64,000 nt of DNA, taken from contig PLGG01000062.1 in NCBI GenBank assembly GCA_003138515.1, positions 47,765 to 111,764 of the forward strand, read 5' to 3'. This document shows, piece after piece, positions 1 to 64,000 of the stretch. Within the stretch, counting starts at the first letter, position 1. Every line of letters begins with the position of its first letter. Both the position numbers and the translations under genes were made by a program. The notes under the pieces were generated by a model, which did no database searches, was not told the DNA's origin, and saw only the letters and a program-made list of their open reading frames with translations. Source of the DNA: Acidobacteriaceae bacterium. Lineage in GTDB: Bacteria; Acidobacteriota; Terriglobia; Terriglobales; Acidobacteriaceae.

Positions 1-318
1 TGGCTGCCGCCGCTCGACACGCTTGAGCGTCTGTCTCTCGCTACCCTCGAATTCGGTTTCCCCTGCATGACTATCGGATTGTTGATCGGCGTCGTCCTGG
101 TCCAGGAAACCTCGCTTGGCGCTTCCTATTTTCTCGACCCCAACATTCTCGCTTCGTTCGCGATGTGGATTGTTTATGCCACGCTCCTCTCGCTCCGTCT
201 CGGCATTGGGCTGCGCGGTCGCAGGGCCGCCTACGTCTCCGGCGCGGCGATGGTGGTCATGATGGCCGTCTGGGCCGCCAACTTCATCAGTCAGGTGCAC
301 AGGTTCGGTCCCCAATGA
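1..318 (+). CDS. Cytochrome c assembly protein, CcsA/HemX family (C-terminal part, truncated by window start)
   Basis: Frame 1 is open from base 1 to the stop at 318. Hydrophobic CcsA/HemX-like tail (GASYFLDPNILASFAMWIVYATLLSLRLGIGLRGRRAAY) directly upstream of hemA, stop overlaps the hemA ATG. Confidence 0.8.
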   Translation, partial: WLPPLDTLERLSLATLEFGFPCMTIGLLIGVVLVQETSLGASYFLDPNILASFAMWIVYATLLSLRLGIGLRGRRAAYVSGAAMVVMMAVWAANFISQVHRFGPQ

Positions 319-1751
319 CCCTTGCGCTCATCGGCGTGAACCACAAAACGGCGCCCATTGCGCTGCGGGAGAAGATCGCCATCGGTCGCGACGAGCTGGC
401 CGAAACCACGCGCGCTCTCGCCGCCACGCCCGGCATCACCGAGTGCATGATCGTCTCCACCTGCAACCGTGTCGAGCTGCTTTCGGTCGTTGAAGGCGCT
501 GACGTTCCTGTGGCAGCATTCCTGTCGCACCGATTCGCCATCGACGCGTCCGTTCTCGCGCCCCACCTCTACGAGTACCGCGACAAAGAGGCCGTCAGCC
601 ATCTCTTCCGCATGGCCGCTAGCCTGGACTCGATGGTTGTCGGCGAGCCGCAGATTCTCGGCCAGGTGAAAGAGGCCTTCGCCGTGGCGCGAGCCGCCGG
701 AACCGTTTCCGGCCAACTCGAGCACCTGCTCCAGAGCGCCTTTGCCGCCGCCAAAAAAGCGCGCAGCGAAACCGGCATCGGCTCCAACTCCGTCTCTATC
801 GCGTCGGTGGCCGTCGATCTAGCCCGCAAAATCTTCGGCTCGCTCGAGGGCCGCACCGTCTTCCTCGTCGGCGCAGGCAAGATGAGCGAGATCGCCGCGC
901 GCCACCTGGTGCAGCAAGGCGCCGGAGCCATCCTCGTTTGCAATCGCACCGCCGAGCGCGCCCGCCGCATGGCCGAAGAGTTTCAAGGCTCGGTCGTTCC
1001 CGAAGTCATCGACTACAGTCAGCTCTACGACGCCGCCAGCCGCGCCGACATCGTCATAAGCTCCACCGGCGCGCCGCATCCCATTTTCCGCCCCGAGCAT
1101 GGCCAGGCCTTCCTCCACAAACGCCGCAACCGGCCCATGTTCTTCATCGATATTGCGGTACCGCGCGACGTCGACCCGCTGATGAACAAGCTTGACGGCA
1201 TCTTCGTCTACGACATCGACGACCTGCAGCAGGTGGCCGTGGCGCACATGGAAGAGCGCAGCCGCCAGGCCATTGACGCCGAGGCGCTCATCGCGGCGGA
1301 AGTCGACCGTTTCCACCAGCGCCAGCGCACCGTCAACGTCGCTCCGGCGATCGTCGCCCTGCAGAAGAAGGCCGAAGAGATTCGTGTTGCCGAAATCGAG
1401 CGCCTTCACAGCCGTCTCGGAGTACTCAACACGGAGCAGCTCGCAGCCGTCGAGACGCTCACGCGCGGCCTCGTGAACAAATTTCTCCACCCGCCCATGC
1501 AGGCGCTCAAGCAGGCGGCGCGCGAGGGCGATTCGGCCAAGCTCGACGCTCTCTGCGAAGAGTGGTCGGTCTCGCCGGCCGCGCAAGGCGAAGCGTCGCG
1601 AGCCGGATCAAGTCAGACGAATCCGGCCAGCCCTGACCCGGCGCTCAGCGCGGAACACCCCGCGAATTCCGCACGCCCAGCAGAAGAAAGCCCGCGCAGG
1701 AATGTCGAGAGCGCGACCACGAGTGAAACTGGCGCGGAGGCTCGCCGATGA
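315..1751 (+). CDS. hemA: Glutamyl-tRNA reductase
   Basis: MTLALIGVNHKTAPIALREK...STCNRVELL...VVGEPQILGQVKEAF. ATG at 315 preferred over the longer 165 start. Disordered C-terminal tail reaches hemC. Confidence 0.95.
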   Translation: MTLALIGVNHKTAPIALREKIAIGRDELAETTRALAATPGITECMIVSTCNRVELLSVVEGADVPVAAFLSHRFAIDASVLAPHLYEYRDKEAVSHLFRMAASLDSMVVGEPQILGQVKEAFAVARAAGTVSGQLEHLLQSAFAAAKKARSETGIGSNSVSIASVAVDLARKIFGSLEGRTVFLVGAGKMSEIAARHLVQQGAGAILVCNRTAERARRMAEEFQGSVVPEVIDYSQLYDAASRADIVISSTGAPHPIFRPEHGQAFLHKRRNRPMFFIDIAVPRDVDPLMNKLDGIFVYDIDDLQQVAVAHMEERSRQAIDAEALIAAEVDRFHQRQRTVNVAPAIVALQKKAEEIRVAEIERLHSRLGVLNTEQLAAVETLTRGLVNKFLHPPMQALKQAAREGDSAKLDALCEEWSVSPAAQGEASRAGSSQTNPASPDPALSAEHPANSARPAEESPRRNVESATTSETGAEARR

Positions 1752-2704
1752 AGCTGCGCATCGGCAGTCGCGGTTCGCAACTCGCGCTGTGGCAGGCCAA
1801 TCACATCGCCGAATTGCTGCGCATCCAGGGCCACGAAGTCGAAATCGAAATCATCAAAACCACCGGCGACCGCCTGCAGGAAGTCACCTTCGCAGAAGTC
1901 GGCTCCAAAGGAATGTTCACCAAGGAAATTGAAGAAGCTCTCGCTTCGAGCCGCATCGATCTCGCCGTACACTCGCTCAAAGATTTGCCTACCGAGCTTC
2001 CGCCCGGCTTTGCTCTCGCGGCAACGCCGCCCAGAGTCGACCCGCGCGATGCGTTTGTATCCATCAAGCACGCGAGCCTCACTAAGCTGCCGCGCCGCGC
2101 CCGCGTGGGCACCAGCAGCCAGCGCCGCCGCGCGCAGTTGAAGGCCATGCGCAGCGACATTCAGGCCGTCGAGTTTCGCGGCAACGTCGACACGCGCCTG
2201 CGCAAGCTATCTGAGGGCCAGATCGACGCGATTCTGCTCGCCGCCGCCGGTCTCGATCGTCTCGGCAAGACCGATTGGGTTCGCGAGCGCCTCGATCCCA
2301 AAGATTTTTGCCCCGCAGCAGGCCAGGGTTCGCTGGCCATTGAAATCCGCAGCGGCGACGTTGAGACGCTTGCCGCTGTCGCTTTCCTCGACCACGCCGA
2401 CACGCGCTTCGCGGTCACGGCCGAGCGCGCGGCTCTCGCCGCTCTAGGCGGCGGTTGCCAGGTTCCCATCGGAATTCATTGCCGCCCGTCATTTGCTCTG
2501 AACGATTCCAGCGGCCAATGGGTCGAGATCTTTGGCGTCGTCGCTTCGCCGGATTCAGGCAAGCTCGTCCGCGTGCATCTTCACGCGCCGCTCCAGAACA
2601 CCGATCCTGTTTCGTTGGGACAGGAGGCCGCCGAGATGCTCTTCGCACAGGGAGCGGCATCGTTGCTTGCTGCCGGTAGCAACGCCCCCGGCGGAGCCGC
2701 CTGA
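1748..2704 (+). CDS. hemC: Hydroxymethylbilane synthase (porphobilinogen deaminase)
   Basis: MKLRIGSRGSQLALWQAN...HSLKDLPTELP...GTSSQRRRAQL...FRGNVDTRLRKL...ALGGGCQVPIG. Confidence 0.97.
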   Translation: MKLRIGSRGSQLALWQANHIAELLRIQGHEVEIEIIKTTGDRLQEVTFAEVGSKGMFTKEIEEALASSRIDLAVHSLKDLPTELPPGFALAATPPRVDPRDAFVSIKHASLTKLPRRARVGTSSQRRRAQLKAMRSDIQAVEFRGNVDTRLRKLSEGQIDAILLAAAGLDRLGKTDWVRERLDPKDFCPAAGQGSLAIEIRSGDVETLAAVAFLDHADTRFAVTAERAALAALGGGCQVPIGIHCRPSFALNDSSGQWVEIFGVVASPDSGKLVRVHLHAPLQNTDPVSLGQEAAEMLFAQGAASLLAAGSNAPGGAA

Positions 2705-3477
2705 TGACCGCGCTGCCGCTTGCCGGAAAGCGCGTCCTGGTGACGCGCGCCGCGCACCAGGCCGGCAAGCTCAGTGAAGGACTTTGCGCACTCGGCGCCG
2801 AGCCAGTCAAGGTTCCGGTCATCGAGATTCGCCCGCCTGAGGACCTTGCGCCGCTCGATCGGGCGCTGCGTGAACTCAGTTCCTACGATTGGCTCATCCT
2901 CACGAGCGCAAATACAGTGCGTGCGCTTGCCGACCGCGCCGCTGCGCTCGGCCTTAATTTGGCCGCAGCAGCTCGCTTCAACGTGGCCGCCGTGGGAGAA
3001 GTCACGGCAGAGGCAGCGCGCCAGGCTGGCTTCGCGATCGCGCTGGTTCCAGAGTCGTACGTTGCCGAAAGTCTCGCGAAGAGCCTTGCGGGTCAAACAC
3101 GCGGGAGGAAGGTTTTGCTGGCCCGCGCAGCCGTCGCCCGCGATGTCATTCCTCACGCTCTTCGCGCAGCGGGCGCAACAGTCGATGTCGTGGACGCGTA
3201 CCGAAACGTCATGCCCGAATCTGCCCCCGCACTCCTGCGAGAAGCTTTGCAGAAGGGAATCGCCGCAGCCGCCTTCACCAGTTCGTCCAGCGTCACCCAT
3301 CTCGCCGACGCCGCGCGACAGGCCGGGATCGCATTCCCCTTCGCCGGAGTCGCCGCCATTTCAATCGGTCCCGTAACCAGCAAGACCCTGCGCGACCTCG
3401 GCTGGGAACCTGTTGCGGAAGCAAGCCCATCCGACGTTCCCGGCCTCCTTCGGGCCATCGCCCACGCCGTCCACTAG
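2704..3477 (+). CDS. hemD: Uroporphyrinogen-III synthase
   Basis: HemD-like sequence (GKRVLVTRAAHQAGKLSEGL...LTSANTVRAL...FTSSSSVTHL...AISIGPVTSKTLRDLG) with coupled start after hemC. Confidence 0.92.
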   Translation: MTALPLAGKRVLVTRAAHQAGKLSEGLCALGAEPVKVPVIEIRPPEDLAPLDRALRELSSYDWLILTSANTVRALADRAAALGLNLAAAARFNVAAVGEVTAEAARQAGFAIALVPESYVAESLAKSLAGQTRGRKVLLARAAVARDVIPHALRAAGATVDVVDAYRNVMPESAPALLREALQKGIAAAAFTSSSSVTHLADAARQAGIAFPFAGVAAISIGPVTSKTLRDLGWEPVAEASPSDVPGLLRAIAHAVH

Positions 3478-3606
3478 GGTTCTGACCGTTTGTTCATGTA
3501 CCAATGTGGGTGCCCCATCCTTGCGACGTTCTTGTCTTTGTCGCAAGGGTAGGAAGCACGAAATCTACCGGTCTGAGACCTAGCTCCGCCAGCTCCGCTA
3601 GCACCG

Positions 3607-4323
3607 CTAGCTCCGCCAAGTCTTATCCTTCGACCGGCACAGCGGCTCCAGGTTGCACCGGTCGCATTTCGGCTTACGCGCGTCGCACACCTGCCGGCCG
3701 TGCTGGATGATCTGGTGCGAGAAACTGATCCACCTGTCGCGCGGCAGAACCTGCATCAGCTCCTGCTCCACCTTCTCCGCCGTCTCGCTCTTCGCCAGCT
3801 CGAGCCGCCGCGATATGCGGAAGACGTGCGTGTCCACCACTACGCCCTCAGCCTTGCCGAAGCACACGCCGAGCACGACGTTCGTCGTTTTGCGCGCCGC
3901 TCCGGGAATCGTAATCAGCTCAGCGAGCGTCTCCGGCACTTCGCCGCCGAACTCCGCAATGATCTTCTTCGCCGCGCCCTGGATTGACTTCGCTTTGTTA
4001 CGGAAGAAGCCCGTGGTCCGAATCAGCTCTTCAAGTTCCGGCAGCCCCGCCTTGGCCATCGCCGCAGGAGTAGGGAAGCGCCGGAACAATTCGGGCGTCA
4101 CCATGTTCACGCGCACGTCCGTGCACTGCGCAGAAAGAATCGTCGCAACCAGCAGCTCCCACGGCGAGCGATGTTTGAGCGCGCACACAGCATTGGGATA
4201 CGCCTCGTCCAGTCCCTTCAGGATCGCGTCAACGCGCTCCTTCGCCAGCGCGCCGCGCGCTGCCGGCTTCGCTGTCGTCTTCCTCTCCGGTACGGGCTTG
4301 GTCTTCGGTTTTGCGGCAGCCAT
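3607..4323 (-). CDS. nth: Endonuclease III
   Basis: VATILSAQCTDVRVN, HhH/GPD region, C-x6-C-x2-C-x5-C Fe-S motif (CDARKPKCDRCNLEPLC). Start taken at MAAAKPKT (4323); the upstream extension overlaps the neighbouring promoter. Confidence 0.93.
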   Translation of the reverse strand: MAAAKPKTKPVPERKTTAKPAARGALAKERVDAILKGLDEAYPNAVCALKHRSPWELLVATILSAQCTDVRVNMVTPELFRRFPTPAAMAKAGLPELEELIRTTGFFRNKAKSIQGAAKKIIAEFGGEVPETLAELITIPGAARKTTNVVLGVCFGKAEGVVVDTHVFRISRRLELAKSETAEKVEQELMQVLPRDRWISFSHQIIQHGRQVCDARKPKCDRCNLEPLCRSKDKTWRS

Positions 4324-4399
4324 AGTTAGGAGTTTAATCTTGCCTTTCGGAGTCGCAAGAGACTTGACTGTGGACTTTACTGTGGAGTAGAGTCGACAT

Positions 4400-4633
4400 A
4401 TGGAGACGATCCAGGTTGTTCTCGATAAGAAGCTTCTGCTCGCCGCTGACAAAGCAGCGCGAAGAATGAAGGCGAATCGTTCCGCTCTGGTGCGCGATGC
4501 TCTGCGAGAGCATTTGCGTCGGTTGGAAATCCGTATGAAAGAGAACCGCGACCGCGAGGCCTACATCAAGCAGCCGCAAGATGAAAACGAAGCGCAGTTG
4601 TGGACGACGGTGGCAGCGTGGCCGGAAGAATAG
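4400..4633 (+). CDS. Ribbon-helix-helix antitoxin, MazE/CopG-like
   Basis: METIQVVLDKKLLLAADKAARRMKANRSALVRDALREHL is RHH-like; overlaps a MazF-like ORF. Confidence 0.8.
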   Translation: METIQVVLDKKLLLAADKAARRMKANRSALVRDALREHLRRLEIRMKENRDREAYIKQPQDENEAQLWTTVAAWPEE

Positions 4634-4950
4634 CTCGAGGAGACGTCCGTCTCTTTCATTTTGCTTCACCTGACAAGCTGAGACCGGTTGTCGTGCTCAC
4701 TCGCGATACCGCAATTGACTATCTAGCACATGTCACCGTTGCACCCATCACTTCTACGATCCGAGGCGCACCATCGGAAGTCGCTCTGAGCAGCGAGGAC
4801 GGTATGAGGGCGCCCTGCGCCGTGAATCTCCACAACGCAGTCACAGTGCCAAAGGATCGGCTTGGCAGGCGCGTTGCCCAGCTCCACCCGTCGCGAATGA
4901 GCGAGATTTGCGCTGCGTTGCGCTTCTCCCTTGGCTGCGATTCTCATTGA
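4600..4950 (+). CDS. MazF/PemK-family toxin (type II TA)
   Basis: GDVRLFHFASPDKLRPVVVLTRD...VTVAPITSTIRGAPSEVALSSEDGMRAPCAVNLHNAVTVPKDRLGRRVAQL is PemK/MazF-like. Confidence 0.85.
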   Translation: MDDGGSVAGRIARGDVRLFHFASPDKLRPVVVLTRDTAIDYLAHVTVAPITSTIRGAPSEVALSSEDGMRAPCAVNLHNAVTVPKDRLGRRVAQLHPSRMSEICAALRFSLGCDSH

Positions 4951-4974
4951 CCACTGGGAAAGGGTTCGCCCGCT

Positions 4975-5859
4975 TCATACGCCTGAAAGTTTTCCGCCAA
5001 GCCACCCACCCAGCTTCTCTACCGGCAGCCGCACTCCGATAAAAAACTGCCCAAACAGCGCGTACACCGCGCTCACTTCGTCAAATCGCATTTCGTAGAT
5101 GAGCTTCTTGAAGACCACCGGATCGTCGGCGAAGAGATCGACGCCCCACTCCCAATCGTCCATCCCAATCGATCCGGAAATAATCTGCTTCACATGCTCG
5201 GCGTATCGCCGCCCGATCATTCCGTGCTCGTGCATCATCCGCTGCCTTTCCGCAAAGGGAACCGTGTACCAGTTCACTTGTTCGCCGCGCTTGCGGTCCA
5301 TCGGATAAAAGCACAGGTACTTCGCTTCGGGGACAGAGGGGAACAGCCGTGGCTTCATCGCTTCCGATGCGCGCGCAAGCGACGATGCGATCTCCGCATT
5401 CCACTCCGTCGAAAACGCTTCGAATCCCTTGGCCGTCGCAGCCTCGTACGTCTTGCGGCTCGACTCGTAGAGCCCCAGCTCAACAACGGAGACGTAAGAA
5501 TGGCGCAGCTCGAGGAAATCGTAGAGCGGCGTCCGCGCAAGCGCGAGCTCAACCCGATTCAGCTCCTCCAGCGAGTCGCGGAAATGGATGAGCATTAAGT
5601 CGCCCTTGTGCCCGAGCTGCGAGTAAAGAGCGGTGCGAACGGGCCAATCTTGCACACCCTGGTCCATTCGCATTCCCTCATCCACGCTCTTGCGCTCCAA
5701 ATTCTTCAGGACTGCGACGAATTCTGCGGCGACGCGTTCGCGATCCGCAGCCGACGCCGCCCGCCACGCCTTCCAGTCGAAGCGAAAGAACTGGTGCAGC
5801 ACGCTCGAGCCCTCAAGCGTGAGCGGAACGGGCGGATGCGTGGGCTGTTGATCGGGCAC
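4975..5859 (-). CDS. chdC: Chlorite dismutase-like coproheme decarboxylase (HemQ/ChdC)
   Basis: FYPMDRKRGEQVNWYTVPFAERQRMMHEHGMIGRRYAEHVKQIISGSIGMDDWEWGVDLFADDPVVFKKLIYEMRFDE. Confidence 0.9.
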   Translation of the reverse strand: MPDQQPTHPPVPLTLEGSSVLHQFFRFDWKAWRAASAADRERVAAEFVAVLKNLERKSVDEGMRMDQGVQDWPVRTALYSQLGHKGDLMLIHFRDSLEELNRVELALARTPLYDFLELRHSYVSVVELGLYESSRKTYEAATAKGFEAFSTEWNAEIASSLARASEAMKPRLFPSVPEAKYLCFYPMDRKRGEQVNWYTVPFAERQRMMHEHGMIGRRYAEHVKQIISGSIGMDDWEWGVDLFADDPVVFKKLIYEMRFDEVSAVYALFGQFFIGVRLPVEKLGGWLGGKLSGV

Positions 5860-5975
5860 TTAACCTCCCTCGAACACATCTCATCCTAACAAATGACAAT
5901 TGCAGACGTGTGCAGCCGCGTCGATGCTCTAGTCCTAAACTCAAGACCGCGCGAGCGGATATACTGGAAAGGCTC

Positions 5976-6614
5976 ATGAGTGAAAGAATCCTGGCCCTGC
6001 TGGTGGAGTTCGTGACCCGTGTGATCAGCGCCGGGGGCTACGCAGGCATCGCTGCATTGATGGCCATCAACTCGGCCGGAATTCCGCTCCCCTCGGAGCT
6101 CATCATGCCGTTCTCCGGCTATCTCGTTTATCTGGGCCGCTTCAATCTCTTCATGGTGGCGATCGTTGGAATGGTGGGCTGCAACGTGGGCTCGGCCATC
6201 GGCTATTGGATCGGGTTCAAAGGCGGCCAGCCATTTGTGGAGCGCTACGGCAAATGGGTTCTGATGAGCCATCACGATCTGGACCGCATGGGCTCGTTCT
6301 TTCAAAAGTATGGATCGATCGCGGTCCTGCTCGCGCGCATGCTGCCTGTGGTGCAGACGTTTATCTCCATTCCAGCGGGAATTGCCCGGATGCCGCGGCT
6401 GCGCTTTCACATCTACACGTCTTTAGGCTCGATCACGTGGTATACCTGCCTGGCCTACGCGGGCATGAAGCTTGGAGAGAAGTGGCACACCGATCCGCGC
6501 ATCGAGCAGGTCTTTCATCGCTTTCATCTTGTCGTGGAGATTGCGCTCGTGGCAGCAATCGTCTGGTTTGTCGCTTCGCATCTGAAACGAGCGAGACAGC
6601 CGGATGCAGCGTGA
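5976..6614 (+). CDS. DedA family membrane protein
   Basis: IPLPSELIMPFSGYLVYLGRFN...GYWIGFKGGQPFVERYGKWVLMSHHDLDRMGSFFQKYGSIAVLLARMLPVVQTFISIPAGIARM. Confidence 0.92.
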   Translation: MSERILALLVEFVTRVISAGGYAGIAALMAINSAGIPLPSELIMPFSGYLVYLGRFNLFMVAIVGMVGCNVGSAIGYWIGFKGGQPFVERYGKWVLMSHHDLDRMGSFFQKYGSIAVLLARMLPVVQTFISIPAGIARMPRLRFHIYTSLGSITWYTCLAYAGMKLGEKWHTDPRIEQVFHRFHLVVEIALVAAIVWFVASHLKRARQPDAA

Positions 6615-6698
6615 TCAAGTCGGCGCGTCTTTTGGCGCGACTGATCGAGTAATGAAATTGATTTCGAATTCATCAACGAAGGAAGGTTAGGAGAAGCA

Positions 6699-8072
6699 AT
6701 GGCAACGAAGAAGAAAAGCGGCACGAAGAACGTGGCCCCATCATCGATGGGGCGGAAGACCGCTGCAATGATGATTGAGCCCGCGAAGGGCAAATTGGGC
6801 GTAATGGTAGTTGGGCTGGGTGCAGTGGCCACCACGATGATCGCGGGCGTTGAAGCGGTTCGCCGCGGTTTGGCCAAGCCGATCGGTTCGCTCACACAAA
6901 TGGGAACCATCCGGCTGGGCAAGCGGACCGATAACCACTCGCCGCTGATCAAGGATTTTGTGCCACTCGCGGATTTGAAAGACATCGTCTTCACCGGTTG
7001 GGACATCTTTGAGGACAACGTGTACGAGGCGGCAGCGCATGCTGCGGTTCTGCACCCCGACACGCTCAAGAAGCTGAAGCCGTATCTCGAAAAGATCAAG
7101 CCCATGCCCGCGGTTTTCGACCAGTACTATGTGAAGCGGCTCAATGGCACGCACGTGAAGAAGGGCAAGAACAAGCGTGATTTAGCCGAGCAGTTGCGGG
7201 CCGATATCCGCGCCTTCAAAAAGACCGTGAATCGCGTCGTTATGATCTGGGCCGGCTCTACCGAGATCTTCCTCAAGCCGACTGCCGTGCATCAGTCTAT
7301 CGAGGCATTCGAAAAGGGGTTGGAGAAGAACGATCCCGGCATCGCGCCCTCGCAGATTTACGCATACGCGGCGCTCAAAGAGGGCGTGCCGTTTGCTAAC
7401 GGCGCGCCGAACCTGACCGTCGACGTTCCGGCGATGATAGAGCTCTCGAAGCAGAACGCCGCGCCCATCTGCGGCAAGGATTTCAAAACCGGCCAGACCT
7501 TCATGAAGACCGTTCTGGCGCCGGCCTTCAAGGCGCGCATGATTGGCGTGAAGGGCTGGTTCTCGACCAACATTCTGGGTAATCGCGACGGCGAAGTGCT
7601 CGACGAGCCACAGTCATTCAAGACAAAGGAAGAGTCGAAGCTGGGCTCGCTCGAATACATCTTCCAGCCCGATCTTTATCCGGATCTATACAGCGACATC
7701 TACCACAAGATCCGCATCAACTACTACCCGCCGCGCGGCGATGAGAAAGAAGCGTGGGACAACATCGACATCTTCGGCTGGCTTGGCTACCCGATGCAGC
7801 TCAAGGTCAACTTCCTCTGCCGCGACTCGATCCTGGCCGCTCCGATTGCGCTCGATCTGGTGCTCTTCCTCGATTTGGCCAAGCGCACGCCCGATCTCCG
7901 ATCCATCGGCATTCAGGAATGGCTGAGCTTTTACTTGAAATCGCCGCAGACTGCTAAGGGCCTCTACCCGGAGCACGATCTCTTCATCCAGTCGATGAAG
8001 CTGAAGAACACGCTGCGCCACATCATGGGCGCGGACCTGATCACGCACCTCGGGCTCGAGTACTACGACTGA
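6699..8072 (+). CDS. Inositol-3-phosphate synthase family protein
   Basis: GVMVVGLGAVATTMIAGVEAVRRGLAKPIGSLTQMGTIRLGKR...FVPLADLKDIVFTGWDIFEDNVYEAA. Confidence 0.9.
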   Translation: MATKKKSGTKNVAPSSMGRKTAAMMIEPAKGKLGVMVVGLGAVATTMIAGVEAVRRGLAKPIGSLTQMGTIRLGKRTDNHSPLIKDFVPLADLKDIVFTGWDIFEDNVYEAAAHAAVLHPDTLKKLKPYLEKIKPMPAVFDQYYVKRLNGTHVKKGKNKRDLAEQLRADIRAFKKTVNRVVMIWAGSTEIFLKPTAVHQSIEAFEKGLEKNDPGIAPSQIYAYAALKEGVPFANGAPNLTVDVPAMIELSKQNAAPICGKDFKTGQTFMKTVLAPAFKARMIGVKGWFSTNILGNRDGEVLDEPQSFKTKEESKLGSLEYIFQPDLYPDLYSDIYHKIRINYYPPRGDEKEAWDNIDIFGWLGYPMQLKVNFLCRDSILAAPIALDLVLFLDLAKRTPDLRSIGIQEWLSFYLKSPQTAKGLYPEHDLFIQSMKLKNTLRHIMGADLITHLGLEYYD

Positions 8073-8145
8073 GGCCGAACAGGGAGGCCCGCCCTCAATT
8101 GAGGCGCCCCGTCCGAGCCTGGCTTGGGCAGGGCGGTATTAGGAG

Positions 8146-8649
8146 TTGGCCATGAGAACAATTGCGTCAAGGTCAATCGCTGTTCTGGCATTAGTGCTCC
8201 AATTTAGTTGTGTTGCTAGCGCTCAGAATTGGAAATCGAAGGTCGTAAATGACCCGATAAGTCAGACGTCGTCCACCATGTTTTTCATTGATGGAAGCGG
8301 CTACAACGAAGACATACCTGCCGTGCAGATGGGGGTTAGCTGTGAGAATGGCAAACACGGCAATGCAGGCATTACGATGCAAGAATTTGTTTTTGCACGA
8401 AACGGCATACTGCCAGCGTTTACTCTTGTCGATTGGAGAATAGGCGGAACACAGGCCCAAGCCAATCTTCCACTTTCCAGCGATTCGAAGATTGCATTTG
8501 TGCTTATTAAGGATTTTGACAAAATGGTACTTTCTGATTCAGCCTATATCAGGTTTTCAGATGGATTGGGAAGTCCGCATACAATCCTGTTTCACGGTTT
8601 GTTGCCTGACGAGACCATGGCATCGATGTGTGGTCTACATAAGCAATAG
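8146..8649 (+). CDS. Secreted hypothetical protein
   Basis: Complete ORF with N-terminal signal-like segment (IASRSIAVLALVLQFSCVASAQ); locally lower GC. Confidence 0.6.
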   Translation: MAMRTIASRSIAVLALVLQFSCVASAQNWKSKVVNDPISQTSSTMFFIDGSGYNEDIPAVQMGVSCENGKHGNAGITMQEFVFARNGILPAFTLVDWRIGGTQAQANLPLSSDSKIAFVLIKDFDKMVLSDSAYIRFSDGLGSPHTILFHGLLPDETMASMCGLHKQ

Positions 8650-8787
8650 GCGCTCAATTTGCCCACCGATCGACCTTGACTTGTCCAAGAAGCTTGCGGC
8701 TAGCACGGAAATAGAAATTGACAGCCTTGCTCATTTGCTGCAGGCTGAAAATTCCACGCGAGGGAACAACGGGAGCGGTCAGTTTCG

Positions 8788-9123
8788 ATGAAGGTTATCT
8801 ACTGCAAGGAATGCAGCGACCTCTTCAAGCTCACCAGGGAAGGGTTGAGGACGTGTAAGTGCGGGAACGTTTCAGGACGATACCGCGAGGATGGAAAACA
8901 CGCTGAGGTTTCCCAAAGCGCCGTGAGTATCAAGATTCCCAACGGCTACATCAAAAGAGCCGTTCACAGAATGGAGCAGCTAAGGCACGAGGAGCCGAAA
9001 TCTCTAGACAAAGCCTATAAGGCACACTCATCCATACCGGCATGGGTGCGCCCGAACTTTGGCCCCGGTAATCGCCACACGCACCGGCTCAAGAAGGATG
9101 CCAATAACCGCAGCAAAACCTGA
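8788..9123 (+). CDS. Small zinc-ribbon-like hypothetical protein
   Basis: CxxC and CxC motifs (YCKECSDLFKLTREGLRTCKCGN), RBS-like upstream, locally lower GC. Confidence 0.5.
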   Translation: MKVIYCKECSDLFKLTREGLRTCKCGNVSGRYREDGKHAEVSQSAVSIKIPNGYIKRAVHRMEQLRHEEPKSLDKAYKAHSSIPAWVRPNFGPGNRHTHRLKKDANNRSKT

Positions 9124-9214
9124 GTCCAACTTGACCTCAAACGCAGCATAAAACCGTGCGCTGCAATCGGCCGCCATCGCCCGTGTTGCTGCGATGTCGT
9201 AATCTGAACTTACG

Positions 9215-10063
9215 ATGAAAGATTCCGCAGTTTTACTTATTGATTGCCCCGATCGTAAGGGACTGGTGGCGCGGGTGTCGGGGCTGCTCTATGAGCGGGG
9301 CGCCAACATTCTGCACGCCGACCAGCACATCGACCACGAGCTGGGCCTCTTCTTCATGCGCGTGGAGTGGGAGCTCAACGGCTTTGACTTCGCGGGATTC
9401 AAGGCACTGTTTGCGCCGATGGCGACCGAACTGGGAATGACGTGGAACCTGACGTCGAGCGCGCGCCCGCCGCGTATTGCGCTCTTTTGTTCGCAATATC
9501 TGCACTGCATGGCCGATCTGCTGCACCGCTGGCGCACCGGCGAGCTTGTCTGCGAAATTCCGGTCATCGTTTCGAATCATCGCGAAGCAGAAAATCTGGC
9601 GGCGTTCTACGGCGTGCCGTTCGAATTTATGCCCGTGACTGCCCAGACGCGTCCGGACGTCGAAGCGCGGCAACTCGAGCTGCTAGCGCGGCACGAAGTC
9701 GAGCTGGTTGTTCTGGCGCGTTACATGCAAATTCTGTCGCCGCAATTCGTGGCGCGCTATCCCGCCGCGATCATCAACGTGCACCACTCGTTCCTGCCGG
9801 CGTTCACGGGTGCGAAGCCCTATCATGCAGCTCATGCACGCGGGGTCAAGCTGATTGGGGCCACCAGCCACTACGTCACCGAGGTGCTCGACGACGGGCC
9901 GATTATCGAGCAGGATGTGGCGCGCATCAGCCACCGCGACCAGGTGGAGGATCTTGTGGCGCGTGGCCGCGATCTGGAGCGGATGGTTCTGTCGCGGGCA
10001 GTGCGCTGGCACCTGGACCGGCGAATCTTGTGCTATGGGAACAAGACAGTCGTGTTTGATTAG
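9215..10063 (+). CDS. purU: Formyltetrahydrofolate deformylase
   Basis: N-terminal ACT-like region plus formyl transferase fold (IPVIVSNHREAENLAAFYGVPFEF...INVHHSFLPAFTGAKPYHAAHARGVKLIGATSHYVTEVLDDGPIIEQDV). Confidence 0.95.
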   Translation: MKDSAVLLIDCPDRKGLVARVSGLLYERGANILHADQHIDHELGLFFMRVEWELNGFDFAGFKALFAPMATELGMTWNLTSSARPPRIALFCSQYLHCMADLLHRWRTGELVCEIPVIVSNHREAENLAAFYGVPFEFMPVTAQTRPDVEARQLELLARHEVELVVLARYMQILSPQFVARYPAAIINVHHSFLPAFTGAKPYHAAHARGVKLIGATSHYVTEVLDDGPIIEQDVARISHRDQVEDLVARGRDLERMVLSRAVRWHLDRRILCYGNKTVVFD

Positions 10064-10122
10064 GACAGAGAGTGGAGTAGGAAGCAGGGAATTGGGGAGA
10101 GCGCGGCTGAAGGCGAGGTCGT

Positions 10123-10533
10123 ATGAGCGAATCTGCTGAGGCTGTCGCGCAAGCATTTGTACGCGCCATTAATAGGCAGGATGCGAACGCGCTGGCCGAG
10201 CTAATGACGGAGGAGCACCAGTTTGTTGATTCGCTCGGCACGGTTGTCGAGGGCCGGGATCGGATGCGAGCGGGTTGGAAGAGCTATTTCAGCATGGTCC
10301 CCGACTACAGGATCGCCGTGGACGAGACCTATTGCGATGGGCCCGTTGTGGTGATGCTCGGGAGGGCGCAGGGGACCTATGCGGCGGACGGTCTCGCCAC
10401 CGCCGAGAATCGATGGAAGACGCCGGTCGCGCTCCGAGCGCGGGTAGAAGACGGCAAGCTGGCGGAGTGGCAAGTCTATGCCGACAATGAGCCGCTCCGG
10501 CAGATAATGGCGCGGCAGGGGCGGCACGCGTAA
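10123..10533 (+). CDS. SnoaL-like/NTF2-fold protein
   Basis: AVAQAFVRAINRQDANALAELMTEEHQFVDSLGTVVEGRDRMRAGWKSYFSMVPDYRI. Confidence 0.8.
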   Translation: MSESAEAVAQAFVRAINRQDANALAELMTEEHQFVDSLGTVVEGRDRMRAGWKSYFSMVPDYRIAVDETYCDGPVVVMLGRAQGTYAADGLATAENRWKTPVALRARVEDGKLAEWQVYADNEPLRQIMARQGRHA

Positions 10534-10625
10534 ACCATAAGCGGCCAATAATCTTAATATTACAGAGAGAAGTGAAAGCGAATCCCGCGGGGGACTTGCC
10601 TTTGGGGTCGAGTCTGGTGTAATTT

Positions 10626-10639
10626 ACTAACCAGTTAGT
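10626..10639. promoter_or_regulatory. Candidate TetR operator palindrome ACTAAC-CA-GTTAGT
   Basis: Perfect 6-bp arms with 2-bp spacer ending 5 bp before the TetR-like ATG. Confidence 0.5.
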
Positions 10640-10644
10640 TAATT

Positions 10645-11373
10645 ATGACGCCACACCAACCAACCGAAGCACAGGCCGAGCGCTCAGCGGAAACGCGCGG
10701 CCGGATTCTGGACGCTGCCCTGAGCGAATTTGCCGCCAATGGACTTGCGGGCGCGCGCACGGAGCAGATCGCCGCTGCCGCTGGCGTGAACAAGGCCCTG
10801 ATCTACTACTACTTCGAGAGCAAGGAAAAATTGTATTCCGCGGCGTTGGAGATGGTGTCGGCTCGGGTGCGTGACCGCTCGATGGCGGTTTTTCTCCGCG
10901 ATGTCAGCCCAGGGGAGCGGCTGCTGCGCGCAGCGCTGGATCATTTCGACCGCATTTTATCGCAAGGCGAATTCCAAAGCTTGATGCAGCAGGAGATGAT
11001 GCGCATGCACAAGGGCGAGGAGGGCGAGCTTCCCACCCTCGTCAAGCGCGTCTTCGCGCCGCTGCACGCCATGTTTCAATCGCTGGTGCGCGAGGGAATT
11101 GCTTCCGGCGAATTGATAGAAGTGGACTGGTTCCAAATGGTGTTGTCCGTGCTGGGTGGGAACGTTTTCTATTTCCTGAGCGCGCCGATTTGGCGCCAGG
11201 TGCTGGACTTCGAGCCCTTCGACGAAAAAGAACTACGAGCGCGCAGAGTAGCGGTGGTTGAGTTTCTGGGCAAAGCGATCTTTCAGGATCGGGAGCATGG
11301 CGCGGTACTGGCGAACAAGGTGCTGGCCGATACGCCGATGCCGGAATGCGCCAATTTCAAAGGTTTGAGGTGA
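10645..11373 (+). CDS. TetR/AcrR family transcriptional regulator
   Basis: TRGRILDAALSEFAANGLAGARTEQIAAAAGVNKALIYYYFESKEKLYSAAL. Confidence 0.93.
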   Translation: MTPHQPTEAQAERSAETRGRILDAALSEFAANGLAGARTEQIAAAAGVNKALIYYYFESKEKLYSAALEMVSARVRDRSMAVFLRDVSPGERLLRAALDHFDRILSQGEFQSLMQQEMMRMHKGEEGELPTLVKRVFAPLHAMFQSLVREGIASGELIEVDWFQMVLSVLGGNVFYFLSAPIWRQVLDFEPFDEKELRARRVAVVEFLGKAIFQDREHGAVLANKVLADTPMPECANFKGLR

Positions 11374-11380
11374 TAAGCGA

Positions 11381-12445
11381 GTGAACGCGCGAAATCGAGT
11401 TTTCATCATTTTAGGGGTACTGCTCGTGGGATCGCTGGTCTGGTTTCTGTTGACCACGCGGCGCACCAGCGATCTCGAACTCATCGGAACCGTCGATGCG
11501 AACGAGGTCGTAGTGAGCTCCAGGATTCCAGGCCGCATTCAGACCCTGAAGGTGGAAGAGGGCCAGGATGTGCAGGCCGGAGAGCTGATCGCGGTCATCG
11601 AGAGCGACGATCTCGCGGCTGCGCTGAAGGCGGCCGAGGCAACGGCGGCGAGTGAGAAGTCGAAGCTGAGTGGCACGGTGGCAACGGAAGAGCAGAACCG
11701 TGGCGAAACAACGAGTGCGACAACAAGCGCGGAAGCGCAGGTGAACGCGGCGCAGGCGGCACTGGCGCAGGCGCAGGCAAACTTCGAGCATCAGCAGGCC
11801 GACACCAGCCGGATCGTCGCGTTGGCCAAGCAGGGAATCATGAGCACGCAGGCGCGGGATGAAGCCGTAACCAGCCTTCAGGCTGCGCAGGCGGCTGTGA
11901 ACATGGCGCGCGACAACCTTTCCGCGGCGCAGGCCAATCTTCGCCAGGCGCGCGCCCACGAGATGCTGACCGGGGTGTCGGCGCAGACAGTCGACCAGAC
12001 GCGTGCCGAAGTGGCAAATGCCCGCGCGCTGGCCCAGGAAGCGAGTGTCGAGGAGAGCTACGCGCAGGTGGTGTCGCCCATCAGCGGGAAAGTGGACGTG
12101 TGGGCGGCGCGCCAGGGTGAAGTAGTGACCGTGGGCGCGCCGATCGTGACCATCATGGATCTGAGCCAGACCTGGGTCTATGCTCCGCTGCCGGAGACGC
12201 AGGCCGATAGCGTGCAACTCGGTGACTCGCTGCGCGTCGTAATGCCCAGCGGCGACACGCTGTATGGAAAGGTCATCGCGAAAGCGGCGGAGGGCGACTT
12301 TGCTACGCAGCGCGACGTGAGCGGCATGAAGCGCGACATCAAAACCATCCAGTTGAAGCTGCTCATCCCAAATCCAGGCGAGAAATATGTGCCCGGCATG
12401 ACAGCCGAGGTTTATATCCCCAAGGCAAAGCTGGTGAAGCAGTGA
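11381..12445 (+). CDS. HlyD-family membrane fusion protein (YbhG-like)
   Basis: Single N-terminal TM, lipoyl-like halves (GRIQTLKVEEGQDVQAGELIAVIES; YAQVVSPISGKVDVWAARQGEVVTVGAPIVTIMDLS), coiled coil. Confidence 0.9.
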   Translation: MNARNRVFIILGVLLVGSLVWFLLTTRRTSDLELIGTVDANEVVVSSRIPGRIQTLKVEEGQDVQAGELIAVIESDDLAAALKAAEATAASEKSKLSGTVATEEQNRGETTSATTSAEAQVNAAQAALAQAQANFEHQQADTSRIVALAKQGIMSTQARDEAVTSLQAAQAAVNMARDNLSAAQANLRQARAHEMLTGVSAQTVDQTRAEVANARALAQEASVEESYAQVVSPISGKVDVWAARQGEVVTVGAPIVTIMDLSQTWVYAPLPETQADSVQLGDSLRVVMPSGDTLYGKVIAKAAEGDFATQRDVSGMKRDIKTIQLKLLIPNPGEKYVPGMTAEVYIPKAKLVKQ

Positions 12446-13491
12446 GCGCGACGTCAATCTACAGCCCGGCGGCGGACGGCGACGGTGCGCCGCGCACGAT
12501 TGCGATCGCGGTGGAGCACATCGTAAAGCGCTACGGCGACTTTGAAGCGGTAAAGGATGTGAGCTTCAGCGTGGCCGAGGGCGAGATCTTCGGCCTGCTG
12601 GGGCCAAACGGAGCCGGAAAGAGCACGCTGATCCGCATGATGACTACACTGATTCCGGTCACGTCGGGGAAGGCCATCGTTGCCGGCCACAACGTTGCCG
12701 ATGATCCCGACGACGTGCGGTGTGTGATCGGTGTCATTCCCCAGGCGCTCACCAGTGACCAGGATTTAACGCTTCAAGAGAACCTGAGTATCTACGCCAA
12801 GCTCTACGGCGTGCCGCGCGCCGAGCGCGAGAAGAACATTACCGACGTGCTTGAAGCCGTAGACCTCACCAAATGGCGCGACGCGCAGACTAAAACGCTT
12901 TCCGGCGGCATGCGCCGTCGGCTTGAGATCGCGCGCGGCTTGGTGCACAACCCGAAGATCTTCTTCCTCGACGAGCCCACCACCGGCCTCGACCCCGTTT
13001 CGCGCATCGCGGTGTGGGAAATGCTGAACAAGCTCAAGACCACGCGCAACCTCACTATGCTGCTCACCACGCACTACATGGAAGAAGCCGACAAGCTGTG
13101 CGACCGCATCGCCATTGTGGATCACGGCACGCTTGTGGCGCTGGGCACTCCGGTGGAGCTCAAGAACAGCGTGGCCGGCGCCAACGTGGTCGAGGTGCAC
13201 TTCGACCGCGAGACGGAAGAGTGGGAGGAGCGGTTGAAGAAACTCGAGGGCGTAACCAGCGTGCAACCGGAAAGCGCCGGGTTTTACCGTGTGCTCACGA
13301 CGTCGGGTTCGAAGACCACCATGCAGATTGTGGAGCTGGCGGCCAGCCTGGGCGAGACGCTCACTTCGCTGAGCGTGCAGAACACAACGCTCGACGATGT
13401 ATTTATCCACTACACTGGCCGCCAACTGCGCGACGAACAGGTGAAGCCGGTGAACTTTTTGATGCCGCCTCGGCCGGGAGAGCGCCCATGA
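12442..13491 (+). CDS. ABC transporter ATP-binding protein
   Basis: Walker A GPNGAGKST, LSGGMRRRLEIARGL signature, Walker B IFFLDEPTTGLDP. Confidence 0.95.
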   Translation: MSATSIYSPAADGDGAPRTIAIAVEHIVKRYGDFEAVKDVSFSVAEGEIFGLLGPNGAGKSTLIRMMTTLIPVTSGKAIVAGHNVADDPDDVRCVIGVIPQALTSDQDLTLQENLSIYAKLYGVPRAEREKNITDVLEAVDLTKWRDAQTKTLSGGMRRRLEIARGLVHNPKIFFLDEPTTGLDPVSRIAVWEMLNKLKTTRNLTMLLTTHYMEEADKLCDRIAIVDHGTLVALGTPVELKNSVAGANVVEVHFDRETEEWEERLKKLEGVTSVQPESAGFYRVLTTSGSKTTMQIVELAASLGETLTSLSVQNTTLDDVFIHYTGRQLRDEQVKPVNFLMPPRPGERP

Positions 13492-14600
13492 ACAGGATGT
13501 TTGCCATCATTGAGCGCGAGATGCGCAAGTTCTTCCGCTCGCCCACGCTGATGATCATGTCGCTGATGATGCCGATTCTGCAGCTGATCATTATCGGCAA
13601 CGCCTTCGGCGGTAAGATCGTGGGGACGCACGTCGCGGTGGTCGACCATGATCATGGACCGCAGGCGGTCAAGGTGCGCGAGGCGTTCGCTGCCGTCGCC
13701 GCCAATATCAAGACCTTCACCACGATCGAGTACAACAATGAGGTCCAGGCGCGCGAAGACGTGCGCACCGGCAAAATCGACGCCGCCGTGATCATCCCCG
13801 AGCAGTACTCGCGACGCGTCTACGCGCAGGATGCGCCCAAGCTCGGCATTGTCGTCGACAACTCCGACCTGTTCACCTCGTCCACCCTCGAAGCGGAAAT
13901 GCAGTCGCTGGTCGACGCCGTGAACGCTCCCCAGGTTCAGGACCGGCTGTCCAAGTCCATCGTTCTCGAGATCGTGGAGCTTTATCCGTACGTGAACTAT
14001 CTCAAGTATCTTCTGCCCATGACTGTGGCCCTGGCCATGTATATCTCGGTCATGATTGGCGGCGGGATGCTCTACATCGACGACAAGGCGCGCGGCGTAC
14101 ACGAAGGCTACCTGGTTACCCCGATTACGAAACTCGAGCTGGTCTTCGGCATGAACATCGCCGGCTCCATGAAGGCCACGCTGAGCGGAATATCGATAGG
14201 GGTCATCGGGTCGCTCATTGCTGGCCTCGGCATTATCTTTCATCCCATGATCATGCTGCAGATGTTGAGCCTCATTATTGCCGGCTCCATTGCCTTCAAT
14301 GGCATGATGTTTCTCCTCATGGTGCGTGTCGACGATCCGCTCGTGCCGCGCGCCATGTTCGGCGTGCTCAATATTCTCCTGTTATATCCCTCGGGCGCCA
14401 TGTATCCAGTAGCGTCGTTCCCCAAGTGGATGCAGGCCATGGGCGTGATTGATCCCTTCACCTACGCGATTCACGGCTTCAAGGCCGTTCTTCTCAAAGA
14501 CGGCGGCTGGGTCGCCATCTGGCCCGACCTTCTGTTCCTCACCACATTCGGCATCGCGACGCTGCTGGTGGCCACGCCGCTGTTCAAGCGCACGCTGTAG
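13488..14600 (+). CDS. ABC-2 type transporter permease
   Basis: Start ATG overlaps ATPase stop; MNRMFAIIEREMRKFFRSPTLMIMSLMMPILQLIIIGNAFGG and C-terminal TM helices. Confidence 0.92.
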   Translation: MNRMFAIIEREMRKFFRSPTLMIMSLMMPILQLIIIGNAFGGKIVGTHVAVVDHDHGPQAVKVREAFAAVAANIKTFTTIEYNNEVQAREDVRTGKIDAAVIIPEQYSRRVYAQDAPKLGIVVDNSDLFTSSTLEAEMQSLVDAVNAPQVQDRLSKSIVLEIVELYPYVNYLKYLLPMTVALAMYISVMIGGGMLYIDDKARGVHEGYLVTPITKLELVFGMNIAGSMKATLSGISIGVIGSLIAGLGIIFHPMIMLQMLSLIIAGSIAFNGMMFLLMVRVDDPLVPRAMFGVLNILLLYPSGAMYPVASFPKWMQAMGVIDPFTYAIHGFKAVLLKDGGWVAIWPDLLFLTTFGIATLLVATPLFKRTL

Positions 14601-14640
14601 CGATTGCTTAGGATTCGCATCCGGGTCCGCGCGGCACGCC

Positions 14641-15168
14641 TCACTCTTTCCATAGCTTTTCCCAACTCCACAACGCCGAGGTCACTTTGCCCGGCAGCGG
14701 AAATCCGAGCTGATGCGCGAGCATGCAAATCTGCCCCCGATGATGCGCTTCGTGAGAAATCATGTAGCAGAGCATCTCCGGCCCGGCCGGCCATGGACGA
14801 GCCCAAGCGTCTCGACGAAACTCCTCCACACGACCTTCGCCATCACCCAGCGTTTCGGCAAGCATCATTTCGCAGAGACCGGCGCTCCGTGCCAATGCCG
14901 CACGAGCCTGGCGTGGCGTACAGCGCGCGCGGTTGAGTTGTGGGGGAACTCCCAGGTGCGGCGCGGTGAGCCTGATCCACTTCGTGCGGACATTGTGCAT
15001 GTGCGTGAAGATCGCCGCAATCGTGCGGACTTTGCCGGGCGGTTGGGCTTTCCAGACGGCAGCATCAAGATTCTCGATAAGAATTTGGTTCAGGCGCTCA
15101 TTAGCCCCAAAGACCCGGACCGCGGCCTCAGCAAACTCCGTGTGAACCTTGCGTCGGCGCACCGTCAC
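14641..15168 (-). CDS. DinB family protein
   Basis: DinB-like with H(2)-type residues (IFTHMHNVR..., MISHEAHHRGQICMLAHQLG). Confidence 0.85.
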   Translation of the reverse strand: MTVRRRKVHTEFAEAAVRVFGANERLNQILIENLDAAVWKAQPPGKVRTIAAIFTHMHNVRTKWIRLTAPHLGVPPQLNRARCTPRQARAALARSAGLCEMMLAETLGDGEGRVEEFRRDAWARPWPAGPEMLCYMISHEAHHRGQICMLAHQLGFPLPGKVTSALWSWEKLWKE

Positions 15169-15213
15169 AGCTTGATTCTCCTTGAACTCGGGTTCTTACA
15201 GGCCGCATGTAGC

Positions 15214-15254
15214 GCCGGACTCCAGTCCGGCTGTCGCGCGGGCGTCCCCGCCCG
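15214..15254. repeat. Tandem pair of GC-rich palindromes
   Basis: GCCGGACT-cc-AGTCCGGC (15214-15231) then CGGGCG-tccc-CGCCCG (15239-15254). Confidence 0.7.
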
Positions 15255-15272
15255 GACTCATCTGGCGCCCTA

Positions 15273-15764
15273 TTATGCCGGCGGCGGAGTTACCGAGCCC
15301 GTTGAACTCCCCGCCGGAGTCGTATCGGCGCCCGTCTGCTTTGTGAAGTCAAAGCTGCATGGGCGCCCCAGGATGCCGGCACCTTCTTCGCGCTTGCCCG
15401 TGCCGGACGTGTCGGTGAATGTTGCATCGATGTAGTAGTCGTATTTGTTGCCCTTGAGTTGAGTCACGAAGCCCGCTTTTCCGGCTTGCACCGTGCCCTT
15501 CGCGTGTAGCTTCGCCGAGCCGCCGGCTCCGATCGTCCCGTCGATCACAAGGTAGCCCGGCCCTCCCTCCTCGCCATGCTGGCCGTGAAAATTGCCGTTG
15601 GCAATCGTGCTGACGAATGTCCACGTGAAGGCAGGCATGTGAGTGCTCGCATCACACGACATGTTCGTGGTCCAGGTGCCGTCGAGATGGCCGCCTGCGG
15701 CCTGCGCCCAAATCAGCATCGGTGCGCAAACCAAGGCAAAAGACGGTGCTTTCCTGATCGTCAT
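15273..15764 (-). CDS. Secreted hypothetical protein
   Basis: MTIRKAPSFALVCAPMLIWAQAAGG signal-like N-terminus; HLDGTWTTNMSCDAS... Confidence 0.6.
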   Translation of the reverse strand: MTIRKAPSFALVCAPMLIWAQAAGGHLDGTWTTNMSCDASTHMPAFTWTFVSTIANGNFHGQHGEEGGPGYLVIDGTIGAGGSAKLHAKGTVQAGKAGFVTQLKGNKYDYYIDATFTDTSGTGKREEGAGILGRPCSFDFTKQTGADTTPAGSSTGSVTPPPA

Positions 15765-15907
15765 GGATGACCTCCAGTGAAAGCAGGATAAGACGACTGC
15801 GGGCGCATTATGCAAGAACTTTCTTGTGAAATTCAATTTCTTGTACCGGAATCGCGCCCGAAGTCGCTAAGGCCGCCCGGTTTTCTGCGCGGCCTTTTCG
15901 CGGCCTC

Positions 15908-17047
15908 TTACTGTCCCAGAATCTGTTCGTAATAGCGGACGTATTGCGGGACAACCAGTGTAGAGCAGAACCGCTTCTGTGCGTTCTTGCGAGCTGCCTC
16001 GCGCATGGCATCGAGCCGGGACCGATCGTTTAGCAGGCTCAGCGCGCCTTTGGCCATGCCCTCGACGTCGCCGACAGGAAACAGTAATCCATTGACTCCT
16101 TCGTCGATCAGCTCGGGAACCCCACCGACGCGCGTTGCAATCGATGGAACCTTGCAGGCCATGGCTTCGAGAGCGGCAAGACCGAAGGACTCAAGTTCGC
16201 TCGGCATCAGGAGGAGATCGGCGAGCGCGAGCAATTCGCTCACGCGCTCCTGCTTGCCAAGAAAATGAATGCGCGATTGAATGCCAAGGTCGTGAGCAAG
16301 CCATTCAGCAGAGGAGCGGTCGGGGCCGTCGCCGATGAGAATGAGTTGTGCGGGGCGCTCGCGCGCCACAAGCGCGAAGATTCTGACGACATCGGTTACG
16401 CGCTTGACCGGCCTGAAGTTGGAAAGGTGAACCAGAAGGGACTCATCGGGCGCGGCATAGTGCGCGCGGCAGCGGGCGCGCGTGGCTTCGTCTTTGATGG
16501 GGGTGTAGACGTCGCAATTGACGAAGTTGGTGATGGTCTCGATGGGGCGAGTGATGTTGAAGTCGGCGATGGTTTTGTCGCGGAGATAGTTCGAAATGCT
16601 GGTGACGCCGTCGCTTTCTTCGATGGCGTGCTTGGTAATTGGTAAATAGCTGCGGTCCAGGCCGACCAGTGTGATGTCGGTGCCGTGAAGCGTGGTTACA
16701 AAAGGCAGTCGGCGGCCACGCTTCGCCAGCATCTGGCGGGCGAGAAGTGCCGAGACGGAGTGAGGAATCGCATAGTGCACATGGAGCAGATCGAGGGAGT
16801 AATACTCTGCAACTTCTGCCATGCGCGAGGCGAGCGCGAGATCGTACGGCGGAAATTCGAACAGCGGGTAGCTGGAGACGGGAACCTCGTGATAGAAGAT
16901 GCCGTCATCGCGCCCGTTAAGGCGGAAGGGTTGCGAGTAGGAGATGAAGTGCACCTCGTGACCGAGGTTGGAGAGTTCAATGCCCAGCTCGGTCGCAACG
17001 ACGCCCGAGCCGCCATAAGTGGGATAACAGGTAATCCCGATGCGCAT
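15908..17047 (-). CDS. bshA: N-acetyl-alpha-D-glucosaminyl L-malate synthase (bacillithiol pathway)
   Basis: MRIGITCYPTYGGSGVVATELGIELSNLGHEVHFISYSQPFRL...VHYAIPHSVSALLARQML...ISNFRPVKR-type GT4 motifs. Confidence 0.93.
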   Translation of the reverse strand: MRIGITCYPTYGGSGVVATELGIELSNLGHEVHFISYSQPFRLNGRDDGIFYHEVPVSSYPLFEFPPYDLALASRMAEVAEYYSLDLLHVHYAIPHSVSALLARQMLAKRGRRLPFVTTLHGTDITLVGLDRSYLPITKHAIEESDGVTSISNYLRDKTIADFNITRPIETITNFVNCDVYTPIKDEATRARCRAHYAAPDESLLVHLSNFRPVKRVTDVVRIFALVARERPAQLILIGDGPDRSSAEWLAHDLGIQSRIHFLGKQERVSELLALADLLLMPSELESFGLAALEAMACKVPSIATRVGGVPELIDEGVNGLLFPVGDVEGMAKGALSLLNDRSRLDAMREAARKNAQKRFCSTLVVPQYVRYYEQILGQ

Positions 17048-17168
17048 GAGGCCTTCTTAGGTTTCGATTTGCCGCCACGTCTTGGACGCGCGGGAGTCAA
17101 TGGAGGATGCAGAGAGCCGACAAATGAGCTTGCCGGCTCGTCCACGATAATTGCGCGCCGTCCGCGGG

Positions 17169-18023
17169 TCAAGGTGAGGCCGGCAGTAGGTTGGCAAATG
17201 ACACGAGTTCGATGGCCGGGAATTCTTTCAGGGTGAGAAGGGCCCCTCGCTCGACGTCACGCGACGCACGAAGTCGAGTGCGGACGCGGTCGAGGTCGGC
17301 GTCGTTGTAGCCTGGATGGGTGACGAGTTCCCATGTGCCGGGGGGCAGACTTTGAAGCAGAGAACGCAGCGTCGCAGAGTCAAGGACGCCGGTGCCTGCG
17401 ACGGCGATGGTGCCGCTGGTGGTGACGAATCCTTCTTGGTAGAGGATGCGGCGGCAAACAGGCTCGAGCCAGCGCAAGGCGCCCACTTGAGCCAGGCGCA
17501 TCCACGGCGCGCGACGCGTGGCACGGCTAGACCATTGCGGCTCGAAGGGGTTGCGGATCGCGCGGATTCGGTGTCTGCGCGCAGCGCGAAGAACGGGGCG
17601 CAAAACGCCAGGAAGGACGTGCGTATGTTTATGTGTGTCAATGTGAGTCAGCGGAACGCCTCGTTGCTGGAGGAAGTCGATCTGCGCTCCGGCTTCCGCC
17701 TCAATTTCGGCAGACCGGATGCGCCCCGTAAAAAGGCGTGCAAAAAACGTGTTCAGCGAGGAAGGGAAGTGGCCCGTGCGCGAATCGACGAGCGAGGGAA
17801 TTTGATCCGGCGGGAGCACGGGCGCGCCGTCGACCAGAACCACGTGGCAACCCACGCCGAGTGTCGGCGTCCGGACGGCAAGTTCGATGGCTTCCTCGGT
17901 GGCGCTGGCGCGAGCCATCAAGGAAGCACTCGTGACAACGCCGGCTTGATGCAGTTCGATGATGGCGCGATTGACGCCCGACGTCAGCCCGAAATCGTCG
18001 GCGTTCACGATAAGCTGGCCCAC
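17169..18023 (-). CDS. hpnK: ChbG/YdjC-family deacetylase, HpnK-like
   Basis: LIVNADDFGLTSGVNRAIIELHQAGVVTSASLMA...HIDTHKHTHVLPGVLRPVLRAARRHRIRAIRNPFEP; gene symbol is a family-level inference. Confidence 0.75.
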   Translation of the reverse strand: MGQLIVNADDFGLTSGVNRAIIELHQAGVVTSASLMARASATEEAIELAVRTPTLGVGCHVVLVDGAPVLPPDQIPSLVDSRTGHFPSSLNTFFARLFTGRIRSAEIEAEAGAQIDFLQQRGVPLTHIDTHKHTHVLPGVLRPVLRAARRHRIRAIRNPFEPQWSSRATRRAPWMRLAQVGALRWLEPVCRRILYQEGFVTTSGTIAVAGTGVLDSATLRSLLQSLPPGTWELVTHPGYNDADLDRVRTRLRASRDVERGALLTLKEFPAIELVSFANLLPASP

Positions 18024-18113
18024 GAGGTGAGTTTATCAAGCGGTTGCGCCGCGCCTTCCGCATCATGAGCGCTGCTATCATAAGTTCATGCCGCAGTCCG
18101 CGAGCGGCGGAGT

Positions 18114-18190
18114 GGGCGGTTAGCTCAGTTGGTTAGAGCGCCTGCCTTACAAGCAGGAAGTCGGGGGTTCGAGTCCCTCACTGCCCACCA
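18114..18190 (+). tRNA. tRNA-Val(TAC), 3' CCA encoded
   Basis: Acceptor gggcggt/actgccc, anticodon arm CCTGC-CTTACAA-GCAGG (TAC), T arm GGGGG-TTCGAGT-CCCTC, CCA at 18188-18190. Confidence 0.95.
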
Positions 18191-18339
18191 AGAACATGTT
18201 TTATGACGTCCAAGGCTGTCCAGTTTTCCACAAATAAGTCCAATAAATTCAACGATATGAGGTCCGATACTGTCTAAGGCGGTAGTATGGAAGCCAAGGA
18301 TTTTTGGTGCTATTTCTGGGGTACTCACTGCTACCGTTT

Positions 18340-18548
18340 GGTGGTATTTACAGAAAAAGCCCTTCATCCCCAATATCCATGCGGGTTTTCACTCTTTTGC
18401 GCTCTGGTGGTATTCCACCCCGGGGTTCGATTGACGGCCGGGGGACTCGAACTCCCGTTAGCCTCTTTTTTCGGCGATGGATTCGCAGACCGCCAAACAG
18501 CGGAGGGGAGATTTCTCCTCGCATGGTGGTATTTGAGGAGGTGGTATT
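18340..18548. repeat. Candidate integrase arm-binding repeats (left), GGTGGTATT x4
   Basis: GGTGGTATT at 18340-18348, 18406-18414, 18525-18533, 18540-18548. Confidence 0.55.
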
Positions 18549-19763
18549 TTGCTGACCGACACGGAAATTCGCAAATCCAGACCCACAGACAAGTCGTATC
18601 GGCTGCCCGATGGCAAAGGGCTGTTTCTCTTCATCACCCCGACGGGTGGCAAGCTCTGGCGTTTCAAGTACCGGCATGACGCGAAGCAAAAGCTCATGGC
18701 GCTTGGACAATATCCGGATGTGCCTCTGGTCCTGGCACGGGAGCGCCATGCTGCGGCTCGCGCACTGTTGGCGACAGGCGTTGACCCGATGCAGGTGCGG
18801 AAGACTGAGAAAATCGCGCGCAAGGCTACTTCCGAGAACTCCTTCCGAACCATCGCCGGCCTATGGCTCGAACACTGGCGCGTTGGCAAGAGCGGTCAGC
18901 ACGTTGACTCCACACGAAGGCGCCTAGAGGCAAATGTCTTTCCGCTGTTAGGCGCGCGCCCCATCACGGAGATTGAGGCGCCGGAATTGGTAACGATGGT
19001 CAAGTCAATAGAAGGGAGAGGCGTAGGCGATCTTGCAAAAAGGGCGCTGGAAACGACCGGGCAGATATTTAGGTTCGGCATTGCCCACGGCTATACGAAG
19101 CGCAATCCGGCTGCCGAGATCAAGCCCAGCGACATTCTGCGGCCAACGAAAAAGACCAATCTGGCCCGTATCGATGTGAAAGAACTGCCCGCCCTGCTTC
19201 GGGCCATCGAGGTTTATCAGGGTACGCATATTACCCGGCTGGCCATGAAGCTGCTCGCCTTGACGTTTGTTCGTACCACCGAACTGATAGGCGCGCGCTG
19301 GGAAGAATTCGATCTTGAGGCGCGCCGGTGGAATATCCCTGCATGGCGCATGAAGATGAAAACCCCGCACATTGTCGCACTGTCCTCACAAACAATCGAG
19401 GTGCTGGAATTGGTGCGGTCGTTGGCAAGGAGCGAGGAGTTCCTCTTCCCTGGTGACCGCAATCCTGATAAGCCGATGAGCAACAACACAATTTTGCTCG
19501 CGTTGAAGCGCATGGGTTACCAAGGCCGCATGACCGGCCACGGCTTCCGAGGTTTGGCGTCCACCATCCTGCACGAGCAAGGTTATGCGCATGAGCACAT
19601 CGAATTGCAACTTGCCCATGCCCCGCGCAATGCCGTTAGCGCTGCCTACAATCATGCACTCTACCTGGAGCCACGCGCCAAGATGATGCAGGACTGGGCT
19701 GACTTTCTGGAGCATGCACAGCGCAGAGGCAAGGTACTGCCCTTCCCTGGAACAGCGGCATAG
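18549..19763 (+). CDS. P4-type tyrosine integrase (DUF4102 N-terminal domain)
   Basis: MLTDTEIRKSRPTDKSYRLPDGKGLFLFITPTGGKLWRFKYRHDAKQKLMALGQYPDVPLVLAR; catalytic region MTGHGFRGLASTILHEQG...QLAHAPRNAVSAAYNHALYLEPRAKMMQ. Confidence 0.95.
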   Translation: MLTDTEIRKSRPTDKSYRLPDGKGLFLFITPTGGKLWRFKYRHDAKQKLMALGQYPDVPLVLARERHAAARALLATGVDPMQVRKTEKIARKATSENSFRTIAGLWLEHWRVGKSGQHVDSTRRRLEANVFPLLGARPITEIEAPELVTMVKSIEGRGVGDLAKRALETTGQIFRFGIAHGYTKRNPAAEIKPSDILRPTKKTNLARIDVKELPALLRAIEVYQGTHITRLAMKLLALTFVRTTELIGARWEEFDLEARRWNIPAWRMKMKTPHIVALSSQTIEVLELVRSLARSEEFLFPGDRNPDKPMSNNTILLALKRMGYQGRMTGHGFRGLASTILHEQGYAHEHIELQLAHAPRNAVSAAYNHALYLEPRAKMMQDWADFLEHAQRRGKVLPFPGTAA

Positions 19764-19852
19764 CCATTCGGTCAACTCGGCCGGCAGAGAATCAGGCCAT
19801 GCCCCGCAATCCAATCCCAGACGGATGCGAAGGCGGAATCCCGCTCCGGGCC

Positions 19853-20083
19853 TCATCTTGACGACAACGGATTCACGCCAGTGCGTCGCCCCCTGACTTC
19901 TCGGCTGACCTCTATCTGGCGGGCAATCCACTCCTCAATCTCTGCTTCAATCCAGCCGACAGCTCTGGCCCCGAGCGACACTGGCGTTGGGAACCTTCCT
20001 TCGGTAACGCGCAGATAGACGGTGCTGCGTGACAATCCGGTGCGATCCAATACGACTGGCAGTCTCAGAATCTTTCTCGGCAT
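19853..20083 (-). CDS. AlpA-family transcriptional regulator
   Basis: MPRKILRLPVVLDRTGLSRSTVYLRVTEGRFPTPVSLGARAVGWIEAEIEEWIARQI. Confidence 0.88.
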   Translation of the reverse strand: MPRKILRLPVVLDRTGLSRSTVYLRVTEGRFPTPVSLGARAVGWIEAEIEEWIARQIEVSREVRGRRTGVNPLSSR

Positions 20084-20374
20084 CCCATTACCTCATTGGT
20101 TGAGTTGCATTTGAATTACGTGCGGTTTTACCAAGCCCACGGAGCAAAGTAGCTGCCGAATTTGTCTGCAAACCCGCCGTAGCCAACTTCGTTTCCCTCG
20201 CGCTCTTGTCTGACTTTTCTCCAGGATGCACTGCACGGTTATGTTCTCTTTTATGAACCAACCTCACAGACATCCCGCCAAAAACGTTTGCGGGTCGTTG
20301 CGCGGCATGGTCATCAATGCACCCCTTTCTTACAGCGGTACGTCCGGTTTCATTGGCAAGCGACTGCGAGCTTG

Positions 20375-20705
20375 CTAACCAGGGGGCGAAGGCTGTGTTC
20401 TCCCTTTACGAACCTCGATTGCCGACACCTCTTCCGCTTCCCGATTCAGTTTCTTCATGTAGCCAGACAATGCTGTTGCGGTGATTCTCAAGCCGTTTTC
20501 CTCAAAAAGACCGACCAGCATCTTGAGCAGTATCCCCGTTTCCGAAGCTCTGACAGTTGAGGGAATACCGCCCGTACAATCCCGCCCATCCTGTACGAAG
20601 CGGGTTGCGACGCAGGTTCGTTTGCCTTTCCTTGAGGAACGCACGAAACTCCTCGATATTGTGCGACGAGAGTACTTGCGTCCTGCGACGAGCCTCATTC
20701 TCCAT
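20375..20705 (-). pseudogene. Possible frameshifted small ORF
   Basis: MENEARRRTQVLSSHNIEEFRAFLKERQTNLRR (ORF 20502-20705) and ETGILLKMLVGLFEENGLRITATALSGYMKKLNREAEEV (ORF ending 20375) overlap in different frames on the same strand and look like two halves of one protein. Confidence 0.35.
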
Positions 20706-20846
20706 AAAACGAAATTAAACCACGTTGACGTGTCTGCTGTCAAATATGTATTATTGTGTTGGTGGAGATGGAAAAGCTGGTAAGCGTGAAGGCAAGGTAG
20801 GCGCTGGATATACCGAAACTCCCTGCGGTCGTTTTGGCATATCCAC

Positions 20847-20912
20847 AGGCCCCAACCCAATCCGCTTCGCTACTCGGGTTTGGGCCTGCGCACCTTGCTC
20901 AGGGCTTCGCCC
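20847..20912. other. Candidate oriT: two inverted repeats upstream of mobC/relaxase
   Basis: AGGCCCCAACCC(20847-20858)/GGGTTTGGGCCT(20876-20887), 12-bp arms with one mismatch and 17-nt loop; GGGC-TTC-GCCC at 20902-20912. Confidence 0.45.
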
Positions 20913-20935
20913 CGAGACCCCACAGGAGCACCGAA

Positions 20936-21262
20936 ATGGCAACGCCAAAGCAGACGGAACATCGCCGAGGGTTGCTCATCAAACTCTTGTCCCAAAAGAA
21001 GGAAATCATTCGCCAACAAGCTCATCTCGCCGGCCTAACGGTCAGCGAATACATTCGTAAATGCGCTCTGAACAGACCAATACGTTCCCGAGTAAGCCGG
21101 GAAGTCGCCGCTGAACTCAGCAAGCTGTTTGGACTGCAAAAGCATCTTCTGATGGAGATCAAGAACCTTCCCAACGAAGAAGAACTGCGCCGTGAACTCA
21201 ACTCGGTGCTATCGGAACTGCACACGGCGCTAGCCACGTTCAACAAGAAAACCGCGGAGTAA
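20936..21262 (+). CDS. MobC-like relaxosome accessory protein
   Basis: QKKEIIRQQAHLAGLTVSEYIRKCALNRPI RHH/MobC-like, directly precedes relaxase. Confidence 0.75.
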   Translation: MATPKQTEHRRGLLIKLLSQKKEIIRQQAHLAGLTVSEYIRKCALNRPIRSRVSREVAAELSKLFGLQKHLLMEIKNLPNEEELRRELNSVLSELHTALATFNKKTAE

Positions 21263-21264
21263 GC

Positions 21265-23394
21265 ATGACCGCCAAAGTTCAACCCGCTCGGCAAAGCTCC
21301 GGCAGCTTCAAGCGACTACTCAAGTACCTAACAGAGGAACGCGATGCCGATACAGGGAAACCTATTTTGCGAGGAGACGTTGTAGTGTCGGACAACCTTG
21401 CAGGGTTGGACACTGTGGCAGTTCAGATGGAGGGGATTGCCTTTCTGAACCCTCGCTGCAAGGATGCGCTTTGTCATTATGAACTGTCCTGGCCTCCAGG
21501 AGAACGTCCCACTCGCCCACAATGGATCGACTGCGCGACGCACACGTTGAAAGCACTTGGATACCGAGACCATCAATTCATGCTTGTCGCGCACGACGAC
21601 AGGAAGCACTTTCACATCCACATCATGGTAAACAAGGTCCATCCCGAGACCTTCAAAGCGCATACACCTTATCGGAACTGGTTGACGCTTGATGCCGCAA
21701 TGCGCGTCCTCGAAGCGAAATATGGCTGGACACACACGGCGGGTCCGACACGTTGGGATGAGCAATCGAAACAGGCAGTACGCACATCACGTTCCGAGCG
21801 CAATGCGCTTCGGTCTGCGCGACAACTGCCGACCGGTGCGGCGGCAAAGTATGAGCATTATCACGATAAGGAATCACTGCAAACCTATATACGCCGGGAA
21901 ATGGCCCCTCGTGTACGACAACTTCTCATCCGGGGCAATGTGACATGGGACGATCTCCACATCCTTTTGTCGAAAGCTCATCTCCGGCTTGAGAAGGGGG
22001 AATCGGGCGGATACACAGTCCTTGCCACTGACCACAACATCCGCGTGAAAGCATCCGACGTATTCCGCAACAACTTCGCTGGAAAGGTCAAACGTCAGGC
22101 GACGGAAACCGCTCTTGGCCCGTGGGCACCGGCCTCAACATACATTCAAACCTCCGCGCCACATCCGGCACAACATAGCGAACGTAACGTCACCCTGAGA
22201 GAGGAACGTAAGGCGCAACGACGCCAGGACCGCGATGCCTTGATGGCCGAATATAACCAGTATCGCAATCGGCAACGGGAGGTGTGCAGGGGCATCACCG
22301 CCGATGGGCGTAAGGACAGTAAAAACCTGCTTGAGGTTTTGCGGCAACAGAAGAAAGAGATTCGCGCATCCGCGTTGTCATGGCCGGACAAGAAAGTTCT
22401 GCTCTCCCAGGCTGCGGCCCATTCCGTCCTCGAAGTGCATTCCCTGAAGCTATCCATTCAAAAGCGTCGGCAGGAGGCATTTCCGAAGAATCTCCGCACA
22501 TGGGTAGCGGACAGGGCCAACGAGGGAGATGCGCGGGCGGCCGCGCAACTTCGAGGATGGCGCTATGCGGATCAACGAAATCAGCGCCGGCTCGATGCAA
22601 CCCTGGAACCAAGCGCACTGCATATCGGGCCGCCGCCCGATTGTGACAGCGGCACCGACTGGGCCGACTTCGAGCAACAACGGCTTGCGGACCAACAGAA
22701 GCAACAGGCCCTTGCCAACCAGATCGCCGCGACGCGTATCTGGACGATCAACCGGAAAACCGGCGACGTGTCGTACATGCTGAACGGCAGGGTTTCCGTC
22801 ATCGACCGCGGGCGCCTTGTGACCGTACTCAACCAGGACGAAGAGGCAATTGTCTTCGGGTTGGAGATGGCCGTCCAGAAATACGGATCGCGGATCGCAT
22901 GTACTGGAAGCGAAAAGTGGAAGCGGATGGTTACCTGGTGCGCGATCAGGCACGGCATCTTCGCCCAATTCACGGACCCGGAGATGCAAGGCGCCTTCCA
23001 CCAGGAACAACTCCTGGCGCATCCTCTCCAACTCCGAGCTGGGCGACTGCATTCCATCGAAACCAGGCTCAGAACTGAGGGAACCGAGGATTTGATCTTC
23101 ACCGACGAAACGGATGCGAGTCTGCTCCTCTCAAGTCTCCAGCCTGCCGCCCAGTCCCGGCAACTTCTCGAAATCCTGAAAACATCGCAACAGCCAGAGC
23201 CGAAGGCGAATGTAGGTGGCAAGCTGACAATCGCGCTTGTCCGGTCTTCCACGGGCCAACCGGCTTTCAAAGTATCGATTCACGAGGGGAAGCGGCAAGA
23301 GATCATCGACCGGGTTGCTCAACTCCGGCAGACTGCATATCTGGCATCGCGCAACAACTTCAGAATGCCCAGCAACGAACGTGGTGGCAGATAG
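21265..23394 (+). CDS. MobA/TraI-type (MOBP-like) relaxase with LPD7-like C-terminal domain
   Basis: FKRLLKYLTEE..., HxH metal motif (DRKHFHIHIMVNKVHPET), ALGYRDHQFMLVAHDD; C-terminal RVSVIDRGRLVTVLNQDEEAIVFGLEMAVQKYGSRIACTGSEKWKRMV. Confidence 0.88.
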   Translation: MTAKVQPARQSSGSFKRLLKYLTEERDADTGKPILRGDVVVSDNLAGLDTVAVQMEGIAFLNPRCKDALCHYELSWPPGERPTRPQWIDCATHTLKALGYRDHQFMLVAHDDRKHFHIHIMVNKVHPETFKAHTPYRNWLTLDAAMRVLEAKYGWTHTAGPTRWDEQSKQAVRTSRSERNALRSARQLPTGAAAKYEHYHDKESLQTYIRREMAPRVRQLLIRGNVTWDDLHILLSKAHLRLEKGESGGYTVLATDHNIRVKASDVFRNNFAGKVKRQATETALGPWAPASTYIQTSAPHPAQHSERNVTLREERKAQRRQDRDALMAEYNQYRNRQREVCRGITADGRKDSKNLLEVLRQQKKEIRASALSWPDKKVLLSQAAAHSVLEVHSLKLSIQKRRQEAFPKNLRTWVADRANEGDARAAAQLRGWRYADQRNQRRLDATLEPSALHIGPPPDCDSGTDWADFEQQRLADQQKQQALANQIAATRIWTINRKTGDVSYMLNGRVSVIDRGRLVTVLNQDEEAIVFGLEMAVQKYGSRIACTGSEKWKRMVTWCAIRHGIFAQFTDPEMQGAFHQEQLLAHPLQLRAGRLHSIETRLRTEGTEDLIFTDETDASLLLSSLQPAAQSRQLLEILKTSQQPEPKANVGGKLTIALVRSSTGQPAFKVSIHEGKRQEIIDRVAQLRQTAYLASRNNFRMPSNERGGR

Positions 23395-23523
23395 CTCATA
23401 GCTGAGGAAATCCTCCATCGACTGCGAAGTGCTTGAACAATGCGCCACGGCTGATTGGAGGGAAGCTGTCCACGATCATCGCGTGAATGCGGCCGCCGTT
23501 TGAACAATGCCCTGACGACGAAA

Positions 23524-23979
23524 CTATGCGAATGTGGATTGGACTGGCGTCTTGAGTTTATAAACGGCTGCGAAGTAGGCCACCATCACGCGAAACGTCT
23601 TGGACTTATTCACGCCGCCAAGAATTTCCCCGCCGACTCTCTCCAGTTCATCCGCAATCTCGTAGGTCAACGCAAACACAAAAGAGGTGTCGATACTTTG
23701 AAATGGAATGTTCAGCCACGGGTTGTTGTAGAACGCAAGGAGTTGCGCCTGCGCGGCTTTGCTCTTGAAATTCATGATGATGTGCTCAGCGAGCGCGTTC
23801 TGTTTCCGGATTTTCAGCACGGCAAAGAGCTGGCTAAAATGTGTCTTGGTGAATTTGGAATCCACCGTAAGCCGGACCTGAATCCGCTTCTCCGCGGGAG
23901 AAACGACTCTGCGCTTCGCTATGGTTGTGGTCTTCATCTGAGGGGCAGTGTCTTCTCCTTGTCGTGCTGTAGTATACAT
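23524..23979 (-). CDS. Hypothetical protein on island
   Basis: Complete 151-aa ORF downstream of relaxase with a coherent composition. Confidence 0.5.
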   Translation of the reverse strand: MYTTARQGEDTAPQMKTTTIAKRRVVSPAEKRIQVRLTVDSKFTKTHFSQLFAVLKIRKQNALAEHIIMNFKSKAAQAQLLAFYNNPWLNIPFQSIDTSFVFALTYEIADELERVGGEILGGVNKSKTFRVMVAYFAAVYKLKTPVQSTFA

Positions 23980-24188
23980 CAGAACTATATGTCAAGAACG
24001 AGAATGCGCCAACCGGTAGGAATCAAAAGAGCTTCCATGAGGGCAATCTCCGGGGGTAGTAGTGGATTCATTGCATGGAGAAGGGCTCGAATGAATCACG
24101 ACAAATCGAACCGTGGTGGAGGAAGAGAAAAGGAGACGGGCGAGGGACTGGGCAGCGCGCTAAACTTGGCATCGCGCGAGAGCATACA

Positions 24189-24214
24189 GATTTGAACCTC
24201 CGACCCCCTGGTCC
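24189..24214 (-). other. tRNA-Pro(CGG)-like remnant (anticodon loop to T loop), candidate vestigial att core
   Basis: Minus-strand ttcgggaccagggggtcggaggttcaaatc reads like the anticodon-to-T-loop part of a tRNA-Pro; the flanks do not continue a tRNA. Confidence 0.5.
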
Positions 24215-24271
24215 CGAAACAGCCACTGATGTGCTAACTTGTTGATTCGTTTAGGTTGGTAGTGCGTCTAG

Positions 24272-24323
24272 TTGGACCCAAATACATGGTTTTCGGCAGC
24301 AATTGGACCCAAGTTGGACCCAA
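24272..24323 (+). repeat. TTGGACCCAA direct repeats x3
   Basis: 24272-24281, 24303-24312, 24314-24323; last two are spaced 11 bp. Confidence 0.85.
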
Positions 24324-24495
24324 GTTTTTGTCTCAGCGTTTAGTTGTTTCCGGATTGGCGACAAACCACCCAGAACTTGGATCACGGTCGGGTCAAGTCC
24401 AGTAACCTGCGTGGTGATCATCATTCAAAGGCACACTCTGCCCTTGACAGTAGCAGTATTCCGGTGCGTTCCTGAAGGCAGCGAGGAGACAGGCT

Positions 24496-25641
24496 ATGAA
24501 CAGCTGTGCGCAAGGAATGGTCACACTGGCTTTGGCGCTGAGCCCGCTGGTGTGCTATGGCGACTCGAGCTACCGGGAGACGACGCAGATGACCGGGGGC
24601 CAACTGGTGGATTCGCTGAAGAGCATCCCGTTTATGTCGAAGCAATTGAAGGGCCTGACCGATCCGATGACCACCACGACGATGGTGCACGGGAACCAGA
24701 AGGCGGTGGTGAGGAACGAATCGACGGAGATTTACGACCTGGATAAGCAGGAGATCATCCACATCGACACTGTCAGAAAAAAGTACAGCGTGGATACCTT
24801 TGCCGACATGCGAAAGATGATGGCCAAGATGCCGGACATGATGAAGCAAGCGCAGGCGCAGGCCGCGGCGGCCCAGGCGCAGGCGCAGGCGCAGCAAACT
24901 CAGATGCCGGCCAGCAATCTGCAATACAGCTTTTCGGTGTCGGTGAACGATACGGGGCTTCAGCAGGTGGTGAACGGCCTGAACGCGAAGCAGCATATTC
25001 TGAAGTTGACGGCGATCGTGACCGATCCGAGTAATCCGGGCACTAGCGTGACCTACACAACGACCTCAGAAATCTGGACCACGCCGGATGTGCCCGAAGA
25101 GATCAAAGACGCCCAGGACTTTGATATCCGCTTTGGGCAGGCGCTGATGTCCGGGGTGGACCTGTCTGCGTACCTGAACATGCGGGGCAACTCGTCGAAC
25201 GCGGCGATGGCGCAAATGTTTGCCGGCAAGCCGGGCGCGGCCGAGGCCTTTCAACAGATGGGGAAGGAACTGGCGAAGATCAAGGGGACCCGGATTCTGG
25301 GGAAGACGAGCATGGGCGGATTGGGGACGGGCATGGCACAGCCGCAGGGAGGGAGTGCAGCCAGCGGCCCCGCCGAAACGGGGACTGGAGGCAACATCGT
25401 GGCTCAAGCGGTGTCAGGTCTCGGCGGGTTATGGGGCAAGAAGAAGTCACAGCCTGCCAGCACGGCGCCGACAGCGAGCCCAACGAATACGCCGCAGACT
25501 CCCGGAGAAACGACGCTAGTGGAAACCACCACGCAGAAATCAAACTTCTCGCACGATCCAATTCCGACGTCCGCTTTCCAGATTCCGGAGGGGTTCAAGC
25601 AGGTGCCTTCGCCGCTGGAGCAGACGCTGGCGAACCAATGA
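24496..25641 (+). CDS. Secreted/periplasmic hypothetical protein (DUF4412-like), low-complexity AQ-rich segment
   Basis: Signal-like start, METQ-type beta-rich region, AQAQAAAAQAQAQAQQTQ tract. Confidence 0.6.
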   Translation: MNSCAQGMVTLALALSPLVCYGDSSYRETTQMTGGQLVDSLKSIPFMSKQLKGLTDPMTTTTMVHGNQKAVVRNESTEIYDLDKQEIIHIDTVRKKYSVDTFADMRKMMAKMPDMMKQAQAQAAAAQAQAQAQQTQMPASNLQYSFSVSVNDTGLQQVVNGLNAKQHILKLTAIVTDPSNPGTSVTYTTTSEIWTTPDVPEEIKDAQDFDIRFGQALMSGVDLSAYLNMRGNSSNAAMAQMFAGKPGAAEAFQQMGKELAKIKGTRILGKTSMGGLGTGMAQPQGGSAASGPAETGTGGNIVAQAVSGLGGLWGKKKSQPASTAPTASPTNTPQTPGETTLVETTTQKSNFSHDPIPTSAFQIPEGFKQVPSPLEQTLANQ

Positions 25642-25967
25642 TGCGGCCCGAACCGCGACCGGGCTGCGGATCTGCATGTTCCTGAGGCCCGGTTCTGGGC
25701 GCGCGGTCAAGGCACGGTGAGCTGTTCACCAATTGCGCGTTTCGGATCGCGTGTTGGGTCGAGTGGTGAAGCTCCGCCAGCTTGGTATCAGTCCCGGTTG
25801 ACCGCCAATCCGGAAGGTGCACCATTTTTGGTAAGGTCCGGTTGGCCGACTAAACGCCCAGAATTCGCAGTTCTGCGCCTATCAGGCCTACGTGAACGAC
25901 TCGGCCATCTGACACCAGTTCTCATAATTACAGGATTGCATCAGGCAAGTCTGTTCGGCTGCAAAGT

Positions 25968-26936
25968 TCAGAAACATGCGATCGGTTGTTGTTTCCGGAC
26001 TTTACCGGGAAGGCTACGAAGCGCGAGAGTCTTGCTAACTCGGGGAATCAATATCATGCGCAAGTATTCTCGCGTGAGGATCGCGCGCAACCGGACCGCG
26101 ATGGCCGAGTCACAGGGGACCTGCAGGGAGCGGCAGCGGTCGATGGCTGACCTCAGGTCGCGCAGGAATGCCACGCAGGACGGGCAAGCCTCAATATGAC
26201 TGCGCATCTGTTCGCAGGTGAGCGGTTCCACCCTTCCGTCCAGGTATTCGGAAAGATTGCCGAACAGCTCTCTGCATTCATCGGGGCGTTGCCGGCCCTT
26301 GAGTCTGAGCTTCTTGGGCGTCTTTGCCAACACTTGGTTGTTCTTCGTGCGCTTCAATGAGTTATTCAGAACCAGGTTCATCTCCTTGCGCACGCTCAGA
26401 CGTGCACGATGAAGGCGAATCCGGACAGTTCCCTGCTTGAGGTCGAGAATCTGCGCAACCTGCTCGGTCGTTAACTCCTCCATATCATGAAGCACGAGAA
26501 CGATGCGCAGAGGCGCCGGGATGCGAAGAATTGCCTGATGCAACAGTTGGTGCTGCTCGGCATGGAGGAAATTGCCTTCGGGGCTCTCGCCCGCATCCTG
26601 CAGCAATCGTCCCAGCTCAGCCTCATCCGGCATCAATTCATCCAGTGAGAAGGTGTGGGCCGGAGCGTGAGACGGCTTGCGGCGCATGCGCCAGCAGCGG
26701 TTTCTGGTGACGGTATATAGCCAGACAGCAAGTTGCTGCGGCTCCTGGATTTTGGCCAGATGACCGAGCGATCGGGAAAGGACTTCCTGCATCGTGTCTT
26801 CCGCGTCTTCTCGATGCCCGCAGACCTTCATGCTGAAGGAATAGACCGTATTCTGCAGCAGGCCGATCGCCTCTTCGATGGCTTCAGGAGTATTTCGTTG
26901 CAGGAGTTCCGTGGCTCGGATCAGTTCAGGTCGCAT
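25968..26936 (-). CDS. ECF-type sigma factor with fused C-terminal zinc-finger (anti-sigma-like) domain
   Basis: Sigma2 (HREDAEDTMQEVLSRSLGHL...AVWLYTVTRNRCWRMRR), sigma4 (IPAPLRIVLVLHDMEELTTEQVAQILDLKQGTVRIRLHRAR), C-terminal CRELFGNLSEYLDGRVEPLTCEQMRSHIEACPSC (HxxxCxxC). Confidence 0.88.
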   Translation of the reverse strand: MRPELIRATELLQRNTPEAIEEAIGLLQNTVYSFSMKVCGHREDAEDTMQEVLSRSLGHLAKIQEPQQLAVWLYTVTRNRCWRMRRKPSHAPAHTFSLDELMPDEAELGRLLQDAGESPEGNFLHAEQHQLLHQAILRIPAPLRIVLVLHDMEELTTEQVAQILDLKQGTVRIRLHRARLSVRKEMNLVLNNSLKRTKNNQVLAKTPKKLRLKGRQRPDECRELFGNLSEYLDGRVEPLTCEQMRSHIEACPSCVAFLRDLRSAIDRCRSLQVPCDSAIAVRLRAILTREYLRMILIPRVSKTLALRSLPGKVRKQQPIACF

Positions 26937-27033
26937 CGTATGGAGTCGTCGAGAGCAAGATCAGTATATTCGCCGGCGTGGAGGAATGTAGGTTGGTTTC
27001 CGAGTCCACCGCACTGGCCATGCTAAACAGGTC

Positions 27034-27303
27034 TCACTTCGGGCAGTGAGCCCCGGCATTGTCCACTCTCAAAGACGACTCAATCATCTTGAGACAGATC
27101 GGAGAGATCTTCTTCAGCCATGGCTTCTCGCTTGCGCTTTGCGGCCCCGAGCACAAAGCCATCCATGCTCGCAGGAGTGCCATTGCCAATTCCATCTCGG
27201 CTCCGGGATGCTGCGCTTCCAGCCGAAACATCTGGCGATAAACCTCATCCCGAATCCGTCTGCTTTGAAGACTGGCGCGCATAGCCGGCTCACTACCTCG
27301 CAC
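27034..27303 (-). CDS. Hypothetical protein
   Basis: 89-aa ORF overlapping the end of the DUF2892-like gene, same strand. Confidence 0.4.
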   Translation of the reverse strand: MRGSEPAMRASLQSRRIRDEVYRQMFRLEAQHPGAEMELAMALLRAWMALCSGPQSASEKPWLKKISPICLKMIESSLRVDNAGAHCPK

Positions 27304-27495
27304 CGTAATCGGCGTCTCTCAATCCCATGGCTCGCAGGATAGCCATGCCTGGGCACCAATTGGTAAAGGCCGATTGCAAGAGGTTGAGGCCCACGAAAAC
27401 CGTCAGCCACAGCCAGTAGAGCGAGAAGTAATGAGCAAGGGCAAACGACAGGAGGACCATGACACCCGCCATCAGGCGCAAACCGCGTTCAACCG

Positions 27496-27499
<4 letters not shown>
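27293..27499 (-). CDS. DUF2892-like (YgaP transmembrane) protein
   Basis: MTVERGLRLMAGVMVLLSFALAHYFSLYWLWLTVFVGLNLLQSAFTNWCPGMAILRAMGLRD; start overlaps RND stop. Confidence 0.8.
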
Positions 27500-30660
<3,161 letters not shown>

Positions 30661-30663
<3 letters not shown>

Positions 30664-30757
30664 CGACGCGGAGCTTCACTTGAAGAAAGCGGTTTCGCTG
30701 GCTCCCGATTCGTCCACTGCAAAGGACGCGCGGACAGCACTGCAAGGCTTGGGATAA
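30661..30757 (+). pseudogene. 3' fragment of a TPR-protein gene
   Basis: + frame ANDAELHLKKAVSLAPDSSTAKDARTALQGLG* is TPR-tail-like and begins exactly where RND homology stops. Confidence 0.55.
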
Positions 30758-30867
30758 GGTTTCACCGCAGTTCAACAGAAAACGCGTTTAGAGCTTCTTT
30801 CAACATCGCATCCCGCCGCGAATTAGCCGTTCCGGCGGCGGCAACAAGGGACCCATAGTTACGCTGC

Positions 30868-32418
30868 ATGTCGAACACAAGAACAATAGCGAAGAACACC
30901 GGCTGGTACAGCGTTGAGAACATCGTCAGCGCGGTTGTCACCGTCATCACGTCCATCGCGATTGCGCGTACTCTCGGTCCTACGAAAACGGGATACATCA
31001 TCTACGTGGGCTACGTCGCCTCCGTTGTCGGCAACCTCGGCAGCTTTGGCATTCCTGCGGCGACCCGGAAATATATGGCCGAGTTCATCGGCATGGGCGA
31101 CAAGGGGACCGCGCGCCTGATCTTCTTCCGCACTTTGGCGCTTCAGGCCGGACTCGCTTCTCTGGCCACGCTCGCCATCATTGTCTGGGTATTTCAGGAT
31201 GCAAACGCGCAATTCAGGCTGGCCGCTGTCCTCATCGCCCTTAGCATCTGGCCCTCGATGGTTAACTACGTCCCGGCGCAGGCCAACGGCGCGACCGAAA
31301 ACCTCGCCACAAACGTGCCGGGATCGATCGTCTCCGCCTTCGTCTATCTCTTCACGATTCTGGCAACTGTGATCTTTCACTGGGGCGTTACGGGGATTGG
31401 CGCTGCGCTGTTCCTCATGCGCAGCGCCGACTTTCTGGTTCGTTTCTTCCCTACGATGAGGCGCATCGCCGCATGGAACACGACACATGTGCTTCCCAAT
31501 GGGCTACGGAAACGCATGGTCGGCTACGCGTGGCAGAGTGTCGCCACTATGTTACTGGCGTTGATCGTTTGGGAGAGATGCGAAGTCCTGCTTTTGAAAA
31601 GCCTATGCGCCGACATCCGGCAGGTGGCGTTCTATTCGATCGCTTTTACCTTCGGGAACTATCTGCTTCTCAGCTCGACCATCTTCGGGGCCGCTGCCAG
31701 TACTACAATTTTTGTTCAGCTTGGGCGCGATAAATCCAGGATGCCGCAACTTATGGCTTCTTCGTTCCGATATCTCGTCCTCACATCCATTCCGCTCCAT
31801 TTCATCGCCGTAGCCCTCGCCGCTCCGGCGCTGCTCCTCCTCTATGGCACCCGGTACGCGGGCGCGGCCATGGTCGTTACCATTGCCCCGCTGCTCTGCA
31901 TGCCCAAGGCATTTCTCGCGCCCATCCAAAGCCTTCTGCAAAGCGCCGAGCGCCAGAGCTATGTCATCCTAGCGACGGTTCTTGCCGGTATCGTCGATAT
32001 CGGCGTAGCTTGGACGCTCATTCCAGTGCATGGAGCTGTGGGCGCTTGCATCGGCAGTGGAGCGGCGCAGATCACGGCGGTGGGAATCATGTGGGCCATC
32101 GGTATCTATCTCTACAAGGTGCAACTGCCGTGGGTGTTCCTCGCGAAGGTCGCGTCTATTAGTACGTTGGCAGCATTGAGTGCGCATTTCATCGCTGTGG
32201 GGTTGGCTCCATTGTGGGGAATTATGTTTGGCGGAAGCGCATCGCTGGTCATCCTCTTCGGGCTTTTCTATCTATTGCGTGTGCTGGAACCGGAGGACCA
32301 GGCCCGCTTTAACCTTCTTACCCGCTCGATGCCAAAATCAATTGGCAGACCAGTGGAGAACGTCATTTCGCTTATGGTTCGGCCGCGTCTCGCAGCCGTA
32401 ACTCCGACCAACGTGTGA
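30868..32418 (+). CDS. Polysaccharide flippase (Wzx/MATE-like)
   Basis: ~12 hydrophobic segments; NTGWYSVENIVSAVVTVITSIAIARTLGPTKTGYIIYV... Confidence 0.85.
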   Translation: MSNTRTIAKNTGWYSVENIVSAVVTVITSIAIARTLGPTKTGYIIYVGYVASVVGNLGSFGIPAATRKYMAEFIGMGDKGTARLIFFRTLALQAGLASLATLAIIVWVFQDANAQFRLAAVLIALSIWPSMVNYVPAQANGATENLATNVPGSIVSAFVYLFTILATVIFHWGVTGIGAALFLMRSADFLVRFFPTMRRIAAWNTTHVLPNGLRKRMVGYAWQSVATMLLALIVWERCEVLLLKSLCADIRQVAFYSIAFTFGNYLLLSSTIFGAAASTTIFVQLGRDKSRMPQLMASSFRYLVLTSIPLHFIAVALAAPALLLLYGTRYAGAAMVVTIAPLLCMPKAFLAPIQSLLQSAERQSYVILATVLAGIVDIGVAWTLIPVHGAVGACIGSGAAQITAVGIMWAIGIYLYKVQLPWVFLAKVASISTLAALSAHFIAVGLAPLWGIMFGGSASLVILFGLFYLLRVLEPEDQARFNLLTRSMPKSIGRPVENVISLMVRPRLAAVTPTNV

Positions 32419-32428
32419 GGGGATCAGT

Positions 32429-33520
32429 ATGCATGAAACAAGCCCGGTTATCCGGTCGAAAAAACAAATGAAACTGCCCCGACACGCTGAAATCTGGTTG
32501 ATGCCGCATCTGAAGGACCGCCTGCGCAAGGCCTTGCGGACCGCGAGACCGAAGCGTGTTTGGGTCGCGATCACCGATCATTACGAGCCGCTTGGTATGA
32601 ACGCATCCGTTGAAGCCGCGCTTGGCCGGGTCGCGAAGTGGCGAGACAGGTGGCCGCGCATTGCCGATGACGCTCCAAGGGACGCTGCGGGACAGCGTCC
32701 CCAGTATAGTTTCTTTTATCCGCAGGAAGAGTACCGGCGAGATCTGCTCGACGGCATCGCCGAAATGGTGCGTCTCGGCGTCGGCGATGTGGAGGTGCAT
32801 CTCCACCACGACAATGAGGAGCGCGAATCCTTTATTCAAAAGATCACCGAGTACTGTCATCGCCTCAAGGACGACCACGGATTACTTCGAGAACAGGATG
32901 GCCGCACCGTCTTTGGCTTCATTCACGGCAACTGGGCTCTCGATAACTCGCTTCCAAATGGCAAGTGGTGTGGCCTCAACGGCGAAATAGCCCTGCTTCG
33001 CGATCTCGGCTGCTACGCCGATTTCACCATGCCGTCACTGCCATCGGCGACACAAGGACGCGTGGTCAACCAGATCTATTGGTGTACGAACCATACTGAC
33101 TGCCGGCCAAGGTCGTTCGATCGCGGAGTCGAAGCTACGGTTGGAGGCGGCCGGCAGGGCGACCTGCTCATGATCACAGGTCCACTTGGCGTGCGCTTTG
33201 GAGAACGTGCATTGCCGCGGATCGAATCAGGAGAGGTCGCCGGCTACGATCTGCCGACACCTTCGCGCGTGCGGCGGTGGTTCGATCTGGCGCCCACCAT
33301 CGGCGACGATCTCTTTCTCAAGCTCTACACTCACGGTGCAGCGGAAAGAAATCTCGAGCCGCTGCTTGGAGGGTCTCTCAGCAACCTCTTCCACTGGATT
33401 GTGGAAGAAGCGGATCGCCGAGGAGTGGAGATTCATTGGGCCTCGGCATGGCAGATGTACCAGGCTATAGATTCGCTGATTCAGCCAGCAGGCGCGGCAA
33501 AGGACCGGGGGGTAGCGTGA
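32429..33520 (+). CDS. Polysaccharide deacetylase-like protein of an EPS locus
   Basis: VWVAITDHYEPLG, YSFFYPQEEY, VEVHLHHDNE, HGNWALDNS: deacetylase-fold-like motifs. Confidence 0.55.
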   Translation: MHETSPVIRSKKQMKLPRHAEIWLMPHLKDRLRKALRTARPKRVWVAITDHYEPLGMNASVEAALGRVAKWRDRWPRIADDAPRDAAGQRPQYSFFYPQEEYRRDLLDGIAEMVRLGVGDVEVHLHHDNEERESFIQKITEYCHRLKDDHGLLREQDGRTVFGFIHGNWALDNSLPNGKWCGLNGEIALLRDLGCYADFTMPSLPSATQGRVVNQIYWCTNHTDCRPRSFDRGVEATVGGGRQGDLLMITGPLGVRFGERALPRIESGEVAGYDLPTPSRVRRWFDLAPTIGDDLFLKLYTHGAAERNLEPLLGGSLSNLFHWIVEEADRRGVEIHWASAWQMYQAIDSLIQPAGAAKDRGVA

Positions 33521-34848
33521 TGTTGCTGCAATACTTCGGTTTTCAACAGGATCCATTCGGGGCCACTCCTGACCCGCGATGCTTGTATCTCAGCGGGACG
33601 CATCGCGAGGCATTGGCGTCGCTCGAGTACGGCTTCCTGAGTAATCGTGGTTTTACCGCTATCATTGCTCCTCCGGGAATGGGGAAAACGACCTTATTAT
33701 GTCGTTTTCTAGAAAACGCCCGCGGGACTGCACGCACGGTATTCCTCTTCGATATCGATGCCGAGTGTGCGCCGCGTGAGTTTGTCGCTTACATTCTGCG
33801 CGACATCGGCATCACCCCTGCACAGACTAGTTCCGAAATGCACGAACAATTAACTGACGCTCTGGTTAAGGAGAATCGAGCGGGGCGGAAATTCGTGGTC
33901 GTGATTGACGAGGCGCAGAATCTGTCGGATGCCGTGCTGGAAAGAGTTCGCCTGCTCACCAACTTCGAGACATCGCGGGGCAAGCTTATGCAAGTTGTCC
34001 TCTCAGGGCAGCCGCAGTTGTCCGACAGGCTGCTTAAGGATTCGTTGGTCCAGCTTCGACAGCGCATATCGACGATCTGCCGCCTCAAGCCGCTCTCGAC
34101 CGAGGAAACTGTCGCGTACATCGATTACCGGTTGAAAGTGGCGGGCTATGATGGCGAGCCGCTGTTTACAGGCGATGCGCTCAAGCTAATTGCTGAGGCC
34201 GGCGCGGGCACTCCTCGGATCATCAATAATCTGTGCTTTAACGCCTTGTCCATATGCTTCGCGTTGAATAGCAAGCAAGTGGACGCCAGCATGGTCAGTG
34301 AAGCGATCGCAGACCGGCAATTGATTCCGCATTCAGGTGAGGCCGTTGCGCCCACCGGCGAGGTTGCAGCGGAAGCGCGTGGTGAACCTAAACAACGAAA
34401 GCGGACTAAGCGCGTGCTGAAGTTCTGGATTCCAGCCGCCGCGATGCTGCTTGTCCTGTGTGCGTTGGGCGTTGTGTGGTTCAGCGGGTCTTGGGTCCCA
34501 TGGTCACACGCAGCGGCCGAGGACCGGACCTCGGACCTGAAGTCTCGGCCAGAATCTGTCCCTGCGCCTGCTGCGCCAGAAACCGGGGAAACTAGGGCTC
34601 CTGAAACCGCTCCAAACAGTGCGCCATTCGCAATCACGGTCAAACCTGATCAAACACTTCAAGATATCTCTGAGCAATACCTGGGAAGCTTCGATATTCA
34701 GCGCCTACATCAAATCCAGGCGCTCAACCCGAAACTGACCGATCCGGACCACATTGAGGCTGGGCAGAAAATCTGGCTTCCGGGGCCGCCATCTGCACCC
34801 TTAGAAAAGAGCGCGACGCGTCAAACCGGCAAGAGGAGTACTCCATGA
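33520..34848 (+). CDS. ExeA/GspA-like AAA ATPase with TM and C-terminal LysM domain
   Basis: YFGFQQDPFGATPDPRCLYLSGTHREALASLEYGF, Walker A APPGMGKTT, Walker B VVVIDEAQNLS, TM at FWIPAAAMLLVLCALGVVWF, LysM-like VKPDQTLQDISEQYLGSFDIQRLHQIQALNPKLTDPDHIEAGQKIWLPG. Confidence 0.88.
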   Translation: MLLQYFGFQQDPFGATPDPRCLYLSGTHREALASLEYGFLSNRGFTAIIAPPGMGKTTLLCRFLENARGTARTVFLFDIDAECAPREFVAYILRDIGITPAQTSSEMHEQLTDALVKENRAGRKFVVVIDEAQNLSDAVLERVRLLTNFETSRGKLMQVVLSGQPQLSDRLLKDSLVQLRQRISTICRLKPLSTEETVAYIDYRLKVAGYDGEPLFTGDALKLIAEAGAGTPRIINNLCFNALSICFALNSKQVDASMVSEAIADRQLIPHSGEAVAPTGEVAAEARGEPKQRKRTKRVLKFWIPAAAMLLVLCALGVVWFSGSWVPWSHAAAEDRTSDLKSRPESVPAPAAPETGETRAPETAPNSAPFAITVKPDQTLQDISEQYLGSFDIQRLHQIQALNPKLTDPDHIEAGQKIWLPGPPSAPLEKSATRQTGKRSTP

Positions 34849-35048
34849 GCCGTAACTTCGAATTGATGACGCAGCTTGGACTTCATGTGGGCGTAACAGA
34901 TAAACCCAAACCAGATGCGACTCATTGTGAAGGCGCGTCGGATGTTGTCCCGACCCCCAACGGCGATGCTGGCAATGCCGGTGAAGAGGAAATGGCGCGC
35001 TTCATTCTTGAGATGTTTCCGTGCGGTGGAAGTGGGCCGAAGAAATGA
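34845..35048 (+). CDS. Small ORF, possible BY-kinase N-terminal remnant
   Basis: 67-aa ORF MSRNFELMTQLGLHVG in the usual position of an EPS tyrosine autokinase. Confidence 0.35.
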   Translation: MSRNFELMTQLGLHVGVTDKPKPDATHCEGASDVVPTPNGDAGNAGEEEMARFILEMFPCGGSGPKK

Positions 35049-35166
35049 CACTTAAAGTTCTGCGTAAAACGGACTGGCTCCGGCGGAATCTCCAGGCTGG
35101 CGATGAGACGAATCGAGTCCGCAAGGCCGATTCCGCTCCGTTGGGCTGCTTCGCGTGGGTTATCCG

Positions 35167-36537
35167 ATGAAACCCCTTCACGTTCTGCTGGTCACCTATC
35201 ATTTTCCACCGGTCGGTGGCGTAGGCGTGTTGCGCGCCACCAGCCTCGCACGCTATTTCCCCGCCGAAGGAATCCGACTTGACGTGCTGACCGCGCGCAA
35301 CCCATCCGCAGTGGGCTCCGACCCCTCACTCCTCAAGGAGATCCCAGCCGAAGTCACCATTCACCGAAGTGTCACGCTCGATCTTCCTTTTGGCATCAAG
35401 AAGGGAATCAAGAGGCTGATCAGCGGAGCAAAGGCTCCGGCTGGCAAAGCCGCCGTACCTGCCGCCGGCAAGTCGACACTTATCAGGAGAGCTCTAGAGG
35501 AGGTTCTGCTGCCCGACCCACAGGTGACATGGCTTCCGATACTCACGCGCGCCACTCGTCGCCTTGTCAGAAAACGCAGTATTGATCTCGTTCTCATTAC
35601 GGCGCCGCCATTTTCCACCCTCCTCCTCGTGGAGAAACTCCGCAAAGAGTTTCCCGGGTTGGCTATCCTGGTCGACTTCCGTGATGAATGGCTCACGACC
35701 GCCATTGACCTCGTCGGCTTTAGTCGCACTGAGCGCGCCCGAAGGGTCGCTCGCAATACCGAAGCAAGTGCCGTGGCAAACGCCACCGCAGTGGTTGCAG
35801 TTTCTGAGGCAGCGCGCTGCGAGATTCGTTCCCGATATCCGCAGGAACCTGAGAGCAAGTTCCTCCTCATTCCGAACGGATTCGACGCAACCAGGCTGTG
35901 CAGCTCAGCGCCTTCGCCGGAGCCCCGGCTCGGCGGTAGGATCGTCGTCACCCACATCGGTTCGGTCTACGCCTCAACCGAGCCAACAACGCTGGTGCAA
36001 GCCGTGCAATCGCTGCCGCCTGAGGTCAAGTCGCGATTCAAACTCCGCTTTATCGGCCACATCGAGGAGCCGCGCTTCCGCGATTCCTTGCTGCAACTCG
36101 GCGAGATGGTCGAGCTGAAGGGCTTTCTGCCGCAACATGAGGCTCTGGCGGCAATGAACGAGACTGATTACGTCCTTCTGGTCCAGCATGGTCACCTCAA
36201 CGTTGCCGCCAAGTTTTACGATTATGTCGGGGGGGGTAAACCCGTCCTTGCGACCATCCATCCTGAGGGTCCGGAGCGCGGCTTGCTCGAGGAACTGCGT
36301 GCCGGGTGGTGGGCGGGCAGTCGCGACGTTGAAGGCATCCGCCAGCTTTTCCTAGACGCCGCGGCCCGTGGAGATTCGCTATTGACCGAGTTTCAACCGG
36401 ACAAAGAGAAGATCGCGCAATACGAGCGCAAGCCTCTCGCGCAGCGTTACGCCGCGCTCCTGCACTCCATAGCCGGCACACAGCGAGCGGAAAGTTCACA
36501 AGAGTCGCCCGCCCAATTTGCTGGAAAAGGGGAGTAA
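35167..36537 (+). CDS. Glycosyltransferase family 4-like
   Basis: MKPLHVLLVTYHFPPVGGVGVLRATSLARYFPAEGIRLDVLTA...; GT-B fold pattern. Confidence 0.88.
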   Translation: MKPLHVLLVTYHFPPVGGVGVLRATSLARYFPAEGIRLDVLTARNPSAVGSDPSLLKEIPAEVTIHRSVTLDLPFGIKKGIKRLISGAKAPAGKAAVPAAGKSTLIRRALEEVLLPDPQVTWLPILTRATRRLVRKRSIDLVLITAPPFSTLLLVEKLRKEFPGLAILVDFRDEWLTTAIDLVGFSRTERARRVARNTEASAVANATAVVAVSEAARCEIRSRYPQEPESKFLLIPNGFDATRLCSSAPSPEPRLGGRIVVTHIGSVYASTEPTTLVQAVQSLPPEVKSRFKLRFIGHIEEPRFRDSLLQLGEMVELKGFLPQHEALAAMNETDYVLLVQHGHLNVAAKFYDYVGGGKPVLATIHPEGPERGLLEELRAGWWAGSRDVEGIRQLFLDAAARGDSLLTEFQPDKEKIAQYERKPLAQRYAALLHSIAGTQRAESSQESPAQFAGKGE

Positions 36538-36539
36538 AC

Positions 36540-37709
36540 GTGCTCAAGATCGCGGTCGTCACCCGATACTTTCCCAGCTCGGCGGACCCTTGGCAGGGCC
36601 GGTCTGCCTATCAGACGCTGCGTGTCCTGGCTCGCGAGGCCGATGTGCAGGTCTTTTACCCCAACGCCAAGTACCCATCCTGGCTCAAGCCACGGAGCCG
36701 GATTTACGACAAACTCGACGCTTCCTATCGCCCGCTTGATGTGAAGGTGAACTACTACGATTTTCCTGCTCTGCCGCTGATCTCCCGGCCGCTGAATGGA
36801 TGGATGGCTGCCCGTGTGCTCCTGCCTCATATCCGCAACTTTGCGCCCGATATCATTTTCAGCTTCTTTCTTTACCCGGAAAGTTATGCCGCTCTCAAAA
36901 TCGGTAAAGTCCTCGCTGTTCCGGTCGTGGCCAGGAGCATGGGCTCCGATATCAACAGGATCGGCGATCCCATTTCCGCCTTGCACTCGCGCACTGTTTT
37001 GCGGGAGGCAGATTTTCTGGTCACGGTGAGTACCGACCTGCGTAGGAAAGCACTGGCCATGGGCGCCTTGCCGGAGAGGACCCGCACGATTGTCAATGGC
37101 TGCGATCTCGATGTCTTCCATGTCATGGACCGACTTGTGGCCAGGCAAAAGTTGCGCATCGATCCGGCAGCGGAGGCCGTCGTTTATATCGGGCGCATGG
37201 ACGTCAAGAAAGGTCTACGTGAATTGGTCGAAGCGGCTGTGGCGCTGCATCCCCAGCGGCCTGGCCTGCGGGTGTACCTGGTCGGCGAAGGCCCGGACAG
37301 GACAATTATCCAACGCGCAATTGATACGAAAAATGCAGCCGGATACGTTTATGCGCTGCCCGGTTGTCCATTCGACGAGGTTGCAGTCTGGATGGCGGCA
37401 GCCGATGTGGTCACCTTGCCGAGTTATATGGAAGGTTGTCCCAATGTCATTCTGGAGGCGCTCGCTTCCGGCCGCCCTGTCGTGGCTACAAACGTCGGTG
37501 GCATCCCCGAGATCATGAGCGGAGAGTGCGGACAATTGGTCCCCCCTCGAGACTTCATGGCGTTGGCGCAAGGCCTGGCATCGGTCCTCGACAGAACGTG
37601 GGACTCCGCCGCCATCTCCGCGCAATGGGGCCGAAGCTGGGAAGCCGTCGAGAAAGAGTTGCTTTCCATATTCGAATCCCTTGTGCCAGCCACCACGATA
37701 AGTAAGTAA
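36540..37709 (+). CDS. Glycosyltransferase family 4
   Basis: TRTIVNGCDLDVF...VYIGRMDVKKGLRELVEA...PSYMEGCPNVILEALASGRPVVATNVGGIPEI. Confidence 0.93.
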   Translation: MLKIAVVTRYFPSSADPWQGRSAYQTLRVLAREADVQVFYPNAKYPSWLKPRSRIYDKLDASYRPLDVKVNYYDFPALPLISRPLNGWMAARVLLPHIRNFAPDIIFSFFLYPESYAALKIGKVLAVPVVARSMGSDINRIGDPISALHSRTVLREADFLVTVSTDLRRKALAMGALPERTRTIVNGCDLDVFHVMDRLVARQKLRIDPAAEAVVYIGRMDVKKGLRELVEAAVALHPQRPGLRVYLVGEGPDRTIIQRAIDTKNAAGYVYALPGCPFDEVAVWMAAADVVTLPSYMEGCPNVILEALASGRPVVATNVGGIPEIMSGECGQLVPPRDFMALAQGLASVLDRTWDSAAISAQWGRSWEAVEKELLSIFESLVPATTISK

Positions 37710-37741
37710 CTTACCTTTGCTGCGCAATTTATTGCATATTA

Positions 37742-37757
37742 CCCAAAAAAGATTGGG
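37742..37757. promoter_or_regulatory. Inverted repeat CCCAA-N6-TTGGG, candidate activator site
   Basis: CCCAAAAAAGATTGGG, 31 bp upstream of the -24-like element. Confidence 0.35.
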
Positions 37758-37787
37758 ACAAGTCGTGTCTCATCAGTGGGTTTGGAA

Positions 37788-37802
37788 TGGCCCCTGACGT
37801 GC
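37788..37802 (+). promoter_or_regulatory. Sigma54 (-24/-12)-like promoter TGGCCCCTGACGTGC
   Basis: GG and GC at consensus spacing relative to TGGCACG-N4-TTGC; upstream of the PEP-CTERM gene. Confidence 0.5.
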
Positions 37803-37860
37803 GAGTGGATGACCAAGGGCAGCTATGCCCCCATCGATCCAACCGATCGTGGAGACTTCC

Positions 37861-38418
37861 GTGAAGACAATGACCCGCACCATCTTGTCCGCCATCGTCC
37901 TTGCAGGTCTGGCTGTTGCAACGCCGGCGTTCGCCACCGGCTTTGACGTCAACTTTGTGATCACAATCGATAGCGGTCCTGACGCTGGTACCTACACGTT
38001 TTCGCTGCCGGACTCCCCGACCGTGAACTCCACCGGAAGCGACGATTTCACTGTCGCAAACGTTGAGATCTCGAAAAACGGAGGCGCAGCCGTATCAGAA
38101 ACCGTATTCTTTACTGAAGATCAACATCCACCGGGGTATGGAGACGGCGGAGTCGCCGTGTTCAGCGGTGGCCCGTATATTTTTAACCTCGTGAACCCCA
38201 ACCAAATAGGGTACTCTGCATTGTTCACCGGCAGCCTCACCGACCCCAGTTTCGTGGGTGGCGTTTATGACGTTGAAGATGACGGTAATACTGCAGACAA
38301 GGGCACCGTCACTATCTATACGCCTGAGCCAAGAACCCTTGTGCTGTTTGGAATGGGGCTGCTTTGCCTGGCGGGCGCGATGCGGCGCAAACTGCCTGCC
38401 TTGAGGCGAGGTGCGTAA
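37861..38418 (+). CDS. PEP-CTERM sorting-domain protein
   Basis: Signal peptide MTRTILSAIVLAGLAVATPAFA; C-terminal TPEPRTLVLFGMGLLCLAGAMRRKLPALRRGA (PEP motif, TM, basic tail). GTG 37861 preferred, with GGAG upstream. Confidence 0.88.
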   Translation: MKTMTRTILSAIVLAGLAVATPAFATGFDVNFVITIDSGPDAGTYTFSLPDSPTVNSTGSDDFTVANVEISKNGGAAVSETVFFTEDQHPPGYGDGGVAVFSGGPYIFNLVNPNQIGYSALFTGSLTDPSFVGGVYDVEDDGNTADKGTVTIYTPEPRTLVLFGMGLLCLAGAMRRKLPALRRGA

Positions 38419-38548
38419 TCTTTCGATTGATGGGGGCTTGCATCGCTATTTACCAGCACCTGGCGGAGCCCACTCGGCATGAAACTCGTCAGCTCGTAAA
38501 GACACGCTGCCCCTTTTCCCTTTCGAGGAGCGAATCTAAATCACGACA

Positions 38549-39592
38549 CTACTGAATATCCGAGGCCATTGACTTCAGAGGACCGGCCGGAAGCTCGCGG
38601 ACGTTCGACTCTTGCAGTTTATAGAGAAGCGACCTGTAACTAATGTTGAGCCAGTTCGCGGTTTTGCGGCGACTCCAGCCATTGGCCTGCAGCACCTTCA
38701 GGATGATCTCTCTCTCTAAACCTCTCCGTGCTGCCCTCGTAATCTCCTTCAACGAGATGGGATTGGCCAGATCAATTTCGGGAATGATTCCAGTCGGAGC
38801 GGCCGGCATCAGATCCGCTATCAGGCACTCTTCATCGCCGATCAGGACATAGCTGCGGATCATGTTCTCCAACTGGCGGATGTTTCCCGGCCAGGAATAC
38901 CGCTGCATGATACCCGTGATTTCTCGCGAAAGAGGCTTCGGCTCGAGGCGATAAGATTTCGAATACATATCGAGGAAGTAGTCGATCAAAATGGGCAAAT
39001 CGGCCGCCCGTTGACGCAGCGGCGGAAGATCGATGGTTACAGCATTGATGCGGAAGAAGAAATCCAGCCGGAAGTTTCCATCCTCGGCCTGATGCCGAAG
39101 ATTCTCCTTGGCTGCGCAAACAAGCCGAGCATCGACTCTTCGCGATTCCTGGGCTCCCACGCGAGTAAATGTCCCATCCTGGAGAACCTGCAACAGCTTT
39201 GCCTGAATCGACGCATCCAGGCTGCCGACTTCATCGAGAAACATGGTTCCCATATGCGCCAGTTCCATACGGCCGCGCTTGGTGGAATACGCCCCGGTGA
39301 AGGCGCCTTTTTCATACCCGAACAGTTCCGACTCGATCAGAGAGGAGGGGATTGCGGGACAGGTCACCTTGACCCAGGCACACTTTGAACGATTGGAACG
39401 CGCATGCAGCAACTTGGCGAAGACTTCTTTGCCTGTCCCGCTCTCACCCTGCAGGAGAACCGGGACCGTCGTTTCCGCAACATGCTCCAGCTTCCCGCGC
39501 GCGGCAGCCATCATGGAAGATCGTCCGAAGATCACATCCATCGGCGGGAGATTACGAAGATCGACAAACTCGGTGGCGCGTGCCAGGGGCAT
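38549..39592 (-). CDS. Sigma54-dependent activator (AAA + Fis-type HTH, no receiver domain)
   Basis: GESGTGKEVFAKLLH, ELFGYEKGAFTGAY, C-terminal ILKVLQANGWSRRKTANWLNISYRSLLYKLQE; only ~17 aa before the AAA domain. Confidence 0.93.
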   Translation of the reverse strand: MPLARATEFVDLRNLPPMDVIFGRSSMMAAARGKLEHVAETTVPVLLQGESGTGKEVFAKLLHARSNRSKCAWVKVTCPAIPSSLIESELFGYEKGAFTGAYSTKRGRMELAHMGTMFLDEVGSLDASIQAKLLQVLQDGTFTRVGAQESRRVDARLVCAAKENLRHQAEDGNFRLDFFFRINAVTIDLPPLRQRAADLPILIDYFLDMYSKSYRLEPKPLSREITGIMQRYSWPGNIRQLENMIRSYVLIGDEECLIADLMPAAPTGIIPEIDLANPISLKEITRAARRGLEREIILKVLQANGWSRRKTANWLNISYRSLLYKLQESNVRELPAGPLKSMASDIQ

Positions 39593-39708
39593 TCTTGATC
39601 CAACTCAAAGCCAGATGCCTTTAGGTTCTGCAATTTGCGCGCCAGACTTTGTCAATTGAGTAAACATGGAGAGCCCACCCCAGAAAAAACCCCGTATTTG
39701 AGCACAAA

Positions 39709-39830
39709 GTAGCCAATCGAAGCCTCCGAACGGGTTACTTCAAGGAATACGGCTTACCGCGTGGTGCAAGGATTTGCACAAGTGGGCATAGATTTACCAC
39801 TTCTGGTGGCGAGATTAATGCCACTTCCCT
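39709..39830 (+). pseudogene. Degenerate transposase catalytic-domain fragment
   Basis: Frame NRSLRTGYFKEYGLPRGARICTSGHRFTTSG resembles the EYGLPRAIRTDNG...F region of rve-type transposases. Confidence 0.4.
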
Positions 39831-40443
39831 GAAAGAAATGGCCCAGATGGATGGGGATGAGCCGCGGCCGCTGCCCAGACTTGATTCTCACCCATAGTAT
39901 CGATTCATCCACAAATTAGCCCGCGTTGGACAAGGAGGACCGCTTGGTCCAACCTGTTCGGCGCGGGTTTTCTCTTTTACTGGGTCGATATCGACCATTT
40001 GCTCGTGCTGTTCGGTCTGACCCGTGACGAATTCACCGACGCGGGACGGCCGCTGCCCGATGTGCAGCACATTCATCCCAGGGCGCTGGAACCGAACCTC
40101 CCACGGACTCTGTACGCGCCGGAGCAAAAATAGACCACGTGACGCCGCTTCCAGCGGCACCTGAATCCGACCAGTAAACGATGCATTACAAGATGCATGT
40201 GCACGTCCAGCATGCAGTCGGTACCGAAAACGCCGATTGCGCCTATAGCGCGTCCGGATATCCAGAGGATCGATCTATCTATAGCCGGCGATCTTGCTGC
40301 TGAGCTTTCCCGAAATAGGGTTGATAGATTTAGCTCTTCGCGGACACTTTTCTCATCGACCTCGGGTCTTTGTGACCTGCCCCCGGAAAACTCTACCAGT
40401 TGAAGCTGGAGTTCTCTCGTAATCTAAGCGGGAGGACGGAGCG

Positions 40444-40725
40444 ATGAAGAAGAGCCGGTATACCGAAGAGCAGATCATCGGGATCTTGAAGCAGCACGAG
40501 GCTGGGGTGAAAACGGCGGATCTGTGCCGTGAGCACGGGATCAGCGCGGCGACGTTCTATGGCTGGAAGTCGAAGTTTGGCGGCATGGAAGTGAGCGAGG
40601 CGCAGCGGCTGAAGGCGATGGAGGACGAGAACCGCCGGTTGAAGCTGTTGGTGGCGGAGCTGAGCCTGCATGGCGAGGCGCTGAAGGCAGTGATCCGAAA
40701 AAACGGGTGGAGCTTGCCGGTCTAA
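40444..40725 (+). CDS. IS3-family transposase OrfA
   Basis: MKKSRYTEEQIIGILKQHEAGVKTADLCREHGISAATFYGWKSKFGGM. Confidence 0.95.
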   Translation: MKKSRYTEEQIIGILKQHEAGVKTADLCREHGISAATFYGWKSKFGGMEVSEAQRLKAMEDENRRLKLLVAELSLHGEALKAVIRKNGWSLPV

Positions 40726-41633
40726 GAGAAGAGGTGGCGTTCGTCTCGGTCGAGTTCCGGCTGAGCGAACGCACGGCCTGCAAGCTGCTGGGCGTGGAGC
40801 GGTCGAGCTATCGGTATGAGCCTCGCCCGGACCGCAACATCGAACTACGCGAGGCGCTGGTGAAGCTGGCTCGGCAGAAGCCGCGCTACGGCTATCGAAG
40901 GCTGCATGTCTTGCTCCAACGTAGAGGCCACGAGGTCAACGTGAAGCGTGTTTACCGGCTGTATTCGGAAGAACGGCTGGCGGTTCGGCGCAGGAAGCGC
41001 AAGCATCTGGTGCGGGATCGTGCCCTGGCGCCCCGTCTGATCCGTCCTAACCAGGAGTGGGCGATGGACTTCATCGTGGATGGTCTGGCAACCGGGAGGA
41101 TGGTGCGGATCCTCAGCGTGGTGGATGCGTACACGCGTGAGTGCCTGGCGCTTGAGGCCGACACCAGCCTGGGCAGTGGGCGCGTGACGCGTGTGCTTGA
41201 GAGGCTGATCGAAGAGCGTGGCCGGCCGGAGAACGTGCGCTCGGACAACGGCCCAGAGTTCACCTCGCGGCGCATGCTGGGCTGGGCGGAAGACTGGAAG
41301 GTTGGGCTGGTGCACATCCAGCCGGGAAGGCCGATGCAGAATGGCCATGTCGAGAGCCTCCACGGAAGGTTGCGCGACGAGTGTCTCAACGCGCACTGGT
41401 TCCGCACGCTGAACGATGTAAGGAGTACCTTGGCAAGCTGGCGGCAGGAGTACAACTGCGAGCGTCCGCACAGCTCGCTCGACTACAGAACGCCGGAGGA
41501 GTTCCGGCAGAGAACAGGCTATGCAGATGTGGAAAGCACAGAACGCTTCCCACATCTGCACAGCCTCGACGGCGGCTGCGAGGTAATCTCGAAGCTAAAC
41601 CAAAACCGGGAAACTCTGGTTATCAATGGTTGA
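40707..41633 (+). CDS. IS3-family transposase OrfB (rve/DDE domain)
   Basis: WAMDFIVDGLATGRMVRILSVVDAYTRECLALEAD...VRSDNGPEFTSRRML...GRPMQNGHVESLHGRLRDECLN. Confidence 0.95.
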   Translation: MELAGLREEVAFVSVEFRLSERTACKLLGVERSSYRYEPRPDRNIELREALVKLARQKPRYGYRRLHVLLQRRGHEVNVKRVYRLYSEERLAVRRRKRKHLVRDRALAPRLIRPNQEWAMDFIVDGLATGRMVRILSVVDAYTRECLALEADTSLGSGRVTRVLERLIEERGRPENVRSDNGPEFTSRRMLGWAEDWKVGLVHIQPGRPMQNGHVESLHGRLRDECLNAHWFRTLNDVRSTLASWRQEYNCERPHSSLDYRTPEEFRQRTGYADVESTERFPHLHSLDGGCEVISKLNQNRETLVING

Positions 41634-41839
41634 GAAATCGGGGGCAGGTCATTTGCTGGTTCGGTTTCGTAGAGCGTGGCCGTATTCCTTGAAGTAACCC
41701 GTTCGGAGGCTTCGATTGGCTACGCAGAAGCGACACGCACAACTATTATAGAAACGTCTCGGAGACATGCCACCTCTAATTGCGTTAGCCTCCTTTTAGT
41801 GATTGAAGCTTCGCCGCCAATCTCAACTATGCGAAAGGT

Positions 41840-42373
41840 TCAAACAGGCTCTACCAACTCCGGCCTGTTATTCCTGACATTCCCGACAGCACGGCTCACC
41901 TTCCACGCCTTCATTTCCTCTGCCGAGAACGGTCTGAGCAAATCAACGGGCAAATGCGAAGGCTCTGCCAGAGCCATCCACCGTTCGTAATCCTTCCGTG
42001 CCACGATCACCGGCATTCGGCTGTGAATGGGCTTCAAGAGTTCATTCGGGTCTGTGGTCAATATCGTTTACGTCTGTAGCTCCTGACCGGTGGCTTTGTC
42101 CTTCCATGTGTCCCATAGACCGGCGAACGCGAACAATTCACCGCCCTTCAAGCTGATGGCATACGGTTGCTTCGTCTTCTCGTCAATCTTCTTCCATTCG
42201 TAAAACCAATCAGCAGGTACGAGGCAACGACGACGCTTCCATGGTTCTCGATACGCAGGACTCGTCGCGACCGTCTCAGCTTTGGCGTTGATCGTATTGA
42301 ATGCCGCTGTACCATCTTTCGACCAGAAGGGCACAAGCCCCCATCGCGCCTGGTTCCGAACGCCGCGCTTCAT
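41840..42373 (-). pseudogene. SRAP/HMCES-family (YedK-like) protein, truncated and interrupted
   Basis: RWGLVPFWSKD...INAKAETVATSPAYREPWKRRRCLVPADWFYEWKK...FAFAGLWDTWKD...ELQT*TILTTDPNELLKPIHSRMPVI; in-frame TAA at 42068-42070 and no N-terminal MCGR segment. Confidence 0.85.
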
Positions 42374-42533
42374 GAGTCACTTCGAGCGCCAATGAGGCCG
42401 GCCTGCCCCACCATCGTGCGCCGAGGCTCCATTTGTTCGGCGCTATCGAAAATGGCGCCCCCCAGAGTCCATCGGCGATCTGAAAGAAATTCTAGCTCTA
42501 CTGGCGGCTCAAAAGCCCTAAGCGCTGATCTGC

Positions 42534-42554
42534 GGGGGTATATTAGGGGGTACT
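42534..42554. repeat. Candidate integrase arm repeats (right), GGGGGTA x2
   Basis: GGGGGTATATTAGGGGGTACT about 50 bp inside the right att core. Confidence 0.55.
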
Positions 42555-42605
42555 TTACTGACATCGAAAAACATCTCTAAAAGATTCAGTCATTTGCAGG
42601 GAGAC

Positions 42606-42622
42606 TCGAGTCCCTCACTGCC
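42606..42622. repeat. attR: 17-bp duplicate of tRNA-Val 3' end
   Basis: TCGAGTCCCTCACTGCC identical to 18169-18185. Confidence 0.88.
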
Positions 42623-42773
42623 TTCGCCCGGGCGGCGCAGGCTATGGCTTGGCAGGCCATTTCAGACAGCCTGCCGCGGAGGCTGTAGCACCGAAGCTCA
42701 AAGGGCCCCGCCACAAATATGGGCACTTCGCAATGCCGTTGTACCCCGGCGCGAGCCACTCCTGCGCATCGCC

Positions 42774-43346
42774 TTATCTCAACGGAAAATAGCCTTGCAG
42801 CGACAAGTTGAATTTTTGCCAAAGATAGTTGTATGCGCCCTCTACTACAGGTAGTGTTTCTACTGCGATGGTCAGTTCCAATGGGTCGGATTTGCGCGAG
42901 ATCGTAATGCCGAGGGTCGTGATGCTGCGGTACGCGTGCACGAGCTGTATCACACGCTGTCCAATCGGGGCTTCGAAATCGACCGTTTCGCCCATTTCAA
43001 TGGTTCGCAGTTCATAACCATCAAGCAGGATGGTGTTCGTAAACCAGACGAGAGGAAGGAAGTCCCCCAACTTGGCAAGAAATGGCTTAGGGAGAATGAA
43101 CCTGACTCTGCCTAGCGTTGTTGCTCCCTGGGCTGCAATCGGGTTTGCGTATAACGCTAAGGGGGAAACGGTCGTGCCGGGATCAGGAAATGCGCCGTTG
43201 ACACCTGCGCCGCACTGACCGCAAAACATCGAGCCATCTTGAAGCAATTGCCCGCACTTGGGACAGCGCCTGACAGCGGCTCCGCATTGACCGCAGAAGG
43301 TTGCGCCATCTTTAAGCGGTTGCCCGCAATTCGCGCAGTCAGCCAT
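42774..43346 (-). CDS. Double zinc-ribbon protein
   Basis: MADCANCGQPLKDGATFCGQCGAAVRRCPKCGQLLQDGSMFCGQCGAG: four CxxC pairs. Confidence 0.85.
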   Translation of the reverse strand: MADCANCGQPLKDGATFCGQCGAAVRRCPKCGQLLQDGSMFCGQCGAGVNGAFPDPGTTVSPLALYANPIAAQGATTLGRVRFILPKPFLAKLGDFLPLVWFTNTILLDGYELRTIEMGETVDFEAPIGQRVIQLVHAYRSITTLGITISRKSDPLELTIAVETLPVVEGAYNYLWQKFNLSLQGYFPLR

Positions 43347-43574
43347 CAACACGCCTCGAAGCGAAAAGTGGTCGGGTAGTCTCGACAATCATAAGCACAT
43401 GCCCCGGGAACGTCAACGAATTGCGCACCGCATTCAGTGGTCAATTGGCTCTAAATTCTGAGAATGCCTGTCACCTTGGCCTCAGAGTGGATTCGCTAGA
43501 CGGATTTCTGTGGCTGCCATAGCGCCTGCTTTCGGCGATGATAGAAGTGGCAACACCAGGAGAGCAGCGAGATC

Positions 43575-45032
43575 GTGAATGAATTCCAGGCAGCGCCGGG
43601 AAAAACGGCGATCGTAGTGGGTGGCGGCGTGGCCGGCATGAGCGCGGCATGCGCGCTGGCCGAGGCTGGGTTGCGCGTCAAACTCGTCGAGCGCCGCGGC
43701 TACCTGGGCGGGCGCGCCAGCTCATACCGCCATCCCGGCGTCGATGAGGTCATCGACAACTGCCAGCATGTGCTTTTCGGCTGCTGCACGAATCTGATTG
43801 GTTTCTACCAGCGCATCGGCGTCGCGGAGCGCATCCGCTGGACGAGCACGATGACAATGATCGAGCCGGGCGGGCGGCGCACGCCGCTTAAATCGTCGCG
43901 ATGGCTGCCTGCTCCGCTGCATGGCCTGCCCAGCCTGCTTGCCGCCAAAGCTCTCACGCGCGACGACAAGATGGCTCTGGCGCAAGCGTTTCGGAAGTTG
44001 ATGCAACCGGTTCCACAGGATTCGCCCGAGACGCTGGGTGCGTGGCTCAAGCGCAACGGGCAAACTCCCGGCGCGATCGATCGCTTCTGGCGGCTGGTAA
44101 TTGCGAGCGCACTGAACGCCGATGTGGACGGGATCGCGCTGCCCTACGCCGCCAAAGTAATCCGCGAGCTGTTTCTGAACTCCGCTGAAGCAGGCAGCAT
44201 GGGGATGGGCACCGTGCCGCTGAGCGAGCTTTATGCCGGCGCGGAGCAGTTTCTCCGTGAGCACGGCGGCGAAGTCGTGTTCAACGCGAGCGTGGAGGGC
44301 GCTGTGTGGGACGAGGAAACGTCGCAATGGACCCTGGCGACCCGGACGGGCGAGCAGCTTGCGGACTTTCTGGTGCTGGCGCTGCCGTTTGAGGGAACGG
44401 CGCAACTGCTGCCGCATATGCCGCCTGCGGACGGAGTCGACGCGTTGGCTGGCCAAATCGGAAAACATGAGCATGGGCCCATTTGCAGCGTGCATCTGTG
44501 GTTTGATCGCGAAATTACCGACCTCGACCACGCAGTGTTACTCGACCGTGAGATTCACTGGATGTACAACAAGAGCCGGCTGCAGCCCTGGCGCAAGACG
44601 AAGGGCACCTACCTCGAACTCGTCGTCAGCGCGTCGCAAAAATTTGCCGCCCTGAGCCGCGAAGAGGCAATTGATCTCACCGTGCGCGAGCTCGCCGAAT
44701 TCTTTCCCGAGGTTGCTGGGGCGAAGTTGGAAAAAGCGGCGCTGGTGAAGGAAGTCCGCGCCACCTTTACCGTGCCGCCAGGAATCGATGCGGCAAGACC
44801 GACCGCCATCTCGCCGTGGCCGAACTGCGTGCTTGCCGGCGACTGGATTCAGACCGGCTGGCCCTCGACAATGGAAAGCGCCGCGCGAAGCGGGCATCTG
44901 GCGGCGGAGGCGGTATGCGCGGCAATGGGCGGCGCGTGTAGTTATCTGAATCCGGATCTCAAGCCAAAGGGCCTGATGCGTTTCATTCGGCGAAAACAGC
45001 AGAATAGCATGATCTTTCTTTCGCAAGATTGA
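43575..45032 (+). CDS. hpnE: Hydroxysqualene dehydroxylase-like FAD oxidoreductase
   Basis: AIVVGGGVAGMSAACALAEAGLRVKLVERRGYLGGRASSYRHPGVDEVIDNCQHVLFGCCTNLIGFYQRIG...LAGDWIQTGWPSTMESAARSG. Confidence 0.92.
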   Translation: MNEFQAAPGKTAIVVGGGVAGMSAACALAEAGLRVKLVERRGYLGGRASSYRHPGVDEVIDNCQHVLFGCCTNLIGFYQRIGVAERIRWTSTMTMIEPGGRRTPLKSSRWLPAPLHGLPSLLAAKALTRDDKMALAQAFRKLMQPVPQDSPETLGAWLKRNGQTPGAIDRFWRLVIASALNADVDGIALPYAAKVIRELFLNSAEAGSMGMGTVPLSELYAGAEQFLREHGGEVVFNASVEGAVWDEETSQWTLATRTGEQLADFLVLALPFEGTAQLLPHMPPADGVDALAGQIGKHEHGPICSVHLWFDREITDLDHAVLLDREIHWMYNKSRLQPWRKTKGTYLELVVSASQKFAALSREEAIDLTVRELAEFFPEVAGAKLEKAALVKEVRATFTVPPGIDAARPTAISPWPNCVLAGDWIQTGWPSTMESAARSGHLAAEAVCAAMGGACSYLNPDLKPKGLMRFIRRKQQNSMIFLSQD

Positions 45033-45044
45033 GGAGGATCAATC

Positions 45045-45743
45045 GTGCCTGGGGACAATGTTCAAAGTAACGAGTTGCTGCGTGTGGAACGGAGTGCGCT
45101 CGGCTGGACCGCGGGTGTTTACGGTATCTACGCCGGTATTCTGGGCGGAGAACACGGGTTCTTTGAGGCTCTTCAAGGAAATACCGCGACTGCGCACTTG
45201 AGAATCTTCGCTGTCTCCTGGGAGCTACCGTTCCCCTTTGGACACGAGCCAGCGATGACCCTGATTCCCAATTTTCTGGCTACGGGAATCGCGGCTATGC
45301 TTTGCAGTGTAGTGATGATCATTTGGTCGACGCGATTCATTCGCGGAGAGCGCGGCGGGGTGGTTCTCGCGCTGCTTTCGGTGGTTCTGCTTCTCGTGGG
45401 CGGCGGGTTCGGCCCGATCTCGCTGTTGATGGTGGCCTGCATTGCCGCGAGCCGGATCGGCAAGCCGCTCAGGATGAGTCGGGGGTTGATTCCGCCGGTC
45501 TTGTGTCATGCTCTGGCGCGACTTTGGCCGTGGGTGTTTGTCGCGTCGCTGGTGTGGGTACCGGCGGAATTCGCTGCCGGGCAGATCTTTCACTTGCATA
45601 ATGACCATCGGCAGATCCTGACAAATCTGAATTTACTGCTCACATACCCAATGCTGGGTCTGTTCGCGCTGGGGCTCGTCTCGGCCATTGCACGGGGGAT
45701 TGAAGGGCAGAACTCCGGGAGGGTTTCGAGCGGGGCGACCTAA
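45045..45743 (+). CDS. Polytopic membrane hypothetical protein
   Basis: GTG start after hpnE; several TM segments. Confidence 0.65.
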   Translation: MPGDNVQSNELLRVERSALGWTAGVYGIYAGILGGEHGFFEALQGNTATAHLRIFAVSWELPFPFGHEPAMTLIPNFLATGIAAMLCSVVMIIWSTRFIRGERGGVVLALLSVVLLLVGGGFGPISLLMVACIAASRIGKPLRMSRGLIPPVLCHALARLWPWVFVASLVWVPAEFAAGQIFHLHNDHRQILTNLNLLLTYPMLGLFALGLVSAIARGIEGQNSGRVSSGAT

Positions 45744-45775
45744 CTTGGCGGTTGTGCGAGTGGGCAGGGGCTACT

Positions 45776-46198
45776 TCAATGCGCCAGCAAGTACACCCCA
45801 ATGCACACCAACCCGGCGGCCGCCCACCTGCGCCGGTCGACGTTCTCTTTGAGGAAGATTTTTCCGGCAACGGCGTTGGTCACCAGCGTGAGCGAGGCCG
45901 AAGCCGGAGCGACCAGGCTCAGGTTCAGGTGATTGAGAGCGAAGAGCAGCGAAAAGAACGCCACGGCGAGAAAAAAGACGCCGGCAAAGAAAAGCGGGCT
46001 GGTGAGTACAGCGCGGATCGCGCCCCTCATGCCTGACCGCGCGCGAATCTGGTCGAGGTCACCGACTGACTTCATGGCGGCGGCGGTAAACACTTCGCCG
46101 GCCGTGGAAGCGAGGACGACGGCTCCGATCGCGGCGGCAGTAAGCCAGGGATTGGCCGTTGTTGCGAAAGGCAAAAATGAGAAGGCGAGCGTCATCAT
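45776..46198 (-). CDS. EamA-like half transporter
   Basis: 4-TM EamA half (NLSLVAPASASLTLVTNAVAGKIFLKENVDRRRWAAAGLVCIGVYLL). Confidence 0.8.
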   Translation of the reverse strand: MMTLAFSFLPFATTANPWLTAAAIGAVVLASTAGEVFTAAAMKSVGDLDQIRARSGMRGAIRAVLTSPLFFAGVFFLAVAFFSLLFALNHLNLSLVAPASASLTLVTNAVAGKIFLKENVDRRRWAAAGLVCIGVYLLAH

Positions 46199-46650
46199 CG
46201 TTGCCCCCCGGTGACGACAGTCTCTTCCGGCAATGCTTCCTCGGCAATAGGCGCGGGGTGTTGGGTGAGGGAAGGCCCCTGCGCAACAAAGCTCACGCCG
46301 AGTGTGATGAGGACGATTCCGGCCCAGCGCTCGAGCGAGATGGCTTCATGCAGCCAGAATCGCGAGAGGAACGCGACAATGACGTTCCCGAAAGCCGTGG
46401 CGGGCAACACAAACGTCAGATCGGCCCAGGAGAGCGCGGTCAGATAGCTGGCGAAGAAACCGATCAGAAGAGCGATGCCTGCCGCGATCCAGGGCGTGAA
46501 GACAGCGGCGATGAGCGCGCCCGGATCAGCAAGCGAGATTGATGGCATCGCAGTCATGCCGCGCGAGAGGCAACTGTCCCCGAGAGGTGCGCAGACGGCA
46601 ACCAGGCTCAGGATCAGGTACTGACGCGGCAAGAGTTTGTGTTGAACCAT
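46195..46650 (-). CDS. EamA-like half transporter
   Basis: DLTFVLPATAFGNVIVAFLSRFWLHEAISLERWAGIVLITLGVSFVA; overlaps the downstream half. Confidence 0.8.
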   Translation of the reverse strand: MVQHKLLPRQYLILSLVAVCAPLGDSCLSRGMTAMPSISLADPGALIAAVFTPWIAAGIALLIGFFASYLTALSWADLTFVLPATAFGNVIVAFLSRFWLHEAISLERWAGIVLITLGVSFVAQGPSLTQHPAPIAEEALPEETVVTGGQR

Positions 46651-46695
46651 CAGTCCAGTATCTTGCAGTTCCGATGTAGAAGGCCTAAAGAAGTT

Positions 46696-46730
46696 GAGGG
46701 TGGACGTTCGCCGCGGCGGACGCCACCCTC
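46696..46730. repeat. Long near-perfect hairpin between EamA and hpnJ genes
   Basis: GAGGGTGGACGTTCGCCG / CGGCGGACGCCACCCTC, one bulge and one wobble, no loop. Confidence 0.75.
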
Positions 46731-46752
46731 GATGTTAAGGCCCGGAGATTCC

Positions 46753-48228
46753 CTATGCGCCTGCGCCAACAATGGGTGCGGTCGGCGTGGCCTGCTGCCT
46801 GCGCGTCTCTTTCACCATCTTGTTGCGCTGCGCGCGCAGCTTGAGGAATGCCTTGGCTTCGACGTACAGGCGAGGCAGATCGCGATTCATCATGGCCTTC
46901 CACACCACTCGGAAGGCGGCCTTGGGACGGAAGTAGTACTCGTCGTAGAAGCGGTGCACCATCTCCATCACGTAATCGGTGGGCAGGCCGGGGTACTCGA
47001 TGTGCGCCATCTGGTGGCCGCCGCCGTCCTGCATGTTGTTGTTGGTGATGAAGCCGTTCTGGGCGGCGTACTCATAGAACTCAGTGCCTGGATAGGCGTG
47101 CGCGATAGAGACCTGAATGGTCTCGACATCGAGCGACTTGGCGAAGTTGATCGTGTTGCGGATGGATTCTCTCGTCTCGCCCGGAAGTCCGAGGATAAAG
47201 TCGCCGTGAATGGTGAGGCCAAGGTCGCGGCAATCCTTGGCGAAGGCGCGAGCGCGCTCGACGGTTGCGCCCTTCTTGATGTTCTTGAGGATCTGCGGAT
47301 CGCCCGATTCGAATCCGACGATGAGTAGCCGGCAACCGGCTTCGCGCATGGCCTTCAGCGTGTCGTAATCGGTCGTTACACGCGATGTGCAACTCCAGGT
47401 GAGGCCGAGCGGCCTCAGTTTTTCGCAGAGCTCGATGGTGCGTACCTTTTGGATGTTGAAGGTATCGTCGTCAAAGAAGAATTCCTTCACTTCGGGGAAG
47501 TTTTCCTTGGCCCATTTCATTTCCGCGGCGACGTCATCGCTGGAGCGCTTGCGCCAGGCGTGCCCGCTCAGCGTCTGCGGCCACAGGCAGAAAGTGCATT
47601 GCGCCGGGCAGCCGCGCGTGGAGTAGAGCGCGATATAGGGATGGAGCAGGAAGGGCACGTTGTAGCGCGTTACATCCATGTCGCGCTTGTAAATCTTGGT
47701 GGCCCAGGGCATCGCGTCAAGATCTTCGATCTGCGGGCGGTCGGGGTTGTGGACGATCTGCCCGTCCTTCTTGTAGCTGATGCCCAAAATCTCGTTGAGC
47801 GGTTTGCCCTGGGCGTACTCCACGACAGAGTAATCGAATTCTCTGCGGCAAATGAAGTCGAGCGCAGCGCACTCATTCAGGGCGCGGTCGGGGTCCGTCG
47901 TGACCGGCGGGCCTACGAACGCAACGCGGATGGATGGGTTGGCCGCTTTGATGGCCTCAGCCAGGCGCTGGTCGCCTTCCCAGCCGACCGTCGAGGTAAA
48001 GAGCACAAGAAACTCGTACTCCTTGCAGATATCGATGGTTTCCTGAGCAGTCACGTGGTGGGGAGGCGCATCGAGCAGCCGTGAACCCTCAAGCAGGCCG
48101 GCAGGATACGTGAGCCAGACCGGGTACCAGTAAGACTCGATCTCGCGAGTCGCCGGCCAGCGCGAACTTGCGCCGCCATCGAAGTTCTTAAACGAAGGAG
48201 GGTTGAGGAAGAGTGTTTTCAGTGGCAT
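46753..48228 (-). CDS. hpnJ: Hopanoid biosynthesis-associated radical SAM protein HpnJ
   Basis: LKTLFLNPPSFKNFDGGASSRWPATREIESYWYPVWLTYPAGLLEGSRLLDAPPHHV...YSTRGCPAQCTFCLWPQ (CxxxCxxC). Confidence 0.93.
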   Translation of the reverse strand: MPLKTLFLNPPSFKNFDGGASSRWPATREIESYWYPVWLTYPAGLLEGSRLLDAPPHHVTAQETIDICKEYEFLVLFTSTVGWEGDQRLAEAIKAANPSIRVAFVGPPVTTDPDRALNECAALDFICRREFDYSVVEYAQGKPLNEILGISYKKDGQIVHNPDRPQIEDLDAMPWATKIYKRDMDVTRYNVPFLLHPYIALYSTRGCPAQCTFCLWPQTLSGHAWRKRSSDDVAAEMKWAKENFPEVKEFFFDDDTFNIQKVRTIELCEKLRPLGLTWSCTSRVTTDYDTLKAMREAGCRLLIVGFESGDPQILKNIKKGATVERARAFAKDCRDLGLTIHGDFILGLPGETRESIRNTINFAKSLDVETIQVSIAHAYPGTEFYEYAAQNGFITNNNMQDGGGHQMAHIEYPGLPTDYVMEMVHRFYDEYYFRPKAAFRVVWKAMMNRDLPRLYVEAKAFLKLRAQRNKMVKETRRQQATPTAPIVGAGA

Positions 48229-48419
48229 GGCCATCTCCTTCATTCTACCATTCAGGCTGTTTTGTTAGACGGATCGCCCCAGAAACACGGGTCAGGCGAA
48301 AACCGCAGAATTGCAGGCCTGGCTGCGCATATAAGCCATGCGGAATCAGTCCATTGTCACGATTTCTTCCACCGCTGAATGCGGTTTGGAGGGGTTGCTC
48401 CGGGGATACCCGGCCGCAA

Positions 48420-49763
48420 TTACTTGGCGTGCAGCTCGTTAAGCCAGTCCTGCATGTGGCCAAGAGCGCGCAGCAGGTCGAGTCGCGCTTTGCTCAGGTC
48501 GAGCCCGGCGTCGAGCGCGTCGAGGTATTTCTGGCGCTCATCGATGCGGGCCTGTTGCTCGGCGGTGGGCGAAAGCTGCGGCGGCGCGCCGGGAGTGCCG
48601 GTCGCGCCATTCCCAACTTCCAGCTGCGCAACGACGCTCTTCAACTGCTCCGTCGCGATTTGCTGCTTAAGGCTTGCGACTTCAGCCTGGGCATCGAGCT
48701 CGCGCAAACTCGCAGTGAGCTGGCTGATCTGAATGTCATTCTGTTGCTGTGCCTGCTCGGCCTCGACCTTCGCGCGCAGGGCCTCGGCCGCGGAGACCTT
48801 GGCCTTTGCGCGAACGGCAAAGTCGAAGAAGGGAACCGAAATCTGGAGACCGAAACTTATATTGTTAGGAGTGAAGTTGTTGTAGTACTTGCTGTAGCTG
48901 TTCAGCTCATTGGAGTCGTAGTTATAGACAGCGCCGAATCCGATCGAAGGGCGGCGCCAGGCCAAGTCAGCTCCCTTTGCCTCCAGCAGCTTGGAACGCG
49001 CCAGGACATTCGCGGATTGAATGCCGAGAAGGGGCTGCGGCGCTTCGTCGGCGGAGACGGCAGGAATGTCGGGAATGCTGGCGTGATCGGGGACGATGGA
49101 GCCGACGGGCAGACCGGTGAGCGTCGCAAGTTGCTTGGCAAGGGTGGCGAATCGAGTTTCAAGGTGCAGGCGGCTGAGCTTGAGCTGCGCCGCCGTCAAC
49201 TTTGTTTGCAGCAGAGAGCTGAGGGGATCGATCCCGGCTTCAGTGCGCTGTTCCTCGATGGCGACAAGACGGGCCGCATTCTTTTCCTGTTCGCTGACAG
49301 CTCCAAGCTCGTTGTTTACCGTGTCCATCTCGATGTAGGCCGTCGAGGCGTCGAGAGCAACCTGCTCCTTTGCATCCTTGAGATTCAGGTTGGCGGCCTC
49401 CACGCCGGCCCGTGCAGCCTTGGTGTACTGCCGTTGCGAGAAGCTGAGAACCAGCGACTGCATCGAAGCGCTTCCTACAGAGGGCTGGCCGGTTGGGAAA
49501 CCGTGAGAGTAGCCGATCTGGGATCCGATGACAAAGTTGGGGATATATGCGTCTTCTGTCTGGCCGAGGGCGGCCTGCGCCTTTTGAAGGTCGGCGTTGG
49601 CGAGTTTGACGGCGCTCGAGTTTTGCTGAGCCATCTCAACCACAGTGGTGAGCGAGACCTGCGCCGGCGCAAGAGCACATGTGCAGGCAAGCGTCATGGT
49701 TGCTAATGCCGGCGCCATGAACCCCAGCGATTTCTGTCGAAATCTCACATTCGCCTTTCGCAT
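48420..49763 (-). CDS. TolC-family outer membrane factor
   Basis: Signal-like N-terminus, repeated TolC helices (SAVKLANADLQKAQAALGQTEDAYIPNF...). Confidence 0.88.
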   Translation of the reverse strand: MRKANVRFRQKSLGFMAPALATMTLACTCALAPAQVSLTTVVEMAQQNSSAVKLANADLQKAQAALGQTEDAYIPNFVIGSQIGYSHGFPTGQPSVGSASMQSLVLSFSQRQYTKAARAGVEAANLNLKDAKEQVALDASTAYIEMDTVNNELGAVSEQEKNAARLVAIEEQRTEAGIDPLSSLLQTKLTAAQLKLSRLHLETRFATLAKQLATLTGLPVGSIVPDHASIPDIPAVSADEAPQPLLGIQSANVLARSKLLEAKGADLAWRRPSIGFGAVYNYDSNELNSYSKYYNNFTPNNISFGLQISVPFFDFAVRAKAKVSAAEALRAKVEAEQAQQQNDIQISQLTASLRELDAQAEVASLKQQIATEQLKSVVAQLEVGNGATGTPGAPPQLSPTAEQQARIDERQKYLDALDAGLDLSKARLDLLRALGHMQDWLNELHAK

Positions 49764-49770
49764 GAGTGTT

Positions 49771-50754
49771 TCAAGCCTGCGCCGGATTAAACTCTTTCGC
49801 CATTTGTGCGGCAATGGCCAGCTCGGTCTTCGCGCCCGCAGCATCGCCGAGCTGTTGTTTGAGCCGCGAAAGTCGAATGTGGGCGATGAATGCCGGTGCA
49901 TCCTCGGTCATGGACGAACTCGACAGATAATTCTCAAGCATCTGTGAGGCAAGGGCCGAATTCCGATTGGCCGCAATGAGCACGCCGGCGCCGTCATAAA
50001 GGCCGACGCCGGATTTCCTATTCTTCGCCTCAGCACTGACACAATTCTGAATGGCCGCATCCAGATCGGACCACCGCTGGCGTTTACGGTAAAACTCGGC
50101 GAGCACGGTCCAATAATCAGCCGGCTCGCTTGCGACAGTCGCCGCCTGGCGATACTTATTCTCCGCAGTTGTGTAATCCTTTTGGGCCATGGCGATATCG
50201 CCGCGCAAACTCTGGGCCCTGGCCGAGTCAACCGTATCCAGTTGCGATGCAATCGCCTGCGCCTTGTCGGTACCGCCGCCCGCGATGCCGGGAGCCAGGG
50301 CATAATAGTCTCCGAGGTCCGACAAAGCCGGCCCATTCTTGGGATTCAGTTTTACGGCAGTTTGCATTTCAGACAGCGAATGCTTGGCAATTCCGTATGC
50401 GGAAAGAAAACTGGCATGGTCGGCCTGCCGACCCAGAGCGCGCCCCAGCCACATGTGGTAATCCGAATTTTGCCCGTCAAGATTGACTGCCTGCTGGCAC
50501 TCCGACGCAGCCTGCGACCATTGCTGGAGCATGAACCGCACCCGGCATAGGAGGTTCTGGGCCTTTGCAGCGCCATCGCCGGAGGAAGGAAGCGGCGCGA
50601 GCAGCGCGATGGCCTTGTCGGCCTGGCCGGTCTCGAGATCTGTATTGGCTTGGGAAAGTGTCGCGGGTGAAATCTGTGCGTACATCTGACTCGCCACAGC
50701 CACCGCCAGGCACGCGAGCGGCCACGCCAGGACCATTATTGGCTGGCGCCTCAC
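49771..50754 (-). CDS. TPR-repeat protein
   Basis: Consecutive TPR-like helices (AKAQNLLCRVRFMLQQWSQAASECQQAVNLDGQNSDYHMWLGRALG). Confidence 0.82.
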   Translation of the reverse strand: MRRQPIMVLAWPLACLAVAVASQMYAQISPATLSQANTDLETGQADKAIALLAPLPSSGDGAAKAQNLLCRVRFMLQQWSQAASECQQAVNLDGQNSDYHMWLGRALGRQADHASFLSAYGIAKHSLSEMQTAVKLNPKNGPALSDLGDYYALAPGIAGGGTDKAQAIASQLDTVDSARAQSLRGDIAMAQKDYTTAENKYRQAATVASEPADYWTVLAEFYRKRQRWSDLDAAIQNCVSAEAKNRKSGVGLYDGAGVLIAANRNSALASQMLENYLSSSSMTEDAPAFIAHIRLSRLKQQLGDAAGAKTELAIAAQMAKEFNPAQA

Positions 50755-51989
50755 CGCTCCACCTTGATCGGTACGCCCTCTTGCAAAGCCTGCCCGTTGG
50801 TTGTGCCGATGGCGACGAGATCGCCGCTTTCGAGGCCGGAGACAATGGGTACCTGGGTTAGATTCGGGGTTCCGATCGTGACCGGAACGCGTACCAGCTC
50901 GCTGCTCATAACTTTGAAAACGAAGTATTTTCCATTCTGTTCGTGAAGGGCCTCGCGCGGCATGCTCAGAGTGTTGGGTTCGCTCGAGGTGGTCACGGTG
51001 AGTGTGACATTGGTGTCCGGCAAAAGTCCGTCCGATGATCCATCGAAGTCGATCAGCACCTCACCGACGTTTCGCGTTGTGTAGGTGACGACAGCAGATG
51101 GAAGTCGGACTATGTGGCCGTGCCATTCCATCCCCGGCTTCGCATCCCAGCGAATCACGACCGGTTGTCGGGTTGCCAGGCGCCCCAGGTCCGGCTCATC
51201 GAAGTAGCCGCGGACGCGCACATGGCGCAGGTCGGCAATTTGGAGAAGCAGGTTGCCGGCCGCAGTGTATTCCGACGGCGTAGCGTCCATGCTGTAAATG
51301 GTTCCACTGATGGGGGCGCGATACGCAGTCTGCGCTTCGATATGCTGCGCCGCGGCCAGGCCTGCTTGCGCATCGGCCAATACGGCCTGGGCGCGCGCCA
51401 AATCGCCGGACGAAAAACGATGATGCCCGCTCTGCTCGGCAGCGTTCAGGCTTGTCTCGGCCGAGTCAAGGCGAGCACGCGCCGCGATCACTTCGCCCGG
51501 CGCGGCAGCCCCCGCGGCAACCAATTTGGTAAGCGCATCAAGATCGTGTTGGGCTTGATCGCGCGTGATGCGGTCCTGTGCGATTTCGGCAGCGGAAGCC
51601 TGACGCTCCGCTTGAGTTCCATTGTGAGTGACCGCGTCCAGATTTGCCTCGGCCGATCGCACCGCGCTTTCAGCGGTGGCCACCTGTGCCCTCGCCGCCA
51701 CATCGTCCAACGCGACGAGCAGTTTGCCTGCGGGGACCGAGTCGCCTTCCCGCGCATATACGGCTCTTACAGTGGTTGCGATGGGACTGTAAAACTGATA
51801 GTTCTCAACGGGCTCCACGCGGCCATTGGTGCTGATCGTGTTCACCAGCATCGCGTGTTCCACGGTCGCCGCGCGCACCGGCAGGCGCTCGCGCAGAAAG
51901 TAGCGCGCCGTGAAAAAGACGGCAACAAGGACAACAGCGGCGCCGATCCAGAGCGCCAAACGGCTCGTCTGTACTCTTGCTTGGGCCAT
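50751..51989 (-). CDS. HlyD/RND-type membrane fusion protein
   Basis: N-terminal TM, barrel-sandwich halves (SPIATTVRAVYAREGDSVPAGKLLVALDD; YRAPISGTIYSMDATPSEYTAAGNLLLQIADL). Confidence 0.88.
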   Translation of the reverse strand: MAQARVQTSRLALWIGAAVVLVAVFFTARYFLRERLPVRAATVEHAMLVNTISTNGRVEPVENYQFYSPIATTVRAVYAREGDSVPAGKLLVALDDVAARAQVATAESAVRSAEANLDAVTHNGTQAERQASAAEIAQDRITRDQAQHDLDALTKLVAAGAAAPGEVIAARARLDSAETSLNAAEQSGHHRFSSGDLARAQAVLADAQAGLAAAQHIEAQTAYRAPISGTIYSMDATPSEYTAAGNLLLQIADLRHVRVRGYFDEPDLGRLATRQPVVIRWDAKPGMEWHGHIVRLPSAVVTYTTRNVGEVLIDFDGSSDGLLPDTNVTLTVTTSSEPNTLSMPREALHEQNGKYFVFKVMSSELVRVPVTIGTPNLTQVPIVSGLESGDLVAIGTTNGQALQEGVPIKVER

Positions 51990-52097
51990 GCAATGAACCA
52001 GAATCAGTATATAAGACTCATAACCATGGGATAAGAAGCAGAGAAATGGAGCGAGAAGCGGATCGCGGTCGCCCGTTCCTGCTCGTACAATACCGCT

Positions 52098-52496
52098 ATG
52101 GCGGCGAACCCGAGATACACCGACGTACACGCAAAGGCGGGACTGGACTTTGCCTTTCCGGCCATCGAGACATGGCAGAATCAGTTTCCCGGATACGAAG
52201 TTCAGATTGACGATCCGGAGTTGACCTCGGTCTGCCCCAAGACCGGCCTGCCGGACTTCGGTGTCTTAACCATCCGGTACATGCCGCGGGAGCGCTGCCT
52301 CGAGTTGAAATCGCTCAAAGAGTATCTCTTCAGCTACCGGAATCTTGGCATCTTTCAGGAGAATATCGTCAACCAGGTCCTTGAGGACGTGGTGAAAGCC
52401 TGTAACCCGGTTTGGGCCGTCGTGAAGGGTGAATTCCGGCCACGCGGCGGGATCGGAACGACGGTGGAAGCGCGCTGGCCGCGGCCGTCAACGTAA
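52098..52496 (+). CDS. queF: PreQ1 synthase (NADPH-dependent 7-cyano-7-deazaguanine reductase)
   Basis: SVCPKTGLPDFGVLTIRYMPRERCLELKSLKEYLFSYRNLGIFQENIVNQVLEDVV. Confidence 0.95.
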   Translation: MAANPRYTDVHAKAGLDFAFPAIETWQNQFPGYEVQIDDPELTSVCPKTGLPDFGVLTIRYMPRERCLELKSLKEYLFSYRNLGIFQENIVNQVLEDVVKACNPVWAVVKGEFRPRGGIGTTVEARWPRPST

Positions 52497-52577
52497 GCCG
52501 GGAGCGCCGGTTGGGGAAACGCGCTCCGCTGTGATATTCCTGAGTCCTCTCGTATCTCTGCTTCGCTCCGGGGAATC

Positions 52578-53828
52578 TTGCCGAATTTTACCCAGCGTCC
52601 GACTCTTACTTGGAATCTAGACCCTCGCATCAGCCCAGCCACGGGCACAGTCGTCTTGCTGCTTGCGCTCAATCTCCTGAATTACATTGACCGCTATATC
52701 CTCGCTGGCGAAGTGCTGCCGATCCAACACGAATTTCACGCGAGCGATCAGCAGATGGGTGCGCTGGGCACTGCGTTCTTCGTCTTCTATATGATCGCCG
52801 CGCCTCTCACCGGTTGGCTGGGTGATCGCTACCGTCGTAAGCCGATGATCATTACTGGCGCGATCCTTTGGAGCCTCGCGACTCTGGCTGCTCTTTGGAT
52901 TCATAGTTACACCACGCTCTACTTGCGCCAGGCGTTGGTCGGAATAGGCGAAGCGACGTTTGGAATCTTCGCGCCGGCGGTTCTATCGGACTTCTATCCA
53001 GAGCGCGAGCGCAACCGGGTGCTCTCGGTGTTCTACATTGCGATCCCGGTGGGTGCTGCGCTGGGGTACCTTGCCGGCGGACAGATCGGCTCACATTGGG
53101 GCTGGCGCGCGCCGTTCCTCGTTTGCGCACTGCCGGGATTTCTGGTTGCCGCGCTTTACGGCTGGATCGGGCGCGAGCCGGTGCGAGGTGCAAGCGATCA
53201 TGTCGAAGCGAATCTGAAGCGCGCCACCGTGTTGGGAATCATTCGGAATCCGGCCTTCCTGACAGCGACCTTTGGGCTGGCGATGTTGACCTTCGCCATG
53301 GGTGGGATTTCGTGGTGGATGCCCGAGTTTCTGCGGCGGTTCGCGGGCATGTCGATGAGCACTGCGAGCCTGACGGTTGGCGCAACCACGGTGGTGGACG
53401 GCATCGTTGCTACGCTGGTGGGCGGGTGGATTGCGCATGTATGGCTGCGCAGGAATCATCGCGCGCTGTATTTACTTTCCGCGTGGAGCGTGGCGCTGAC
53501 GCTGCCATGCGGAGTGATGCTGTTCTTTGGGCCGCACAAATGGGCCGTGCCTTCGCTGTTTGCCGCGGAGTTCTTCCTTTTCCTCAATACCGGGCCGTTG
53601 AACGCGGCCATCGTCAACTCGGTTTCAGCGCCGGTGCGCGCAACCGCCATTTCAATCAACCTGTTCTGCATTCACTTCTTCGGCGACACGTTTTCGCCGC
53701 AGGTCATCGGCGCCATCAGCGACCGCTCGAATCTGAGTATCGGTCTCGGCGCGACGCTGGTGTTTCTGGTCATCTCGTCCGCAATTCTCTTTTCGGGTGC
53801 GCGCTTCGCACCAAAGCTGGAAGCGTGA
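52578..53828 (+). CDS. MFS transporter (spinster-like)
   Basis: LLLALNLLNYIDRYILAGEVLPIQHEF...GWLGDRYRRKPMIITGAILWS; 12 TM. Confidence 0.9.
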   Translation: MPNFTQRPTLTWNLDPRISPATGTVVLLLALNLLNYIDRYILAGEVLPIQHEFHASDQQMGALGTAFFVFYMIAAPLTGWLGDRYRRKPMIITGAILWSLATLAALWIHSYTTLYLRQALVGIGEATFGIFAPAVLSDFYPERERNRVLSVFYIAIPVGAALGYLAGGQIGSHWGWRAPFLVCALPGFLVAALYGWIGREPVRGASDHVEANLKRATVLGIIRNPAFLTATFGLAMLTFAMGGISWWMPEFLRRFAGMSMSTASLTVGATTVVDGIVATLVGGWIAHVWLRRNHRALYLLSAWSVALTLPCGVMLFFGPHKWAVPSLFAAEFFLFLNTGPLNAAIVNSVSAPVRATAISINLFCIHFFGDTFSPQVIGAISDRSNLSIGLGATLVFLVISSAILFSGARFAPKLEA

Positions 53829-53844
53829 AGAATCAGCTGGCTCG

Positions 53845-54366
53845 CTATTTCCTTTGCAGCGTCTCCTGATCCTTCGTGTTCATAAAGGCTCGCCGGCCAC
53901 CTTGCGGGCGAAGGTTTGGATCGCGGACAGGTCCGCGATCCTCATCGGCTGAAAAGCCGCGGGCGAGGAGAGGGTTGGGTTTGAACTTGGGCGGGCCGCC
54001 GTAGAACTGGCGCGAATGGCTCAAGACCATTCCTGCGCGGCCGTGCATGGGCTGAACGATCCCGCGTAGGTGCACGTCCTCGTCGCGGTATTTCCTGAGC
54101 TCGCCGACGTCGTCGCGGTCCTCGGGAAGGCTGACGACCGTGAAGCGGCATTGGTCGTCGGAGGTCTGCGGCGAGCACACGTCGAGGAAACGCGTGCCGT
54201 CGGGAAGCTCCACCACTTCATAAACATGTGCGGAGATGCAAACGTCCTTGTTGAGCATTTGCGCTGCCTGGTCGGCGGTCACGCACGGGCGGGGTTTACC
54301 TGCGAATGCGAGTGCGGGCGCGTAGACTGCAAAAACCACGATCGATGCGGTACGGCTGAGCCGCAT
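53845..54366 (-). CDS. Secreted hypothetical protein
   Basis: Signal-like MRLSRTASIVVFAVYAPALAFAGKP; OB-like central region. Confidence 0.6.
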   Translation of the reverse strand: MRLSRTASIVVFAVYAPALAFAGKPRPCVTADQAAQMLNKDVCISAHVYEVVELPDGTRFLDVCSPQTSDDQCRFTVVSLPEDRDDVGELRKYRDEDVHLRGIVQPMHGRAGMVLSHSRQFYGGPPKFKPNPLLARGFSADEDRGPVRDPNLRPQGGRRAFMNTKDQETLQRK

Positions 54367-54488
54367 AAGGAGTCTCCAAAGAGCTGGAGACAGCGTAGCG
54401 CGGAAGCTGCATGATGCGATGTGACGGCCGTCGCGGGGCGGAGAGCGGCGGCGAGCGGCGGCAACGCAGTTCTTGGCGCGGGCCGCGC

Positions 54489-55739
54489 TCAGCGCGCGCC
54501 GACCAGTTCGCCGGCCTTGGCGGACTGGCCGTAGTGGCTCTCCACGTAGTGATCGAGGATTTGCTTGAACTCCGCCACAATCGTGTCGCCGCGAAGCGTT
54601 GTCGCTAGCTTGCCGTCGACGTAGACCGGCGCGACGGGGTCCTCGAAGGTGCCGGGCAAACTGATCCCCAAGTTCGCGTGCTTCGATTCGCCCGGTCCGT
54701 TGACGACGCAGCCCATCACGGCGAGCTTGAGTTCCTCAACGCCGGGATACTTCTTGCGCCACTCGGGCATCGACGTGCGCAGGTAGCTCTGGATCTGCTC
54801 GGCGAGCTCCTGGAAATACGTGCTTGTCGTGCGGCCGCAACCGGGGCAACTCGTCACCTGCGGCATGAAGCTGCGGATGGAGAGCGACTGCAGGATCTGC
54901 TGCGCGGCCAGGACTTCCTCGGTGCGGTCGCCGTTGGGCTTGGGCGTCAGGCTCACGCGAATCGTGTCGCCGATTCCGGAGAGCAGCAGCGGCGCGAGAC
55001 CCGCGGTCGACGCGATCAGGCCCTTCGAGCCCATTCCGGCTTCGGTCAGGCCGAGATGCAGCGGATAGTCGCAGCGCGCGGCGAGCTTCGAGTAAACGTC
55101 GAGCAGATCGCGGACGCCAGAAACCTTGGCCGACAGGATGATCATGTCGTGGCCGAGGCCGTAGTGCTCTGCGGCGGCGGCTGACTGGAGCGCGCTGGTG
55201 ATCATGGCTTCGATCATCACGTCGCGCGCGGCGAGCGGCTCGCCAAGCTTGCTGTTCGCGTCCATCATGCGGGTTAAGAGTGATTGGTCCAGCGATCCCC
55301 AGTTGACGCCGATGCGGACTGGCTTCTGGTTCTCGACGGCGCATTCGACCATGATGCGGAAGTTGTCATCGTCTTTCCGTCCGATCGAAACGTTGCCGGG
55401 ATTGATGCGGTATTTGGCCAGCGCGCGCGCAGTGGCGGGATATTTCTTGAGCAAGATGTGGCCGTTGTAGTGAAAGTCTCCAATGATCGGCACGCGCAGG
55501 CCGCGCTTGTCCAGACCCTCCACGATGTGGGGAACGGCTGCTGCGGCGCCTTCGTTGTTGACCGTGACGCGAACCAGCTCGGAGCCGGCGAGAGCGAGCG
55601 CTGCAACTTGTTCGATGGTCGACTGCGCGTCCGCCGTGTCGGTGTTGGTCATCGACTGGACGACAACGGGAACTTCCCAGCCAACGCGAACGTTGCCGAT
55701 GCGGACGGTTGGAGTTTTTCTGCGCTGAATCTCAGCCAT
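54489..55739 (-). CDS. ispG: 4-hydroxy-3-methylbut-2-en-1-yl diphosphate synthase
   Basis: [37 protein letters not shown]...[22 protein letters not shown]...[23 protein letters not shown]. Confidence 0.97.
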
Positions 55740-55751
55740 AAGGACATTTTA

Positions 55752-55772
55752 CAGAGATCAGAGAACAGAGAT
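55752..55772 (+). repeat. Heptamer tandem repeat CAGAGAW x3
   Basis: CAGAGAT CAGAGAA CAGAGAT. Confidence 0.8.
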
Positions 55773-55926
55773 CGGAAAAGCGGGAATCAAGAGAGCAAGT
55801 TAGCGAGTTAGCAGATCGGCAAGTTTTCGGCAGATCTGCGGCAAGAATTCGAAAACGAGATTTCGAGACTGTGAAACTGTGGCTGCAAGCTGTTGATAAT
55901 AAAGGCTCCACAGTTTCACAAACAGG

Positions 55927-55984
55927 CATGGGGGGTGGGTCTGCGGAGTATGGGGGGTGGGTGCCGAAGGCATGGGGGGTGGGT
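55927..55984 (+). repeat. 22-bp period direct repeat x3 (YATGGGGGGTGGGT plus 8-bp spacer)
   Basis: 55927-55940, 55949-55962, 55971-55984. Confidence 0.9.
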
Positions 55985-55989
55985 CAAAG

Positions 55990-56058
55990 GCAGTGGTTAG
56001 TGGGTAGTGATTAGGGCTTAGAAAAACAGTGATTAGTGGGTAGTGGTTAGTGGTTAGA
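55990..56058 (+). repeat. Degenerate AGTGRTT heptamer array
   Basis: agtggttagtgggtagtgattag...agtgattagtgggtagtggttagtggttag. Confidence 0.8.
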
Positions 56059-56420
56059 AAGGCAGGGAATCCAGTGATCTGTGGACAGTCGTCAGCCGGG
56101 GGCAGCGGAGTCGGCGGAGCTAGTGGGGTTAGCGGCGCTAGAAAAAAAGCCGACAGTCGGATTCCGGCGGCGACTGGCTGCGGGAGCGGGCGAGCGATTC
56201 TGGAGTGCACAGTTTCTGGGTAGAAGCGGATCATGGAATGAGTATGCGCCGAGAGCTGCTAATGATCGGCAAACTTAGTGAGACAGGGACCAAGGGACCT
56301 AGGGAACAAGGAATGAACGACTTAAGTCGGAGATGGCGGGGTTGTTTGGGGGGCGGAGGGCTTGACAAGGGGCGCGGCTCTTGAGAGCAGGGGCACCCCA
56401 GGCAATCGGACACCTCGGCG

Positions 56421-57371
56421 CTAAGCGGCGTTGATGGCAACGACTTTGCTGTCTCGCAGGTTCTTGACGTCGCGCATGGGTGGGTGGCCGAATAGACGGC
56501 TGTACTCGCGGTTGAACTGGCTCACGCTTTCGTAGCCAACTTCATAGGCGGCGCTCGTGGCGTCCATCCCATCCATCAGCATGCGCTCCCTGGCCGACTG
56601 GAGCCGTAGCTGCTTCTGGTATTGGAGCGGACTCATTGCCGTCAACGAGCGGAACTGATGGTGGAGTGTCGAGACTCCCATGCGGGCGATGGTTGCGAGC
56701 TCGTCCATGCGAAGCTGCCTGGCGTAGTTGGCCTTGAGCCAGGCAATCGCTCTGGCTGTTCTGTGGCTCAGGTCACCGGCAGTCGCGATGGCGCGGAGGC
56801 GTTCGCCTTGCGGGGTCCGGAGGATGCGGTAGAGGATCTCACGATGGATCAAGTGGCTAAGAAACGGTATGTCTTCGGGGACGTCCAGAAGGTCAATAAG
56901 TCGAGAGCACGCGGCCAGCAATCCTGCACCCGTGACACCGACGGCAAGCCCGTGACGCTGACCAGAGGTTACGGGTTCGGGAAGATCTTCCCGGCTAAGG
57001 ACCTCGCGCACGATTGGCATGTCGAGGCGCAGGTTCATGGTCAGCATCGGGACCTGTTCCGAGGCCTCGATGATCTGGCTTTCAACGGGAACATCGATCG
57101 AGGTCAGGAGAAAGGATGACGAGTCGCAAAGGTAAACCGTTCCGCCGAGGTTGATGCGCTTGCGGCCCTGCACGAAAACCGTGAGACTGGGCTCGTAGAC
57201 GGCGCGATAACAGGCCGTAGGCGTGGTGCGACGATAAAGCGCGAGGCCGGGAACGGCCGTGGGGTTTTCCCCGAGCGCCGGCGCAAGGGCGGCAATTTTG
57301 CGGGCCAGCTCTTTGCGCATTTCGATCGCTGTTGCGTTGATGTCGTTGCGCTTCTCTGCACGCTTCGCCAT
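56421..57371 (-). CDS. AraC-family transcriptional regulator
   Basis: N-terminal AraC-type ligand domain and HTH (RMDELATIARMGVSTLHHQFRSLTAMSPLQYQKQLRLQSARERML...AAYEVGYESVSQFNREYSRLFGHPP). Confidence 0.93.
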   Translation of the reverse strand: MAKRAEKRNDINATAIEMRKELARKIAALAPALGENPTAVPGLALYRRTTPTACYRAVYEPSLTVFVQGRKRINLGGTVYLCDSSSFLLTSIDVPVESQIIEASEQVPMLTMNLRLDMPIVREVLSREDLPEPVTSGQRHGLAVGVTGAGLLAACSRLIDLLDVPEDIPFLSHLIHREILYRILRTPQGERLRAIATAGDLSHRTARAIAWLKANYARQLRMDELATIARMGVSTLHHQFRSLTAMSPLQYQKQLRLQSARERMLMDGMDATSAAYEVGYESVSQFNREYSRLFGHPPMRDVKNLRDSKVVAINAA

Positions 57372-57621
57372 TTCGATTCGTGTTCCTCCAGTTCCAGCGT
57401 ACAGCGAGTTGGGGCGGAGTGTGCACAAAATCGTAGGGTGGGACAGGATCAGGCAAAGAAAAGGCAGGATTGGGAAAGCGCCTGAAACCCGCTCCTCCGT
57501 AGTATCGAGATGCGGGTAGAGGCAAGGTAACCCCGCGAGGCCTGCCGCCCCGCCTGAAGTGGGACGCCAGCTACCTGCGATGAATCCCGAGCGGGTCGCA
57601 TTCCATCGAGGAGAAAAGTAA

Positions 57622-59574
<1,953 letters not shown>

Positions 59575-60072
59575 CTATTTTGGAGTTTCCCAGTCGTCCA
59601 TCGCGGTTTTGCCGCCCTTGGTGTAGGCGACCTCGATGGTCTGGTAGTCGAGCGTGATTTGTTCGTTGCCGCCCGCCTTGCGAACGCTGAGGATGGTGGC
59701 GTTGGTGAGCACGATCTTCTGCGCGGTCTTGGCGCCTGCTGCGCCCCCGGTGAAGGTAATCACCACTTCGCTCAATAGCTCGTTGGTACTCGCCGCCTTG
59801 GCCAGCATGGGCGATGCCTTATCGATCTCTTTGGTGATCGTGATGGTGGAGTGCATCCGCCTGCCGGTAGGCATCGCGGCCGCCATTGGGGTGTCGCGGG
59901 CGACGCTGACGAGCCGGATTTGGTCGGACATCGCTTCGCCCTTGAACTGTCCTTGCTTGGCGCCCTTGATTGTCATGTATGCATCCATGGCGGCGTTGAC
60001 TGGCACCGCGGGCAGCAGAGCAGCAACCACGCTCGAAAGCACTAACAACTGACCTGCACGAACGATACGCAT
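59575..60072 (-). CDS. Secreted Hcp-like protein
   Basis: Signal-like MRIVRAGQLLVLSSVVAALLPAVPVNA followed by Hcp-like MDAYMTIKGAKQGQFKGEA...HSTITITKEIDKASPMLAKAASTNELLSEVVITF...ITLDYQTIEVAYT. Confidence 0.75.
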   Translation of the reverse strand: MRIVRAGQLLVLSSVVAALLPAVPVNAAMDAYMTIKGAKQGQFKGEAMSDQIRLVSVARDTPMAAAMPTGRRMHSTITITKEIDKASPMLAKAASTNELLSEVVITFTGGAAGAKTAQKIVLTNATILSVRKAGGNEQITLDYQTIEVAYTKGGKTAMDDWETPK

Positions 60073-60298
60073 CGGAAACCTCCTTGAGCTTTCAATGGAT
60101 GGGAAGCCGTGAAGCCGGATTGCTGTTCCGGCGGCGACAGTATATCGCCGGCTGGGTTCTGCGGTCTTTATTCGGTGGGTGGGCCGTATCTCACTCGCCA
60201 ACCCGGGTCTTCGTCACGCACATGGGGGGGAGTGATGACACGGCGTGGGTGGGGGTTCGGCGCGAGCCCGCAAGGTGCGAGTGCCGAGAGAGGGCTGC

Positions 60299-61228
60299 CT
60301 ACCAACCCATTTGGCGCATGCGTTCGAGGATGAGGGCGGAGTAGCGGGTCATGCGCTCGGGGCGGCGCTTGAGGGGAGCGGGGAGGATGGCGGCGAGCTC
60401 GGCGGCCTGCTGGCGGCCGACGCGGCGGGCCGAGGTTCCGTAGTAGTGCTGGGAGGCCGACTCCGCGCCATAGATGCCGGGGCCCCATTCGACCACGTTG
60501 AGGTAGAGCTCGAGAATGCGCTGCTTGCCGAGGACGAATTCGGCGACGGGGACGAGTGTGAACTCCGCGCCCTTGCGGAGGATGGAGCGGCGGGTTCCGA
60601 AGAAGAGGTTCTTGACGAGTTGCTGCGTGATGGTGGAGCCGCCGCGGATGCGGCCGCCTTCCATATCTTCATCGGCAGCGAGTTCCATGGCCTGCCAATC
60701 GAAGCCATGGTGCTGGTAGAAGCGCGCGTCTTCAGCGGCGATAACGGCGTGCTGGAAGTCGGGCGAGATTTGGCGGAGGGGGACGAATTGGTAGTGCTCG
60801 TGGTAGGGCTTGCCGTGAATGAAGGCCTGGAAGCGGCGCTCGATGTGGACGGCGGTGGTGGGAGGGTCGATGAATTTGGCGGCGACGAGGGTGAGCGCGG
60901 CGGCGAGCCAGGCGGCGACGAGGGCTAGGGCGAGGCAGAGGGCGATGGCGGGAAGACGGCGGGCTGGAAGAAGCGAGCGGAGGGAACGCTTGCGGCGGGG
61001 TGGTGCGGGGGGCGGGGGTAGCTCGGGTCTTGGCGCGGAGAGCGGAGGTGAAGGTGGTTCGGGCGGTGGCGCGGGGAGTGGTGCTGAGGCCGGCTCGGGC
61101 TTTGGGGCGGGCTTCGATTCGGGCGGTGGCGCTGAAACCGGTGCGGGGAGTGGAGCTGAGGGTGGTGCGGGCGGTGGGGAGGGCGGCTCGGGCTTTGGCG
61201 CGGGGGGTGGGTTGGGTTCGGAGGGCAC
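60299..61228 (-). CDS. mtgA: Monofunctional biosynthetic transglycosylase with Pro-rich N-terminal tail
   Basis: GT51 motifs AVIAAEDARFYQHHGFDW, RGGSTITQQLVKNLFF, ILELYLNVVEWGPGIYGAESAS; first ~75 aa Pro/Ala/Ser-rich. Confidence 0.9.
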   Translation of the reverse strand: MPSEPNPPPAPKPEPPSPPPAPPSAPLPAPVSAPPPESKPAPKPEPASAPLPAPPPEPPSPPLSAPRPELPPPPAPPRRKRSLRSLLPARRLPAIALCLALALVAAWLAAALTLVAAKFIDPPTTAVHIERRFQAFIHGKPYHEHYQFVPLRQISPDFQHAVIAAEDARFYQHHGFDWQAMELAADEDMEGGRIRGGSTITQQLVKNLFFGTRRSILRKGAEFTLVPVAEFVLGKQRILELYLNVVEWGPGIYGAESASQHYYGTSARRVGRQQAAELAAILPAPLKRRPERMTRYSALILERMRQMGW

Positions 61229-61244
61229 GTACCAGAATAGAAGA

Positions 61245-61275
61245 CAGGTGTCAGGGGTCAGGTGTCAGGGGTCAG
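61245..61275 (+). repeat. Heptamer tandem repeat CAGGKGT x4
   Basis: CAGGTGT CAGGGGT CAGGTGT CAGGGGT CAG. Confidence 0.9.
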
Positions 61276-61286
61276 AAAAGCGGGCG

Positions 61287-61790
61287 CTAGAGGGTGCGCT
61301 GGTAGCGGAGGACGTCGACGGAGGTGTTCCAGACGACGTCGATGCGGCGGAGGCCGTCGGGGGTCCACTGGTCGGTTTTGTAGAAGCGCTGGGCGCGGAG
61401 GTTGTCGATGAGAGTGAAGAGGTAGGCGTTCTTGAGGCCAAGAGAGACGAGGTGGGCGCGGGCGGCGGTGACCAGAGCGACGCCGACGCCGAGGCCCCAG
61501 GAATGGGGATCGACATAGAGGGCGGTGAGCTCGCCGTGGTTGGGCAGGTCGGGCTCGTGCGAGGGACAGGTGGTGGCGAAGCCGTGGATGATGTTGCCGG
61601 TGGCGGCGACGATGGTGTGGGGGCGGAGTGGACCGGAGTTGGAGAGATCGTATTTTTCGGCGCGGTCCTCGGGGCGGAGCTGGTCGAGATAGTCGTCTGG
61701 GAGAAGGCCGCGATAGCCCTGCTGCCAGGCGCGGACGTGGACGCGAGCGATGGCGAGAGCGTCGGGCGGCTGGGCAGGACGGAGAAGCAT
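61287..61790 (-). CDS. GNAT-family N-acetyltransferase
   Basis: LRPAQPPDALAIARVHVRAWQQGYRGLLPDDYLDQL...LTALYVDPHSWGLGVGVALVTAAR. Confidence 0.92.
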   Translation of the reverse strand: MLLRPAQPPDALAIARVHVRAWQQGYRGLLPDDYLDQLRPEDRAEKYDLSNSGPLRPHTIVAATGNIIHGFATTCPSHEPDLPNHGELTALYVDPHSWGLGVGVALVTAARAHLVSLGLKNAYLFTLIDNLRAQRFYKTDQWTPDGLRRIDVVWNTSVDVLRYQRTL

Positions 61791-61814
61791 TTTTTAAGAG
61801 TATGGCACGAGAGA

Positions 61815-62026
61815 CAGTGGTTAGTGGTTAGTGATTAGTGTTTAGAAAGGCACCTGCAAAAGTGGTTAGTGATTAGTGGTTAGAAAGGCATCTGCGACAG
61901 TGGTTAGCTTTCAGTTCTTCGCTTGGTTCGTAAAGGCAGCCTTCAGCTCTCAGCTTTCAGCAATCAGCTTGATACGTGCGGAAAAGAGGAACAACTATTA
62001 GCTCTTAGCTGTCAGCTTTCAGCTTG
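61815..62026 (+). repeat. Arrays of AGTGGTT and CAGCTNT heptamers
   Basis: agtggttagtggttagtgattag; CAGCTCT CAGCTTT CAGCAAT CAGCTT at 61944-61970; ttagctcttagctgtcagctttcagctt. Confidence 0.85.
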
Positions 62027-62072
62027 ATTTCGGCGGCGTGGGGTTGAAGATTGCCGGAGACGGGGGTGGGTG

Positions 62073-63716
62073 TCAACGGAAAGTCAGGAGAGAGGAGGGC
62101 TCGTCGCCGACGGTTGTACGCGTTGGCTCAGCAATGAAGGCGGCCAGCTTCGACTCCATGCTGAGGCGGATTCCCTCGCGCAGGTGGGCGATGTCCATGG
62201 GCCTGCCGAAGTGCCATCCCTGGGCGTAGAGAACGCCGCGCTTGAACAGATACTGCGCCTGCGGCTCGGTTTCAACACCTTCGGCCACGATGTCGAGATG
62301 CAGCGAGCGGGCCATTTCGATGATGTGCAGCACCACCTGGCTGGTGGCGCCGTCGGTGTTGATGGTCTCGACAAAGGCGCGATCGATCTTAAGCGTGTCC
62401 AGCGACAGCGTCTGCAGGCAGGCCAGCGACGAGTAGCCGGTGCCGAAATCGTCAATGGCGACGGTGAAGCCCTTGCTGCGGATGGTATCGAGGATCGAAG
62501 CGGTGCCCGGCCCCTGCAGGAAAGCGCGCTCCGTAGCTTCGACCTCGATATTTTTTGGCAAGGCGCCGGAGGCGGCGAGAAGCCCGTCGAGCATCTCCAC
62601 CGTGTGCTCGTCGCAAAGGTCCGCTGCCGACATGTTGATGGCAACGCGGAAGTCCGGATCGAGCTTGAGGAACTGCGGCAGATCACGGCCGACAATCGTG
62701 ACCACCTGCTTGGTGATGAGCTGGATGAGGCCGCATTCTTCGGCCTGAGGGATGAAGTAATCGGGCCGGATTTCGGCGTAATCGCTTCTCCAGCGGACCA
62801 GAGCTTCGGCGCCGATGACGCGGCGAGTGGAAAGGTCAACCACTGGCTGATACACGACGCAGAAATTCTTTTCCTTGATGGCGCGGCGCAGCATGGCGGG
62901 GAAGGATGAGTGCATGCGCGTGGCCAGACTGACCGTGAAGGAAAGAAGCACGCCGCACAGCGCTCCGACGGGAACGAAGAAGAGCGCGAAGTGCCGCATG
63001 CGGTCGTTGATGTAACGTTGCGGCGTCGCTGCCACCACCGCAACGTCCCATTTCGCCGACTGTATGTGCGAGACCAGGTATCCCGCGTCGATGAATGTGG
63101 AATCGCCGCCCTGGGGAACAGGTTCGAGCCAGTTGGCAGGGAGATTCTGGCCGATAACGGCGATAGGTCCGCTCTGGGCAGCGGAGGGAACCAGCACGGC
63201 CAGTTCAACGTCGGGCCCCTCGGTGGAAACGCTGACCGCGAGATTGGGGTCGACGAGCACCGCGAACCCGTTGGAAGCGAAGACATTCAGCGGGCGAGCC
63301 GGCGGCGGCGAGAGCTGCTTGTTCAGGTATTCTGTGACGCCCTGCGCGGTCGTCAGGTCCGGTTTGCCCAGCGCTGCCGGATTCATGACTCCCTGCGAGG
63401 TGCAGAGCAGCGTATCGTGCGCCACGCGGCCAGTTGCCTTGATGTGGCTGGCGCCGAAATCAATCGTGTGCAAAAGCCTCATGTCATCGGGCGAGCAGGG
63501 CGTAACTTTGGCTTGCGCCGCCTTTTGCTGTGCTTCTTCGAATTGGCTTGAAGTTGCTTCGATACGGCGCAGCACATCCTGCGCGTAGGTGAGGCTGAGC
63601 GTCTTCTCCATGGTGTAGCTTTCCATCCACGCCAGATAAATCGAGGCGAGGACAGGCATCGCCGCAACCAGCAATGCAGTGATCAGCGATGTAACAACCC
63701 GGCGTTTTGGCGGCAT
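62073..63716 (-). CDS. EAL-domain c-di-GMP phosphodiesterase with CSS-type periplasmic domain
   Basis: Periplasmic TPCSPDDMRLLHTIDFG...DTLLCTSQG between two TMs; EAL motifs GAEALVRW, IDDFGTGYSSL, KIDRAFV, AEGVETEPQ. Confidence 0.92.
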   Translation of the reverse strand: MPPKRRVVTSLITALLVAAMPVLASIYLAWMESYTMEKTLSLTYAQDVLRRIEATSSQFEEAQQKAAQAKVTPCSPDDMRLLHTIDFGASHIKATGRVAHDTLLCTSQGVMNPAALGKPDLTTAQGVTEYLNKQLSPPPARPLNVFASNGFAVLVDPNLAVSVSTEGPDVELAVLVPSAAQSGPIAVIGQNLPANWLEPVPQGGDSTFIDAGYLVSHIQSAKWDVAVVAATPQRYINDRMRHFALFFVPVGALCGVLLSFTVSLATRMHSSFPAMLRRAIKEKNFCVVYQPVVDLSTRRVIGAEALVRWRSDYAEIRPDYFIPQAEECGLIQLITKQVVTIVGRDLPQFLKLDPDFRVAINMSAADLCDEHTVEMLDGLLAASGALPKNIEVEATERAFLQGPGTASILDTIRSKGFTVAIDDFGTGYSSLACLQTLSLDTLKIDRAFVETINTDGATSQVVLHIIEMARSLHLDIVAEGVETEPQAQYLFKRGVLYAQGWHFGRPMDIAHLREGIRLSMESKLAAFIAEPTRTTVGDEPSSLLTFR

Positions 63717-63895
63717 TGTCGAGCCTCGGAGAAGGGCGTTCAGGGGAAGCCCTGGTTTCGGATCATACTTGCAGGCAGGTTGGGGCGGTATCACCCATTC
63801 GGAGCAGAGGCCGCCGGGGCGAATAAGTGACGGAAGCTCCGTCAAAATCGATTTGGAGCACCCCAGGGCCTGTTAACACTACCTGGGATGGCGGC

Positions 63896-63995
63896 GACGG
63901 GAGCCGATTTTCCCCAGGTCGCGGAGCGCGGAGCGAACTGTAGCCGGCCTACTGGAGCGACAAGCGACAAAGAGATGGGGAAAATCGGCCCCGTC
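63896..63995. repeat. Long imperfect palindrome (REP/MITE-like)
   Basis: GACGGGAGCCGATTTTCCCCA (63896-63916) versus TGGGGAAAATCGGCCCCGTC (63976-63995). Confidence 0.75.
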
Positions 63996-64000
63996 CCTTC

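What the first reader, a model, noticed from the sequence alone, without database searches (positions are those of the whole stretch)
18114..42622. 24.4-kb integrative island delimited by a 17-bp duplication of tRNA-Val(TAC)
Seen: intact tRNA-Val at 18114-18190, P4-type integrase 360 bp downstream and pointing inward, and TCGAGTCCCTCACTGCC repeated exactly at 42606-42622. P4-type integrases commonly use tRNA 3' ends (established). The island links a mobilization module with an exopolysaccharide/PEP-CTERM module, a combination I do not recognise as a described element.
Basis: partly seen in the sequence, partly recalled or inferred. Interest (0 to 1): 0.8.

Follow-up and report, generated by a model that had tools for sequence, protein, structure and literature searches.

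The report
Composite mobilizable island in tRNA-Val
A 24.4-kb piece of foreign DNA sits in a valine tRNA gene of a soil/peat acidobacterium; it is a real, precisely bounded, probably hitch-hiking mobile island, but its link between DNA-transfer genes and polysaccharide genes is a patchwork of older elements, with broken joints, rather than one working new system.

Summary
The 17-mer occurs exactly twice in the whole 4.23-Mb genome. A congener (G013) has the empty site hpnK–tRNA-Val–zinc-ribbon–hpnE. Five copies of one arm-type site, GGKGGTAYT, lie only at the two ends, four left and one right, against 0.41 expected in the window. An unrelated-cargo island in G003 has the same layout. The tRNA is an integration hot spot; nearly identical integrases (93–97%) enter it in other congeners with other cargo. 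The element is an integrative mobilizable element: P4-type integrase, AlpA, small regulator (broken here), conserved oriT-like motif, NikA-like protein, MOBP relaxase, no secretion system. This backbone recurs in related elements at other tRNAs. New here: the island is composite. The backbone stops at 24185, where a relic attachment site of a second element lies buried: an inverted tRNA-Pro(CGG) fragment plus three TTGGGTCCAA sites. The EPS/PEP-CTERM cargo is a severed half of the genus XrtA locus. It starts inside prsT, abuts a 5'-truncated RND gene, and the genome has no detectable exosortase. attR has lost the tRNA CCA end, as in 6 of 8 related islands, so excision may weaken the tRNA. Ordinary kind, unusually legible history.

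The parts
18114..18190 (+). tRNA-Val(TAC), reconstituted target gene; core of attL at 18169-18185
   Evidence: the only copy at full identity in the genome (other G000 match listed is 79% over positions 2-63)
18340..18548 (+). four arm-type sites GGTGGTATT (18340, 18406, 18525, 18540), left arm of the attachment site
   Evidence: 5 in 64 kb versus 0.41 expected, all on one strand, all at island ends; same layout in G003
18549..19763 (+). P4-type tyrosine integrase, 404 aa
   Evidence: Arm-DNA-bind_3, Phage_int_M, Phage_integrase all above cut-off; HGFR and C-terminal Tyr present
19853..20083 (-). AlpA-type regulator / likely excisionase
   Evidence: PF05930 E 1.8e-20
20375..20720 (-). small conserved regulator-like gene, broken by two frameshifts here, continuous in relatives
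20791..20806 (+). candidate oriT motif GGCAAGGTAGGCGCTG, conserved upstream of nikA in independent elements
   Evidence: position and conservation only
20834..21262 (+). NikA/MobC-like mobilization accessory protein
   Evidence: PF21983 E 1.8e-16
21265..23394 (+). MOBP relaxase, TraI/MobA(P) family, HDDRKHFHIHIMVN motif
   Evidence: NF041893 301.6 bits, cut-off 250; motif
23524..23979 (-). conserved gene of unknown function that travels with the relaxase
   Evidence: 77-88% in several other mobilization modules
24185..24185 (.). end of the shared mobilization backbone
   Evidence: DNA similarity of many homologous elements stops at 24184/24185
24189..24222 (-). relic attachment-site fragment of tRNA-Pro(CGG), positions 29-62
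   Evidence: 94% over 34 bp, E 3e-10, to the genome's own tRNA-Pro(CGG)
24272..24323 (-). three TTGGGTCCAA arm-type sites of the second integrase system
   Evidence: 3 versus 0.08 expected; same motif beside the att repeat and integrase at tRNA-Pro(CGG) in own contig C43
24496..25641 (+). unknown protein with probable signal peptide, cargo
   Evidence: homologues in several genomes, 78% in G035
25968..26936 (-). ECF-type sigma factor with C-terminal zf-HC2 domain
27293..27501 (-). YgaP-like membrane protein following the RND gene
   Evidence: PF11127 E 6e-13
27496..30663 (-). RND efflux permease, truncated at its N terminus, without adaptor or channel genes beside it
   Evidence: PF00873 from profile position 20; frame opens only at 30675
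30644..30754 (+). 37-codon remnant of the 3' end of prsT, overlapping the RND junction
   Evidence: 54-68% to PrsT C termini in 7 congener loci; PrsT identified by TIGR02917 above cut-off
30868..32418 (+). flippase-like (Wzx-type) membrane protein
   Evidence: 56-67% homologues next to prsT in congeners; no Pfam or NCBIfam hit; function inferred
32429..33520 (+). EPS-locus protein of unknown family
   Evidence: 72-86% in congener EPS loci
33519..34848 (+). PEP-CTERM-system-like ATPase with LysM domain
   Evidence: TIGR03015 212.7 bits, below cut-off 324.5
35155..37709 (+). two GT4 glycosyltransferases
   Evidence: collinear pair in G024, G023, G027
37825..38418 (+). PEP-CTERM protein
   Evidence: PF07589 20.8 bits, cut-off 20.7
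38549..39592 (-). sigma-54 activator without receiver domain, PrsR-like
   Evidence: PF00158, HTH_8; TIGR02915 265.9 bits, below cut-off
39709..41723 (.). 45-nt perfect inverted repeats around an IS3-type transposase pair (40444-41633)
41840..42376 (-). SRAP (YedK-type) pseudogene with in-frame stop and missing N terminus
42533..42554 (+). right arm GGGGGTATATTAGGGGGTACTT
   Evidence: matching right arm in G003
42606..42622 (+). attR core; terminal CACCA of the tRNA missing
42620..42706 (+). host DNA that follows tRNA-Val directly in G035
   Evidence: 73% over 92 bp, E 0.001, the only other hit in 1.09 Mb

Best explanation
18169-42622 is an integrated, composite integrative-mobilizable element (IME). 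Inferred mechanism: the P4-type integrase recombines a ~17-20-bp core at the T-arm/acceptor end of tRNA-Val(TAC) with the same core on the circular element, helped by arm sites at both ends and steered by AlpA. Once excised, the relaxase with the NikA-like protein would nick an oriT just upstream of nikA, so that a conjugation apparatus supplied by another element could transfer it. The cargo came later and from elsewhere. A second element that used tRNA-Pro(CGG) was fused onto the end of the mobilization backbone, leaving a buried relic attachment site. A half XrtA/EPS locus was joined to a truncated RND gene, and an IS3-type insertion sits near the right end. Shown by sequence: boundaries, empty site, hot spot, shared backbone, buried att site, truncations. 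Inferred: excision, mobilization, order of the fusions.
For: Two copies only of the core in the genome; empty site in G013 with conserved flanks. Right flank homologous to DNA directly after tRNA-Val in G035. Arm sites only at the two ends, same layout in G003 with unrelated cargo. Same tRNA occupied by 93-97% identical integrases in G003, G010, G019, with other cargo where readable, and by other recombinases in G017 and G025 with 45-47-bp repeats. In the 80 loci, the integrase sits 155-362 bp after a tRNA wherever an upstream tRNA could be assigned. Backbone int-alpA-regulator-nikA-relaxase-unknown gene conserved in L188/L343 and in L277/L346 (tRNA-Ser). Backbone similarity stops at 24184/24185 in many elements. 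tRNA-Pro(CGG) fragment and arm sites there, with the matching att repeat, arm sites, integrase and mobilization module at tRNA-Pro(CGG) in the same genome. prsT remnant and truncated RND; no exosortase in the genome.
Against: No excised circle or transfer could be tested. The oriT is only a conserved motif. The small regulator and the SRAP gene are broken and attR has lost CACCA, so the element may be resident rather than mobile now. Whether the genome holds a helper conjugation system was not searched. Where the tRNA-Pro-derived part ends on the right is unknown. The assembly is a draft of 90 contigs, 97% complete, so an exosortase could lie in a gap.
Confidence: 0.87

Rival explanations
1. 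A single coherent mobilizable element that carries an EPS/PEP-CTERM module as its selected payload.
For: All genes lie between one pair of att sites; integrase, relaxase and most EPS genes have open frames; the cargo includes its own sigma-54 activator.
Against: Buried tRNA-Pro att relic at the mobilization/cargo joint; EPS part begins inside prsT and abuts a truncated RND gene; no exosortase, export, chain-length or initiating transferase gene in the island; no exosortase in the genome; sister elements with the same backbone carry other cargo.
Confidence: 0.1
2. Two nested or tandem islands: a small P4-type element, and a second element inserted next to it, rather than one composite that moves as a unit.
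For: A second set of att features at 24189-24323; tandem occupation of this tRNA is seen in G003, where a decayed recombinase lies just outside attR.
Against: Only one tRNA-Pro fragment is present, truncated and inverted, and no second integrase; the P4-type right arm is at the far end, so the outer att pair encloses everything.
Confidence: 0.2
3. A fixed genomic scar: the island can no longer excise because attR is damaged and accessory genes have decayed.
For: attR lacks CACCA, apparently by an 8-bp loss between GCC repeats; regulator and SRAP pseudogenes.
Against: Core repeats are perfect, arm sites intact, integrase, AlpA and relaxase open and with catalytic motifs.
Confidence: 0.35

Closest known systems
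tRNA-targeted genomic islands as defined in Islander (PMC4383910)
   Same: Regenerated tRNA gene, displaced 3' fragment, tyrosine integrase next to the intact tRNA; the core lies in the T-stem/acceptor region (their class J). The buried tRNA-Pro relic starts in the anticodon stem (their class A).
   Different: Holds att features of both classes in one island; the displaced fragment stops 5 bases short of the tRNA 3' end.
Integrative and mobilizable elements (IMEs; reviewed in PMC5704250)
   Same: Own integrase and own relaxase, no type IV secretion genes.
   Different: Acidobacterial backbone (P4-type integrase, AlpA, small regulator, NikA-like, MOBP relaxase, conserved unknown gene); I found no description of it in the papers searched.
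P4-type integrase islands of Enterobacteriaceae (from general knowledge: HPI, LEE, PAI I-536; IHF study of PAI I-536: PMC7286903)
   Same: Integrase domain layout, AlpA partner, tRNA 3' end target.
   Different: From memory the HPI repeat reaches the CCA end; here and in 5 of 7 related islands it does not.
MOBP plasmid relaxases TraI/MobA(P) of Xanthomonas and Laribacter plasmids
   Same: Same relaxase family, 35-38% identity.
   Different: All plasmid matches are below 60% identity; here it is chromosomal with an integrase.
XrtA/PEP-CTERM exopolysaccharide locus of the same genus (L146, L149)
   Same: Flippase-like gene, unknown EPS gene, two glycosyltransferases in the same order; PrsT remnant, ATPase-like, PEP-CTERM protein and sigma-54 activator.
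   Different: Lacks exosortase, EpsI, export, chain-length and initiating transferase genes that are present in the congener loci.

Membership tests
tRNA-targeted genomic island | Intact tRNA plus displaced 3' fragment as direct repeat | tested here: met
tRNA-targeted genomic island | Integrase gene inside, near the intact tRNA | tested here: met
tRNA-targeted genomic island | Empty site in a relative | tested here: met
   G013/L083
P4-type integrase element | Arm-DNA-bind_3 + central + catalytic domains, catalytic residues | tested here: met
P4-type integrase element | AlpA-type excisionase | tested here: met
   PF05930
Satellite phage P4 | Helper-exploiting capsid genes and alpha primase | tested here: not met
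   none among the ORFs of 18.2-42.6 kb searched in Pfam
Integrative and mobilizable element | Own relaxase | tested here: met
   NF041893 above cut-off
Integrative and mobilizable element | No conjugation apparatus of its own | tested here: met
   no VirB/Tra family matches among the island ORFs searched
Integrative and mobilizable element | oriT | tested here: inconclusive
   conserved non-coding motif at 20791-20806 in independent elements; the CATCCTGT match at 20587 lies in a gene and was dropped
Integrative and mobilizable element | Excises and is mobilized in trans | not testable with these tools
   needs cells or raw reads
ICE | Type IV secretion genes | tested here: not met
   none found in the island
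XrtA/PEP-CTERM EPS system | Exosortase | tested here: not met
   PF09721: none in island or genome; found in 14 of 24 congeners
XrtA/PEP-CTERM EPS system | PEP-CTERM substrate | tested here: met
   PF07589 just above cut-off

The most novel reading that the evidence does not exclude
Islands of this P4-type integrase family tend to become locked in. The displaced tRNA fragment at attR loses its acceptor/CCA end (6 of 8 islands with a recognisable repeat; breaks at -5, -5, -5, -6, -6, -7 from the tRNA end), through short deletions next to the core where an original sequence can be inferred. The element-supplied 3' end is then the only complete one, and excision would damage a tRNA (here the only tRNA-Val(TAC) found), so the host is held to the island without a toxin.
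Probability: 0.2. Interest if true: 0.6.

Novelty: new member of a known kind. Interest (0 to 1): 0.42.

Why it matters
It gives a well-bounded IME backbone for Acidobacteriaceae, a family whose conjugation-related elements I found little described in the papers searched. It also shows how such an island gains cargo: by fusing with a second island that carries another integrase's attachment site, and by picking up half of a chromosomal polysaccharide locus. The eroded attR raises a testable question about how tRNA islands become permanent.

Tried and rejected
CATCCTGT (RP4-like nic) at 20587 as oriT: dropped, because the conserved stretch is a minus-strand gene and such matches are common in the window (11 found, 4.8 expected). 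A drifted or duplicated right flank: rejected, because it is homologous to DNA after tRNA-Val in G035. 'Excision kills the tRNA': weakened, because ARAGORN still finds a tRNA in the joined flanks of the islands with truncated repeats, up to 3 bases shorter. Defence-system reading of the sigma-54 activator: PADLOC RtcR match covers only the shared AAA+/HTH part, with no CARF domain. An integrase profile first built with some sequences in the wrong strand gave spurious hits and was rebuilt. Literature: no paper with IME + PEP-CTERM. Relaxase versus solved structures: no match. In most islands of the family no repeat of at least 12 bp was found within the 10-60 kb read, so the attR statistic rests on 8 cases and favours repeats that stayed long.
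Full report
OBSERVATION. The repeat TCGAGTCCCTCACTGCC is exact at 18169-18185, inside tRNA-Val(TAC) 18114-18190, and at 42606-42622; chance expectation is 0.01 with two mismatches allowed. In the whole 4.23-Mb genome it occurs only at these two places. It covers tRNA positions 56-72 and does not extend in either direction. The integrase gene begins 358 bp after the tRNA and points inward.

EMPTY SITE AND FLANKS. In congener G013 (L083) the genes that flank the island here are contiguous: hpnK, tRNA-Val, 145 bp, the zinc-ribbon gene, hpnE, with the outer gene order kept on both sides. The DNA just right of the window's attR (42620-42706) matches the DNA that directly follows the tRNA-Val CCA end in congener G035 (73% over 92 bp, the only other hit in 1.09 Mb of related DNA). 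The right flank is therefore native and the 24.4 kb between is inserted.

ENDS OF THE ELEMENT. The motif GGKGGTAYT occurs five times in 64 kb, all on the + strand: at 18340, 18406, 18525, 18540 and 42546; 0.41 are expected and none of 100 shuffles reaches five. An island in G003 with a 93% identical integrase and unrelated cargo has the same layout: four sites in the first 350 bp and one 57 bp before its own 20-bp attR. These are most simply integrase arm sites; they tie the right end to this integrase independently of the 17-mer.

HOT SPOT. Integrases 93-97% identical occupy the same hpnK-linked tRNA-Val(TAC) in G003, G010 and G019, with unrelated cargo where it could be read (G003, G010), and a 73% one occupies it in G027. 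G017 and G025 carry other tyrosine recombinases there, with 45-47-bp repeats that reach the tRNA end. Beyond G003's attR lies a decayed recombinase of an older island. Among 80 related integrases from genome records, the gene lies 155-362 bp after a Val, Ser, Pro, Asp or Arg tRNA wherever an upstream tRNA could be assigned; the rest are at contig edges or without a callable tRNA.

MOBILIZATION BACKBONE. Downstream come AlpA (PF05930), a small gene broken by two frameshifts here, a NikA-like protein, a TraI/MobA(P) relaxase above its curated cut-off with an intact HFHIH motif, and a 151-aa gene of unknown function. The same series, with the small gene in one frame, is found in L188/L343 (fen_409) and in L277/L346 at tRNA-Ser(GCT), with other cargo. 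A 16-bp non-coding motif, GGCAAGGTAGGCGCTG, lies before nikA at 20791-20806, and its 13-base core recurs in independent elements; it is an oriT candidate only. No conjugation apparatus genes were found in the island. The element works like an IME and meets the IME features that can be tested here; transfer itself was not testable.

BURIED SECOND ATTACHMENT SITE. DNA similarity of many homologous backbones stops at 24184/24185. Directly there the window has an inverted 34-bp fragment of tRNA-Pro(CGG) (94% to the genome's own gene, E 3e-10; the only non-Val tRNA fragment of that strength in the window), followed by three copies of TTGGGTCCAA (0.08 expected). In contig C43 of the same genome, hslVU - tRNA-Pro(CGG) is followed by a mini-insert, a tRNA-Pro repeat from anticodon to CCA, two TTGGGTCCA sites, a 433-aa tyrosine integrase and a second copy of the same mobilization module, whose relaxase is cut by a contig end and apparently continues on C31. 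So the joint between mobilization and cargo is the relic of an element that used tRNA-Pro(CGG): the island is composite. The two co-resident mobilization modules offer a route by recombination; this last step is inference.

CARGO. The RND permease lacks its first ~20 residues and has no adaptor gene beside it. It abuts a 37-codon remnant of the end of prsT (30644-30754; 54-68% to PrsT C termini of seven congener loci; PrsT identified by TIGR02917). From there the order flippase-like gene, unknown EPS gene, two glycosyltransferases follows the genus XrtA locus. In five congeners an exosortase lies 3.2 kb from the flippase-like gene, on the side that is missing here. The window genome has no detectable exosortase (97% complete), so the PEP-CTERM protein is an orphan here. 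An IS3-type transposase inside 45-nt perfect inverted repeats and an SRAP pseudogene fill the right end.

attR EROSION. The attR core lacks the terminal CACCA. Against G035 the change is explained by loss of 8 bp between two GCC triplets (CTGCC[CACCAGCC]TTCG). Of eight islands of this integrase family with a recognisable repeat, two keep the CCA end and six break at -5, -5, -5, -6, -6 or -7. Joined flanks still give a callable tRNA, up to 3 bases shorter, so excision would weaken rather than abolish the gene. The sample is small and favours long repeats; I treat lock-in as a hypothesis.

VERDICT. The finding is real and precisely bounded. It is a new member of a known kind (P4-type, tRNA-targeted IME), with an unusually clear composite history. 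The mobilization/EPS combination is accretion rather than a new functional system.

Noticed in passing
G000 contig C43 (L156: 4813-10794) and C31 (L157): A second mobilizable element in the same genome at tRNA-Pro(CGG), with a different tyrosine integrase but the same mobilization module; its relaxase gene is apparently split across two contig ends.
   Followed up: partly
window 39709-39753 and 41679-41723: 45-nt perfect inverted repeats 1.9 kb apart around an IS3-type transposase, with 690 bp of unexplained DNA before the first transposase gene; the full 2-kb unit is single-copy in the genome.
   Followed up: partly
window 23524-23979: Uncharacterised 151-aa protein without Pfam, NCBIfam or PADLOC match that accompanies the relaxase in several elements; a candidate new mobilization or copy-control protein.
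   Followed up: partly
window 25968-26936: ECF-type sigma factor with a zf-HC2 (anti-sigma-like) domain fused at its C terminus.
   Followed up: no
L173 (G027 C2) 7116-9670: Homologues of the two island glycosyltransferases (73-76%) lie about 2 kb beyond bshA at the hpnK-tRNA-Val locus in G027, away from that genome's flippase homologue.
   Followed up: no
L088:12303-12702: Decayed tyrosine recombinase C terminus just outside attR of the G003 island: trace of an earlier island at the same tRNA.
   Followed up: yes
L165:5818-5839 (G009): A 22-bp tRNA-Val fragment 75 bp after the intact tRNA with no island between: probably an excision scar.
   Followed up: no
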